From: Eutreptiella sp. 'Long Island Sound 2002'
Lineage: Eukaryota > Euglenozoa > Euglenophyceae > Eutreptiales > Eutreptiaceae
DNA: 64,000 nt
Direction of reading: 5' to 3'
Assembly (NCBI GenBank): GCA_964036045.1
Contig: OZ038390.1
Coordinates: 40,370,525-40,434,524, forward strand
A program made the translations under genes and the position numbers. The stretch's first letter is position 1; every line of letters starts with the position of its first letter. Shown here in pieces: positions 1-64,000 of this stretch. The notes beneath the pieces were generated by a model. The model was not told the DNA's origin. It saw only the letters and a list, made by a program, of their open reading frames with translations, and did not search any database.

Positions 1-802
1 TACATAACCGGAGGGGTTTCGGAGTCAATGATGGAATATTCTTGGGCATGAACCTTTGGTCTACTTCACCCTTGTATACTACTTTCCGGTGTGACACATG
101 CATGGAGCATTTGAACATTGGCGGTATGCATTTTGGAGTATATAATTGATTTTTGGGCATAACGGTGTGATTTGCCTGATTTTGCCATGTTGTGAGGTCA
201 TCTTCATGGGGCACCTCTCCAAGCCCAATCGACTCCAAGTCCAACCAAAGTTATGTTAGGGTAGGGCATGGTCCTGAGTGCCAATCTAGGCCATGACACG
301 CCACCTCCCCTATTGGGCTAGGATTTAGAGGCTTGGGAGTGAACACATTTTTGGGGTTTATGTAGTGACTTTTGACACATGGCATTTAGCCATCTTATTT
401 GACTGGGTTCAGGGCGTCATGTGGGTGAATCAAGGGAAGGTCTTGAGTCCAGGGAATGAGGGGTCTATGGCTGTGATTGTGTACCTATCCATCTGTCCCC
501 AACGTTGCTTGATATGTGTTCATATGCCAATTTCAGGGCTTTCCTCTTTGGTGCAATTCTTGTACATGCCCGCCACCGTGAGACAACCGGTTTCCTGAAC
601 GGAAGCCCTCAGTGTGGATTGGGTATTGCTGTATTTGTGGGATCCGGTTGCTGTTCAGGGTTGAGGGAGGATTGAAATTTTCTATATTCTTGGATTTTGG
701 ACCCTGGACTTTGATAATTGCAATCGCTGATCAGGAGCAAGTCAGCAGGGGTGACAGGCGGAAGGGGCACAGCAGGGGCCGGTCCTGGTAGGGACCTTCT
801 TT
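1..802. other. Unclassified DNA, no gene seen
   Basis: I see no coding region, RNA gene or repeat boundary here. Short open frames occur by chance only and carry no recognisable motif. The stretch ends where similarity to the LTR copies further right begins, near position 803. Confidence 0.5.
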
Positions 803-3112
803 AGTGGGGTCATGATGCCAAAATCACCAAAATTGGCGTCATTCCCACGCGTGGCTCGCCCGGCCAGGGCAAGGCCAATGGCTCACAGGATAGGAGGCAG
901 GACCTAGGACCTTTATCTGAGTGCACAACTTGGAATTAGGTCCGGGATCCCTGTGGGCATAGAGATATGGGGCCGCCAATTGACCACACGGGGGGGGGGG
1001 GGTGAAATTGGGGTCCCAAAAGGGGGTCATTTTGGCTGCTCAAAATGAGCCAAAATCCGGGGTGTCCCCGATGGTATATCTCCACGCCGTTTAGGAGATC
1101 GGATCCGCCATTCCATATGCAATCCACCCGGAGTCCAATAAAGACTCCCATGCCCTTGGCCCTCAGAGATCTTCATGACACTTGGCGTGGTGACAATCCA
1201 AATTGGGTCCACAAATGCCAAAATGGTAAAATTGTCAACACTCACCTTGAGCTAGCACCTTAACGAAGGTCGCTCCGCTTCGCCCACGTGGTGTGCGAAC
1301 CATGGTGACCAATATCCATAACACCCATGTCATATATGGTCCATTGGTCCATGCGTCCGGCGTGCACGAGGGGGCTGAACATGGTGCACGGCGGGCAGAA
1401 AATGTGGAAAATTGCTCAAAATGGCCGAAAATGCGCACACTCATGGTTGGGGCAAATGAGGCACATGCCCGACTTGGACCGGAGTGTGCCATAGAATTGG
1501 TATCAAGTCATATTGTCCAACATATCTTTTGGGCGTCGCCCAAACCCCTCCGGTTTTGGGAATGGCAGGGTCGCCAAGTGAGCCCATGATTTGGGATCGT
1601 CCCAAATTGCCAACATGGCGGCCACGGTACGCCAAGCCCAAGGGGAGTTGTTCGCTGGGTCTAAGATATGTTGGGCACCAAAGTGTGTACCCCCATATCA
1701 TACTTGGGTCATGATGTCAATTGAGCACAACGTTGAGATACATGGTCGCCACTTGACATCACGACGGGCCAAAAACAGCAATATTGGCGAAAAAACACGC
1801 AAAAGTGCCTTGAAAACTCCACAAATATATTATAATATCTTCGGCTTGGATTGAGTAATCGACCAATCCTTCTGAACACAATGACTCGACACCAATGACC
1901 TTCGATTCCACATATGTGCTCCACTTGGGGCGCTTTGGAAGGTCGCGCGCGCTGCCTCCCAAGTGGGCACATGTACATATCGAAAATTGCAAAAAACACA
2001 CCTTGCTCGCAACGCATCGCTTCGGGAGCGCTCCACAAGCGTCCCTTCACGAAGGTTAGGCTTGCGAGTGTTGGTTGGGAGTACAATGAAGGGCCTCGTG
2101 CCATATGGGGTCCATTGGCGGGTTAGTCTTGGAATGGTGCACCCGCCAAATGGGCACGTGATATGACGACAAATATGGCATGCAACCCTACCCACGCCTT
2201 CTACACCCGACCTAGTGGCCTAGAATCAAATCATGCCTATATTCTAGAGTAACTTTGGTCCCTTAACACGCATGCAAGTACTTTGGTCGAAAATAGACCT
2301 CCTTTCGGAGAGCCTAATTTTAGCATGCGCGCAAAATATATTGCCAATATATATATGGAGACCATATATGTACTATCCGGGGAAAAAAAGTGATATGCCA
2401 CGGATGTAGAGGCAAGCAAAGAGGGAGAAAACGCCAACTCAACATACTTCTACACGTACTTGGACGCCAAGTACGTGAAAAAGTGCACTTCTTGGAGAAC
2501 ACTCAAAATAAATAACCCTTTGGGCCTATGGAGTTGGGATCCTTTGGCCTCATCCAATGACTATTGGGGGGCAAAACCTCATACACAGTGCCTATGAGGC
2601 ACGTTAGTTCGCCCTTGGGCGCTTGAACGCTCTCAACTCCTGTTATTTCACTTGGGGGTTCAAGCGCCTTCGGCCGCCCAGATTTCTGGGAAAAATCTGG
2701 GACGCGATGCGTTCTATCAAGGAAAAAATTGCGGATCACTCGAAGACTGTTTCAGTCTTAACTTCAAGAAAGATCGTTCTACAGAATAATCTAATGCAGT
2801 GCACGGAACGTGGGACGACAGGCGGCGATTTCACGACAATTGGAAATGGCGGTAGAAATCGGGTATTTCACCGATTTCTAACCGCAAATCGACCAAGACA
2901 GTAAAATTATGGTAATTCCACATCGACTTAATGGTTAGAAATTCGGATTCCAGATTTCGCGGGTTAGAGAACAGGGATATCCCGCTGACAGCCGGTTTCA
3001 ACGGCTTCCGCACGGGTGTGACGGCTCACAGGCCTCCGGGCCATGGGCCAAAACGGGTGTGACGGCTCACAGGCCTCCAGGCCATGGGCCATAGGTTCTG
3101 GGTACCGCTTCA
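803..3112 (-). repeat. Truncated LTR copy of chromovirus 1 family
   Basis: This sequence runs parallel to 12030-14332 and 26088-28387, the corresponding parts of the two LTRs of the complete element. It ends at the same CA dinucleotide (3111-3112), just after GGGTACCGCTT. The first roughly 695 bases of the plus-strand form, which are the 3-prime end of the LTR in element orientation, are missing. It holds the same internal features: a pair of about 40-bp repeats around the GGGTGTGACGGCTCACAGG motif at the right end, and an AT-rich TATTATAATAT box near 1829. No matching partner or target duplication is visible in the window, so it is a truncated solo LTR or an LTR of an element lost on one side. 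Confidence 0.8.
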
Positions 3113-3353
3113 CTACATTGAAATATGTCAGGTAGTTCAGTAAAGAGATGAAAATCAGTTAAATGGCATTGCACGCTAACATTCCGGCCTGCACCTACTG
3201 GAATGGTTACCTCTATTACAGTATCAGCGCCTTGCGGCACTTCTCCTCACCACCCTGCCCTACAGGGGGAGGACCAGAGACATTAAGTTGCATACGCAAC
3301 CGTTAGTATTAGGATAATACCATAAAATCAATGCACCTCCTACACTAGCCAGT

Positions 3354-3373
3354 TAGCTAGCTAGCTAGCTAGA
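3354..3373. repeat. (TAGC)n microsatellite
   Basis: About five tandem TAGC units, followed by several AGTA/GTAA repeats. This is a simple sequence repeat with no other feature attached. Confidence 0.85.
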
Positions 3374-4139
3374 GTTGGTAAGTAAGAGTAAGTAAGTTTT
3401 GCAAGCTTCTTCCGCGACCAGTTGCGATCACCAACCTCTCTCATCGGAGAATGGTCACAAGGACCCCGAGAGAGGTCAATGCCAATGGTTTGGTCGAGTG
3501 CGGTCTTTTAATGTTTCACTTGGGTGCTCCTGCATTGAGTCTTCTTTCCGCCTTCCGCTCCCATCTATCAATCGCCTCCCTACTCCCTGGTGGCAACAAG
3601 CCCCACGCCTTCTTTGTCCCCATGACAACAGGCCAGCCGAACTGAGCCACTCAGCCTGGGGAGTCGAAGGGAAAGGCTTAGACGGTGAATGTGGCGGCTG
3701 CAAACGGTCTGTTAATGGTTGTGGCCTAGTTTACTTTGTGGACGAAAAAAAACATCAAAAATAGTTCACTATTTCTTGTGTGTCTAAGTAATCCTGAGGT
3801 ATCTACCTTTCTACCTAGGCTAAGCTGTATTGGGACTGTGGGGGATGTGTGCGCGTGTGCTGCGTATGGGTGCACGCGTGTTGCGAATTGCGTAAACAGA
3901 ATATAGAAGGTATTTAGATGTATTATAAAAATATGTTGTTTTTATTTTGACTGCTTGTGTGAAAATGAACCGGATGAAATTATGTAATCATTTGGAGTAC
4001 AATTTTGGAGATACGAATTTGGTGCCCCGCTCGTGATGCTCAGTGAGATTGGACCTATAGCACGGAAGCGCAGACCACAGAGACATTCCGAAAGTCGATT
4101 ACAATCCGGTACATCGAAAACCTGCGTGGAGTACGAGCT

Positions 4140-4634
4140 ATGGGTCATTGGAATACCAGAGATACCAGCAGTTCACGCCGTACTGTCAGTGACCTCAGTA
4201 ATGGAAGCACCAGTGAAGATGTTCGGTACGGCGGCAGCAGGCTTTGCCGCCGCCATCTGATGAGCACACAGGAGAGTTTGTGGGACTGTCAAGTGGAGAA
4301 CTGGTTGCTGCACGCTCAGCTTTCTGTTCCGTGTTCCTTGCTGCACCAGGAGCGACGCCGACATGACAGAGCTTGCAAGATGCTCCACTCGCACTTGCGG
4401 AATTGGCGTGTCAGTGGAGAGGCGCCGTTGGTTGAGGAGCGAAGGCAACGCGCGAAAGTTGAAGCCGAATTGTCTGTGCTACGGGACGAAATGCAGCGCC
4501 TGCAGGTTGAAAGGGAGTCGCCGCGTGAGCGCTTGGTGGCACTCCACGAGGAACTGCTCGCCTTAGGCACACAGCGAGTACAGCGGCATGGAGGACGATG
4601 CATTCAACGCGCCAAGAGCGCTGCCACGCGGTGA
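4140..4634 (+). CDS. Hypothetical protein, possible coiled coil (weak)
   Basis: A 164-codon frame whose second half, about residues 95-145, is rich in E, R, L and Q. It contains runs such as EERRQRAKVEAEL and LRDEMQRLQVER, which look like heptad coiled coil. The first third is S/T/R-rich without clear structure. I do not recognise a family. No intron, promoter or homologous copy in the window supports it, and the start is simply the first ATG. It may be an exon of a larger gene, a remnant of a retroelement gag, or a chance frame. Confidence 0.25.
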   Translation: MGHWNTRDTSSSRRTVSDLSNGSTSEDVRYGGSRLCRRHLMSTQESLWDCQVENWLLHAQLSVPCSLLHQERRRHDRACKMLHSHLRNWRVSGEAPLVEERRQRAKVEAELSVLRDEMQRLQVERESPRERLVALHEELLALGTQRVQRHGGRCIQRAKSAATR

Positions 4635-5792
4635 AAGCACGTTGCGGAGTCGCAGACGGCTGGACCGGAGCTGCAGGACGCAGAAGGACTGACACAGCAT
4701 GAACGCCTCAAAAGAAAGCGCGAGTGATTAAGGGTTGTGGTGCAAGGAGCGCCGCGATGCTATTATACTTTGTTTTGTGAAGCGCATGTGTGCAAGCGCG
4801 CTACGTGTAAGGCACCGACGTACAGACTTTGCTCAGTTATGCTGTCATCAGGATCTGATGATCCTGAATGTTAATTTTGAGTTTGGTGTCAGGGTATTGT
4901 AAGTCAGGTTTGACCTGCTAGGTGTTCGTTTTTTTGTGTATGTATGTCTGGGTTTGTTTTGTTTTGTCGTGTTTGGCTGTTTTTGTAGGTATTTTCAGTG
5001 GCAGTTTCTTCCACCCCTCTGTTTGGCTGTTTGGTGGCTCAGCGTCCTGTTTTGGGCGCCAACAAGTTGGGTTGGCTAGGTAGTTACCTGTGGGTGACGG
5101 TGGCGTGGAAGAGCCTTCGGCTGTTTAGTGAGGTAGGATGACACCAGGTTAGGATATATTACGTATATATATCACATATACACATAATAGAGCGATGCGC
5201 GCTGACAAACACAAGACATACTTTTGCGCGCACACCCATTGGCAGGGCCCGGAGGCACACACTCGCCCGGAGGGCATCACACGGTGTGGGTCTCGCGGTG
5301 GCGGCCTTGGGTCACATGCTTCCACACGCTCACACAAACAAAATCTCCCACAAACCACTCATGTACATACAACAAACGGTGAACATACTCACAATAGAAC
5401 ACGTGTATAGATATGCCACCTTGTTGCTTGGTGTTCGTGTGTGTCTCGGGGGCGTGCGTATAGACACTTAGGCTAGCTTGAGCGTTACCTTTGTCGGTGG
5501 GTGTGTTACCCGCGGGCAGTAAGGCAGGGGGTCACCTCCGTGTGCAAACCTGTTGAGGTCGCCCGTACTGTCCCGCTGGTATATCAGCCCACCCAGGCTC
5601 CCCGGGGGCACAATGACACGCCCCGAAGGAGCCTTTTACTCCCCCTACCCCCATACACCGTGTATGACGGTGCATGTGTGTAAATTGTGTGTGTAAATTT
5701 GCTACGGTGTACACGGTTACAAATCCCAAAGGTAGGTCAACCTACGTCTTGATTGATCGGGGGGCGGGTGATAACCCACGTAATAGGTAACC

Positions 5793-5796
5793 ATAT
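5793..5796. repeat. Left target site duplication (ATAT) of chromovirus 1
   Basis: ATAT precedes the TGAC that opens the left LTR. The same ATAT follows the CTTCA that closes the right LTR at 28388-28391. A 4-bp duplication is normal for Ty3/gypsy integrases. Confidence 0.75.
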
Positions 5797-5861
5797 TGAC
5801 GCGTTCCCGTGGGGGGCCTGGCCACGGGACGCTGCGGTGGACACGCACAAGCAAGCAGGCA

Positions 5862-6611
5862 GCCCCCCTCACCACTTTCATCCTCAACCATCACCACCAC
5901 CATTCTGCAAACATTACAGCCTAAGCAACCACCGACCCTCGCCAGTCACTCACCCCACATCACTGTACCATCACTGCACTGACACACACATCACTGCACT
6001 TCACGGCACTTCACCACTCACCTTCACACTCTGCACAATGCACTGGAGGATCTGTATTTTACGAGTGACCTTCGATCTTTTGCTCCTGTTTCTTAGCCTT
6101 CTTCTGTTTCTTTCCTTTTTGTTCAGGCATTGGCAGCGGAAGCAATCGAGCAAAGCAGAGCAGAATTTTCCACATGGGCATTGTATTTTAGTTAATTCTT
6201 CAGGCCAGATACAGGTTAAGACTGCACCAGTCTTACTGCAGCCCATTCTGCTCAAGTTACACTGCTCTGATTTTTTTTCTGCACGCCCTGTTTGTGTTTG
6301 CTGTTTGTTCCCTTTTCCTTTTCCCCTAGGTATCATATATCTCTTTTTCTGCATGTTTTCTCCCGTCCCCTAGGGGTCATCTATCTCTTTGCACCTGCCT
6401 ACATCACTGCCATAGCATCTGCAGGCCCCACGACTCACTTCAGGCCTCTGGTGCATACTTTTGCAGTGTTTTCACCCTAAGTAAGTCTGTAAATACCTGC
6501 AGCTGTTCGTCGGTGAACTTCGGCTCGCCATGAACGCTTGCTATGCCCGTGGTCAGGCCGCTTCAGTGCATTGTCTTCGGCGGGAGACCGCCATGCCCAA
6601 AAAAAAAAAAA
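5862..6611 (+). mobile_element. Poly(A)-tailed retroposon, 750 bp
   Basis: The right LTR gives the empty site: CACAAACAAGCAGGCAGGC near 25446. Here the LTR is split by 750 bases that end in a run of 13 A (6599-6611). The 11-base sequence GCAAGCAGGCA lies on both sides (5851-5861 and 6612-6622). Poly(A) plus a target duplication of this size is the mark of LINE-driven target-primed reverse transcription. The insert has no recognisable reverse transcriptase and no clear tRNA-like promoter box; it is pyrimidine-rich near 6060-6125. It could be a 5-prime-truncated LINE, a SINE or a processed transcript. Confidence 0.85.
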
Positions 6612-6686
6612 GCAAGCAGGCAGGCAAAGCACTGCGCTCACAGGGGCATCATAACGCGCGTGTCATGTGACAAAGCGTTTCAGGAT

Positions 6687-6848
6687 CCTTGCCACTCTGA
6701 CACAAGGGAACAAAGGTATGTACAGAAACACATCAGGATATGTACACATGGGGTTAAGACTGGACTGGGGTAAGGGCATCAAAGGCCAATAGACACTCAG
6801 TCCCAACTCATATCCCAATCCCAGGTCCGACCCTCTCAGTGGCTGGCA
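6687..6848. repeat. 162-bp target duplication, left copy
   Basis: By eye this 162-base stretch is identical to 11459-11620. Both copies are LTR sequence of chromovirus 1 and match the uninterrupted right LTR near 25517-25678. They flank the (CCTA)n element A exactly. Confidence 0.9.
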
Positions 6849-7380
6849 CCACCACCACCGCAGAGACGGCCACCCAGCACGACCCCGTCCAAGCCCTCGT
6901 CCACATCCCCGTCACCAAGCGCCCTGTCATCCATCCCCCACAAACCACCACCACCGCCGGCCAAACCGACCAAGGGACGTGGGACCCCTCAACCATCGTC
7001 ACCGTCAAGCCCGGCCCCCAACCCTTCCCCCATGCCCACCACATAGTGCAGCCCCGGGGACTGCCCACGATGCCCAACCCCCCACCCCCACAAGGGGGAC
7101 CGGAAAACCCACAGGGACTCCATGGGCCATACCCGCAACACCAACCCCACCACTACACACACCACCACCACCAGCGGCCCCACCACCACCACTACCAACA
7201 CCACCCCCACCACTACCACTGCCCAACGGCGTACCCCACCGGGCCACAACCCCCCGTACACCAACAGCACCAGCGGACGGGATGGCAGCCGCCGATCGCC
7301 CCGCCCGCATACCCACCCCCCCCGTACCAGCCACCACCCCCGTACCAGCCGTACCCCCGCGGCCACCATCCGATGGCCGA

Positions 7381-7500
7381 AGGGGCCCCATGGACGACGG
7401 GGGACCTCCCCCCCAAACCAGCACCGCGTGACGCCCCGTACCCCCCCGGCCACCATCCGATGGCCGAAGGGGCCCCAAGGACGACGGGGGACCTCCCCCC
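7381..7500 (+). repeat. Two tandem copies of a 66-bp GC-rich unit
   Basis: The unit around GGCCACCATCCGATGGCCGA occurs twice in tandem in the coding part of element A, each followed by GACGGGGGACCTCCCCCC. The unit length is a multiple of three, so either frame is preserved. Confidence 0.75.
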
Positions 7501-7765
7501 CTAAGCGGCGCCGCGCGAGGCCCCCCAGAGGCCGCCGACGCTTCCGGACTGGCCCGACTCGAGCGACGAGGGCCGGTCCCGCAAGCGGCGGCGCTCCCGC
7601 TCCCCCCCCGCACGGCACACTCGCCCACGGCGCCCACACTCCCACCGCGCCTCAACCACCCACTCGCGCCGCTCCCGCTCCCCCAGGTACCACCACGACC
7701 CGCAGGGACCCCGCTCCCGTCGCTTCCGCTCCCCCGGGCACCACCACGAGCGCCACCGCCGCCCC

Positions 7766-8584
7766 ATGTCCCCCTCCCCCTCCCCCCACCGGCCATCCAG
7801 CCCCCGCCACCACCACTCCCGCTCCCCCCGACGCAGCCAGGCACGCCACTGCCGCCCCACGTCCACCTCCCCCTCCCCCAACACGCCCCGCCGGGCTCCC
7901 CGTTCCCCCCGCCACCCGTACCCATCCACCACCCCCAGCCCCCGCCACCACCACTCCCGCTCCCCCGGACGCCACCGAGCGCGCCACCGCCGCCCCATGT
8001 CCACCTCCCCCTCCCGCTCCCCCCTCCGCCCGTACCCGTCCTCCACCCCCAGCCCCCGCCGCCGCCGCTCCCGCTCCCCCAGGCACCGCCACCCCCGCCA
8101 CCACCGCAGGTCCACGTCTTCCACCCGCCGCTCCAGGACCCCAGGCACGGACCCCTCCCCCCCCCGGGCCCCCGCCTACCTCGCCTGGTGGTCTCCCTCC
8201 GCTCTGCAGGAGCTCCGCCGCTGGGTGAAATGGGCCGGAGGAGCGGGAAGGCACGAAGGGGTGCACATGGTGCATACCTTCGAGGAGGTGCGCACCCGCA
8301 CCCCCGCAAACCCCAACGAGGCCGCCCCGGAGGCCATCATGCCGCAAGCGGCATGGGAGGCCCTCCTCCGCGATGCGGTCCAGGGCCTCCGCCCCCCCTA
8401 CACCCCCCAAGCCCTCCGCCAGTGGCTCCAGGCCACCCACCCCCAGGCCTGGGCCACCGGCGCCCCCTCCCCACCCCGCCCCTCCCACCACCACCACACC
8501 AGGAAGGGGCAGGACAAGGGCAAGGGAAGGGCAAGGGGCACCAAGGACCACACAGGCAAGAGGGCACTGAAGGGCCCCAAGTGA
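7766..8584 (+). CDS. SR-rich protein with MPQAAWEA domain (element A)
   Basis: A 272-codon frame. Residues 1-130 are an S/R/P/H-rich tract built from about 120-base DNA repeats (RRHHHSRSP-like units). Residues about 135-230 form a compact region with a tryptophan-rich start (YLAWWSP), LQELRRWVKW, and a core IMPQAAWEALLRDA. The minus-strand frame at 52294-51671 in element D has the same order: WWQRW, LRELRKWA, WMPQAAWEAMLADA. Similarity across two diverged copies in the same element family argues that this frame, not the long opposite-strand frames, is coding. The C-terminus is K/G-rich and basic. I do not recognise the domain. An RNA-binding ORF1-like role for the basic tract is only a guess. 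The true start is uncertain because the element is probably truncated. Confidence 0.55.
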   Translation: MSPSPSPHRPSSPRHHHSRSPRRSQARHCRPTSTSPSPNTPRRAPRSPRHPYPSTTPSPRHHHSRSPGRHRARHRRPMSTSPSRSPLRPYPSSTPSPRRRRSRSPRHRHPRHHRRSTSSTRRSRTPGTDPSPPRAPAYLAWWSPSALQELRRWVKWAGGAGRHEGVHMVHTFEEVRTRTPANPNEAAPEAIMPQAAWEALLRDAVQGLRPPYTPQALRQWLQATHPQAWATGAPSPPRPSHHHHTRKGQDKGKGRARGTKDHTGKRALKGPK

Positions 8585-9107
8585 GGGCAGGCACACGCAG
8601 GGACAGGGCGCCGGAAGCGACACCACATGGGGGCAGGACACCACCCAAGAACCAGGAAGGAGCGGGAACGGGGACCAAGACACGGAGGAAAAGGGCACCA
8701 CGACAGGTACCACGACCCACACCGACGGGGAGACCAGCGCCGCCCCACCCCCACACAAACACCCCAACACACACCACCGAAGCAAACATCGGACGCCATG
8801 CGGATCACACCAGCGCACGCCCACCGGCCACCGGAAACCACACGGAGAACGGAGGGCACACCTACACGGGGAGAACGGGCCACACCCACAGAGGAGGCCG
8901 CAGGGAACACCGCCGCACGGCACACCACCATGCCCTCACCGCCAGCCGACGACCCCGACCACCACGAAGGCCAACTCACAGGCACCGGAAGAGGACGAAA
9001 GCACGGCCGCGGCACCCACGACTACGGACCGACACCCCCAGAGGACACGGGACCAAGGCACAGGCCCCCAGGGAGGGCAACCCCACGGACCGTCACGCGA
9101 CCACACC
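8585..9107. other. GC-rich spacer in element A
   Basis: No supported gene. The sequence is purine-rich on the plus strand, with many CACC and GGGG runs, and frames stay open only because of composition. Confidence 0.5.
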
Positions 9108-9522
9108 ATGGGCTATAAGGGCCGGGCTGCGCTACCGTCGCGGTTTGACGCAGAGTATTGCTACGGGGGCTTGATCTCGGCTGGTCTCACGTCCGTGAGG
9201 GCGTCCGTCACCAACCTGTTGCGTCCAGTGGAGGAATGGCACTGCGGCGGCACACCGATCCCGTCCATGATGAATATCGAGCACCGCAAGGGGAAGCGAA
9301 ACGCTGTGATCGATCGCGAAGGCTTTGGTGCTGCTGGACGGTGCCCCCTTCAAGGCCATCTCCGAGCGCCGTGAAGACTGGAAGTGCCAAGAATACTACC
9401 GATGCCCCGGACCCCAGCAGTCCAGCACCGGAGATATGGACATCCCCCTGACCCTACAGTGTGAGCTCATCCCTGCCGGCGGCACCGACCCGGACCCTGC
9501 CAGCGCAGCCGAGCTGCAGTGA
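9108..9522 (+). pseudogene. Possible zinc-finger (FLYWCH-like) fragment
   Basis: Base composition becomes ordinary here and two adjacent frames read as one domain. The first gives MNIEHRKGKRNAVIDREGF, the next (from about 9325) gives VLLDGAPFKA, then EDWKCQEYYRCPG and SSTGDMDI. A hydrophobic VIDREGF stretch followed by a WKC..C-P pattern resembles FLYWCH fingers found in Mutator-type and host proteins, but the cysteine spacing is shorter than usual and I see no transposase core. The required frame change near 9325 means a frameshift or a small intron. Other possibilities are an unrelated gene fragment or chance. Confidence 0.25.
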
Positions 9523-10310
9523 AAGCCATTCGCCACTCAAACAGCGTTCGGAAGCCACCTCCACCGTCCGACTCCTGATGTCTGTTTGTCTGCCTTGGAG
9601 AAGGAACGCCTTTCCTACACCCCGAGTACACCTGCCTGTCTGCGAGGCCCGGTGAAGATTGAGTCCATGGGTGAGAGTCAGTGTGCACGCCCCAAGGACA
9701 CCGTGATCATTCAGCAGAATTTCCCGAAGACCTAACCGACCCACACAGGCCAGGCTGACCTCCACTGACCCACCGCGGCACCACGCGAGACCACGGCACA
9801 CCGCACCACAGCGCGCCACAGAGCAACGCACCACAGCACGACGCGACGCGACGCGGCACAGAGCGGCACAACACGACACAACTGACCCTAACCTGAGGGA
9901 CTAACCGAAGCCAGCCACCGCACACCCGGGAAGGCGCCGCGCCACCACGCCACACACCAGCACCACAGGCCACACACGGGACCACAGCGCGCCAGGCGAC
10001 AACGGTGACGGACCACCCAGAAGATTACAGCCGGCACCGCAGAGGGGTAAGGACACGAGCAACCCCAGCCCCCTAACCCAAAACCACAAGCAGCCGCCTG
10101 GCGCAGCCGCCGAGCCGGCAGAGCCAGGACCTAACCCAGCAAGAAGGGGCGCCGAGCCCACCGTGTACAGAGCCCACCCGACCCATGGGGCCGGAATATG
10201 GCCACACAGAACGCAACTGAAGACAGCAGCCCGGAACACAACACTGAATACAGGCCAGTGCGTGCGCCAGCCCAGGAAAGGCAGAGGGAGGAACAGGCAA
10301 GCCCCCCCCC

Positions 10311-10667
10311 AAAAAAAAAAAAAAAAAAAAAGGAGGGGGGAAGGGGAAAAGGCACGAAAACAGCCCACAGCCGCCCAACCACCCGCCAACACCACCACAG
10401 GCGGCCAGGCCCCCCCCCCCAGGAAAAAAAAAAAAAAAGGGGGGGGACCCCCGCAGAGGCACAGGGGAACCACCCACCCAAAACCGGCAACACCAAGCCA
10501 GTAACAGCGGACCACGGGGAAAAGGGACACGGAAAAAAAAAAAAAAAAAAAGAGAGCCACCAGCCCAGCCCGAAAGAAAGGGGATGGAGGGACAGGGACC
10601 ACAAAGCCCAAAAAAAAAAAAAAAAAAGAAAAGAAAAAACCAAAGCGCAAAAAAAAAAAAAAAAAAA
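10311..10667 (+). repeat. Array of five long A-runs in element A
   Basis: A-runs of roughly 15-20 bases begin near 10311, 10423, 10532, 10611 and 10648, separated by GC-rich segments rich in CCAGCC and AAGGGG. This looks like a decayed minisatellite whose units each carried an A-run. On the minus strand it creates poly-phenylalanine frames, which are not genes. Confidence 0.75.
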
Positions 10668-10964
10668 CACACCCCGACAACCCAGCCAAGACGGACTGGG
10701 CACAGGCGAGACCCGGGCCCAGCACACACGCCCACACCGCGCGCCGGAACCGGAAACGGCGGGGGGCAAGCGGGGCGCCCACGAAACCACACACGTCCCA
10801 AAAGCAGGCCGAAACCGAAGCCCAACCACGAACACCACAAATAGCCGACACTAGAGGGACAACACCACAAATCGAGCCCAAAAACACCCATCCTAAACCC
10901 CAGCCAGGACTGACGGGGTTAACAAAACCCGCACCCAACCGCCAACCGGACCCGAACACAAACA

Positions 10965-11458
10965 CCACACAACAGTAGGAAACCCAGTGCCCACAGCCCG
11001 GGCACTGAGGCAGCCCGTGCCATGCAGGTGACCCGGCCAAACGAGATCCGGAGCCCGGGGGTAAGGCTGCATCCTAAGGCCTGCGCTGCTTTGGGACTTG
11101 AGGCGGAGCGTGCGACACCCAAGCGCCTCGGAACCCTAGTACCAGGAACGTGCATGCACGCCTTGGGAACGGGATACGCCAGGAAGTCCGGTGAACCCCT
11201 AGGGTTCCGCCCAAAGGAGGGGACGTGCGCAAGCAAGGGGGCACACCCTCCCGGCGAGACAAGCATGTCACGCTGGCGGCGATCAGCCCTCCCGGCGTAG
11301 CCCGGGGCCGCTTTGTTGGGGGCCAACAGTCAGGTCTAGCGGGAAGTAAGCCGCCTCCCCTCTTCACGCGCGAAGCCTCTTCCTGTTCGTCACAGGGGCG
11401 ACGCCAGGGGGAACCATGGGCCGCCTCTCCACGACCGAGTGCACCTACCTACCTACCT
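10965..11458 (+). repeat. Conserved 3-prime segment and (CCTA)n tail, element A
   Basis: This segment is collinear with 37402-37894 of element B. It starts around ACACAACA.TAGGAAACCCAG, includes CCGCCCAAAGGAGGGG at 11207, and ends in CGAGTGCACCTACCTACC. In a target-primed element this would be the 3-prime untranslated region recognised for insertion; that role is inference. Confidence 0.75.
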
Positions 11459-11620
11459 CCTTGCCACTCTGACACAAGGGAACAAAGGTATGTACAGAAA
11501 CACATCAGGATATGTACACATGGGGTTAAGACTGGACTGGGGTAAGGGCATCAAAGGCCAATAGACACTCAGTCCCAACTCATATCCCAATCCCAGGTCC
11601 GACCCTCTCAGTGGCTGGCA
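11459..11620. repeat. 162-bp target duplication, right copy
   Basis: Matches 6687-6848 at every position I compared. It follows the CCTA tail directly and continues into the rest of the LTR at 11621. Confidence 0.9.
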
Positions 11621-14332
11621 GGGGCGGGGGCTCAAACACAACCCATGCCCTGCCCAGTCCGGATCCTGAAACCCTGCCAATGGGGGAGCGTGTTCCGCCC
11701 AGCCACAGACGAGTTCCTGCGAACCAAGGGGCTCCAAGGCCAACCAACAGTGGTCCCCTATGCTCCCTTAATGGCAGGTCCCAACTCCCCTCTGAGCCAG
11801 AGATAAGGCCCCGCCATTATCCCCTAGGAGTTGGTAGCTGAAAATGGGCTGTTTCAGCCCAAACTGATATTAGCTCCGAAAACTCCAAAATTGACCCCTC
11901 CTCCGGACCCGCCAGAGGTAGGGACGAGGCAACTGACCCTCTGCCCCTCGCGTATGACCTCCCTGGAGCCCTCACCCAACCCGGTTCCGTCTGAGGTCCC
12001 GGCATCAGGGCACCACGGGTTCATCAAGTGGGGTCATGATGCCAAAATCACCAAAATTGGCGTCATTCCCACGGGTGATTTGCCCGACCAGGGCAAGGCC
12101 AATGGCTCACAGGATAGGAAGCAGGACCCAGGACCTCTATCTGAGTGCACAACTTAAAAAGTAGGTCCGGACCCCCCATGGACAAAGAGATATGGGGCCG
12201 CCAATTGACCACACGGGGGGCTGAAATTGGGGCCCCAAAAGGGGGTCATTTTGGCTGCTCAAAATGAGCCAAAATCGGGGGTGCCCTCAATAGTATATCT
12301 CCACGCCGGCTTGGAGGTCGGACCCACCATTCCATACCCGATCCACCCTGAGTCCAACAAAGACTCCCATGCCCTTGGCTCCCAAACATCTCCATGCCAC
12401 TTGGCGTGGTGACAATCCAAATTACTGTCCACCATTGCCAAAATGGCAAAATCGTCCACACTCACTTTGGGCTAGCACCTTGACGAAGGTTGCTCCGCTT
12501 CGCCCACGTGGTGTGCGAACCATGGTGACCAAAATCCATAACACCCATGTCATATATGGTCCATTGGTCCATGCGTCCGGCGTGCATGAGGGGGCTGAAC
12601 ATGGTGCACGGCGGGCAGAAAATGTGGAAATTTGCTCAAAATGGCCGAAAATGCGCACACTCATGGGTGGGGCAAATGAGGCACATGCCCGACTTGGACC
12701 GGAGTGTGCCATAGGATTGGTATCAAGTCATATGCGTCCAACATATCTTTTGGGCGTTGCCCAAACCCCTCCGGTCTTGGGAATGGCAGGGTCGCCAAGT
12801 GAGCCCATGATTTGGGATCGTCCCAAATCACCAACATGGCGGCCACGGTACGCCAAGCCCAAATGGAGTTGTTCGCCGGGTCTAAGATATGTTGGGCACC
12901 GAAGTGTGTACCCCCATACATACTTGGGTCATGATGTCAATTGAGCGCAACGTTGAGATACACGGTCGCCACTTGACATCATGACGGGCAAAAAACAGCA
13001 AAATTGGCGAAAAAACACGCAAAAGTGCCCTGAAAACTGCACAAATATATTATAATATCTTCGGCTTGGATTGAGTAATCGACCAATCCTTCTAAACACA
13101 ATGACTCGACAGCAATGACCTTCGATTCCACATATGTGCTCCACTTGGGGCGCTTTGGAAGGCTGCGCGCGCTGCCTCCCAAGTGGGCACTTGCAAACAT
13201 GGAATATTGCAAAAAACACACCTTGCTTGCAACGCATCGCTTCGGGAGCGCTCCACAAGCGTCCCTTCACGAAGGTTAGGCTTGCGAGTGTTGGTTCAGA
13301 ATACAATGAAGGGCTTCGTGCAATATGGGGTCCATTGGCGGGTTAGTCTTGGAATGGTGCACCCGCCAAATGGGCACGTGATATGACACCAAATATGGCA
13401 TACAACCCTACCCTCGCCTTCTACACCCAACCTAGTGGCCTAGAATCAAAGTGTGCCTATATTCTAGAGTATCTTTGGTCCCTTAACAGGCATGCAAGTG
13501 CTTTGGTCGAAAATTGACCTTCCTTCGGAAAGCCGAATTTTAGCATGCACGCAAAATATACTGCCAATATATATATGGATATCATATATGTACTATCCGG
13601 GGAAGACAAGTGATATGCCCCGGAGGTAGAGGCAAGCAAAGAGGGAGAAAACACCAACTCAACATACTCCTTCACGTACTTGGACGCCAAGTACGTGAGA
13701 TTGCCCATTTCTTGGAAAACACTCAAAATAAATAACCCTTTGGCCCTATGGATTTGGGATCCTTTGGCCTCATCCTATGACTATGGGGGGCAAAACCTCA
13801 TACACAGTGCCTATGAGGCACGTTAATTCGTCCTTGGGCGCTTGAACGCTGGTAACCCTTGTTTTTTCACTTGGGGGTTCAAAGCGCCTTCGGCCGCCCA
13901 GATTTTCTGGGAAAAATCTGGGACGCGGTGCGTTTTATCAAGGAAAAAATTGCGGATCACGCGAAGAGTGTTTCAGTCTTAACTTCCAAAAAGATCGTTT
14001 TACAGAATCATCTATCGCAGTGCAGGGAGCGGGCGACGTCAGGCGGCGATTTCACGACAATTAGAAATCGCGGTAGAAATCGGGTATTTCACCGATTTCT
14101 AACCGCAAATCGACCAAGACAGTAAAATTATGGTAATTCCACATCGATTTAATGGTTAGAAATCGGATTCCAGATTTCGCGGGTTGGAGAACAGGGATAT
14201 CCCGCTGACAGCCGGTGTCAACGGCTTCCGCACGGGTGTGACGGCTCACAGGCCTCCGGGCCATGGGCCATAACGGATGTGACGGCTCACAGGCCTCCGG
14301 GCCATGGGCCATAGGTTCTGGGTACCGCTTCA

Positions 14333-14344
14333 CCCCCCTCCTTA
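14333..14344 (-). promoter_or_regulatory. Polypurine tract of chromovirus 1
   Basis: On the minus strand TAAGGAGGGGGG directly precedes the TGAAGCGG that opens the 3-prime LTR. This is the expected place and composition for the plus-strand primer of reverse transcription, and it supports the LTR boundary and the element's orientation. Confidence 0.85.
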
Positions 14345-15821
14345 GAGCAAACCCTGGGGGGGGCTCGATAACACCCAAGCATGGCAGCGGGTACCCAGGA
14401 CCATCCCCTGAAGGGGGGGGGTGTCACATCCTCACTTCAGGCCGATTTGCGGGTTAGGCTGCCCAGTACAATCCCACAGTAAGACAGGTACGGTGCTGTA
14501 GCTGTTAGTAACTGCAAGTATAGTATCAAGTATCAAGTCCCGGGTCCTGGCGGCGATTGTCGGCATCCAAAGGACCCGTTAACCCACAGCAGGCGCATCG
14601 GGTGCCGGCTGCGACGGTCACTACCACACCGGCAGTGGCATACACGGCCAACATAGGCGTCACACGACGACCGAGGTGGTCCCACAGGTCGAAAGCGACC
14701 ACAAAGATCCATGAGGCTACCCCAGGCTTCCCAAGGCCGCAGTCTGGGGAAGAGTCCCCACGGGTCCTTCCTTGGGCGCACCATGTCCATATCCACGACG
14801 CGCGTCCAGAGTGGTAAAGCCGAACGAGCTCCTCCATAAGGGATCGGGCATCAAGGCCGTCTCTTCCCTCGCCCCATTACCACGAAGGCCATGCATGGGG
14901 GAGTCCCCATGCAGTCTGGGCAGAGGCGTCGACTCCTCAAACCACCAGTTTCCCAGGCAGACTGATCGAGGTCAGGACACCGGAGGTCACCACCCGACTG
15001 CAAGTGCGTCTGCAAGTCGGTAGGCTCACACTGGGACTGACAGTGGCGGACCGCCGGGAGTGTAGTCAGGCAACTGGGCTTCCCGCCTGGCGCCATCAGG
15101 ATCTCAGCACATCACAGCCACTAGGGCAGACGGTATCACGGGCACTCAAACAGAAGAATCTGTACTTAGGTACTGGTCCAGGCTGGACCTTATGTAAGAG
15201 CATGTACACGGCGACTCAGGGCGCCTTTGTATTCCGATTTGTGTCCCTTCGGGGGGAAAAACAGTCCATATCTCGGTGATGGACTGACAACACTTAACAT
15301 ACAGATGCACATATCCTGGGGAACAGAAAAATAAGCAATAAGCGGGGTAAATAGGCGTGTAAACACACTCTGGATAGAGCGCCAAACCACGCCCCGGTCA
15401 GCATAAGGAGTATGCAGGAGGGTGGACAGATAGACGCCTGAGTTCAGGCCATATATAGTCTGCAGACACACGTAGACTGGTCTGGATCCCGCAAGTGCCA
15501 TGAGACCAGACCGCACATCCAAAAATCGCAATGCCGATGACAGCGGCATCCGTTGCGCAACGTCGTATGGGCTTCAAGGCCCCAAGAGCTCAGGAAATGT
15601 CAAGGTCAGTCGCCCTGCCTGGTTTCCCAAGGATTCAGCAGGCGGGGAGTGACGAATAGAAGCGGAAGAGAGGGGCCATCCTCCCCTGGATTCAGCAGGG
15701 GGGGGTATATAGCCACTCTGATGGCAGGTCACCGGAAGATGGAAGAGAGCAAGCAAGTGAGGGACGATCCGTCGACCAAACAAGTGCTCAAACTGCATCA
15801 GAGGAGAGCTCAGGGCGGTGA
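14345..15821 (-). other. Long 3-prime noncoding region of chromovirus 1
   Basis: About 1.5 kb between the end of pol and the polypurine tract. I see no supported frame, no envelope-like domain and no repeat. Such a long stretch is unusual for a chromovirus and may be a decayed extra ORF or internal insertion. Confidence 0.5.
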
Positions 15822-16295
15822 TCAGGCGCCCCTGGCTGCAATCGCCCGGGTGAGTGCTGCCAAGTCTGAGACGTGGATCTTGGTCTTGTGCTTGCGGATG
15901 TAGTCCATGAAGGGGGTGTTAATCCGCGGCACGAACGAGGAGACGGGTTCCCAGGTGTCGTGGGACGGCCCATAGCCTCGCCAGCGAACCTTGAACTCCA
16001 GGCCTCCGGGTGCCGAGGCGTTCGGACGCTGGACCAGGATCTTCTCGACGGTATAGTCGTCCTGCTCAGCATAATCGTCGTCCGAATCAGCCTCATGTGC
16101 GGCGTAGTCCAGGAACACATGTTGGCCACGGAGGTCGGGTTCCCGCACACGGAGTTGACTCTCCTGGCGCTCCCGGAACTGTCCGTGACCCACCTTGATG
16201 CGGTAGGTGTCCTCACCAATCCTGCGGACCACCTCTCCGGGTGTGAACCAGGTTTTGGTGCGGTGGGTGCCCATAGACGGGGTCTGATCACCCAC
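15822..16295 (-). pseudogene. pol: Integrase C-terminus with chromodomain (chromovirus 1)
   Basis: The last part of pol. A GPY/F-like stretch comes first (TWFTPGEVVRRIGEDTYRI), an acidic linker follows, then a chromodomain at about residues 82-135: DYTVEKILVQRP, LEFKVRWRGYG, then DTWEPVSSF. Chromodomains at integrase C-termini direct chromovirus integration to modified histones, so the protein would act in the nucleus. The frame is open here, but the upstream integrase is interrupted, so the domain survives only as part of a dead polyprotein. It ends 1.5 kb before the polypurine tract. Confidence 0.85.
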
Positions 16296-16372
16296 ACCGG
16301 GTCTCCCACCCTGAACCTTTGCGCTGTCTAGCTCGGGGCGGACTTCTGACGCTCAGCATGCTCCTTCTGGAG

Positions 16373-17683
16373 CTACTGGCGGATGTCCCGCGCCGTTGCC
16401 TCTTGCCGCGCAAAGAATTCCTTGGCGTCCATGGCCATACCATCACCAGACAAGGGAAGTCCCCGACCAAGGGGGTCCCTGCCGAACAGAATCTGGTGAG
16501 GGGACAGACCACCCGGAGTGGGGGTGTCATGATGGGCCTTCAGAGCGGGCCACATCTCCTCAAACCAGTTCCGACGTGGATTGGTGATGTGAATCTTGCG
16601 CAGCTTCTGGAACAGCTGCCTTCCAGCCACTTCATCCCGGCCATTGGACCGGCTGAGATAGGCTACGCTCTTTGCATGACATATTCCCATGAGGGAACAC
16701 ATGGCCTTGAACCAGCCACCAGTAAACTGGGGCCCTCGGTCACTGCAAATGGTGCGGGGGATGTCAAAGATGGTCAGCCAATGACGAATCATCATGACTG
16801 CCACTTCCTTGGCAAGCAACCCCCTTTTGCGTGCCGGAACGGCTACTACGTAGCCGCTGTGGCGATCCACACAAAGGACCACACAGTCAAAGGTCTACTT
16901 GCCTATGTGAACTTCGGGCATGGAGAAGACGTCCATGGCCACGCTCTCCATGGGCTGGTCAGGCACCGGAGTCCATTGGGCTTCACCCTTGACGTTCCGG
17001 TTGTTGGGATTGCAGGCCTGACAGACCGAGCAACCCTTCCTGACCTTCTTGATAGCGCTGTAGAGACTGATCTGGTCGATTTCGAACCGGCGCTGCATAT
17101 CCAGGGCTTGCTTCTTGACCCCTGGGTGCATCATGTGGTGGTGCCAAGCCTCACATAGCTCGAGCACTCGGGACTCTGGGACCAGCAGCTTACCATTCCG
17201 GTAGAGCTTGCCATCCTCCTCAGTCAGCCCCTTTGGCCACTTCTGCACGTCATCAGGGTCGGTCACAGCCCTATACTCGGCCTCAAAGGCCTCAGACTTA
17301 GCGTAGTCGTCGGTCCAGTCGTCCTGGAGCCAAGATTCAGGGAAGAGGTGCCTGTCGGACTCAGCTCCCTCAGGGGCGAGTACTCTGACCGCTCTGCCCA
17401 TCCTCGTTCCGAGGGGGGCACCTGCAGCCATGAGGACGAAGCATTTAACACCCTCCTCCTCCATCAGGCGCTCCATTTCTATGATCCTCTTGGCCTCAGC
17501 GGTCTCAGCCTCATCGCCATGGGCGGAGACATCCGTCATGCCCTTGCTGGCGGGATAGGCCCACCTACTGAGACAGTTCGCCACGGTGTTGTCCTCAGGA
17601 ACATACACAACCGTGAGGTCGAACTTGGCCAAGGTCTCATGCCATCTTGCCCGTCGGGAGGCGGGACCAGAGGGGGTATCCAC
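16373..17683 (-). pseudogene. pol: RNase H end and integrase core of chromovirus 1
   Basis: Reading on the minus strand from 17683, the frame gives the end of RNase H and the linker (VVYVPEDNTVANCLSRW), a zinc-binding H2C2 region (HHHMMHP, CSVCQAC), and the integrase core: first Asp in SVAMDVFSMP, second in TICSDRGPQF, Glu in SNGRDEVAGR. A single in-frame TAG at 16895-16897 splits it just before TFDCVVLCVDR. Everything else stays in one frame. Integrase inserts the cDNA; this copy cannot make the full protein unless the stop is read through. Confidence 0.85.
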
Positions 17684-17758
17684 GTGCTCTTTGTGCCACG
17701 ACTGCAGACTCTGATGGTCGGTGCAGACGGTGACGGGATGGAGGGCTATGTACCCAGC

Positions 17759-19015
17759 CTATTTCCTGAGAGCCATGACGATGGCATACGCCTCCTTTTC
17801 TCGGGGCGTCCACGTCCGTCTCTGGCCTTCCGCCAGGACTCGGCTCCAGAAGGCCACTGGCACGTGCCTCCCATCGTCAAGCACTTGTTCCAACACAGCG
17901 CCAACGGCGTAGTCGGAAGCGTCGGTGCGCAGGACGAACCCTCGGTCAGGATCCACGAGGTGCAGACGCACTGCGGATAGCAGCGCCTGCTTCATCCCCT
18001 CAAAGGCACGGTCGGACTCAGCATTCCAGACCAGAGCCTTCTTGGACCCCTTCTTGGTCTCCTCTCGGTTGCCCTTGAGCATGGTCGTCATGGTGGCTGC
18101 ATACTCGGCATAAATCTTGATATACCCCGAGTAGTAGTTGCAGAACCCCAAGTAAGCCCGTAGCTCAGAGACCGTTTTGGGCTTTTCCCAGTTCTCAATC
18201 ACAGCCACCTTGCCAGGTATGGGCTTCCGCTGCCCGTTCCCAACTACGTGGCCAGCGAAGACCACCTCGCTTACCGCAATGGTGGCCTTGTCACTGCTGC
18301 CCGTGAGTTTGTGCCGAACCAGAAGGTCCAGCACTCGGGTGACGTCCCTCTCATGTGCCTCCAGGAGCTCCTCATAGATCATACTGGGGTCCCCGGACGC
18401 GATGATCACGTCGTGCACAAAGGGGTCCGCACAGTCACGCACCGGCTCAAGCAGGTTGTCCATCATCCGCTGAAAAGCCGCATTGCCGTTGGTAACGCCC
18501 ATGGGCATCACCTTTCACTGGAGAGGTCCAAGTGGGGTGCTCATGGCTGTGCAGGCACGGGACTCCTCGGCGAGAGGCATCTGATGATAACCATGTTTCA
18601 GGTCAATCACCGTGAAGATCCTCCGCCGGTGTTGTTTTTGCAGCATGTCCTCAATGAGGGGCAGTGTATAGCTGTCATGCTGCGTTTGGGCGTTTAGGCC
18701 GCGGTAGTCGACCACGAGCCGCCACTCACCGGCCACCTTCTTGGGGACGACGAAGCACGGAGAGGCCCACTGGGAGTGGCACGGCTCAAGCCAGCCTCTC
18801 TCGATGAAATCACGGAGGATCTTCTCCATGGCCTCCTTCCTCCCCCCCTCAGGGCGAACTCCCCGTGTCGATACACACGGGGGTCCGGCTTCAGTCGTAT
18901 CTTGGCCTCGCCATACGGTCAGCGCACCGGTGGGGGAAACACAGGTTTTCCGCTGAAGAAGGTAGCACCATACTTCTGATTCAGCCTGGCCCTCAATGCC
19001 TGGATCTTGGGTCAC
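17759..19015 (-). pseudogene. pol: Reverse transcriptase and RNase H, broken (chromovirus 1)
   Basis: Minus-strand frames give the RT core in order: FIERGWLEPC, FVVPKKVAGEWRLVVDYR, LPLIEDML, FTVIDLKHGYHQ, then MPMGVTNGNAAFQRMM, and RNase H with LRTDASDYAVGAVLEQ. Damage: a TGA at 18512-18514 where the related element has W (QWRVMPMG), a TAG at 17759-17761 at another W position, and a frameshift in a G-run near 18840-18850. The catalytic box reads FVHD (18410-18421) instead of Y-x-D-D, so one metal-binding Asp is lost. The enzyme would be inactive even without the stops. Confidence 0.88.
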
Positions 19016-19665
19016 TCATCGGACTCCGCCTTGGCTTTTCCGGGCACCTGGACCACTGAGCTTACTTGAGTGGTAGCGACCCCACTCGGTTTCGGGTCAG
19101 GTGGTCTTCCCAGGTGGCCCAAAGGGCCATCTCTGGTCTTGCCTCGGAACAGGTCGCCGTAGGTGGGTGGGTTGCCGCCTATTGGCTCGTCCTGGCTGGA
19201 CATGTCGTCCAGCACCCTCTTTACGAAGGTATTCCCATCATAAGAACCGGAGACGATGCAATCCACTTCCCACCAGGCTTTGTCCTGGCTCTTGCCCTCA
19301 CGCTGGTTTCCCCAGTCATGAAAGGGCTGATCCATATACCCCTGAACCAGATCCAACTCCTCTTCAGTGAGGGGGTCCTCCGATTCTCTGACGTCAACAG
19401 GGGAAACCGCAAAGCATTGCCGCCATGGCTCCGCTATGATGCGGTTGACACACAAGAAGTCCCTGGTGTCGGCCTGTTCAAGGCCCCCATCCACATAGTG
19501 GAATTCCGATGGCCATCTCTGGGGTGGCATGGGCTGTCCCCTAGCGTCCTGATAGACACTCTCTCCAGCTGGTAGGACGACCTTGTTTGAGGTCATGTTG
19601 GTCAATGAGACCATCCAATCCCGAGTTCTTTCCTCCTCGGTGCATCGCATAGGAACAACCAGCAC
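19012..19665 (-). pseudogene. pol: Protease-RT linker region (chromovirus 1)
   Basis: This frame links the protease region to RT. It begins LVVPMRCTEEERTRDW, which continues a domain started in the neighbouring frame (see 19541-20755), so a frameshift lies near 19670. It ends in a TGA at 19012-19014 followed in frame by PKIQALRARLNQKYG and EAKIRLKPDP, showing the stop lies inside pol. Residues in between are acidic and not recognised. Confidence 0.65.
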
Positions 19666-20755
19666 TGCCTTGGAGCGGTCCTTGCGAATCTTCGCTACCG
19701 CGCTTGGAATGTCCCATCGGGGGCAATGGATTCCACATCAAACCCTGATGCGGACCCCAGTGCTTCTTGCACGCGGAGTCCTGGGTGCTCCAGTACTTCT
19801 CACAAACCCGAAGATGGGCGGAGGTTTCTGAAGAGAACGCATCGAGGGCCAGATCGGAAGCTCCCAGGTCCGCGACCACTCGGCTCGCCACTTCCGGCAT
19901 TACGCCGTACTCCTGGTTTGCTGGCCCAGTTGGCTCAGTGCCCAGCGCGGCTACTTCGAGCTGATTGCGTTCCGGGTGGATCCATTGGCACTCCACATGG
20001 TGCTCAGGTGACGAACGCCACGAGAGCTGGTCATCCTGGTACAGGGTCATGGAGGCCTGGGCCGGGAGAACGCCGGAGTCCGTCTGCATCATGAAGTCGT
20101 ACCCAACGATCATGTCCCAGTCCATCTCGGCCTCGTAGAAGCGACCTTGCAGGAGGATTTCCTTGCCGAGGTCCGGGCGGCTCAGCTCAAGGTGGTTCAC
20201 GAACTGCAGCCCAATGGCCGCTTCTTTCGTGCCTCCCACCATGTACTGGCCGTTCGCCACCTTCAGCCTGACAGGCTTCCGACTGTCGGTCAAGCACTCT
20301 GGCGGAAGTAGGCCAGCCTTGACCAAGCTGACCTGAGCTCCCGTGTCAACCAACACGTGGAAGACCTTCTCCACTTCCCCGCATAAGGCACGGACCTTAA
20401 GATGCAACTGCCGCTCACGCCCAACACGGCGCATGGCGTGCAAGCTCAGGATCTCCGGACGTTCCAGAAGCTCAAAAAGCGACTGGTGCAGGTCGTGGAC
20501 AATGGGCTCAGGCTGCCCATCTGCAGCATCCAGCTGCGGCCCGGGTGATCCTCCGATACTCTCGGATAGATGTGGAAGCACATCAAATACATTCTTGGTC
20601 GCGAAGGATGGACGGGTGCAAGGGTTCGTGCCTTCACTTGCCCTCACCCCGCCACCGCGACCGTCTTTCGTTTTGGGTGCCGGACCGGGCCTTCCGCCCG
20701 CGGCAATCCCTTTGTGCTCACTGTCTCCCGACTGAGATGGTGTGGCACTTCCCAC
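19541..20755 (-). pseudogene. pol: Aspartic protease and Dam-like domain (chromovirus 1)
   Basis: A 404-codon frame. The N-terminal third is low complexity. The retropepsin active site FHVLVDTGAQVSLVK lies at about residue 137 (DTG at 20339-20347) and has an intact catalytic Asp. Retropepsin cleaves the Gag-Pol polyprotein. Downstream, LGASDLALDAFSS, CEKYWSTQDSACKKHWG and MWNPLPP resemble the Dam-like adenine-methylase (NPPW) region known between pol domains of DIRS and some algal or fungal elements. That domain continues in the next frame (AVLVVPMRC), so a frameshift near 19670 breaks it. Confidence 0.75.
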
Positions 20756-20806
20756 GACACCATCCTGCGACTGCCCTAGCTGGGGCCCTTGGCTGCAGGG
20801 GCTCCG

Positions 20807-22285
20807 CTAAGGGGCGTCGGTTGTGGTAGTAGGGGTACTCTCCTCCGCATCAACCTCGTTGACACCCTTCTTCTTTCCCCCTTTCTTACCCTTCTTGTCC
20901 TTGTCCTTGTTCTTGTCGTTCTCTTTGTTCTCCTTGTTCTTGTCGTCCCACCTGGGGACCCAGTTCCTCTTGATCTCCTGGATCTCCTTGGCCAACTCGG
21001 TCCCCACCGACATCAGTTTGGAGAGCTCGTCCTTGTTGGCCTCCACTTTGGTCTCCCGGATACCCGCGGGTGCACGCTTCTTCGACCTGTGCACCTTCTT
21101 GTAGGCCTCCGTGTCGGCCTTGTGGATGGGGCATGTCCGGTGGTCATAGTTGAACCCTTTGTTCCTCCCATAACACACGAAACAGCCCTGGGGGTGAGCT
21201 TGTATGAACTCCGCAAAGGACAGCAGAGGGTCTCCAATGCGGCGGGGATCCTTCTTCTCCTTCTTCTTCCAACCCTGCTGCAGGGGCTTCCAGCTTCCCC
21301 GGTTGCTCCCCGTGTTCAGGTTGTCGGCCACGAAGGCACAAACAGCCACCTCGGCGGGCTCATCGTCGTCGTCATCGTCGTCGAGAGCCGCATCGCCATC
21401 GGCTCCCGCTGGGTCCATGGCAGCTTCCCCGCCAGACCCCTCGCCAACGTAGTTGACGTCGCAGTCGCCGGGCCTCACCCCGCGGGTGTGGTGGAGGTTC
21501 CGGTACTCCTTGAGTACCTCCTCTCCAACCCACTCCAGGATCTCGTCGCAACTCATCCGCGCCAGGATGGCCTGCAGACAGATGGTCTGGCCGCTCACGT
21601 CACACTCATCAAGGCGCCACATCGCGGTCTTCTCGCGATCGCCCGTGACGGTGATGAGGAGGGCGTTCCGCAGGGAGTGCCGTTTGACACCCCGGGCCAG
21701 GTTCTTCCTTGTCCAAGCCACCAGGTTCGTATGATACTCCTTGGGGAGCATCATCTTGACCGTGTGGTTGGACTTGGCCCTCTTGGCTTCCTCCTTGGTG
21801 ACTCTCTTGATCCATGCTTCCGGCAGCATGGAGAGCAGGCGGGCCTGCTCGTCACCCTCATTCCAGTCCTCCACGTTGCGGCGGAAGAGGGTGCATTGCC
21901 CCCGGAAGTCCCGCCAATCTCGTAGGCGGATCTCCCGACCATCATGCTGAAGCGTGATGGCCTTCCACCGCTTGGCAGCCACCTGTGGAGTGTCCACCCG
22001 CTCCTGCTCGCTGAGCCACTTGTTGGCTTCCTTGAGGGTCTTGATTTTCCCCTCCTTGGTCGCCACGAAGTATAGCTCTTGGAGCACTTCAGGCAGGCGG
22101 TACCTGAACCGTTTGAAGACATATCTCTCTGCATCTGCGGGATCCATGTCTTCAGTGACGGTCAACCCCCAATCGTCCAGCTTCTCCAAGAAGCCGTCGA
22201 GGTCAAGGGGGTTGCCATCGTATCTGGGGGGCTTGATGTCCTTCAGGTCTTCCCACACGGCGGCATCCGCGGCCTTAGAGACCAT
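20807..22285 (-). CDS. gag: Gag capsid-nucleocapsid part (chromovirus 1)
   Basis: A 492-codon frame typical of Ty3/gypsy gag. A capsid-like region comes first (PPRYDGNPLDLDGFLEKLDDW, then a helical region with LLSMLPEAWIKRVTKEEA). An acidic D-run follows near residue 315, then a cysteine/histidine knuckle CFVCYGRNKG..DHRTC, and a highly basic K/E/N tail. The knuckle has about ten residues between the second Cys and the His, rather than the usual four. Gag packages the element RNA in a cytoplasmic particle. The frame continues upstream past a TGA at 22316-22318, so this is probably the C-terminal part of a longer Gag. Confidence 0.8.
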   Translation of the reverse strand: MVSKAADAAVWEDLKDIKPPRYDGNPLDLDGFLEKLDDWGLTVTEDMDPADAERYVFKRFRYRLPEVLQELYFVATKEGKIKTLKEANKWLSEQERVDTPQVAAKRWKAITLQHDGREIRLRDWRDFRGQCTLFRRNVEDWNEGDEQARLLSMLPEAWIKRVTKEEAKRAKSNHTVKMMLPKEYHTNLVAWTRKNLARGVKRHSLRNALLITVTGDREKTAMWRLDECDVSGQTICLQAILARMSCDEILEWVGEEVLKEYRNLHHTRGVRPGDCDVNYVGEGSGGEAAMDPAGADGDAALDDDDDDDEPAEVAVCAFVADNLNTGSNRGSWKPLQQGWKKKEKKDPRRIGDPLLSFAEFIQAHPQGCFVCYGRNKGFNYDHRTCPIHKADTEAYKKVHRSKKRAPAGIRETKVEANKDELSKLMSVGTELAKEIQEIKRNWVPRWDDKNKENKENDKNKDKDKKGKKGGKKKGVNEVDAEESTPTTTTDAP

Positions 22286-22315
22286 GAACGCCGGCCGCGA
22301 GGTCGACCGAGGTTT

Positions 22316-23173
22316 TCATCGGCGTCCCCCACGGACTCCCACAGCTGCCACTTCCATCTCCTCCACGGTATCCATGTGGCTACGCCGCGGTTCCTCCATG
22401 TACGCTGAACCTAGATGTTCACGCCGTACTCCTTCCATGTATGCCTCCTCATCACGGCGCCGGCGGCTGCGTTCAGCGGCCTCCTGTCGTACACCACGCG
22501 GCGGGGTAATGCCGAACTCCTCCAGGTCTTCCTCGCCTCCGCCGACATCCCACTCCACGTCTCCTCCGGGGACCTCATCCCTGAGTCCACCATAACGCCC
22601 GCCAGCCATTGGGATTGGCTCCTGGGCTGGTGCGGGGCGTCGGGGGCGTACCGGTGTCCGCGGTGGAGCACGGCGGTTGTGGTACTCCGCACTCAGCCAC
22701 TCATCACGCCACTCCTCACTGCCACTGCCGGGCGAAACGCGCTCGTTACGGCGGCCCGCGCTGTGGTGAGAGGGGGCGCTGAGAGAGGGGGCACTGGCGC
22801 TGGGGCGATTCCTGGGGGCTCCGCCGGGGGCGTGGGCTCTGCCTGGACCTGGTCCAGGTCCCCAGCCGTCGTCCGACGAGCCAGACTCCAGGGGTGGGTG
22901 GTCGCTGCCGATGCTCCCACGGCCTTCCAGCTCGTCCAACCTCTGCTGCAGGCCGTTGATGACCTTGTTCAGCAGCCTGGTCTCGCCCCTGGCGATGTCC
23001 AGCTCCCTCTGGGCGGCGGTGGCGACCTTGGCGATCTTGACCATCTCCGTCTTGGCGATGTCCAGCTCCTTCTGTGTGCCCGCGGCGACCCTGGCGATGC
23101 GGATCATCTCGCCCTTGCCCGTGTCTACTCGCGCTCGAGGGACTGGACCCTCCTGCAGAGGTGGACAATCCAC
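22316..23173 (-). pseudogene. gag: Upstream Gag segment with coiled coil (chromovirus 1)
   Basis: In the same frame as the capsid segment, separated only by TGA (22316-22318), which could derive from CGA. Residues about 20-85 look like a coiled coil (KELDIAKTEMVKIAK, RLLNKVINGLQQRLDELEG); the rest is R/P/S/E-rich and unstructured. No enzyme motif. It probably belongs to a long N-terminal Gag extension. Confidence 0.6.
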
Positions 23174-23537
23174 CGCCAGGTGGCATCCGGGTCACCGTTC
23201 CCTGGTGGGTCGTCGGGGTCCCCACGGGGTTCTCCAGGAGGGCCTCCGCCAGGTCCGCCCTGTCCAGGGGGTCCTCCCCCTCCCGGAGATCCGCCTCCGG
23301 GGGGTCCTGACGGGCCTCCGCCAGGGGCTCCCGGTGGGTCTCCGCCGGGTCACCTCGATGGGTCCGAAGATGGGGGCTTCTCCGTGTAACCGAAGTCCAC
23401 GTCTTCATCCTCGTTCATGTCGCCCCACCTAGGCGTCTCGGTCTCGCACGCGGAAGATTCAAAGCTCCGGTAGGGAGGAGGGAGATCCTCACCCTGACCC
23501 TCCGGCTCCATGGGGACATCTCCGCCTCCTCCACCAG

Positions 23538-25149
23538 CTACTCCTCGGCGATGTCGGCAGCCTCGTCCATCCCCGTCGCTGGCGGTGAAGAAAGGGTCGG
23601 AGTCGTGGGGGTGTCCGCTCGCTGGCCTCGGTGACCTCTCGGGGTCTTCCCCTTACCCTTCCTCCGTCGGTAGGCAGTGGGGCTACTGTCGCCACTGCTG
23701 CCCGTGTCAACCTCCTCCAGATCCAGCGTCATCTTGGAGGAGGCGTCCCCTTCGAAGAGCTTTTGAAGGGTCTCCACTCGGGATCCTCTCGGGGGAGTCT
23801 CGCGCTGGAGCTTGGCCTCCGCCTCCTCCATTGCGGCGGCCGTGGCTGCGGCAGCTCGCCTTTCGGCCTCCTCCCGGGCACGGACAGCCTCGGCTCCCCG
23901 AGCCCGCTGCAGCGGAGCCTTCTCCGCTTTCAAGGCTGCCAGCTCCACCTTCGTCTTGGCCCTCTCCTCAGCGACCTTCCGTCGCGCGGCCTCGAAGGCG
24001 TCCTTCCTGGCGGCGTCCGCTTGGGCCTTGGCCGTCACCTAAGCGTGGGCCCTTTCCTCCGCCTCCTTCTTTGCCCTCTCTTGGGCAGAGGGCCTCTTCC
24101 AGCGCTCTCACCTCGGCCTCCTTACGGACAATGGCCTCCTGGGCCAGGCGGGCTTCCTGGGCGGCTGCCGCCACCGCACCCCTGACCCGGGCAGTCGCTG
24201 CCTCCTGGACAGCTGCAGCCGTGAGTCCGGCTGCAATGGGCGCCACGGTCGAGGCGTGGAAGGCCATGCCTCTGCCCCAATCTGTGGCCTCCTCCTGGGC
24301 GATGCCGACGGCGCCCTCCACGGCAGCGTTCTGCTGCGTCGCCCGTTGCCAGGCAACCTGAAGGTTGCAGGGCACCCCACAGGCGCGCTCGCAGGCGCAG
24401 GCCACGTCCCTTTGGTCGGGAGCGACGCTGCTGCTGGAGCTGGCCTAGTCGGCCGGCATCCTCCCACGGTGGGCGGACTCCATGTCGCTCCTGGGGCCTG
24501 ACTTTCTCAGGTGCAGCGGACGGGGCTTGGCCTTGGCCTTCTTGGCGACTTCAAGGAAGTTGCCAAGGGTGGTGTGGTCGGGGTGGTAACCGCCACTGGC
24601 CCGTTGGGGGCTGGGGGCTGGGGTTCCGCCCTTGGCGGCTTGGGCGGCTTGGGCGGCTAGGGATTCCTGGTACTGTCGCCATTTCTTGTCCCGCTTCTTG
24701 TCCCCGGCGGAACGCTTCTCCTTCCCAGGAGACGCGCTGCTGCTGCTGCCCTGCAGCGTGCGCTCGTTCCCCGGCCCCAGGAACTTCTTCCTGATCATGT
24801 CCCACATGGAGACGTTGATCGTGGCGCCCGACGGGTACTCGTTGGGGTCGTCGTCCTCCTCAATCCCGTCAGGGCGCAGCCCTCCGCCGGGTCTGTCCGG
24901 GCGGGTCCAGACCCTCCAGCGCTTCTGGCGGAAGCGGTAGGCATATCCTTCCACCCGCAGCCAGTCTTCCACTGCCTGCAGGCGGTCGGGGCCAATGTCC
25001 TCGCGGAGCTCGAAGCTCCCGGGCATGCCGCCTTCGCACTGGGGGTTGCTGTGGCGGTAGTGCTGCCCCCAAACCAACCCACGCAGTAGGCGCACGCAAT
25101 AGGGGTGGGGCAGCGGCCACGTCTTGCCTGCCTCCTGCCAATTCACCAT
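23538..25149 (-). pseudogene. gag: N-terminal Gag extension, Ala/Glu-rich, broken
   Basis: Starts at 25149 (MVNWQEAGKTW) with a W/R-rich block (WLRVEGYAYRFRQKRWRVW), then a TAG at 24445-24447, an Ala-rich helical stretch, a frameshift near 24090, another TAG near 24040, and a long A/E/K/R coiled coil (AARKDAFEAARRKVAEERAK) ending in a TAG at 23538-23540. A G/P-rich stretch follows (23200-23370). The same composition on both sides of each break suggests one long Gag precursor with point damage. I do not recognise the W/R-rich block. Confidence 0.6.
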
Positions 25150-25386
25150 CGTTCCCCTCGATGGACTAGTCCTGGGGGGTGGCTGTTGAGGCGGTTGCTG
25201 TAGCTGGGAGTGCGGCCGGTGCTGGTCGGCCGAAGGAACTCGCTGATGTCGGAGTTCCGGTCACTACACCTCCTTCACGTACTCGGCGCTGTTGCCGGGC
25301 GGCGCTGCGAAGCCCGTGGTGCTGGGGGTTCAGGTGGACCTGAGTGGCACGCGAGGGATGGGTAACCCCGCGGCGGTGAAACGCTT
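25150..25386 (-). other. 5-prime leader of chromovirus 1
   Basis: About 240 bases between the 5-prime LTR and the first gag ATG. On the minus strand the LTR end CGTGTCA is followed by AAAGCGTTTCACCGCC. No TGG-type primer binding site is apparent, so the primer is unknown or the site has mutated. Confidence 0.55.
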
Positions 25387-28300
25387 TTGACACGTTCCCG
25401 TGGGGGGCCTGGCCACGGGACGCTGCGGTGGACACGCACAAACAAGCAGGCAGGCAAAGCACTGCGCTCACAGGGGCATCATCACGCTCGTGTCATGTGA
25501 GAAAGCGTTTCAGGATCCTTGCCACTCTGAAACAAGGGAACAAAGGTATGTACAGAAACACATCAGGATATGTACACATGGGGTTAAGACTGGACTGGGA
25601 TAAGGGCATCACAGGGCAATAGACACTCAGTCCCAACTCATATCCCAATCCCAGGTCCGACCCTCTCAGTGGCTGGCAGGGGCGGGGGCTCAAACACAAC
25701 CCATGCCCTGCCCAGTCTGGATCCTGAAACCCTGCCAATGGAGGAGGGTGTCCCGCCCAGCCACAGACGAGTTCCTGCGAACCAAGGGGCTCCAAGGCCA
25801 ACCAACAGTGGCTCCCTATGCTCCCTTAACGGCAGGTCCCAACTCCCCTCTGAGCGTGAGATAAGGCCCCGCCGTTATCCCCTAGGAGTTGGTAGCTGAA
25901 AATGGGCTGTTTCAGCCCAAACTGATATTAGCTCCGAAAACTCCAAAATTGACCCCTCCCCCGGACCCGCCAGAGGTAGGGACGAGGCAACTGACCCTAT
26001 GCTCTTTGCGTACAAACTCCCTGAAGCCCTCACCCAACCCAGTTCCCTCTGAGGTCCCGGCATCAGGGCACCACGGGTTCATCAAGTGGGGTCATGATGC
26101 CAAAATCACCAAAATTGGCGTCATTCCCACGGGTGATTCGCCAACAGGGCGAGGCCAATGGCTCACAGAGTAGGAGACAAGACCTAGGACCCATATCTGA
26201 GTGCACAACTTGAAAAGTAGGTCCTGACTCCTCATGGGCATTGAGATATGGGGCCGCCAATTGACCACACGGGGGGCTGAAATTGGGGTCCCAAAAGGGG
26301 GTCATTTTGGCTGCTCAAAATGAGCCAAAATCAGGGGTGCCCTCAAAAGTATATCTCCACGCTGGCTCGGAGATCGGATCTGCCATTCCATACCCGATCC
26401 ACCCTGAGTCCAACGAAGACTCCCATGCCCTTGGCTCCCAAAGATCTCCATGCCACTCGGCGTGGTGACAATCCAAATTGGGTCCACAATTGCCAAAATG
26501 GCAAAATCCTCCACACTCACTTTGGGCTAGCACCTTGACGAAGGTTGCTCCGCTTCGCCCACGTGGTGTGCAAACCATGGTGACCAATATCCATAACACC
26601 CATGTGATATATGGTCCATTGGTCCATGCGTCCGGCGTGCATGAGGGGGCTGAACATGGTGCACGGCGGGCAAAAAATGTGGGAAATTGCTCAAAATGGC
26701 CGAAAATGCGCACACTCATGGGTGGGGTAAATGAGGCACATGCCCGACTTGGACCGGAGTGTGCCATAGAATTGGTATCAAGTCATATTGTCCAACATAT
26801 CTTTTTGGCGTCGCCCAAACCCCTCCGGTTTTGGGAATGGCAGGGTCGCCAAGTGAGCCCATGATTTGGGATCGTCCCAAATCACCAACATGGCGGCCAC
26901 GGTACGCCAAGCTTAAAGGGAGTTGTTCGCCGGGTCCAAGATATGTTGGGCACCGAAGTGTGTACCCCCGTAACATACTTGGGTCATGATGTCAATTGAG
27001 CGCAACGTTGAGATACACGGTCGCCACTTGACATCATGACGGGCAAAAAACAGCAATATTGGCGAAAAAACACGCAAAAGTGCCCTGAAAACTGCACAAA
27101 TATATTATAATATCTTCGGCTTGGATTGAGTAATCGACCAATCCTTCTAAACACAATGACTCGACAGCAATGACCTTCGATTCCACATATGTGCTCCAAT
27201 TGGGGTGCTTTGGAAGGCTGCGCGCGCTGCCTCCCAAGTGGGCACATGCAAACATGGAATATTGCAAAAAACACACCTTGCTCGCAATGCATCGCTTCGG
27301 GAGCGCTCCACAAGCGTCCCTTCACGAAAGTTAGGCTTGCAAGTGTTGGTTCAGAATACAATGAAGGGCTTCGTGCGATATGGGGTCCATTGGCGGGTTA
27401 GTCTTGGAATGGTGCACCCGCCAAATGGGCACGTGATATGACACCAAATATGGCATACAACCCTACCCTCGCCTTCTACACCCAACCTAGTGGCCTAGAA
27501 TCAAAGTGTGCCTATATTCTAGAGTAACTTTGGTCCCTTAACACGCATGCAAGTGCTTTGGTCGAAAATCGACCTCCCTTCTGAAAGCCGAATTCTAGCA
27601 TGCACGCAAAATATATTGCCAATATATATATGGAGATCATATATGTACTATCCGGAGAAGACAAGTGATATGCCCCGGATGTAGAGGCAAGCAAGGAGGG
27701 AGAAAACGCCAACTCAACATACTTCTACACGTACTTGGACGCCAAGTACGTGAGATTGCCCATTTCTTGGAAAACACTCAAAATAAATAACCCTTTGGGC
27801 CTATGGAGTTGTGATCCTTTGGCCTCATCCTATGACTATGGGGGGCAAAACCTCATACACAGTGCCTATGAGGCACGTTAATTCGTCCTTGGGCGCTTGA
27901 ACGCTCGTAACGCTTTTTTTTTCACTTGGGGGTTCAAAGCGCCTTTGGCCGCCCAGATTTTCTGGGAAAAATCTGGGACGCGATGCATTTCATCAAGGAA
28001 AAAATTGCGGATCACTCGAAGAGTGTTTCAGTCTTCACTTCCAAAAAGACCGTTTTACAGAATCATCTATCGCAGTGCATGGAACGGGCAACGTCAGGCG
28101 GCGATTTCACGACAATTAGAAATCGCGGTAGAAATCGGGTATTTCACCGATTTCTAACCGCAAATCGACCAAGACAGTAAAATTATGGTAGTTCCACATC
28201 GATTTAATGGTTAGAAATCGGATTCGAGATTTCGCGGGTTAGAGAACAGGGATATCCCGCTGACAGCCAGTGTCAACGGCTTCCTCACGGGTGTGACGGC

Positions 28301-28387
28301 TCACAGGCCTCCGGGCCATGGGCCATAACGGGTGTGACGGCTCACAGGCCTCCGGGCCATTGGCCATAGGTTCTGGGTACCCCTTCA
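25387..28387 (-). repeat. 5-prime LTR of chromovirus 1, uninterrupted
   Basis: 3001 bases. The minus strand starts TGAAGGGGTACCC and ends CGTGTCA. It provides the empty-site sequence for both insertions in the partner LTR. At its right end are two roughly 40-bp repeats carrying CACAGGCCTCCGGGCCAT. A conserved AT-rich TATTATAATAT stretch near 27104 is a possible promoter box. A minus-strand frame of about 125 codons (26984-27361) is open in all three LTR copies, but I assign it no function. Confidence 0.9.
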
Positions 28388-28391
28388 ATAT
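28388..28391. repeat. Right target site duplication (ATAT) of chromovirus 1
   Basis: ATAT follows the terminal CA of the right LTR and matches 5793-5796. Confidence 0.75.
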
Positions 28392-29724
28392 ACTCCCATA
28401 ATTCAAATCAGCGCATGCACACACACACGCGCGAGCAAACGGACACCGGGCACACCCGGTTTTGGTGTGTTACGCAGAGGGAGGTCTGTGTGTGTTGTGG
28501 AAACCCAAGCCCACGCACGGGCCTCCACAAAAACATGCCACGCCCATATCCGAACCCGTTTGGTTGGGCATTGGGATAGAGGACGCCTCGGGTGTTGTGG
28601 AAATCCAAGCCCACTCGCGGGGAACTCTAGAGAAAATATCAACATACATATCCTCTCATAAACATATGCATGTGCACACCTGTCCTTTTCGTCATGTTGT
28701 TTGTTCCCTCTCGTTGCAGACAGGAGTATCCCCCGTGAAATTCATCAAAGACATGAAGAAAACACCCAGCCAGCATGCGGCCCCATGTAATGGCAATGGA
28801 GGGTACCCACTCCCAACCCGGGCACGCATAGCGACCGGGGATAAATACCCAGGCGGCGGAGATGGCCCAAAACCGCAACGCCATCGCCTTTCAAGACCCC
28901 ACCCGCTCATGGAGTCACGGGGCAAAGGCACCCATTGCAATTAATATTAGAATACTTGTATGTAGAGGACGACCCCTCCCTCTAGGCTTAAGTCCTCGCT
29001 GTATGTAGTGGCAATTTTGCACGCCACCAAAACTTTTTTCCATGTAATGTGAGCCACACGAGTACTTCGTACCTTTCATACCCTACACTAGTGTGGACAA
29101 GGGCAAATCGGTGGAAAACCATCACGCCCAACACAAAAAGGGAAAATGGGTTGTACCCGCCAACCCAACGAAGTTTTCAAGCCTTCGCCATTTTGAGCAA
29201 ATGGTTTAGCTTGTTGGCTTGGATCACGGGTCAGGGACAGTCGTGGGGTCGTGGTTTCTGTAGGGGGCGGCACTCCGAAACCTTGCAAGCACCACCATGC
29301 GCACAACCCGGTAGAGTCTTCGGGAAGTGCTTGCCACGTTGTTAGCACCCTTGACGGGGGGCGTCATCGTGGGCAGGACTTTGTCCTGGTGGTGGTAGGA
29401 GTGCTCCAGTAAGACCCAAGGATAGGGGTTTGAATGGCATTAAGACCCCCGAAAGAACACGTCCCACTTCCGCCCCAGGCTATATGCCACGCCACCCCAC
29501 CCCAGAGACTCTCAAGCCTTTAGCGGTGAGAGAGGTAGACGGTGGGGTAAACATGCGGTACCCACCGCCCTGCTCCGGTGGGGATTTTTGTAACCGAGGA
29601 ACGCGCCGTGTATGCACGTTATCCTCATATTCTTTCCTGTCCCCCCCCGCTTCTCGCTCTCTCTTCCCTTCTCCAAACAATAATATATCCCCAGATTGGT
29701 TAGGGCCTTCTTTTTGTGGCACGC
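28392..29724. other. Region left of chromovirus 2 pol, no gene seen
   Basis: Contains a short ACAC/GCGC repeat (about 28418-28432) and a direct duplication about 100 bases apart of GTTGTGGAAA.CCAAGCCCAC (near 28494 and 28595). A 45-base pyrimidine-rich stretch (29630-29680) reads as purines on the minus strand and could be the polypurine tract of chromovirus 2, putting its 3-prime LTR further left. I found no matching second LTR, so this is unproven. Confidence 0.45.
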
Positions 29725-30105
29725 TCATGAGAGCGGTCCACCAAGGTGGGCGAGGAGATCAATGGTTTGGGTGAGATTCTGTTTCTGCAAGTAATCTCTC
29801 CAAACTTTGTTGTAGGACGGTAAGAAGGTTTCAACGGGTTCCTCGGTATCCCAATCCTTGGTATAATCCTCCCAGCGCACCTTGAAGAGAAGTCTCTTGC
29901 AGTGAGTACGGTGACCCAATATTTTCTTGACATTATAGGTGTCCTCCTCAAACTGGGAGGGCACTCTGGCAACCTCCTCCGTGTAATTTAGAGGCACGGG
30001 GGAGCGAGGGGAGTTGACCGTCTTCATTAAACAGTCAACGTGGACGTCAACTAACCTCCGTTGGTCCACTTGAATAACATAGAGGTCGTGTGCCTTCTTG
30101 GCCAC
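29725..30105 (-). CDS. pol: Integrase C-terminus with chromodomain (chromovirus 2)
   Basis: The 126-codon frame begins KKAHDLYVIQVDQ (GPY/F-like end of integrase) and contains a chromodomain at about residues 56-110: TYNVKKILGHRTH, LLFKVRWEDYTKDWDTEEPV, then FLPSYNKVW. The chromodomain would tether the integration complex to modified histone tails. Upstream the frame continues through WDGPYEVVA, so the first Met is not a real start. It belongs to the polyprotein. Confidence 0.85.
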   Translation of the reverse strand: MAKKAHDLYVIQVDQRRLVDVHVDCLMKTVNSPRSPVPLNYTEEVARVPSQFEEDTYNVKKILGHRTHCKRLLFKVRWEDYTKDWDTEEPVETFLPSYNKVWRDYLQKQNLTQTIDLLAHLGGPLS

Positions 30106-30171
30106 AACCTCATAGGGCCCATCCCAATAGGGGCAAGTCTTATTACCAAGATTTTTGCGTTGGCGACGGAC

Positions 30172-31009
30172 CTATACGCGGTCCCGTTTTGAGAAATTGG
30201 GGGACATCCTCCTCCTCTTATTATACTTATGAGCCATTGTCTCTTGCACTTGAATCATAGCCCTACGTGCAAGAGCAATAAGCTCCTCACGCCGTTGGAA
30301 GTAGTGAGCGGCGTCCTGGGCAACCCCCTTAGGCTCAGCAAGAGGGGGCCCCTTAGTACGGTTGTGTTTACCAAACACAATCTCGTTAGGCGTATAACCT
30401 GAAGGACCTGTAGTCTCATGCCACGGGCAAAACCTCTACCCATTTAGTGCCCTTCTTCAAGGTAAGGGCTTTAGCAACGGCACGCCTTAGCTGCCTGCCA
30501 GTATTTTCGGCTTTGCCATTACCTTGGTGCCTACCTGCGAGACACATAGTCGAGCGGGCACCAATCTTAGAACAAAGGGTTTGGAACTATTGGCTCACAA
30601 ATTGTGGCCCACGGTCGGAGCATATTTCAAGAGGGGCTCCAAACGTATCAACCCAGCGCTCCATTACCACATGGGCCGCTCTTTTCCCCGTTAGCCCTTC
30701 ATCTTTGTCTTCATGACAGGGTTTAGGAATAGGGATCGCGATGAGATAGCCGGAAGGCCGGCAAACACATAGGAGCATTCGGTCATACACCTCTCCATGA
30801 TGGGAGGTGGAAGGGTAGTGAAACACATCAAGCGCTATGGAGTCCATGGGTTCCATAGGTATAGGCATAGGGGTCATGTACCCTTGCTTGCGCTTGGTGT
30901 CATGCGTATGAATGGCACATGAGGGACACGTTTGACATTGCAGTTCCACTGCTTTGTACAACCCCTCACCTTCCACACCATGGGTAATCTCCTTCCAGTG
31001 TTTTTCCAC
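30172..31009 (-). pseudogene. pol: Integrase of chromovirus 2, stops and frameshift
   Basis: Zinc-binding region (HWKE..., CQTCPSCAIH), first Asp in SIALDVFHYP, second Asp in EICSDRGPQFVSQ, then a TAG (30587-30589) exactly where chromovirus 1 has W, followed by FQTLCSKIGA and the Glu in GNGKAENTGRQL. A frameshift lies between about 30440 and 30380, and another TAG (30172-30174) follows RDRV where W is expected before VRRQRKNLG. All three catalytic acids are present but the protein cannot be completed. Confidence 0.85.
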
Positions 31010-31039
31010 ACTGGAGGTAGTTAAGTGAAGTGCATCGTG

Positions 31040-33655
31040 CTATTCGGCCACCAAATGATGCACTAGCGATGTAGGAACACACCACCGTCCATTACGGACG
31101 AGCTTGTTATCCACCAACCTCACTCTATCTTGGAAGCTCCCATTCAAGGCATCTTGCCACATTTTTTTGTAGCGTTGACAATTTGGGTAGTGTTTAGCCC
31201 AATTTATCTCCAAAACATTAGGAGCATCCTGCCCATGTATAGGAGTTGCTTTCTTGTGGGACTTCCAAGGTTTTTTTATCTTGACAATTCGCTCCAGTCT
31301 CCAAGCTTTCTCTTTTGCTTTGTCCCCCCCCCCCACTGGAGCCGAAGCCAGAGGAGGTGGATCACACGCGGGTGCCCCTTGAGCCCGAGGCGCCGCTTTA
31401 GACCTAGTAACAACGGGCGCCACAACTGCCCTAAATACAATGGGGCGGGCGAGAAGTTCCTCCTTCTCGGCAGCCATCATGTCCCGCACATCCCCGGCCG
31501 CCTGGGCCGTCCCATGTATGGACACATCACCCAACGCCGGGTTAGCAGGGTAAGCCCAACGGGACAAGAAATCACCCAGGGGGTTCACGGGCCCCGGAGT
31601 GTAAACCACATGGAGGTTGAATTTAGAGAACAACTCATGCCAATGCGCTTGGCGCGGAGAGGGACCCCCCACGGTTTTGAGATCCTCCGTAGCCCAATTT
31701 TCAAGCCTACGGTGGTCCGTACGGACCTCCACTCGCTTGTTGCCCGCCCAACCATGCCATTTCAAAAGCGCCGCCACTATGGCGTAGCATTGTTTCTCCC
31801 GAGGGCTCCAATTCAACTGGCTGCCTGACAACTTACGGGAGAAAAAGGCAAGGGGGCGTAGAGCACCATCGGGACCTTCCTGTTGCAGGGCCGCCCCCAC
31901 CGCCCAGTTACTAGCGTCCAGGGTGAGGACAAAGTCCTTATCCCAATCGGCTATTTGGAGGGGAACAATATCCGTAATAGCACGCTTGAGCTTCCAAAAG
32001 GCCTCGTTAGCCGAAGCATTCCATGTCAGGCCTATCTTTTTCCCATTCTTATGCTTAGGCAAATTCGTCAACATCTCAATCAAAGGAGTAGCTATGGAGG
32101 CGTAGTGTTGGACATAGCCCGAATAATAGTTGGCGAGCCCCAAGAACCCCCGGAGCTCCCGAACATTATCCGGCTTTTCCCAACGTTCAAGCGCCAACAT
32201 TTTCCCTGGCGCCGGCCGGCGTGTGCCATTTTCCAACACATGGCCGGAAAAATAAACCGAACGAAAAAAGAAATTGGTTTTGCTAACCGAAGCAACCAAC
32301 TCCTCTTTTCGTAGCCTATCCAGCACGGCACGCACGTCGCGGTCGTGGTTAGCCAATAGCTCCTTCTCTGTCTCACCGGAGGAACCAATAATAATATCAT
32401 CAATATATACGTCCGCACAATCCAAACCTTGTAAAACATGGTCCATGACCCGTTGAAAAATAGCGGGCCCTTTCTTGATACCCATAGGCATAACACGCCA
32501 TTGGTATCTCTTACCCGCCAAATTCATGGCGGTCTTAGCCCGGGACTCAGGCTGAAGGGGAATTTGATGAAACCCTTTACTCAAGTCCACAATAGTGAAA
32601 AATTTGTGTTTGGATGGATTTTCCAACATGTTTTCAATGAGAGGGAGGGGGTGTGTGTCGGCCAAGGTAGCCTCATTAAGTTGGCGATAGTCCACAACAA
32701 GGCGCCATTTTCCCTTCTCTTTCTTGGGCACAACCAAACCGTTGGGCGCCCACTCGGAGGCAGGGCACGGCTCAATCCAGCCACAAGCCAAAAAGTCCTC
32801 CACTATTTCTTGCGCCGCCGCGGCACGCTCCCCCACCAACCGTATAGGCTTCATGGACTTGGGTTTGGCGTTCGGGTATAGGTCAAGTTTAGCAAACCTC
32901 AACCGCTCCGTACCATGGAACTTAGGGTGTTCCTGGCCCGGACGGAGACGAACCAACCCGCTAAAAACATCCCGCTCATAGTCCGCGCGGATGCGTTTCC
33001 TCATGAGCTCCACCTCCGGAGACACAATAGGTGCCTGGGTGGTGACAACGCCACTGACACAAGAAGCCGCCAACAATCGTGTGGCGCCTTTAGTTTTTCG
33101 GTATCGCTTAATGGTAGTGGCGACCCCACCTAATAACTCTTTTTCAATTTTCCCAATGCGTGAACGCACGCATTCTTGTGCCCTCAAATCTTCGGGGGTA
33201 GGGTCAAGAGTAACGGGCGCGAGGAGTTTTTTATGGGTCGCCTGATATGTGAGGGTGCGCACCGAAGCCAAATGGTTAGGCACCCTTTCATCTTCCAGCT
33301 CTTCCTCCGAGGGCATGCCCGGCTCGTCATCCGTATCGGGGTTAGAGACGGCCGGTACCAAAACGGAGGCCACATGAAATTTAATGGCCGCCAAATTTTC
33401 CTCCGCAATACCACCGTCCACGTATAGCGCCACCGTGGACCAACCCCTCTGAGGAAGGGGTGTGAGGTGGTCATTCTGATAGAGACGGGCTTTAGTCTCT
33501 GGCCCAGGATGGTGGTATTCTTGCAAGGTAATTTGCATAAGGGGTTTCCACCACTCCCTATGTGTCCACTTGGGCCCTACGACGATGGCTCGTAGTTTGT
33601 CTTGCCGAATTTTCCGAACACAATCGGAAACTGATGATAGGGAGGGCACATCCAA
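31040..33655 (-). CDS. pol: Reverse transcriptase-RNase H, 871 codons (chromovirus 2)
   Basis: The best-preserved gene in the window. It contains an N-terminal linker starting in the Dam-like region (KLRAIVVGPKWTHREWW), then RT with WIEPCPASEWAPNGLVVPKK, KWRLVVDYRQLNEA, FFTIVDLSKGFHQI, YQWRVMPMGIKKGPAIFQ and the catalytic box YIDD at about residue 417 (32396-32407). RNase H follows with LTLDASNWAVGAALQQ (about residue 575), REKQCYAIVAALLKW and VRTDHRRLENW. It ends in a TAG (31040-31042), after which HDALHLTTS and the integrase continue in frame. Catalytic residues look intact. The first Met lies inside a domain, so this is a fragment of gag-pol. Confidence 0.9.
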   Translation of the reverse strand: MDVPSLSSVSDCVRKIRQDKLRAIVVGPKWTHREWWKPLMQITLQEYHHPGPETKARLYQNDHLTPLPQRGWSTVALYVDGGIAEENLAAIKFHVASVLVPAVSNPDTDDEPGMPSEEELEDERVPNHLASVRTLTYQATHKKLLAPVTLDPTPEDLRAQECVRSRIGKIEKELLGGVATTIKRYRKTKGATRLLAASCVSGVVTTQAPIVSPEVELMRKRIRADYERDVFSGLVRLRPGQEHPKFHGTERLRFAKLDLYPNAKPKSMKPIRLVGERAAAAQEIVEDFLACGWIEPCPASEWAPNGLVVPKKEKGKWRLVVDYRQLNEATLADTHPLPLIENMLENPSKHKFFTIVDLSKGFHQIPLQPESRAKTAMNLAGKRYQWRVMPMGIKKGPAIFQRVMDHVLQGLDCADVYIDDIIIGSSGETEKELLANHDRDVRAVLDRLRKEELVASVSKTNFFFRSVYFSGHVLENGTRRPAPGKMLALERWEKPDNVRELRGFLGLANYYSGYVQHYASIATPLIEMLTNLPKHKNGKKIGLTWNASANEAFWKLKRAITDIVPLQIADWDKDFVLTLDASNWAVGAALQQEGPDGALRPLAFFSRKLSGSQLNWSPREKQCYAIVAALLKWHGWAGNKRVEVRTDHRRLENWATEDLKTVGGPSPRQAHWHELFSKFNLHVVYTPGPVNPLGDFLSRWAYPANPALGDVSIHGTAQAAGDVRDMMAAEKEELLARPIVFRAVVAPVVTRSKAAPRAQGAPACDPPPLASAPVGGGDKAKEKAWRLERIVKIKKPWKSHKKATPIHGQDAPNVLEINWAKHYPNCQRYKKMWQDALNGSFQDRVRLVDNKLVRNGRWCVPTSLVHHLVAE

Positions 33656-34449
33656 TACAATTTGGAGGGGTCCGCAGGATTGGAAAAGAAATCTTCAAGC
33701 GGCGAAACCCAACGGGTAGCCTGGGCCATACCCCGGACCCTATTGAAGGCGTCCACGTCGGCGTTTTTGCCAAACTGTTTTTTGACATGTGCGGCCCGAT
33801 ATGGCGTGAGGCGATAGTCAGACTGAGTCCACATGGACCCATCACGCCGTGTGGGTAGAACATCACGGGCAAGGGTTTCGGGAGCAAATTCAACGAGCTC
33901 CCAAGCACAAGCCCGATCCTGTACGGGGGCCACGGAGGAAGCGGTCAAGGCATAGAATATGTGTTTCTCGGCCTCAACACGGTTAGGCGGTTCGCCTTCA
34001 GGGGGCGTAACCACAATGGCCGGGGCCGGGTGCATAGGAGTGACCGCCCCAATGATTGGAACGGTTATGCCCCACACGGACTGACGTGACACTTTACCAT
34101 GAATGGGTTTGACCAAAAATGGCTTGCCGGTTCGTGGAGCTTCACGGAAGTCCTCAATCCAAAAATGGGGGTGCCCTGGATAATGAGAGTACAAACAATT
34201 GAAACAGGCAAAATGCTTCACACAATGTTCGTAACCCCATGGGTGCCCCAAAACCATATCCCAAGGTAAATTTGGGACATAGGTCGGGGACACGCCATAT
34301 TGGGCAACACGAGGAAGGGAAAAAACTACCATCCAAAACCCCTGTAAATTGAATTTCGACGTCTATTTGCTCATCCCCCCCCGCGGCAAAGGCGTCTCAT
34401 TATCGGCTTGGAGTAGGCGCCTCCGTTGGGGGCAGTCATATTTTTCGGA
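33338..34449. repeat. About 1.1-kb duplicated flank, left copy
   Basis: This part of chromovirus 2 pol recurs at 37895-38997. The copies start together at GGGGTTAGAGACGGCC and end together at CATATTTTTCGGA, exactly at the two ends of element B. They differ at roughly 8% of positions in the first 325 bases by eye. Confidence 0.8.
33577..34332 (-). pseudogene. pol: Protease-RT spacer with Dam-like motif (chromovirus 2)
   Basis: A 251-codon frame between the protease and RT. After a region of no known family (PWDMVLGHPWGYEHC, CLYSHYPGHPHFWIEDF) it gives VDAFNRV, TRWVSPLEDFFSNP and LYWMCPPYHQF, which match the order of the Dam-like domain in chromovirus 1 (LALDAFSS, MWNPLPP). It shifts frame near 33640; the other frame continues SDCVRKIRQDKLRAIVVGPKW. 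The duplicated copy at 38253-38455 is in frame at this place, so the shift arose after duplication. Confidence 0.6.
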
Positions 34450-37400
34450 CCGAAGCACCGAGAGCGACCGGACCGGACGAGGCGCAGCGCACCAAAGCGG
34501 GGCCACCAGGCACGCCAGGGAGGCACGCCGCCGGACACAACCAAGGCACACGGACAGGTGCCAAGCAACGACGGCCACCAGGTGCCGCAAACCCGGGCGG
34601 GGCGCACAACACGCAATGAACCACGGCACAGGAACAGGTGCCAGGCAACACTAAACCCACACACCACAAACCCCAGCCAGGAGTGGCGGGGTACAAGCGG
34701 AGAGCGCACACAAACACGCACACATCCCGACGCCCCGGCCAGGAGTGGCGGGGCGCAGCCAAAACCCGAGCCCAAGCACACACACCCCCACCGCACACCC
34801 CAGCCAGGAGTGGCGGGGTACAAGCGGAGGAAGCACACAATTACACACACACACACCCCAACACCCCAACCAGGAGTGGCAGGGCGCAGCGGAAACCAGA
34901 GCCCAAGCACACCCACCCACACCGCACAGCCCAGCCAGGAGTGGCGGGGTACAAGCGGAGCAAGCACACAAACACACACACACACCCCAACACCCCAGCG
35001 AGGAGTGGCGGGGCGCAGCGGAAACCAGAGCCCAAGCACACCCACCCACACCGCACAGCCCAGCCAGGAGTGGCGGGGTACAAGCGGAGCAAGCACACAA
35101 ACACACACACACACCCCAACACCCCAGCGAGGAGTGGCGGGGCGCAGCCGAAACCCCAGCCGAAGCACGCACACCCACACCGCACACCCCAGCCAGGAGT
35201 GGCGGGGCACAAGCGGAGCGCGCACACAAGCACACACACCCCACCACCCCAGCCAGGAGTGGCGGGGCGCAGCTGAAACTCCAGCCCAAGCACACACAGC
35301 CACGCCACACACCTCAGCCAGGAGCGACGGGGTACAAGCGGAGGAAGCACACAAACACAAACACACCCCAACACCCCAGCCAGGAGTGGCGGGGCGCAGC
35401 CGAAACCCGAGCCCAAGCACACACACCCACACCGCACCCCCCGGCCAGGAGTGGCGGGGTACAAGCGGAGGGCGCACACAAATACGCACATGCCAACACC
35501 CCAGCCAGGAAAGGCGGGGCGCAGCCACAACCCGAGCCCAAACACACACGCCCAGAACCGCACACTCCAGCCAGGAGTGGCGGGGTACAAGCGCAGCGCG
35601 CACACATGCACACACACACCCCGACGCCCCAGCCAGGAGTGGCGGGGCGCAGCCAAAGCCCGAGCCCAAGCACACACACCCAGGACGCACACCCCAGCCA
35701 GCAGAGGCGGGGTACAAGCGGAGCGCGCACATACGGCCCAACACCCCAGCTTGGAGTGGCGGGGCGCAGCCGAAACCCGAGCCCAAGCACACACATCCAC
35801 ACCGCACACCCCAGCAAGGTGTGGGGGGTACAAGCGGAGCGTGCACACAATCACGCACACCCCAACACCCCAGCCACAAAAGGCGGGGCGCAGCCACAAC
35901 CCGAGCCCAAACACACACGCCCACAACGCACACCCCAGCCAGGAGTGGCGGGCTACAAGCGGAGCGCGCACACAAGCACACGCACATCCCAACACCCCAG
36001 CCAGGAGTGGCCGGGCGCAGCCCAAACCAGAGCCCAAGCACAAACACCCAAGCAACACACCCAAGCCAGGAGTGGCGGGGTACAAGCGGCGCGCGCACAC
36101 AAGCACACACACACCCCAACAACCCAGCCAGGAGTTGCGGGGCGCAGCCGAAACCCGAGCCCCAGCACACGCACCCACACCGCACAACCGAGCCAGGAGT
36201 GGCGTGGTACAAGCGGAGTGCGCACACAAACACACACACACACCCCAACACCCCAGCCAGGAAAGGCGGGGCGCAGCCAAAACCACAGCCCAAGCACACA
36301 CACCAACACCGCACACCCCAGCCAGGAGTGGCGGGGTACAAGCAGAGCGCACACACAAGCACACACACACCCCAACGCCCCAGCCAGGAGTGGCGGGGGG
36401 CAGCCGAAACCCGAGCCCAAGCACACACATCCACACCGCACACCCCAGCAAGGTGTAGGGGGTACAAGCGGAGCGTGCACACAATCACGCACACCCCAAC
36501 ACCCCAGCCACAAAAGGCGGGGCGCAGCCACAACCCGAGCCCAAACACACACGCCCACACCGCACACCCCAGCCAGGAGTGGCGGGGTACAAGCGGAGCG
36601 CGCACACAAGCACACGCACATCCCAACACCCCAGCCAGGAGTGGCCGGGCGCAGCCCAAACCAGAGCCCAAGCACAAACACCCAAGCAACACACCCAAGC
36701 CAGGAGTGGCGGGGTACAAGCGGCGCGCGCACACAAGCACACACACACCCCAGCACCCCAGCCAGGAGTGGCGGGGCGCAGCCGAAACCCGAGCCCCAGC
36801 ACACGCACCCACACCGCACAACCGAGCCAGGAGTGGCGTGGTACAAGCGGAGTGCGCACACAAACACACACACACACCCCAACACCCCAGCCAGGAAAGG
36901 CGGGGCGCAGCCAAAACCACAGCCCAAGCACACACACCAGCACCGCACACCCCAGCCAGGAGTGGCGGGGTACAAGCAGAGCGCACACACAAGCACACAC
37001 ACACCCCAACGCCCCAGCCAGGAGTGGCGGGGCGCAGCCAAAACCCGAGCCCAAGCACACACACCCACACCGGACACCCCCGCCAGGATTGGGGAGAGAC
37101 AAGCAGAGTGCGCACACAAGCACGCACACACCTTAACAAGCCAGCCAGGAGTGGCGGCGCGCAGCGGAAACCCGAGCCCAAGCACACACACCCACACCGC
37201 ACACCCCAGCCAGGAGTGGCGGGGTGCACGCGGAGCGCGCACAGAAACACACACAGGCCCCAACACCCCAGCCAGGAGTGGCGGGGTACAAGCGGAGCGC
37301 GCACGCAAACACACACACACCCCATCACCCCAGCCAGGAGTGGCGGGGCGCAGACGAAACCCGAGCCCAAGCACAACCCAGACCTGAACACAAGCGCCAC

Positions 37401-37894
37401 ACAACACTAGGAAACCCAGTGTTCATAGCCCGGGCACTGAGGCAGCCCGTGCCATGCAGGTGACCCGGCCAAACGAGATCCGGAGCCCGGGGGTAAGGCT
37501 GCATCCTAAGGCCTGCGCTGCTTTGGGACTCGAGGCGGAGCGTGCGACACCCAAGCGCCTCGGAACCCCTGTACCAAGAACATGCATGCATCCCTTGGTA
37601 ACGGGATACACCAGGAAGTCCGGTGAACCTCTAGGGTTCCGCCCAAAGGAGGGGACGTGCGCAAGCACGGGGGCCCACCCGCCCGGCGAGACAAGCACGT
37701 CACGCCGGCGGCGATCAGCCCTCCCGGTGTTGCCTGGGGCCGCTTTGTTGGGGGCCACCAGTCAGGTCTAGCGGGAAGTAAGCCGCCTCCCCTCTTCATG
37801 CGCCGAGCCTCTTCCTGTCGGTCACAGGGGCGACGCCAGGGGGAACCATGGAGCGCCCCTCCACGACCGAGTGCACCTACCTACCTACCTACCT
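34450..37894 (+). mobile_element. (CCTA)n-tailed element B, minisatellite-filled
   Basis: This insert in chromovirus 2 pol has about 230 unique GC-rich bases, then 2.7 kb of tandem units (34640-37380), then the conserved 3-prime segment shared with element A, the motif CCGCCCAAAGGAGGGG at 37639, and a CCTA tail (37875-37894). It has no recognisable coding region and no terminal inverted repeat. The flanks are duplicated for about 1.1 kb. It looks like a severely 5-prime-truncated or non-autonomous member whose minisatellite has expanded. Confidence 0.75.
34640..37380 (+). repeat. Minisatellite of about 64/128-bp units
   Basis: Units alternate between two forms, one with GTGGCGGGGTACAAGCGGAG and one with GTGGCGGGGCGCAGCCGAAA. 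Each begins CCCCAGCCAGGA and is followed by CA-rich spacer (CACACACCCC). A half-unit is about 64 bases, so the full dimer is about 128. Some multi-unit blocks recur nearly unchanged (for example around 35820-36240 and 36430-36870), pointing to higher-order duplication. Frames over 900 codons on both strands are a by-product of this composition. Confidence 0.9.
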
Positions 37895-38997
37895 GGGGTT
37901 AGAGACGGCCGGTGCCAAAACGGAGGGCACATGACATTTAGTGGCCGCCAAATTTTCCTCGGCGATGCCACGGTCCACGTATAGCGCCACCGTGGACCAA
38001 CACCGTTGAGGAAGGGGTGTGAGGTGGTCATTCTGATAGAGACGGGCTTCAGTCTCCGTCCCAGGAAGGTGGTATTCTTGCAAGGTAATTTCCATAAGGG
38101 GTTTCCACCACTCCCTATGTGTCCACTCCGGCCCTACGATGATGGCTCGTAGTTTTTCTTGCCAAATTTTCCGAACACAATCGGAAAACCGATGATAGGG
38201 AAGGCACATCCAATACAATTTGGAGGGGTCCGCGGGAGTGGAAAACAAATCTTCAAGCGGCGAAACCCAACGGGTAGCCCGGGACCCTATTGAAGGCGTC
38301 CACGTTGGGGCCTTTGCCAAATCGTTTTTTGACACGTGCGGCCCAATATGGCGTGAGGCCATAGTCAGACTGAGTCGACATGGACCCATCACGCCACGTG
38401 GGTAGAACATCACGGGCAAGGGTTTCGGGAGCAAATTCAACGAGCTCCCAAGCACAAGCCCGATCCTGTACAGGGGCCACGGAGGAAGCGGTCAAGGCAT
38501 AGGATATGTGTTTCTCGGCCTCAACACGGTTAGGCAGTTCGCCTTCAGGGGGCGTAACCACAATGGCCGGGGCCGGGTGCATAGGAGTGACCGCCCCAAT
38601 GATTGGAACAGTTTTGCCCCACACGGACTGACGTAACACTTTACCATGAATGGGTTTAACCAAAAATGGCTTGCCGGTTTGTGGAGCTTCACGGAAGTCC
38701 TCAATCCAAAAACGGGGGTGCACTGGATGGTGAGAGTACAAACAATTGAAACGGCCAAAATGGCTCACACAATGTTTGTAACCCCATGGGTGCCCCAAAA
38801 CCATATCCCAAGGTAAATTCGGGACAAGGTACGGGGACATGCCATATTGGGCAACACGAGGAAGTGAAACACTACCATTCACAACCCCCGTAACTTGAAT
38901 TTTGACGTCTATTTGCTCGTCCCCCGCCCCCCGGCAAAGGCGTCTCCTTATCGGCTTGGAGTAGGCGCCTCCGTTAGGGGGAGTCATATTTTTCGGA
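37895..38997. repeat. About 1.1-kb duplicated flank, right copy
   Basis: Corresponds to 33338-34449. After it the chromovirus continues with sequence absent from the left copy (GACTTGGTCTCC). Confidence 0.8.
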
Positions 38998-39174
38998 GAC
39001 TTGGTCTCCAAAAAGATTGGGGTTGGCCAAAGCGCCCGCTTGGCACCCAAAATCCACCAAAACACGGAGGGCCTTGATTTCTCCATTGGGCAAAACAACC
39101 TGAATGGAAAGCCCAGTTTGAATCTCACTGGTCACTATATGCGCCTTCATGACTCTCGATGGAACGAGAGCCAC
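38253..39174 (-). pseudogene. pol: Protease region of chromovirus 2, DFG variant
   Basis: Minus-strand frame 39174-38974 carries the retropepsin site as LRVLVDFGCQAGALANPNLF. The usual D-T/S-G is D-F-G, which should impair or abolish cleavage. The neighbouring frame (39128-38253) covers the protease C-terminus and the spacer domain (PWDMVLGHPWG, TPPEGELPNRVEAEKH). A frame change between them near 38980 is required. A small deletion at about 38281 also distinguishes this copy from 33577-34332. Confidence 0.65.
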
Positions 39175-39393
39175 GGTAGTGTCACAGGGGTGCCCGAGGG
39201 TTTCTTCTTTCGAAGGGGGCGCCTCTGGGCACTCCTACCAACGTCCGCGCCTGTACGGCGCTCCTTGTCCTCCTTTATCGACCTTGCCGCCGCAACCCAT
39301 ATAACCACCGCCACCCTTATCGCCACCCTTAGGTTTACGACCCTTAGACTTACCCGCAACGCTCCAATGAGTGTCATTGCATGGAGAATTAGG

Positions 39394-39834
39394 CTACCAC
39401 GTCCAAAGGGTGCTATTGGTGGCACCACAATCAATCCAAGACATGTCCATATCCGTTTGTTTACGTGTTTTCCAATGTTTGAAACACGGAACCCAAAAGG
39501 TAGGTGGCGGTTTAGGCCCGGGGTCGACGGTCCTCTTCCCCGGAGGTTTGGGGTGACCCACGGCATTGACGGAGGTGTTAGCGGGTTCGGAGGTGTTAGG
39601 GTTCGCCGTAGCATCCCCATTCACCGCATTCACCGCGGTTCTATTCTGAGAAGGGCGATGAGTGTTCGTCACCGTCGTCTTGTCTCCCTTATTGAGGCGT
39701 TCGACAGCTTCCCTCTCCGATACACTTTTATGGGCAAGGGCGTAGATTTCCTCAGGCTTCAAGCGAGGCCTACGTTGCTGCACTTTTATAGTGTAGCCGC
39801 GTGTGTGAGGTGTGTTGTTGAGTTGCAAGTGCAT
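39394..39834 (-). pseudogene. gag: Nucleocapsid part of Gag (chromovirus 2)
   Basis: A basic, N/T/P-rich region (QQRRPRLKPEEIYALAHKS, NTHRPSQNRTAVNAVNG) ends with PCFKHWKTRKQTDMDMSWIDCG, a C/H-containing stretch that may be a divergent zinc knuckle. It then shifts frame into a K/G-rich region (39147-39390) leading to the protease. It is the RNA-binding end of Gag by position; the family match is weak. Confidence 0.55.
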
Positions 39835-39869
39835 CCACTCCTGTAGAGCCGGGTCTTTGCAGTCAGGTA

Positions 39870-40256
39870 TTACCCCCGGCCCAGTATAGGAAACAATCTC
39901 AGGAACCGTAGTGCAACATTGAGAGCTACATTTCCTGAGTTCTTTTTCGAATGGGGCGCGACCCGCGAAGGGTCAAGGCCACTAAAATCCACCACATAGG
40001 TGTCTGGGGTATTCTTGGCCTCTTGCTTGACGACCTGCTCCTTGGTCCACGGGAGCTTGCTTAGGAGCTGCTCCCGGATCACGTGGGGACGAGTCTCATT
40101 GCTCAAAGGCAACAAACGTTGCCAACGAGCATAGAAATCTTCAAGGTCGATGAGGGTCACTTGCCCCTTAACCACCCTGCGGGTGAGGGCTTGCGACCTT
40201 TCATCGGCCCTTGAGGGGTCATACTCGTGGAAACGTTGTTCCAAAAAGTCACACAA
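39870..40256 (-). CDS. gag: Retrotransposon Gag capsid segment (chromovirus 2)
   Basis: A 128-codon frame with the pattern of a Ty3/gypsy capsid: MCDFLEQRFHEYD, VTLIDLEDFYARWQRLLPL, VIREQLLSKLPWTKEQVV. It lies between the coiled-coil part (40388-41419) and the nucleocapsid part. The frame is broken from both neighbours, so it is a fragment of a degenerate Gag. Confidence 0.75.
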   Translation of the reverse strand: MCDFLEQRFHEYDPSRADERSQALTRRVVKGQVTLIDLEDFYARWQRLLPLSNETRPHVIREQLLSKLPWTKEQVVKQEAKNTPDTYVVDFSGLDPSRVAPHSKKNSGNVALNVALRFLRLFPILGRG

Positions 40257-40387
40257 CTCTTTGAGGGTGGGGGCCGTTGGTGTGTGGTGGGTGGCCTCGG
40301 CAACCCCGGGCGTTGATGATCGCTTTTAGCCATGGGGGCAAGGTACTCAAAATCATTTATGCCTCGTTGGCCTTTCGGTACATGGGA

Positions 40388-41419
40388 TCACACACCCCCA
40401 ACCATTGTTGAAGTCTCCACCCACTCGTCGTAGTTCTCTAGCTGCCCATTAAATTGCGGTTTAGGCATATCACTATCCTCCAACGCTTTGGTGTAACTAT
40501 TTTGCACCATAGGCATTTGATACGGGTGGTAAGCAGGGGGAGTTATGGTTGGGGGTGCACCTCCACTTGCACTAGGTACAACCTTCACTGGAGAGACTGT
40601 ACACGTGTCCGTAGGATGAGACGGCGTGTCCGAAGGTTGATCAGGGGAAGTGAAAACATTTTGGGTGAGGGGATTAATCTTCCCCAACGAGGAGGTGTTC
40701 TTCTCCTCATTGGCCCACGGGGCCGTAGGCTCCGTGGGGTGTTCTTCGCCCTTAGGCGCCGCCCTCCACTCAGGGATAGCAGATTCCTTCTGCTTTTCGG
40801 CGCTTCCCCTCCACGAAGTAGGTTCTTGGGGGTGGGGGTGTCCGTGGTGTTCTTCCCCCCCCCTCGGCCACCCCAAATCCGGACAAGCGTCCGGATGGTA
40901 GATGCAATCTTGGGATGGGTGGACGGAGAAAGGAAGGACACTCCCACCACCGGATGAACTGGATGGCGCGCCCATGGGTGCCGTAGGCGCCGCCAGTTCA
41001 GGATCAGAAACGGGCGGAGGCGCCGATGGCGGGGGCAGAACAACCGTAACGGGTTCTGCAGGCGTGGAGTACCAGTGGTCCCACGCATCGATCCTAGATG
41101 CAACGGCGGCGTAACGCGTAGCGAGCGACTCCACTGGGCTAAAGCACTTAGCCGTGTTGCTGTTGGACATTTTAAGATGATCCACCACGCTAGCCTCCAT
41201 CACCTTAGAATCCCGTCGACAGCCCTGAACCGCCGCGTCAAACTTAGCCAATGTAGACAAGATTTGCGTCGTCCGGTCCCCGTAGGACTGACTGATGCCA
41301 GCGGTAGAGGCTACTGCCTGAGAAGGTTCCTGATGGGATCGCTGCAACTCTAGATTCTGAGTTCGCAGGTCCTTCACCTGTGCCATCAGAGATTGGATGC
41401 ACGTTTCATAGTGCACCAC
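40388..41419 (-). CDS. gag: Gag coiled-coil segment (chromovirus 2)
   Basis: A 343-codon frame. Residues 1-110 form a coiled coil (ETCIQSLMAQVKDLRTQNLE, then ILSTLAKFDAAVQG), preceded upstream by a Cys/His-rich CGCPWCVVHYETC. The middle is P/S/A-rich and disordered. The C-terminus has YTKALEDSDMPKPQFNGQLE and YDEWVE, typical of the start of a Ty3 capsid domain. The inverted copy at 62700-63541 matches as far as SPVKV, where the arm ends. Confidence 0.7.
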   Translation of the reverse strand: MVHYETCIQSLMAQVKDLRTQNLELQRSHQEPSQAVASTAGISQSYGDRTTQILSTLAKFDAAVQGCRRDSKVMEASVVDHLKMSNSNTAKCFSPVESLATRYAAVASRIDAWDHWYSTPAEPVTVVLPPPSAPPPVSDPELAAPTAPMGAPSSSSGGGSVLPFSVHPSQDCIYHPDACPDLGWPRGGEEHHGHPHPQEPTSWRGSAEKQKESAIPEWRAAPKGEEHPTEPTAPWANEEKNTSSLGKINPLTQNVFTSPDQPSDTPSHPTDTCTVSPVKVVPSASGGAPPTITPPAYHPYQMPMVQNSYTKALEDSDMPKPQFNGQLENYDEWVETSTMVGGV

Positions 41420-41488
41420 ACACCAGGGACAGCCACAGGTGTGCTGTAGGTCGTCCTCCCCCCGTGTATGAGCGGGGCCCCCCGAATG

Positions 41489-42102
41489 TCAAAACGATGG
41501 ACCCCCCCCTCCAAAAGGAGGAGATGACCCACCACCGCTCCCCCCAGCAGCCCCCCCTGCCACGGAGGGACCAGAGGGCCCCCCCGCAGGGCGAGACGGG
41601 GGTGTGGGGCGCGCAGCAACAGGTGCCGGCGCCCCCCCACTAGCGGAATGTCCACCCCCCGAACCCCCACCACAAGATGGCCCAATCAGGTGCGGGATGC
41701 CTTGCACTTGCTCCATGTAAGCCACCTGGCGAGGGCGGGGTGACGGCAGAGGGGAAACAGGACCAACAGTATTCGGCTGCGGCGGTGGCGGTGGGGACTC
41801 GTCCACCACAATATATTGTGGTGACTCATGAACCACCATAGGTGATTGGGTTCTTGGAGGGGAAGCAAAAACAGGCTCCAATCCCGTTGCAACCTCTGGA
41901 TCCCCCCCCAATTGGGCAGTATCCGCAGTTGGGGGTCCCCCGTAGGAGATGTAGTTGTGGGGGGAGAGAGCAAGTTTATTGGGAGGGTTGCTGAACCTCC
42001 CTCCACCGGATTCCCTCCCCCCCAGCACAGATTGTTAACCTTCGGCATTGCCGGAGAATCATCCACTAGGGATGGACAATCTTTCGTGCCACTCATAGGC
42101 AC
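41489..42102 (-). pseudogene. gag: Gag proline/glycine-rich segment (chromovirus 2)
   Basis: Overlapping minus-strand frames encode a P/S/G-rich disordered region (PPPPPQPNTVGPVSP, RPRQVAYMEQVQGI) that is continuous in the inverted copy at 62095-62660. Here frameshifts break it. It adjoins repeats of the type DSPAMP and DRPCLVVE that continue to the Harbinger insertion. Confidence 0.6.
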
Positions 42103-42261
42103 TGAAGATGTAGTACCGGCCCGGTCCTTCGTAGGCTACGGAGATTCCACGACAAGACACGGGCGGTCTTTGACACCGCTCATAGGCACCAGGGATTCTT
42201 CCACAACAATGCAGGGAGGGGCGGGAGAGTCCTCAACCATGATGTAGTAGATTCGGGCCAC

Positions 42262-42714
42262 GCGAGGTAGGCGACGGTGAAATGCGGCAGGGAGCGACAT
42301 GAAGGCGACAGGGTGGCGACAGGAAGACGACAGGGTGGCGACAGGAAGACGCCAGGCCAGCGGCAGGAAAGCGGCAGGGAAGCGACAGGAAGCGACAGGC
42401 AGGCGACAGGAAGGCGACAGGGGAGGTGCGACAGGAGGGCGACAGGAGGGCGACAGGGCGGCGACAGGGCGGCGACAGGGTGGCGACAGGGAAGCGACAG
42501 GAAACAAGACATAGCGACAGGATACGCGACAGGAAAGCGACAGGAAGACGACAAGAGGGCAACAGGGCTAGCGGCGACAGGGAAGCGACAGGGAAGCGAC
42601 AGGAGAAAGCGACACGAGAGCGAAAGGAGAGCGACAGGAGAGCGACAGGAGAGCGGCAGGGTGTTTTTTTGCGACAGGAAGGCGACAGGAAGGCGACAGG
42701 AAGGCGACAGGGGT
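42262..42714 (+). repeat. Subterminal GCGACAGG array, left end
   Basis: About 40 copies of GCGACAGG or close variants, spaced 10-11 bases apart (for example GCGACAGGAAG, GCGACAGGGTG). The array starts right after the terminal inverted repeat. Spacing near one helical turn would put the sites on one face of the DNA, suggesting protein binding sites; this is inference. Confidence 0.9.
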
Positions 42715-42729
42715 TCGTGTAGTACATTG

Positions 42730-42957
42730 CTCTTTCATTGTTGCACCTCAGGAGCGCATTGCTATTGAGAACGCATTCTCCAACATCAAGAAGTTTGGTC
42801 TTTTTCATCGAGTTAAGAGCCGAGGTGGATCGTACGAATATAATGAGTTGACCTACTTCTTCTTGGCGGCGTGTGTACTACATAATTGTCAGATTCAGTT
42901 TGATTTGCAAAATGGTTGCGAGCCTACAGCTGAGCGGCCATGCAAATGTGCATAGTA
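42730..42957 (+). pseudogene. Transposase C-terminal fragment (Harbinger derivative)
   Basis: Encodes PQERIAIENAFSNIKKFGLF, then EYNELTYFFLAACVLHNC, ending at TAG 42955-42957. The pattern E-N-x-F-x-x-I/L-K followed by AACVLHN is the C-terminal signature of DDE_Tnp_4 (PIF/Harbinger) transposases; the E is the third catalytic acid. Only this last segment is retained, so it is not functional. The same segment lies at 54846-55091 in the longer copy. Confidence 0.8.
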
Positions 42958-43165
42958 GATCACCAAGAGTGTTAGGAATTTAGGATTGTCAAACAATGCA
43001 AATGATTGAACCATCGATCTACGATTTGCATCATTGCTTTGCACACCTTTGGGGAGGTTTGGTAAGGCGAGATCTCACAATTTGGCATGAATAAAGAACA
43101 TTTTTAGTACTATCGAACTGCCTGTTTGAGGTATCTATGGCTTTCCATCGATAGGGTAACACATT

Positions 43166-43791
43166 GGGCGACAGGGAGGCGACAGGGAGGCGACAGGGAG
43201 GCGACGGGAAGGCGACAGGCAAGCGACAGGCAAGCGACAGGCAAGCGACAGGAGAGCGACAGGTTACCACGTTGGGCGACAGGGAGGCGACAGGGAGGCG
43301 ATAGGGAGGCGACAGAGAGGCGGCAGGAAGACGACAGGCAAGCGACAGGCAAGCGACAGGCAAGCGACAGGAGAGCGACAGGTTACCACGTTGGGCGATA
43401 GGGAGGCGACAGGGAGGCGACAGGGAGGCGACAGGGAGGCGGCAGGAAGACGACAGGCAAGCGACAGGAGGGCGACAGGGAGGCAACAGGAAATAGCGAC
43501 AGGAGAGCGACAGGAGGGAACGACAGGAGAGCGACAGGAGAGCGACAGGAAGGCGCCAGGCAAAAAGTAGCATGGCGACAGGAAACGACAGGAAGCGACA
43601 GGAAGCGACAGGCTAGCGACAGGAGGGCGGCAGGAAAGCGACAGGGAAGCGACAGGGGAGCGACAGGGGAGCGGCAGGAGAGCGACAGGGAAGCGACAGG
43701 CAAGCGACAGGGGAGCGACAGGGGGCTGAAAGTGCCAAAACAGCGACAGGGAGGCGACAGGGAGGCGACAGGATGGCGACAGGAGGGCGAG
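43166..43791 (+). repeat. Subterminal GCGACAGG array, right end
   Basis: More than 50 GCGACAGG-type units at 10-11-base spacing, in the same orientation as the left array rather than inverted. The inner part holds a repeated block of about 120 bases that ends GGTTACCACGTTGGGCGACAGG (near 43262 and 43381). Confidence 0.9.
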
Positions 43792-43807
43792 GTGGCCCGA
43801 ATCTAGT

Positions 43808-44732
43808 GGCGAGTTTGGGATTCTTCCACAAGCATGGGGCGATCCCTGGTCCCTGACATAGGTTCAGACGGTGCGGGCGATGAGGCAACAGAAATAGGGG
43901 AATGATGGAGGGCGCGACGTTCCAGCACTCCAATCTCCTCCTCCTCATCGTCGTTTTCTGTTCCAACGCCAGGGGGAACCACTGGTCACACTCATCCTCC
44001 TCGATTTGCGTGGGGGATTCCTCGATGATCGTAGGATTTAGCTTGGATTCGCTTGGGGGATTGGGATACGCTCCCAAGGCAGGAGATTCCTCCACCAGGG
44101 AGGGAAATCGCCGCGATCAACTCATTGGATTGGGCGACGATTCCACCATAGTGGGGTTCTGCCTAGTCCCCAGCAGAGCTTGCTGGATCAGGGCCACGGC
44201 CTCTCGAGCCGGACCCAGATGGCCATGGGGATCAGGCGTGAGCGCGATGACTCGACGATTTTCAGCGTCGAGCTGGTCAACAATAGGGCTGACGAGCCCT
44301 GCCGCAAGCAGCTTTCTTCTGACCTGAGGCTCTGGCAACCCCCCTAGCGACGGAGGAGGGCCAGAGTCGACCACGATGGGCCCCATTGGCGAAGCCATCA
44401 TACCCCAGTCGGCAGTGCGTGAAGGTGCAGCGTTCGTACGCTCGATCACCCCAGTAGATGAGTCAATTATTGCCCGATTCTCGGCGCTAATAACGGTTCC
44501 CCAGCCCGTAATAGGCAATTGTGGTCCTTTTATCGCTCTCTGAGGGTGGCCGTCTATTTCTCCCCCAACCATCCCAGGTAAACCAGCTGGATCTCCAGGA
44601 TGGGGGGCCCCGATGGGAACATTCGGGGATTTCGGAAACTTAGGGTTTGTGGCCACCTGGGGCTTGGCCTGTTTTTGCGGCCCCTGCCCGGTCGATGGCT
44701 TCCGGGCCGAGGAGGTCCTGAGAATGGGGACC
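43808..44732 (-). pseudogene. gag: N-terminal Gag segment of chromovirus 2
   Basis: Frame 44732-44117 encodes MVGGEIDGHPQRAIKGPQL, TGWGTVISAENR, DQLDAENRRVIALTPDPHG and ends at TGA after SSPNPMS; the frame resumes with EESPALGAYPNPPSES. The inverted copy has the same TGA at 61563-61565. A frameshift near 43950 interrupts the acidic part here but not there. No known domain. The segment is cut by element C on one side and the Harbinger derivative on the other. Confidence 0.65.
44557..44732. repeat. 176-bp target duplication, left copy (element C)
   Basis: Matches 48042-48217 from TTTCTCCCCCAACC to GAGAATGGGGACC, with seven differences seen by eye. The uninterrupted arm has this sequence once (about 60951-61126). 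Confidence 0.85.
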
Positions 44733-46440
44733 AACACAGCACGCCCCACCATGAGGGGGGCTACAACCCAACGCAGCACGCCCCACCAGGGGGGGGGGCA
44801 CGCACCAGCACAGCACCAACCCCGGCCAGGCAAACAACACAGATAACCAACACCCGACAAACGCCGGCCGTGCGGCGGCGGAGACAACAGCGAACCAACA
44901 AAACCAGCCGGGCATCCAGCCAGCTACAACACCACGAACCGAAACCCGAACACGCCGACGCAGCACTCCCCACCAAGGGGGGGGGCACGCACAAACACAA
45001 CACGCCCCAACAGGGGGGGGGGCACGCACCAGCACAACAACAACCCCGGCCAAGCCAACAACACAACCGCAGCCACAACCCAACGACAACCCAAACCTAA
45101 CACCACCACCGCAGCAGGCGGCCACCAACACAGCACGCCCGACCGACAGGGGGGCCACGCACCAAAACAGCACGCCCCACACAGGGGGGGGCCACGCACA
45201 AGCACGGTACGCCCCAACAGGGGGGGGGAGCACGCACCAGCAGAGCACCAACCCCGGCCAGGCCAACACCACAGACAACCAACGGCCGACAACGCCGGCT
45301 GTACAGCGGCGGAGACAACAGCGAACCAACAAAACCAGCCGGGCATCCAGCCGGCTACAACACCACGAAACGAAACCCGAACACGCCAACACAGCACTCC
45401 CCACCAAGGGGGGGGGGCACGCACAAACACGGCACGCCCCAACAGGGGGGGGGGGCACACACCAGCACAACACCAACCCCGGCCAAGCCAACAACACAAC
45501 CGCGACCACAACCCACCGAACAGATGACGACACCCCAAACCACCCACCACGACCGCGGCGGGCAGGCACCGACATGGCACGCCCTACTGAAAGGGGGGCC
45601 ACGCACCAACGCAGCACGCCCCACCACGACGGGGGCCACAAACCAACGCAGCATGCCCCACCACAGGGGGGGGGGGCACACACGGACACAGCACGCCCCA
45701 CCATGAGGGGGGCACGCACCAACACAGCACGCCCCACCAAGGGGGGGACCACAAACCAACACAGCACGCCCCACCATGGGGGGGGCCACCCACCAACACA
45801 GCACGCCCCACCATGGGGGGGGGGCACGCACCAACGAAGTACGCCCAACCATGAGGGGGGCCGCGCACCAGCACAGCTGCCACCCCGGCCAGGCGATCAA
45901 CACAACCACAACCGCAACCCAACCGCCGACCACACCCATCCGAACACGCCGACTGTATGGCGGCAAAGACAACACCGAACAAACAAAACAAGCCGCGCAT
46001 GGCGCCAGCTAGAACACCACCACAAGCACCACCAACCCGAACCCAGCGCCGGCCCCCAGGCGGCACACACGACGACAACCCAAGCCGCACCACCACACCA
46101 CGCACAACCACCGCGGCGGACAGGCACCAACCCAGCATGCCCCACCATGAGGGGGGCCTCGCACCGGTACAGCACGCCCCTCCATGAGGGGGGCCACGCA
46201 GCAAAACAGCACGGACGACCATGCGGCGGGCCGCACGCTAGCACAGCAGCCACCTTGGGAGGGCCCACACGCCAACACAACACGCCCTACAGTGGGCGGG
46301 GGGCGCGCACCAACACAGCACGCCCTACCATGGGGGGGGCCACGCACCAACGTAGCAAACCCCGCCAAGAGGGGGGCCACGCACCAGCACAACACCAACC
46401 CCGGCCAAGCAAACAGCACAGCCCCAACCGCAACCTGACC
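44733..46440 (+). repeat. G-run minisatellite of about 35-60-bp units
   Basis: Units read CACGCACCAACACAGCACGCC, then CCACCATG and a run of 6-11 G. Longer blocks of a few hundred bases recur (compare 44890-45060 with 45310-45490). Regular long G-runs could form G-quadruplexes; not tested. Confidence 0.85.
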
Positions 46441-47560
46441 CGGGCATGGCCAACCCACACCGAAACAAGCAGGACAACTACACGTACAACGTTTGACCGC
46501 GCAAGCGCCCGCAGCAGCGCCAGGGAACCAACGCCGAACAAGCTCCATGAGGCGGCTAACACAACCGTGCACCAACAAAACCACTGCAGCGGCCACGACA
46601 TGACCACAAACAGACCACACGCCAGCCGGCCAACACCAAACCAGCCAGGCATGCAGGGGTCGAAACGGGAACGGCATCCAACAGGTGGGGGACACTGTGC
46701 TGTGCCACGCCCGCCGACCACTGTACCCACGGACACAACAGAACATGTAACTCTACCATTACGAACGCGACCAACCAACGTTAGCAAACTACACTGCACA
46801 ACACTTGGACAAACCAAAACGCAACTAACCAGCACCGACACGGACGTGCTGGCTACACAAACAACATTCGGCGATACAACCACCGGCAGCAGCGCGACGG
46901 AACCAACGCAAACCAAGGCGACCATGAGGCGGCCAAGACAACCGCGCACCAACCACCCCACAGCTGCAGCCGCCACTTGACCATAAACAGACGACACGCA
47001 AGCCGGCAAACACCAAACCAGCCAGGCGTGCACGGGTCGAAACGGGAACGGCGTCCAACGGGTTGGCGACACCGTGGTACGCCACGCCCCGACAACCATA
47101 CCCACGAACACAGCAGAACACCGCAACTCTATCGTTACGAACGCGACCAACCAACGTTAACAAACTACACAACACTACACTTGGACAGACCAAGACGCAA
47201 CCAACCAGCACCGACACGGATGTGCCGGCTACACAAACAACATTCGGCGATACGACCACTGGCAGCAGCGCGATGGAACCCACGCAAACCAAGGCGACCA
47301 GGAGGCGGCCAAGACAACCGCGCACCAACCACACCGCAGCTGCAGCCGCCACTTGACCGTAAACAGCCCACACGCAAGCCGGCCAGCACCAAAACAGCCA
47401 GGCGTGCACGGGTCGAAACAGGAACGGCGTCCAACGGGTTGGCGACACCATGGTGCGCCACGCCCGCCGACAACCATACCCACGAACAAAAACGTGACTC
47501 TACCATCACGCAACAGACCAACCAACATTAACAAACTACGCCGAACAGGTAAACGACCGA
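46440..47560 (+). repeat. Tandem repeat of about 370 bp, three units
   Basis: The landmark CCAACCAAC[GA] recurs at 46771, 47147 and 47518 (spacings 376 and 371). Each unit includes AACATTCGGCGATAC and GGTCGAAACGGGAACGGC. The G-rich units of the first half do not continue here. Confidence 0.85.
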
Positions 47561-48041
47561 CCAACCAACCACAACGACCTACTTGGAACCCCCGGCCCCC
47601 CGGGAGAGCGCAAGCTCGACCGAGTCAGGAGGCGTGACTGTGCGCCACGGCATGCGAGTCCCGTAGCACGTGCTTCTTCAAGTCGCCTCACCCCTACTGA
47701 AAACCAACCCAGGTGGGGGTGCCTGCAGGACAGGGCCTTTGGCCTGGCTCCCGGCCCCTGGGCCCCAGAATCCGGAGGTTGATGAGGATGTGCGGTGGGA
47801 CCCTCCCCCACGTATCATCCGCCCGAAGGAGAGGAATGTGACACTTCGGTCGAACATGGGTTACCTCCCTGGGCAGAACCCGCTGTAGGGTACTGCTCAC
47901 GGCGACCGCGCCCTTCCCCCACGTGGGGGAGCCGCTTTGTGGGGGCACGTGCAGTAGAGCCGTGGCTGGGTGAGCAAAAGCCCCTTGGTAAGTCCCCCCT
48001 GCGGGGCAACCCCAGTCCCGAGACGACCTACCTACCTACCC

Positions 48042-48217
48042 TTTCTCCCCCAACCATCCCAGGTAAACCAGCTGGATCTCGAGGATGGGGGGCCCCGATG
48101 GGAACATTCCGGGATTTCGGAAACTTAGGGTTTGTAGCCACCTGGGGCTTGGCCCGTTTTTGCGGCCCCTGCCCGGCCGATGGCTTCGGGGCCAAGGAGG
48201 TCCTGAGAATGGGGACC
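48042..48217. repeat. 176-bp target duplication, right copy (element C)
   Basis: Corresponds to 44557-44732; the chromovirus then continues as in the inverted arm (TGGACACCCTCAGC). Confidence 0.85.
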
Positions 48218-48230
48218 TGGACACCCTCAG

Positions 48231-48419
48231 CTATCCCTCCCGGGGAAGAGACTTTAATTTGAATCGGTCCACGATGTCTTGGACCGATCGTTTTCCGCGA
48301 TGCCAAACGCCCAACAGAGACGAAAAATTTTCGCCTCTGCTACCATGAAACCAGACGGAGTGGTCAGGAGCAGAGGTCGCAGTGGCATGGGCAGCAACAT
48401 TGCTTGACACAGAAGACAT
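48231..48419 (-). CDS. Conserved 62-codon ORF at 5-prime end of gag
   Basis: MSSVSSN then AHATATSAPDHSVWFHGSRG and RGKRSVQDIVD. It differs from the inverted copy (60748-60936) at only a couple of residues. It lies just upstream of the long Gag frame and overlaps it in another frame in the inverted copy. It may be the true Gag N-terminus joined by frameshift or splicing, or a small leader ORF. No family recognised. Confidence 0.4.
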   Translation of the reverse strand: MSSVSSNVAAHATATSAPDHSVWFHGSRGENFSSLLGVWHRGKRSVQDIVDRFKLKSLPREG

Positions 48420-49119
48420 AACGATAGTGTTGACTGAATAGTATCTTGCAAACAGATATGGTACACATAGCCAATGAAATACCTGATATGCACATATCTG
48501 AAATCCACCCTATCATCCACTAATTGATATAACTACTAAACATCCAAGATTGCCTTATCTATCCCACATCCTATGTTCCTAACAAGGAAATGGAGTATGA
48601 TATACCCTATCCCATATATATCCCATGTATAGGGCCATATAATGTTTCCTTAGGGGTAATATACCAGGGTAGGGTTGTGACCTGCTTCAGTATAACAATG
48701 GAGGATTGTGTTGCCATGAGTGAGCCCCATAGTGTAACACATAGCCCCCAATTGCCAATGTAGATCAGGAAAATGGACATGGCGTTTTGTTAAGCTACTC
48801 TTAAGGTAGAGTAGCCAATTACTGTACCAAATCAATGCTACTAAAAGTGAGAGCCGCAATTAAAGCTGGCAGCTGTAAATAGGTAATGTTTTAGGTCAAA
48901 TCTTGAAGTTTTTCAATGTTTTTGGTTCAATATGCAAAATCTGGCTGGTACTGCAGAAACCGGTGCCGGAAGGGGCCGCGCAGAGATCACGGGTTTGCGG
49001 TCGCGCCTGTTCTTGTGCCAGCAAAGAAGAGAGAAGATCTCAAGTACTTTAAGACGAAATTCAAAATAACCTAGACAGAAAGCTGGGAAATTTTTTTTTC
49101 TGTAGATCCATGTGTTCAG
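48420..49119. other. AT-richer region between gag and pogo-like gene
   Basis: About 700 bases conserved in both inverted arms. It contains TATATATCCCATG-type AT-rich stretches near 48615 that could be promoter sequence, possibly an LTR remnant of chromovirus 2, and the start of the pogo-like transposon. Neither boundary can be placed. Confidence 0.45.
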
Positions 49120-50210
49120 ATGCGTGACTACAAAAGAAGGGCACGCCATTGGATTGCGGAGGTAACAAAGGCCAAAAAACAACACACAGGAAGCACGCGC
49201 CAAAAGCCTCCCTCCTGGGTCCTCTACATCCTTCCACTATGGGAAAAGCCGTCATACATGGAACGCGTCCACGCCAACTGCCTTATCAAAGCCAAGAGTG
49301 TTCGCAAAGGTACGACTGAGATGGGAGTACACCGCCAGACTCTAAGTGACGCAATGGGGCAAATGAGGTGTGCTGTGTTACGTGTAACGCAGTGTTGAAG
49401 GCAGCCGCGCATCAAACAGGACACAACGCGCAGGAGACAACAAGCTGGCGCGCGTCGCGCTTCTTCCCATTTGCTCTTTGCTACGAGCCGTGTGAGGTGA
49501 AGAGGGGTCCAAAGCCCTGTCCGATTGAGGCGACCTTGACAACGTGGATGGATGACTGTGCGGATCAAATGGTGTGCCCTACACTGTGCGAGAACACAGA
49601 TGAAGCTCAAGCCATGGCGGATAAGAAAAGCAGTGTGCAGAGACCTTGCTCTCCCTTGTAAGTTTGGTAAGACATGGTGGAAACTGTTTAAGCGTCGCAA
49701 CAGTGCCTTTGTTTCAGAACTTGCTGAAAATGTTGAATCGCGGCGTGCCTCTGGTCGTTTGACCCCTAGCAGTGGACAGAGTTTTTTGATAATCATTTAA
49801 AGCAAGGTTTAGAAAAAGTTGCCTACAACCCCTGCCACATCTGGAACGAGGATGAGTCAGGGTTTTTTCGCCAGTTCTCCACCGTGCCAGAGCGTGTGTG
49901 GGTGAGGAAGGGAACAAAAACTCTGGCTCGGCGCCGTGGCTGGCAGCGGCAACACACCACAGCCATATTTGCTGTTAATGCACAAGGCCAGGCCACAAAA
50001 CCAACACTCCTATGGAACACCAAAAAAATAAGAAGCGACATGTTCCTGCACGCACAGTGTCCACTGACACTGAAAGGAACGCGTGACGGGCGGTCCTCTC
50101 AGGAGGTCTTCCTGGAGTGCGTGGAAACCGTACTGGTGAAAGAAGCACAACCACTCAGCAACCCTCATAAATGCATTTTGCTACCATTTAGCTACCAAAG
50201 TAGTTGTTAG
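49120..50210 (+). pseudogene. pogo/CENP-B-type transposase, left arm copy
   Basis: Three frames together read as one transposase N-terminal half: a helix-turn-helix region (RKGTTEMGVHRQTLSDAM), a linker GPKPCPIEATLTTWMDDCAD, the CENP-B-like DNA-binding part (KFGKTWWKLFKRRNSAF), and the start of the DDE domain (YNPCHIWNEDESGFF, then ERVWVRKGTKTLARR and TTAIFAVNAQGQA). Frame changes are needed near 49625 and 49770. The frame stops at 50208 soon after KEAQPLSNPHKC, so the later catalytic acids are absent. The right-arm copy has the same shifts, so the gene was already dead when duplicated. Confidence 0.8.
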
Positions 50211-50924
50211 TGTCTTTCGGTTGGAACGTGTCTGTCAGCGCTAACCACCGAAACAAAGTGATGCAAAATGAACCCGGATCGGCTTGAAAATGGTACAACA
50301 ACTGTGCATTGGCAGTGCAATAAAAGGTATTGATAACACAAAGGTAGGTAGGTAGGTATCTTCGGGAGCTCGGGATGCCTCCTTTGACATTGCAGGACGA
50401 AGGTCTTACCAAGGGGACGTCCTGTCCCTCCCACTGCCCTATGTCAGGTGCCTCTTGAGCCGCTCCCGCATGTGCTTGGGAAGGCATTGTCGCGGCCACC
50501 CGGTCCATGTGTCCCAGGTGGGAGGGTGTCCCCACATGTGTCCATGGGTAGGGCCACATGCCCCCTCCTTTGGGCGGCAGCTCTGGGGGCTGCCCAGCCG
50601 TGTGGAGTATCTCTCACCACAAGGGGTATTGCTCCCGCTAGTCTACGGTACGACCGCCTCACCCTTGTGGCTTGAGTTGCGGGGCCACTCTGCTTGGCAT
50701 GGCGACCCCCTCCTGGACTGTGTACCAGCTCGCCTGTCACCGGTTGCTTCTATGGCTCCGGGTGACGTTTGCCATGGTCCCCGATGCAGCCTGGCCGGGC
50801 TCGGACCAGTGGCCTTGGAGTACCGCTCCTGCCACTGGCCCGGTGGGTCGGCTGGGTCGCCCCAGTGCGTCCGACCCATGGGGTGTTGGTTCTTTCCTGT
50901 CCCTTGGCCGCCCTAGGTGTGTGC

Positions 50925-51115
50925 AGTGTCCTGGGCCGCTTGGCTCCTGTTCACCGGTGTGCCCGCGCGGTTCGCTGTGTTGCGTCTGCGAGTCCTGGGC
51001 CACTTGGCTCCTGTTCACCGGTGTGCTCGCTCGGTGTGTTGTGTTGCGTGTGCGGTGTCCTGGGCCACTTGGCTCCCGTTCACCGGTGTGCGCGCTGTGT
51101 GCGGTGCGCGTGTGC
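50925..51115 (-). repeat. 65-bp minisatellite in element D, three units
   Basis: CTTGGCTCC.GTTCACCGGTGTG recurs near 50939, 51004 and 51069 on the plus strand, each followed by a GTGTGTTGCG-type stretch. It sits between the coding part and the 3-prime motif, as the larger minisatellites do in the other copies. Confidence 0.8.
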
Positions 51116-51670
51116 CATGGGTGGTTGTGTCCCTCTTCCTCCCCCCCTAATTTTCGTTTTTTTTTTGATGGAAAAAAAAGAAAAACAGGGGCGCGCGTAC
51201 ACTGCAGGCACAGGCACGGGCAGCTGGTGCGGCGGTGTAATAGAATTGTGTCCTCTGCCGTGTGTCGTCGGTGCTGTGGTGGCGGTCGCGCCCCAGGGGT
51301 GCGGCTCGCGCGTCCTGATGTACACAGGCTTGGGCCAGGGTGGGTTTGGTTAGGTGTCTCTTTGCTTCTGGAGCTGGCTGGTTAGGCGGCTGTGTGGGCT
51401 GTGGGTGTGGGCTGTGGTTACGTTGTCCCTCGGCGGGCCTGGTTAGGAGTCAAGGGGTAGCGGTTTCGGGGTGTGGCTCGGGTTTGATTTGTGTTTGGGT
51501 TTTGGCTCGGTTAGGCGGTTGCGACGGTAGCGGGTCTGGGTTCGGTGCATTTGGGCGTAGTGGTGCCCGTTGTCGTGTGCGTTGGCGTCCTTCGGCATCC
51601 GGTTCGTTTGGTGACTTCTGGGCGGGGCCTGGCGTGGCGCCCCGTGGTGGTGGTTTGCTGGGTAACGGGG

Positions 51671-52294
51671 TTAGGTGGCGGCGCCGCTGGCTGGGTGGTC
51701 AGGCGCGTCGTGTTGCGTGGTGCGCAGGGCTCCTGGGGTGCTGTGGGTGCCGCCGGTGTCGGTGCGCCGACGCTTGTGGGGTGGAGAGGGGTCGTGTGTG
51801 TGCGGGGCTGGGCTTGGGGTGATGTCCCACAGGCGGATGCCGTCTCGCTTTGTCTCCTGGAGGGTCTCCTGCAGGCGCCTGAGGACATACGGGTGGTCCT
51901 GGGGCGCGGGGAGGTTGCGGGGGTGGACTCCCAGGGGGTGGAGCGCATCAGCCAGCATGGCTTCCCACGCGGCCTGCGGCATCCACCCCCCCGCCGGCCG
52001 GAGGCGGCAGTTCTCCACCGACCCCTTGCGGGGCCGATAGACCAGGCCCTCGAGGGTGGGCTCTCCCCGGGCCCACTTTCGCAGCTCCCGGAGCTGCGTG
52101 TGGGTCCAGCGCTGCCACCACTGTCCCTGGGCGGGCCTGCGGTCTTGGGCGGAGGAGTGGGCCTGGGTGGGTGTGACGGGGTTGTGGAGACCGGTGGCGG
52201 TGGCGGGCCTGGGGGATTCCTCGTAGTCCTGTTCCGTGGGGGTGCGCGGGGAGTGGAGGCGCGCGCGGTTGTGGACCCGCGGGTGTGCGCGCAC
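51671..52294 (-). CDS. MPQAAWEA-domain protein (element D)
   Basis: A 207-codon frame. The N-terminal 55 residues are H/T/P-rich. The conserved region (about residues 58-165) has GQWWQRWTHTQLRELRKWAR, LEGLVYRPRKG, GGWMPQAAWEAMLADALHPL and PYVLRRLQETLQETKRDG. The C-terminus has a basic KRRRTD patch, possibly a nuclear localisation signal. The element A frame (7766-8584) shares the WW start, the LRELRKW-like helix and the MPQAAWEA core, with different spacing between them. Repeated occurrence suggests a domain needed by the element. I do not recognise it; an ORF1-like nucleic-acid-binding role is only a guess. Confidence 0.55.
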   Translation of the reverse strand: MRAHPRVHNRARLHSPRTPTEQDYEESPRPATATGLHNPVTPTQAHSSAQDRRPAQGQWWQRWTHTQLRELRKWARGEPTLEGLVYRPRKGSVENCRLRPAGGWMPQAAWEAMLADALHPLGVHPRNLPAPQDHPYVLRRLQETLQETKRDGIRLWDITPSPAPHTHDPSPPHKRRRTDTGGTHSTPGALRTTQHDAPDHPASGAAT

Positions 52295-53125
52295 CGTCTC
52301 CGCCTAGGGGTTGGGCGGGGACTCGCGGCGGCGGCGGTAGCGGGGCACGCGCTGTATGTGGGCTGTCATCGAGGGTTGGTAGGGGGGCGGGGACGCTGCT
52401 GGCGGACCCTGGCGTCGTTCTGGCCTGGTCGGGGGCGGTCCGTGGGCCTGGGGTGCGGGCTTTGCGAGGTGGCGGGACGAGGTGCGTCGTGCTTCGGCCG
52501 CGGCGCGCTCCGCTATGAAGGTTGTGGCGGTGGCGTCGGTGACGGTGGGGGGGCGCCGTGCTGGGCGCTGCTGCCTCCGGGCCTGGGACGGCTGGGGCCG
52601 GGTGTCATAGAGGACGTCCTCGGGGGGCCGGGCTCGCGCTGCCGTCGTGGCGCCGGGTTTGGGCTTGAGTTTGGGCTTGGCTGCGGGTTGCGGTCGTGGC
52701 GCGCTGACGGGTTTGGGTGGCTGTTTGGCGGCGGTCTTGGGTTTCGGCTGGGTCGCGGGTGTGGGCCTTGTCGGGGCGTGGGCCTTGGCGGCGGCGCGGT
52801 TGCTCGCGGTGGGGGCGGGTTTGGGGGCCCGTTTGGGAGGTGTTCCCCGCGGCCTGGGGGGTGGAGTGCTGGATGAGGACGTGGTGGTGGTGGTGGATGA
52901 GGTGGTCGTGGTGGTGGAGGTTGTGGAGTCGGAGGCGGAGGAGAGGGCTGTGGGAGACGGCGGAGGGTCCTGGGCCTCGGGGGCGGGCGTAGGATGCTGG
53001 GTCCTGCAAGTAGTGAGAACGAGGGTGCGGGTTCGGGCAGCGGGCGTGTGCGCGCGTTTTCCCTGGTGATCCGTGCGTGCTGGTGCTGGTGTGGCGGCGT
53101 TGTCTCGGCTGCGCGGGCACGTGGG

Positions 53126-54083
53126 TTACCCGGGGGGTGGCCATATCTGCTCCAGGACGTGCGGGTGTGTTTGCTGGAGGTAGTCGAGGGTGCGGAAGAA
53201 GCATCGCTGGATGCCGGGCATGTCCTCCTCTGTGAGGTGGGGGTAGTTTAGGGTAGGGGTGTCTGGGCCCGGCCACAGCAGCGCCATGAGGCGGGCTGCC
53301 ACCATGTATGGGCAGAGCTGTAGGGTGGTGGGGCGTGGGGGGGTGGGTCCCCTGCGGTTTGGGGGGGCTTCCCTCTGCTGGGGGCGCAGCGTGACCACCC
53401 ACACCCACCGGTCCGTGGGGATCCCCCAGGTCCGTTGGGTCCACTTGGCGAGGCAATACATCGCCCTACAAAGGCCCTGGCTGCCGCTGCGGATGGAGAG
53501 CAGCGTGTCCAGGGATTTGCGTTCCCACGTGCCCCAGATGGGGGGGTCGCCCGGGTCGTCCCCCCTGGCGTACGTGTCGAGGCCTGGGTTGTGTGGGGGG
53601 GGGGGCGTAGTCGGCGGGGAGGAGGGAGTCGGTGCCGTGTACCACCTAGTGGTCAGTGGGTGCATGGTAGTGGGTGGTGGAGAGGGTGTAGTGCAGATTG
53701 TACATGAGGGTCATGTACATGGAGGGGGTTGGCTGCTGGTCGTCGGGGGTGGGGATGTCCCCCGGGACGTGGTGCCGGAAGTTGCTCAGGGAGGCCATCC
53801 GGGCTGCCCATGTTTCCCGCTCCCACTCTTTGGTGTTGTCGGGGGTGGCGCCGGGTGGGGGCTGGGCCATGTTGGGTTCGCGGTAGCGGGTGCGGCCCTG
53901 GGTGCTGTCCCGCTCCGGCACGGGGTGTCCGACTAGGTGTCGCCCCCAGTCGATGGGGGGCACCCAGATCCGGCTCCCCGTGGGGGGCGGGCTCTCGCCG
54001 TCTGGGGTGGCACGTGGGGGGCGGTCGTGTCGGGCGACGTGGAGGAAGGCGTCGAAGAGGAAGTCTCGAACGCCTTCCCCCAT
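53126..54083 (-). pseudogene. N-terminal ORF of element D, unknown family
   Basis: Two overlapping minus-strand frames read as one protein. Frame 54083-53646 starts MGEGVRDFLFDAFLHVARHD and contains RIWVPPIDWGRHLVGHP, KEWERETWAARMASLSNFRH and PSMYMTLMYNLHYTLSTTHY. Frame 53665-53126 continues with TRWYTAPTP, IWGTWERKSLDTLLSIRSGS, LCRAMYCLAKWTQRTWG, LCPYMVAARLMALLWPGPD, and MPGIQRCFFRTLDYLQQTHP. A one-base shift near 53660 joins them; a TAG ends the first. Many W, Y and amphipathic helices suggest a folded protein rather than low complexity. No motif matches a reverse transcriptase, endonuclease or integrase that I know. The start lies about 30 bases inside the present 5-prime end. Confidence 0.5.
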
Positions 54084-54128
54084 GGTGGCCGCCTGGACCA
54101 GGGTGGCATAACATTAGATTCGGGCCAC

Positions 54129-54640
54129 CTCGCCCTCCTGTCGCCATCCTGTCGCCTCCCTGTCGCCTCCTTGTCGTTGTTTCGGCACTTTTGGTCCCCT
54201 GTCGCTCCCCTGTCGCTTGCCTGTCGCTTCCCTGTCGCTGTCCTGCCGCTCCCCTGTCGCTCCCCTGTCGCTTCCCTGTCGCTTTCCTGCCGCCCTCCTT
54301 TCGCTAGCCTGTCGCTTCCTGTCGCTTCTTGTCGTTTCCTGTCGCCATGCTACTTTTTGCCTGGCGCCTTCCTGTCGCTCTCTTGTCGCTCTCCTGTCGT
54401 TCCCTCCTGTCGTTCTCCTGTCGCTATTTCCTGTTGCCTCCCTGTCGCCCTCCTGTCGCTTGCCTGTCGTCTTCCTGCCGCCTCCCTGTCGCCTCCCTGT
54501 CGCCTCCCTGTCGCCTCCCTGTCGCCCAACGTGGTAACCTGTCGCTCTGCTGTCGCTTGCCTGTCGCTTGCCTGTCGCTTGCCTGTCGTCTTCCTGCCGC
54601 CTCCCTGTCGCCTCCCTGTCGCCTCCCTGTCGCCCAATGT
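54129..54640 (-). repeat. Subterminal array near transposase 3-prime end
   Basis: GCGACAGG units on the minus strand at 10-11-base spacing, with several GGCGACAGGGA blocks in tandem and the same GGTTACCACGTTGGGCGACAGG punctuation seen in the short copy. Confidence 0.9.
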
Positions 54641-54845
54641 GTTACCCTATCGATGGAAAGCCATAGATACCTCAAACAGGCAGTTCGATAGTACTAAAAA
54701 TGTTCTTTATTGATGCCAAATTGTGAGATCTCGCCTTAGCAAACCTCCCCAAAGGTGTGCAAAGCAATGATGCAAATCGTAGATCGATGGTTCAATCATT
54801 TGCATTGTTTGACAATCCTAAATTGCTAACACTCTTGGTGATCTA

Positions 54846-55091
54846 CTATGCACATTTGCATGGCCGCTCAGCTGTAGGCTCGCAACCATTTTGCAAATCA
54901 AACTGAATCTGACAATTATGTAGTACACACGCCGCCAAGAAGAAGTAGGTCAACTCATTATATTCGTACGATCCACCTCGGCTCTTAACTTGATGAAAAA
55001 GACCAAACTTCTTGATGTTGGAGAATGCGTTCTCAATAGCAATGCGCTCCTGAGGTGCAACGATGAAAGAGCAATGTACTACACGAATCAA
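54846..55091 (-). CDS. Harbinger transposase C-terminal exon
   Basis: Ends at TAG after CEPTAERPCKCA. It contains APQERIAIENAFSNIKKFG, YEYNELTYFFLAACVLHNC and IQFDLQNGCE. The Glu in ENAF is placed as the third catalytic residue of the DDE nuclease, and AACVLHN is the usual C-terminal helix of this family. CACCTCAG directly before GAGCGC looks like a splice acceptor, so the first Met in the frame need not be the start. Upstream exons with the two catalytic Asp were not recognised. Confidence 0.7.
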   Translation of the reverse strand: MIRVVHCSFIVAPQERIAIENAFSNIKKFGLFHQVKSRGGSYEYNELTYFFLAACVLHNCQIQFDLQNGCEPTAERPCKCA

Positions 55092-55099
55092 ACGTACAT

Positions 55100-55567
55100 T
55101 TATTTGGCTTTGGGCTTTTGCGTGCTAGTGCTTGCGTCCAAGAAATAGGACGAAAACTTGATGTTCCAAGCCGGGGTGTCGTACTTCGTGTACTTTTTCA
55201 ACACCTCTTCCCGTAGCTTCTTGACAGCAGCCAGCCAATCGGCCGTATTCATCCCGCAATACTTTGCCCAAATCCTCTTGACGCGCTCCGTCCCCAACTA
55301 GCTGCCGTGCTCGCTGTTCACAATGATTGAGCCCAAGGCAGTTCGCGTGCGCCATGGGGCTGCATTGTTGAGCAGAGCTGCCCATTGACCCAGGCCCATG
55401 CGCTTGCATAAAGCCAGCACGTATTCTGGCTCACTTTCTTCATACGCTCGGTTCACTGGAACCTCTTGTGGTGGGACGTCGGACATTAGTATGTTTCTCT
55501 GAAAATGCGTTGGTAAAAGCATTGCACACCACAATTTAGATGACTTGTCATTCCTACCCCAAGTCAC
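55100..55567 (-). pseudogene. Second ORF of Harbinger element, TAG-split
   Basis: One frame interrupted by a TAG at 55298-55300. Before it: PEYVLALCKRMGLGQWAALL and APWRTRTALGSIIV. After it: RVKRIWAKYCGMNTADWLAA, LREEVLKKYTKYDTPAWN and KFSSYFLDAS, ending at TAA. Harbinger elements normally carry a second, Myb/SANT-like DNA-binding protein. The spaced aromatic residues could fit such a domain, but I am not certain. The TAG, unless read through, makes it non-functional. Confidence 0.45.
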
Positions 55568-58046
55568 CCGAAACTATCATGAGCAAACAGACTGCACACC
55601 ACAATTTAGGAAACTTTGGATTCCCAGCCCAAGCCCATAAACGGGCACAAAACCTGCCAAAATGTTGCTGTGGCATACATCACATGTAAAAAACACCGAC
55701 GTCATTGTGTCACACATTGCTTGGCTTGTTTCCCGTCCACTGCACTTTTTGTGTCAAAAGTGGTTCATCGCAATGTCGATGGCTGCAAAGAGGGTTCTCT
55801 ATCAATGATACAGAGTCTGTGCTCAGCTCTGCAACACGTGCAAACCTAATGATGTGAGTGCTGACGCTATTCATGGTGCTTGTGATGACGCTTGTGCTAC
55901 AACGGAATGACCAATTTTAGCCCTTTAAATTTGGGCCCTACCTCCATGAGGCAAGTTTTGCAACCGAAATTTAACCCTTCTACTTTGCATGTAAAACATT
56001 TTGAAACGCGCTACACTTTTTTTTATCTATGCCTTGCACTGTTCTTTCAATGATCCACTTAGCGTATTTGGGAGAATAATTTCCAAACCTTGAACACTGA
56101 ACTGAACACTATTTGGACTACCACCCACCCACCCCATGCTACAACGCCCCCTGGGCCTGATGAAAAATGATCTATCCAAGGGTGGAGATCCATGTTACAC
56201 CTAATGTTGGTCATCAGGAAAGGTGGTCAGCATTGTAACACCACCTCTTAGATTTGCTCCCCCACTGGGCAGTGTGTGGAATCCCATGCATTTAAGACAG
56301 GGTCTTGGCGGTGGGCCTGAAAAGTTACTGTAAGCGGGAGAGATTACCCACCGTTTGGAACACTGGGGCATAATCTTTACCCAAGATATTTTTACCCAAA
56401 CTGTACTGTTGCACGCACAGAAATACATCAGGAACACTGGGCCCTCTTGGCAAAACAGGTACTTGCCTTGACCACCAGGGCACCATGCAACCAGAAACAA
56501 AGCAGAGAGACATCCTTTGGCCTTGAATATGCTTCATGGTGCTGGCTGGGCCATGAAACATCACTGCCTCTTTGTGCACGCTCAAAGGTCCAACAAACAA
56601 ACACTCAGAGAAAAGAGGGTGGTTGAAGTTCGATTGTGCTACACTCAACTTACCTTGTGGGTGCGTTTCCAAACAATCACCACGAAAAGGTGAGTTTGCG
56701 TTGCACACCCACTTCAGAGCAACCAAGTGCTCCTCTTATTACGATACCACACCGGCCCCCAGGCACTGTCCAAATTTCGGCACATCGTACACCCCTTCCC
56801 GTGTGCTTGAACACCAGTGCCAGATAGAGAAAGCTGGAAAAAATCCCCAAACCTCCACACGATCATCCGACAGAACAAAGGATGCAATTCCCCCCACAGC
56901 AACCATAGAAGTCCACAAAGCTGATAAAGTCCAAGGCTCCCGGTTGTCCCAAGGCAGCACAGGCACACACAGCCACGCGCGAGCCTGGCACTACGAAATG
57001 CTCGTCATCGTTAAGCTTTCAGGCAGCATAGGCGCAGTCAGCAGTGCAAGATCACAGTGATGCGCAAGAGTCTCAACCGTTGGCGATGGCGTCGAGCAGG
57101 CCCCGTGTGTCCTCTCGTGTGCGGCAAACTTGCAAATCGTTCTCAACGTTTTCCTTGTGCAAATCCTGAAAATGCACAAGTGCGAAGCACGTGTAAGCCC
57201 TCGACGCTACTACCCTCTGCGACATACATTCAGTTCTGCGCATCAGCCGTAAAAGTCTTCAGATCGTCAAACTGCGTCAACAGACTGTTCATAATAGTCT
57301 GAGATAGTGGTTCATTGTTTGAAAGAGAGGAAGCGGCAAACTGAAAAAGCAGTGCACTTTGGCAAAGTGAATTACCTGGACTTGATCAACCAGTTGTGTG
57401 TTCTCAAACTGCTCCGTCAGTTGCTTCAGCGTGTCGCTGCAGGTTGAAGATTAGTGGGGTGCTGAGTTGTGCTGTGCTGTGCCGTGCGGTGCTGAATTGT
57501 GCTGTGCTGTGCCGTACGGTGCTGAATGGTGCTGCGCTCTGCTGTGCGGGCGTTGTACACACACACACACACACACACACAAGTACCTTTTCTTTCTTGT
57601 TTCTTCTTCTTGCGGCCTTGTCTGAGATAACGGAGAGCATGTTCATAACAGAAACTATAAACAGAAAATGGGAAAAGAAGAGGACAAAAACGCAATCAGA
57701 AACAATTTTTGGATTAACTCAATGAAATGCTTGCATAAATAAAAGTTCTTGCTGTCGGGACGAGTTCTTGCTGTCGGGACCTGTCGGGGTCATTTCTGAT
57801 CGGGAAAGTTTGCAGTTGACACTTATCTTTATCATTTAGTTCTCAGTTTCAGGCGAAATCTACCTGCGGAATGAATCGATAAAAGATGAAAATTCACCAA
57901 ACGCTAAAAGTTTATCCATCTAACAATGAAATGACATCTTCATAAGAATCCAAATAAATGTAAAACATTGGTTCTCATTTTCTTTGCATATATCCACCTG
58001 TATAAAAATCCATGTACTATTTTGTCCCACTTGTTGTCTTCCACAG
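55568..58046. other. Interior of Harbinger element, exons not resolved
   Basis: Several 75-160-codon frames exist on both strands (for example 56325-56726 minus and 56572-57060 plus) but none shows a clear DDE or DNA-binding motif. A minus-strand stretch near 56740-56890 (LSDDRVEVWGFFPAF) could be a decayed transposase piece. Near 57464-57545 is a GTGCTGTGCTGTGC tandem repeat; an AC dinucleotide run lies at about 57557-57582. Confidence 0.4.
57557..57582. repeat. (AC)n microsatellite
   Basis: Thirteen or so uninterrupted AC units inside the Harbinger interior. Confidence 0.9.
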
Positions 58047-58519
58047 GCCTGTCGCTCTCCTGTCGCACCCCTGTCGCCTTCCTGTCGCCTTCCTGTCGCC
58101 TTCCTGTCGCAAAAAAACACCCTGCCGCTCTCCTGTCGCTCTCCTGTCGCTCTCCTTTCGCTCTCCTGTCGCTTTCTGCTGTCGCATCCATGTCGCTTCC
58201 CTGTCGCCGCTAGCCCTGTTGCCCTCCTGTCGTCTTCCTGTCGCTTTCCTGTCGCGTATCCTGTCGCTATGTCTTGTTTCCTGTCGCTTCCCTGTCGCCA
58301 CCCTGTCGCCGCCCTGTCGCCGCCCTGTCGCCCTCCTGTCGCCCTCCTGTCGCACCTCCCCTGTCGCCTTCCTGTCGCCTGCCTGTCGCTTCCTGTCGCT
58401 TCCCTGCCGCTTTCCTGCCGCTGGCCTGTCGTCTTCCTGTCGCCACCCTGTCATCTTCCTGTCGGCACCCTGTCGCCTTCCTGTCGCTCCCTGCCGCATT
58501 TCACCGTCGCCTGCCTCGC
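58047..58519 (-). repeat. Subterminal array at the 5-prime end of Harbinger
   Basis: GCGACAGG units on the minus strand, in direct rather than inverted orientation relative to the other end. Sequence matches 42262-42714 of the short copy closely, including the variants GCGGCAGGAAA and GCGACAGGATACGCGACAGG. Confidence 0.9.
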
Positions 58520-58535
58520 GTGGCCCGAATCTATT

Positions 58536-58816
58536 GAACGCCCTGTGACATGCAAAAGACGCTGCGAAGTAGGACAGAACTAACTGTGCATAATTTTGTG
58601 ATTTTTCTGTACTACACTGCAGGGTCTTGCATTTATAATGATGATCCGGACTGAATCTTGTATGTGCCATTGCTGATTGTGTATTCCCTGGGATCCGGAG
58701 TCGTTGACCCAAAACTCTGCAACCTCGGAAATCTTAAACTAAGATGGAGGTTACACCAATCTCAAAACAAACGTTGTGGTAGCCTTACTGCTGCTGCGCA
58801 GGCCAGTGCCTTTTGC
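58536..58816. other. Spacer next to right arm
   Basis: About 280 AT-richer bases between the Harbinger element and the right arm. No gene or repeat recognised. Without elements D and Harbinger, this would be the only spacer between the two inverted arms. Confidence 0.5.
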
Positions 58817-58947
58817 TTTGTGTTACAATCCCTTTTATTGCACTGCCAATGCACAGTTGGTGTACCATTTTCAAGCCGATCCGGGTTCATTTTGCATCAC
58901 CTTGTTTCGGTGGTTAGCGTTGACAGACACGTTCCAACCGAAAGACA

Positions 58948-60040
58948 CTAACAACTACTTTGGTAGCTAAATGGTAGCAAAATGCATTTATGAGGGTTGC
59001 TGAGTGGTTGTGCTTCTTTCACCAGTACGGTTTCCACGCACTCCAGGAAGACCTCCTGAGAGGACCGCCCGTCACGCGTTCCTTTCAGTGTCAGTGGACA
59101 CTGTGCGTGCAGGAACATGTCGCTTCTTATTTTTTTGGTGTTCCATAGGAGTGTTGGTTTTGTGGCCTGGCCTTGTGCATTAACAGCAAATATGGCTGTG
59201 GTGTGTTGCCGCTGCCAGCCACGGCGCCGAGCCAGAGTTTTTGTTCCCTTCCTCACCCACACACGCTCTGGCACGGTGGAGAACTGGCAAAAAAACCCTG
59301 ACTCATCCTCGTTCCAGATGTGGCAGGGGTTGTAGGCAACTTTTTCTAAACCTTGCTTTAAATGATTATTAAAAAACTCTGTCCACTGCTAGGGGTCAAA
59401 CGACCAGAGGCACGCTGCGATTCAACATTTTCAGCAAGTTCTGAAACAAAGGCACTGTTGCGACGCTTAAACAGTTTCCACCATGTCTTACCAAACTTAC
59501 AAGGGAGAGCAAGGTTTCTGCACACTGCTTTTCTTATCCGCCATGGCTTGAGCTTCATCTGTGGTCTTGCACAGTGTAGGGCACACCATTTGATCCGCAC
59601 ACTCATCCATCCACATTGTCAAGGTCGCCCAACCGGATAGGGCTTTGGACCCCTCTTCACCTCACACGGCTCGTAGCGACTGCAGCAAAGAGCAAATGGG
59701 AAAAAGCGCGACGCGCGCCAGCTTGTTGTCTCCTGCGCGTTGTGTCCTGTTTGATGCGCGGCTGCCTTCATCACTGCGTTACAGGTAACACAGCACACCT
59801 CATTCGCCCAATTGCGTCACTTAGAGTCTGGCGGTGTACTCCCATCTCAGTCGTACCTTTGCGAACACTCTTGGCTTTGATAAGGCAGTTGGCGGCGACG
59901 CGTTCCATTTATGACGGCTTTTCCCATAGTGGAAGGATGTATAGGACCCGGGAGGGAGGCTTTTGGCGCGTGACTCCTGTGTGTTGTTTTGTAGCCTTTG
60001 TTACCTCCGCAATCCAATGGCGTGCCCTTCTTTTGTAGTC
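58948..60040 (-). pseudogene. pogo/CENP-B-type transposase, right arm copy
   Basis: The minus-strand frames 59274-58948 and 59606-59358 encode the same DDE start (VRKGTKTLARRRGWQRQ) and CENP-B-like segment (KFGKTWWKLFKRRNSAF) as the left arm, with the same frame change near 59390. The N-terminal HTH part lies in the complement of roughly 59830-60030, also frame-shifted. The gene is dead and lacks the C-terminal catalytic half. Confidence 0.8.
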
Positions 60041-60747
60041 ACGCATCTGAACACATGAATCTACAAAAAAAATTTCGCAGCTTTCTGTCTAAGTTATTTT
60101 GAATTTCGTCTTAAAGTACTTGAGATCTTCTCTCTTCTTTGCTGGCACAAAAACAGGCGCGACCGCAAACCCGTGATCTCTGCGCGGCCCCTTCCGGCAC
60201 CGATTTCTGCAGTACCAGCCAGATTTTGCATATTGAACCAAAAACATTGAAAAACTTCAAGATTTGACCTAAAACATTACCTATTTACAGCTGCCAGCTT
60301 TAATTGCGGCTCTCACTTTTAGTAGCATTGATTTGGTAAAGTAATTGGCTACTCTACCTTAAGAGTGGCTTAACAAAACGCCGTGTCCATTTTCCTGATC
60401 TACATTGGCAATTGGGGGCTATGTGTTAGTTACACTATGGGGCTCACTCATGGCAACACAATCCTCTATTGTTATATTGAAGCAGGTCACAACCCTACCC
60501 TGGTATATTACCCCTAAGGAAAAATTATATGGCCATATACATGGGATATATATGGGATAGGGTATATCATACTCCATTTCCTTGTTAGGAACATAGGATG
60601 TGGGATAGATAAGGCAATCTTGGAAGTTTAGTAGCTATATCAATTAGTGGATGATAGGGTGGATTTCAGATATGTGCATATCAGGTATTTCATTGGCTAT
60701 GTGTACCATATCTGTTTGCAGGATACTATTCAGTCAACATTATCGTT

Positions 60748-60936
60748 ATGTCTTCTGTGTCAAGCAATCTTGCTGCCCATGCCACTGCGACCTCTGCTCC
60801 TGACCACTCCGTCTGGTTTCATGGTAGCAGAGGCGAAAATTTTTCGTCTCTGTTGGGCGTTTGGCATCGCGGAAAACGATCGGTCCAAGACATCGTGGAC
60901 CAATTCAAATTAAAGTCTCTTCCCCGGGAGGGATAG
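60748..60936 (+). CDS. Conserved 62-codon ORF before gag, right arm
   Basis: Same small protein as 48231-48419, ending LKSLPREG. It overlaps the beginning of the longer Gag frame (60861) in a different frame. Near-identity between arms could reflect recent duplication rather than selection, so coding status is uncertain. Confidence 0.4.
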   Translation: MSSVSSNLAAHATATSAPDHSVWFHGSRGENFSSLLGVWHRGKRSVQDIVDQFKLKSLPREG

Positions 60937-63547
60937 CTGAGGGTGTCCAGGTCCCCATTCTCAGGACCTCCTTGGCCCTGAAGCCAGAGACCGGGCAGGG
61001 GCCGCAAAAACGGGCCAAGCCCCAGGTGGCTATAAACCCTAAGTTTCCGAAATCCCCGAATGTTTCCATCGGGGCCCCCCATCCTCGAGATCCAGCTGGT
61101 TTACCTGGGATGGTTGGGGGAGAAATAGACGGCCACCCTCAGAGAGCGATAAAAGGACCACAATTGCCTATTACGGGCTGGGGAACCGTTATTAGCGCCG
61201 AGAATCGGACAATAATTGACTCATCTATTTGGGTGATCGAGCGTACGAACGCTGCACCTTCACGCACTGCCGACTGGGGTATGATGGCTTCGCCAATGGG
61301 GCCCATCGTGGTCGACTTTGGCCCTCCTCCGTCGCTAGGGGGGTTGCCAGAGCCTCAGGTCAGAAAAAACCTGCTTGCGGCAGGGGCCGTCAGCCCTATT
61401 GTTGACCAGCTTGACGCTGAAAATCGTCGAGTCATCGCGCTCACGCCTGATCCCCATGGCCATCTGGGTCCGGCTCGAGAGGCCGTGGCCCTGATCCAGC
61501 AAGCTCTGCTGGGGACTAGGCAGAACCCCACTATGGTGGAATCGTCGCCCAATTCAATGAGTTGATCGCGGCGATTTCCCTCCCTGGTGGAGGAATCTCC
61601 TGCCTTGGGAGCGTATCCCAATCCCCCAAGCGAATCCAAGCTAAATCCTACGATCATCGAGGAATCCCCCACGCAAATCGAGGAGGATGAGTGTGACAGG
61701 TGGTTCCCCGTGGCGTTGGAACAGGGAAACGACGATGAGGAAGAGGAGATTGGAGTGCTGGAACGTCGCGCCCTCCATCATCCCCCTATTTCCGTTGCCT
61801 CGTCGCCTGCATGGTCTGAACCTATGTCAGGGACCAGGGATCGCCCCATGCTTGTGGAAGAATCCCCGGCTCCCCACTACATCATGGTTGAGGACTCTCC
61901 CGCCCCTCCTTGCATTGTTGTGGAAGAATCCCTGGTGCCTATGAGCGGTGTCAAAGACCGCCCGTGTCTTGTCGTGGAATCTCCGGAGCCTACGAAGGAC
62001 CGGGCCGGTACTACATCTCCAGTGCCTATGAGTGGCACGAAAGATTGTCCATCCCTAGTGGATGATTCTCCGGCAATGCCAAAGGTTAACAATCTGTGCT
62101 GCCGGGGAGGGAATCCGGTGGAGGGAGGTTCAGCAACCCTCCCAATAAACTTGCTCTCTCCGCCCACAACTACATCTCCTACGGGGGACCCCCAACTGCG
62201 GATACTGCCCAATTGGGGGGGGGATCCAGAGGTTGCAACGGGATTGGAGCCTGTTTTTGCTTCCCCTCCAAGAACCCAATCACCTATGGTGGTTCATGAG
62301 TCACAACAATATATTGTGGTGGACGAGTCCCCACCGCCACCGCCGCAGCCGAATACTGTTGGTCCTGTTTCCCCTCCGCCGTCACCCCGCCCTCGCCAGG
62401 TGGCTTACATGGAGCAAGTGCAAGGCATCCCGCACTTGATTCGCCCATCTTGTGGTGGGGGTTCGGGGGGTGGACATTCCTCTAGTGGGGGGGCGCCGGC
62501 ACCTGTTGCTGCGCGCTCCACACCCCCGTCTTGCCCTGCGGGGGGGCCCTCTGGTCCCTCCGTGGCAGGGGGGGCTGCTGGGGGGAGCGGTGGTGGGTCA
62601 TCTCCTCCTTTTGGAGGGGGGGGACCATCGTTTCGACATTCGGGGGGCCTCACTCAAACACAGGTGGGGGACGACCTACAGCACACCTGTGGCTGTCCCC
62701 GGTGTGTGGTGCACTATGAAACGTGCATCCAATCTCTGATGGCACAGGTGAAGGACCTGCGAACTCAGAACCTAGAGTTGCAGCGATCCCATCAGGAACC
62801 TTCTCAGGCAGTAGCCTCTACCGCTGGCATCAGTCAGTGCTACGGGGACCGGACGACGCAAATCTTGTCTACATTGGCTAAGCTTGACGCGGCGGTTCAG
62901 GGCTGTCGACGGGATTCTAAGGTGATGGAGGCTAGCGTGGTGGATCATCTTAAAATGTCCAACAGCAACACGGCTAAGTGCTTTAGCCCAGTGGAGTTGC
63001 TCACTACGCGTTACGCCGCCGTTGTATCTAGGATCGATGCGTGGGACCACTGGTACTCCACGCCTGCAGAACCCGTTACGGTTGTTCTGCCCCCGCCATC
63101 GGCGCCTCCGCCCGTTTCTGATCCTGAAGCGGCGGCGCCTACGGCACCCATGGGCGCGCCATCCAGTTCATCCGGTGATGGGAGTGTCCTTCCTTTCTCC
63201 GTCCACCCATCCCACGATTGCATCTACCATCAGGACGCTTGTCCGGATTTGGGGTGGCCGAGGGGGGGGGGAGAACACCACGGACACCCCACCCCCAAGA
63301 ACCTACTTCGTGGAGGGGAAGTGCCGAAAAGCAGAAGGAATCTGCTATCCCCGAGTGGAGGGCGGCGCCTAAGGGCGAAGAACACCCCACGGAGCCTACG
63401 GCCCCGTGGGCCAATGAGGAGGAGAGCACCTCTTCGTTGGGGAAGGTTAATCCCCTCACAAAAAATGTTTTCACTTCCCCTGAGAAACCTTTGTACACGC
63501 CGTCTCATCCTACGGACACGTGTACAGTCTCTCCAGTGAAGGTGTAA
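60861..63547 (+). pseudogene. gag: Gag 5-prime part of chromovirus 2, right arm
   Basis: A long frame starting near 60861 (RHRGPIQIKVSSPGG), interrupted by one TGA (61563-61565) and continuing from 61566 to about 63260. A frameshift in a G-run near 63265-63272 then moves the true frame to the one ending SPVKV at 63547. Order: N-terminal region of no known family, an acidic stretch with repeats of the type VVEESL.P and DRPCLVVES (61830-62080), a P/G/S-rich region, a Cys/His cluster TCGCPRCVVHYETC (about 62690-62730), and a coiled coil (LMAQVKDLRTQNLELQ). The capsid domain is missing: the arm ends first. Confidence 0.7.
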
Positions 63548-64000
63548 GTGCGGCTAACCCCCATCTGCTCAGATTTTTGCAGATCTGCCCCAGATTGGCT
63601 ACATTTTGGCCATTTTCTCTGCTTCGGCGGAATCGCCGCCCCGCAGCTCAGTCTCAGGATCAGACCTATATATTTCTGATGTGCCGGACCTGATTCTGCG
63701 GTCCATTCATCGTAAATCCGCCGCGTTCCGATCATTTACCCGGAATCGCCAATTGCCGCTGACGCGCATGCGCGAGCCAGATCGGCCAAATATTTTTTCA
63801 CAATCGGATTTTTATAAATCTTTTCAGATAGATATGGACACTCAGATGTACTTAGGAATATCCGCATCAATTTTCTTCATAGACTGGGATTTTTTGCCGG
63901 ATAACAATCAGCATGGATCTTGCCTCCGTTGTCGCCGCTCTTGCCTCCGTTGGTGTCCGTGTATCCGGTTCTGCCCCAAACAGCAGCGTTCAGGTCGACT
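63544..64000. other. Unclassified DNA at the right end
   Basis: Beyond the arm boundary the sequence is AT-richer and not found elsewhere in the window. A TTTTTATAAATC stretch near 63810 precedes a frame that opens at 63913. Confidence 0.5.
63913..64000 (+). CDS. Partial ORF open to window end
   Basis: ATG at 63913 opens 29 codons that run off the window: MDLASVVAALASVGVRVSG, then SAPNSSVQV. A TATA-like stretch lies about 100 bases upstream. The repeated LASV motif could be the start of a retroelement gag or any other protein. Too short to classify. Confidence 0.25.
   Translation, partial: MDLASVVAALASVGVRVSGSAPNSSVQVD

What the first reader, a model, noticed from the sequence alone, without database searches (positions are those of the whole stretch)
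6849..54112. Four copies of a (CCTA)n-tailed mobile element family with no recognised polymerase
Elements A (6849-11458), B (34450-37894), C (44733-48041) and D (50343-54112, minus) differ in most of their length but share three things: a tail of CCTA repeats, the motif CCGCCCRAAGGAGRGG 206-235 bases before the tail (11207, 37639, 47819, complement of 50577), and a copy-specific minisatellite upstream. The tail is absent from the empty sites. The 5-prime ends differ, as in truncating retrotransposons. No reverse transcriptase, endonuclease, terminal inverted repeat or poly(A) was seen.
Basis: partly seen in the sequence, partly recalled or inferred. Interest (0 to 1): 0.88.

Follow-up and report, generated by a model that had tools for sequence, protein, structure and literature searches.

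The report
Giant 26-kb LINE retrotransposon family
The four odd insertions are broken ends of very large copy-and-paste genes (LINE retrotransposons, about 26,000 bases in the one complete copy seen); their reverse transcriptase was found elsewhere in the same genome, and three of the four insertions copied unusually long stretches of their target DNA.

Summary
Four segments end in (CCTA)n, each preceded by CCGCCCRAAGGAGRGG, which has no other exact match in the window. The missing polymerase is elsewhere in the same 2.28-Gb genome. A locus on contig C1 ("Q") carries an APE endonuclease and reverse transcriptase, then a 1,230-codon proline/RS-rich ORF3, then the same motif and tail; about 26.0 kb lies between a 13-bp target duplication. 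Window element A is 98.2% identical to Q's last 4.6 kb over its whole length: a 5'-truncated copy. C matches the 3' end of a second RT-bearing locus (88%). D matches a segment downstream of a third RT ORF (93% over 381 bp). B shares only about 0.8 kb with Q. Twenty further close copies end alike and meet different flanks.

APE LINEs usually give 10-20 bp; R9's 126 bp is called exceptional. Long duplications are not universal: Q has 13 bp, and none of 160 bp or more was seen at four young copies. D's stated 5' end is wrong. LINE clade and host species are undetermined.

The parts
6849..11458 (+). Element A: 5'-truncated copy of the Q-type LINE
   Evidence: 98.2% identity over all 4,610 bp to Q 11628-16222
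6687..6848 (+). Left copy of A's 162-bp target duplication
   Evidence: 162/162 identical to 11459-11620; single in the empty copy 25517-25678
11459..11620 (+). Right copy of A's target duplication
25517..25678 (+). Empty counterpart of A's target
7505..8584 (+). C-terminal part of ORF3 in A (RS/P-rich plus conserved domain; A's frame has a stop just upstream)
   Evidence: same frame end as Q ORF3; 56 relatives at E <= 1 in the protein database
11207..11222 (+). Shared 3' motif in A
11444..11458 (+). (CCTA)n tail of A
   Evidence: same terminus in 20 close copies read (the tail was part of the query that found them)
34450..37894 (+). Element B: copy with about 21 units of a 127-bp array and a Q-type 3' end
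   Evidence: last about 0.8 kb 82% to Q; array; 5' region shared with other loci
33338..34449 (+). Left copy of B's about 1.1-kb target duplication (inside a gypsy pol gene)
   Evidence: 1,112 vs 1,103 bp, 70 mismatches in 1,099 aligned; most of the segment single in P0057
37895..38997 (+). Right copy of B's target duplication
37639..37654 (+). Shared 3' motif in B
37876..37894 (+). Tail of B
44733..48041 (+). Element C: copy of the R-type LINE 3' region (37-bp and 376-bp arrays)
   Evidence: 1.55 kb at 87.8% to the 3' end of RT-bearing locus R
44557..44732 (+). Left copy of C's 176-bp target duplication
   Evidence: 7 mismatches in 176; single in the empty copy
48042..48217 (+). Right copy of C's target duplication
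60950..61125 (-). Empty counterpart of C's target
47819..47834 (+). Shared 3' motif in C
48027..48041 (+). Tail of C
50343..54112 (-). Element D: ORF3 and 3' region of a third LINE lineage; true 5' end unknown
   Evidence: 53727-54107 is 93% identical to a segment of L027, downstream of a LINE ORF2; weak ORF3 similarity (pairwise blastp 4e-9 to Q; profile 1e-3 to the A-family domain)
50562..50577 (-). Shared 3' motif in D
50343..50359 (-). Tail of D

Best explanation
The four elements are 3' ends of giant APE-type LINEs. One apparently complete member (Q, C1:169,990,179-170,016,219, about 26.0 kb) carries upstream ORFs, an ORF2 with endonuclease, RT and a probable RNase H region, a long ORF3, and a 3' UTR ending in the shared motif and a (CCTA)n tail. 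Inferred steps: the element RNA is reverse transcribed at a nicked target, starting at the CCTA end (target-primed reverse transcription); synthesis of so long an RNA often stops early, leaving truncated copies such as A. In A, B and C the second target strand was cut 162 to about 1,100 bases downstream of the first nick instead of the usual 10-20, so fill-in duplicated that stretch. Shown: RT, endonuclease, shared 3' end, truncation (A), flush duplications. Inferred: priming, distant second cut. Guess: RNase H; ORF3 as a partner protein that binds RNA; B moved in trans.
For: RT-bearing copies with the same 3' end: Q (RVT_1 2.8e-15; motif and tail on the same strand) and R (RVT_1 1.6e-15; motif and tail). 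A third RT ORF in L027 (RVT_1 4e-15) lies upstream of the D-like ORF3 segment; its own tail was not reached. Endonuclease: Exo_endo_phos 6e-6 in Q and 1.1e-7 in L027, both above the curated cut-off. A = Q at 98.2% over A's whole length. A second copy (L049+L033) is colinear with Q from the end of the RT domain to the tail, 98.1% over 10 kb, with third-position excess in ORF2 (6/8/20) and not outside the ORFs (24/19/21). A further fragment spans the ORF2-ORF3 junction at 91% (R 28524-30000 = Q 9043-10555). 20 close copies: same terminus, different flanks. 1,609 first-look candidates in the genome; the best 40 were scored and all are 99% or more identical. Flush direct repeats of 162, 176 and about 1,100 bp, single-copy empty counterparts.
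Against: Of 9 tailed copies of which I held upstream sequence (A, B, C, D, Q, R, L006, L006b, L033/L049), 3 show long flush duplications; Q shows 13 bp inside a 3,023-bp tandem duplication; 4 (D, R, L006, L006b) show none in the sequence held; in L033/L049 the 5' end was not reached; among the 40 of 4,007 candidates scored, no second perfect 160-bp copy for L033, L035 or L038, and for L045 only one on another contig (C2197); L039 undecidable (repeat flank). Q's upstream 16 kb rests on one copy; R's RT and tail lie 11 kb apart and are linked by adjacency, strand and A-richness alone. RNase H is not matched by Pfam. Folding of the 3' ends is no better than shuffles. B's 5' part and array do not match Q. 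D's ORF3 link is weak: phmmer with Q's ORF3 start did not list D at 1e-3, and blastp of A against D found only a 47-residue match near the 3' end. With the motif removed, A-D and B-D 3' ends are not more alike than shuffles (8 and 489 of 500 reach the score).
Confidence: 0.88

Rival explanations
1. The long direct repeats are older tandem duplications into which the elements happened to insert, not target duplications made by insertion.
For: Q really does sit inside a 3,023-bp tandem duplication and has its own 13-bp duplication about 180 bp inside the second unit, so such duplications exist. Long duplications are not universal.
Against: For Q the offset is visible. For A, B and C the repeats are flush with both element ends; landing exactly on a unit boundary three times is unlikely. 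Empty counterparts are single copy. A's two copies are identical and share states that differ from the empty copy.
Confidence: 0.15
2. B (and perhaps C) is not a truncated LINE but a non-autonomous derivative with its own body, moved in trans by the Q- or R-type enzyme.
For: B shares only its last about 0.8 kb with Q; its 5' segment recurs in three other places of the L006 locus, which resemble each other further upstream than B does.
Against: No complete B-type copy with both ends was resolved; R shows that the arrays of C can be the 3' part of an RT-bearing LINE.
Confidence: 0.5
3. A Penelope-like or other retroelement, or an element class without polymerase.
For: No RT of the family in the window.
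Against: APE endonuclease and LINE-like RT upstream of the same 3' end; the only solved-structure matches at E 0.01 are human L1 ORF2p entries, best 3.5e-12; no GIY-YIG match among Pfam hits listed up to E 10 for Q's ORF2.
Confidence: 0.02

Closest known systems
APE-type LINEs (L1 / I-type non-LTR retrotransposons)
   Same: Exo_endo_phos endonuclease then RT; 5' truncation; simple 3' tail; short target duplication at the long copy Q; best solved-structure relative is human L1 ORF2p.
   Different: About 26 kb, at least three long ORFs with an ORF3 downstream of ORF2, a CCTA tail, and in three copies target duplications of 162 to about 1,100 bp.
R9 of bdelloid rotifers
   Same: Target duplication far longer than usual (126 bp; passage in PMC6895275; title seen in the reference list of PMC2861651).
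   Different: R9 is rDNA-specific by that title; its enzyme type I know only from recall. The 20 flanks read here differ from one another.
Athena / terminon giant retroelements of rotifers (recalled)
   Same: Very large RT-bearing element.
   Different: Penelope-related and telomeric by recall; nothing was compared here.
HAL1-type half-LINEs (recalled)
   Same: Copies that keep a non-RT ORF and the 3' end.
   Different: Here the kept ORF lies downstream of ORF2, so simple 5' truncation suffices.

Membership tests
LINE / non-LTR retrotransposon | Reverse transcriptase in the same element | tested here: met
   Q and R; linked to the same 3' end, for Q backed by a second colinear copy from the end of the RT domain on
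LINE / non-LTR retrotransposon | Endonuclease of APE or RLE type | tested here: met
   APE type: Exo_endo_phos 26.6 bits in Q and 32.3 in L027, cut-off 24.5
LINE / non-LTR retrotransposon | No long terminal repeats or terminal inverted repeats | tested here: met
   1,500 bases from Q's start, searched on both strands, match nothing at its 3' end (L025); ends read by eye
LINE / non-LTR retrotransposon | 5'-truncated copies sharing one 3' end | tested here: met
   A versus Q; 20 close copies with the same terminus (tail was part of the query)
LINE / non-LTR retrotransposon | Target duplication, usually 10-20 bp | tested here: inconclusive
   13 bp at Q; 162, 176 and about 1,100 bp at A, C, B; none found at 4 others
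I-type LINEs (with RNase H) | RNase H domain after RT | tested here: inconclusive
   Region conserved among three copies with motifs recalled as RNase H-like; no Pfam RNase H match
A particular LINE clade | Position in an RT tree | not testable with these tools
   No reference LINE RT set was available
Penelope-like element | GIY-YIG endonuclease or Penelope-type RT | tested here: not met
   RVT_1 with Exo_endo_phos; no GIY-YIG match listed
R9-like | Insertion at one fixed rDNA site | tested here: not met
   20 of 20 flanks read differ; no Rfam match in the window

The most novel reading that the evidence does not exclude
A 26-kb, multi-ORF LINE, among the largest LINEs known, in which second-strand cutting is often uncoupled from the first nick, so that truncated insertions duplicate hundreds to more than a thousand bases of target and thus act as a source of segmental duplication in a genome with perhaps over a thousand copies.
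Probability: 0.4. Interest if true: 0.75.

Novelty: new variant of a known kind. Interest (0 to 1): 0.6.

Why it matters
How the second target strand is cut in LINE insertion is an open question (said in passages of PMC2881922, and in the abstract of PMC6895275 as listed). A family that leaves duplications of 13 to about 1,100 bp, with over a thousand first-look candidates in one assembly and the best 40 nearly identical, would let the distribution of second cuts be measured directly. A 26-kb LINE would also raise how one RT copies so long an RNA and what an ORF3 behind ORF2 does.

Tried and rejected
Led nowhere: Rfam on the window (no match) and on 1.5 kb at Q's start (one chance match far below its gathering score); folding of 3' ends (45-47); AlphaFold model of the ORF3 domain, mean pLDDT 59.6, too poor for a fold search (48); solved structures for A's ORF3 part (16, none); a DNA pattern for the 3' end in viral contigs (15, none, but my gap range was wrong, so uninformative); relatives of the ORF3 domain in GTDB contigs (42, none); protein relatives of 660-2,100 aa (31, none). 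A spliced-leader check and a look at the first 600 bases of C1 to place the host (79): nothing. Paper searches: no such LINE seen in the listings; one search's listing was mostly off topic. Repbase and most subscription papers were not searchable.

Rejected: my first reading of a 2.86-kb target duplication at Q was wrong; one search showed a 3,023-bp tandem duplication with a 13-bp target duplication inside. My note that B's 5' end is a defined terminus was wrong; other copies resemble each other beyond it.
Full report
What is there. A run of three or more CCTA is preceded by the motif in 4 of 4 cases in the window, 2 of 2 in 210 kb of other stretches and 2 of 2 in seven further stretches; each of the two outside sets also has one motif-like place (up to 2 mismatches) without a tail. 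Beyond the 16-mer, the A-C and C-D 3' ends are more alike than all of 500 shuffles; B-C is reached by 2 of 500, A-D by 8 and B-D by 489.

Insertion boundaries. Self-comparison of the window shows that A, B and C each lie between direct repeats flush with the element. A: 162 bp, identical. C: 176 bp, 7 mismatches. B: 1,112 and 1,103 bp, 70 mismatches in 1,099 aligned plus gaps. Unoccupied counterparts hold the stretch once: 25517-25678 for A, 60950-61125 for C. For B the counterpart is a protein: P0057, a gypsy relative from the database, holds most of the segment (its residues 1 to about 295) once, where the window has it twice. Short overlaps of about 2-4 bases between target and element at the three 5' junctions were read by eye and not tested against chance.

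D. The sequence beyond D's stated 5' end is a terminal inverted repeat, TAGATTCGGGCCAC, of a 4.4-kb DNA transposon with 3-bp duplications. D's own 5' limit and target duplication remain unknown. D's protein link to the family is weak: profile E 1e-3 against 1,199 window frames, with 1,000 shuffles of D's frame reaching 7.5 bits at most against its 15.9; pairwise blastp 4e-9 with Q's ORF3 start, which phmmer did not list at 1e-3.

The polymerase. Two of 21 held a tailed copy. Neighbouring stretches showed RT: R = L007+L022+L024 and Q = L018+L025, with L026 and L027 upstream. Q, numbered from C1:170,000,001, has frames open from stop to stop at -299..1116, 1494-3935, 3939-9284 (1,782 codons) and 9671-13360 (1,230 codons), the motif at 15971 and the tail at 16208. 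Pfam finds RVT_1 in Q, R and L027 and Exo_endo_phos in Q and L027. The sense strand is A- and C-rich across the whole of Q. Q begins at TAAGCAACCGG after CACCCGCCCCCGA, which returns directly after the tail: a 13-bp target duplication around about 26.0 kb. Nested insertions inside Q's upstream part are not excluded. In R, RT and tail lie 11 kb apart; no second copy of R was seen.

Links to the window. A is 98.2% identical to Q over its whole 4,610 bp; B's last 0.8 kb is 82%. C's last 1.55 kb is 87.8% to R. D's 53727-54107 is 93% to a segment of L027 that follows a LINE ORF2. A second copy, L049+L033, is colinear with Q from the end of the RT domain to the tail at 98.1% over 10 kb. Q-L049 substitutions by codon position are 6/8/20 in ORF2, 17/15/26 in ORF3 and 24/19/21 elsewhere: recent constraint on ORF2, weak for ORF3. 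Between A and Q the ORF3 part shows no third-position excess (14/11/10).

Numbers. The window is C13:40370525-40434524 of a 2,280,300,865-bp assembly in 2,205 contigs; A's 3' 564 bp has 1,609 first-look candidates, and the 40 scored are all 99% or more identical. Twenty of those, chosen from the list of 40 best, were read at the junction: all have CGACCGAGTGCA(CCTA)3-5 and then flanks that differ from one another. Because the query ran into the tail, the presence of the tail in these 20 is partly by choice; the change of sequence just behind it is not. A search with five of those flanks scored 40 of 4,007 candidates and showed no second perfect 160-bp copy for three, one on another contig (C2197, perhaps the other haplotype) for the fourth; the fifth is a high-copy repeat that filled the list, so shorter or less exact duplications would be hidden.

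Mechanism. The best reading is target-primed reverse transcription from a nick, starting at the CCTA end. The duplication polarity (top strand cut downstream of the bottom nick) fits the model in the passages seen of PMC2881922. Passages of PMC6895275 give 10-20 bp for APE LINEs and 126 bp for R9 as 'quite distant'. The long second-cut distance is inferred from three copies; a pre-existing tandem duplication is the main rival and does occur at Q.

Limits. The clade is not placed. ORF3 pieces match no Pfam family. The statement that nothing like this was seen in print rests on the listings only.

Noticed in passing
54113-58534 and 42249-43800: A 4.4-kb DNA transposon with TIR TAGATTCGGGCCAC and 3-bp target duplication (AAT), and a 1.55-kb deletion derivative (duplication AGT); both rich in GCGACAGG repeats. 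It resembles Harbinger by recall; its transposase-like frames were not run against a family library.
   Followed up: partly
58816-63543 and 40581-50342: Two inverted copies, about 96-97% alike, of a further element (probably the 5' part of an LTR element, TGTTA..TAACA by recall), one of them the host of C and abutting D's tail.
   Followed up: partly
29728-34449 with 37895-39131: A gypsy element interrupted by B; its relative P0057 has a chromodomain and stands for a cluster of 946 member sequences.
   Followed up: yes
803-3113, 12027-14333, 26085-28390: A 2.3-kb repeat in three copies, about 92-96% alike, each ending in two units of a 41-bp repeat.
   Followed up: no
63542-64000: Minus-strand fragment 92% alike to the LINE region around Q (L027 and L025), without a tail in the window.
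   Followed up: no
L027:6965-9987: A 3,023-bp tandem duplication in a third LINE, into whose second unit Q inserted.
   Followed up: yes
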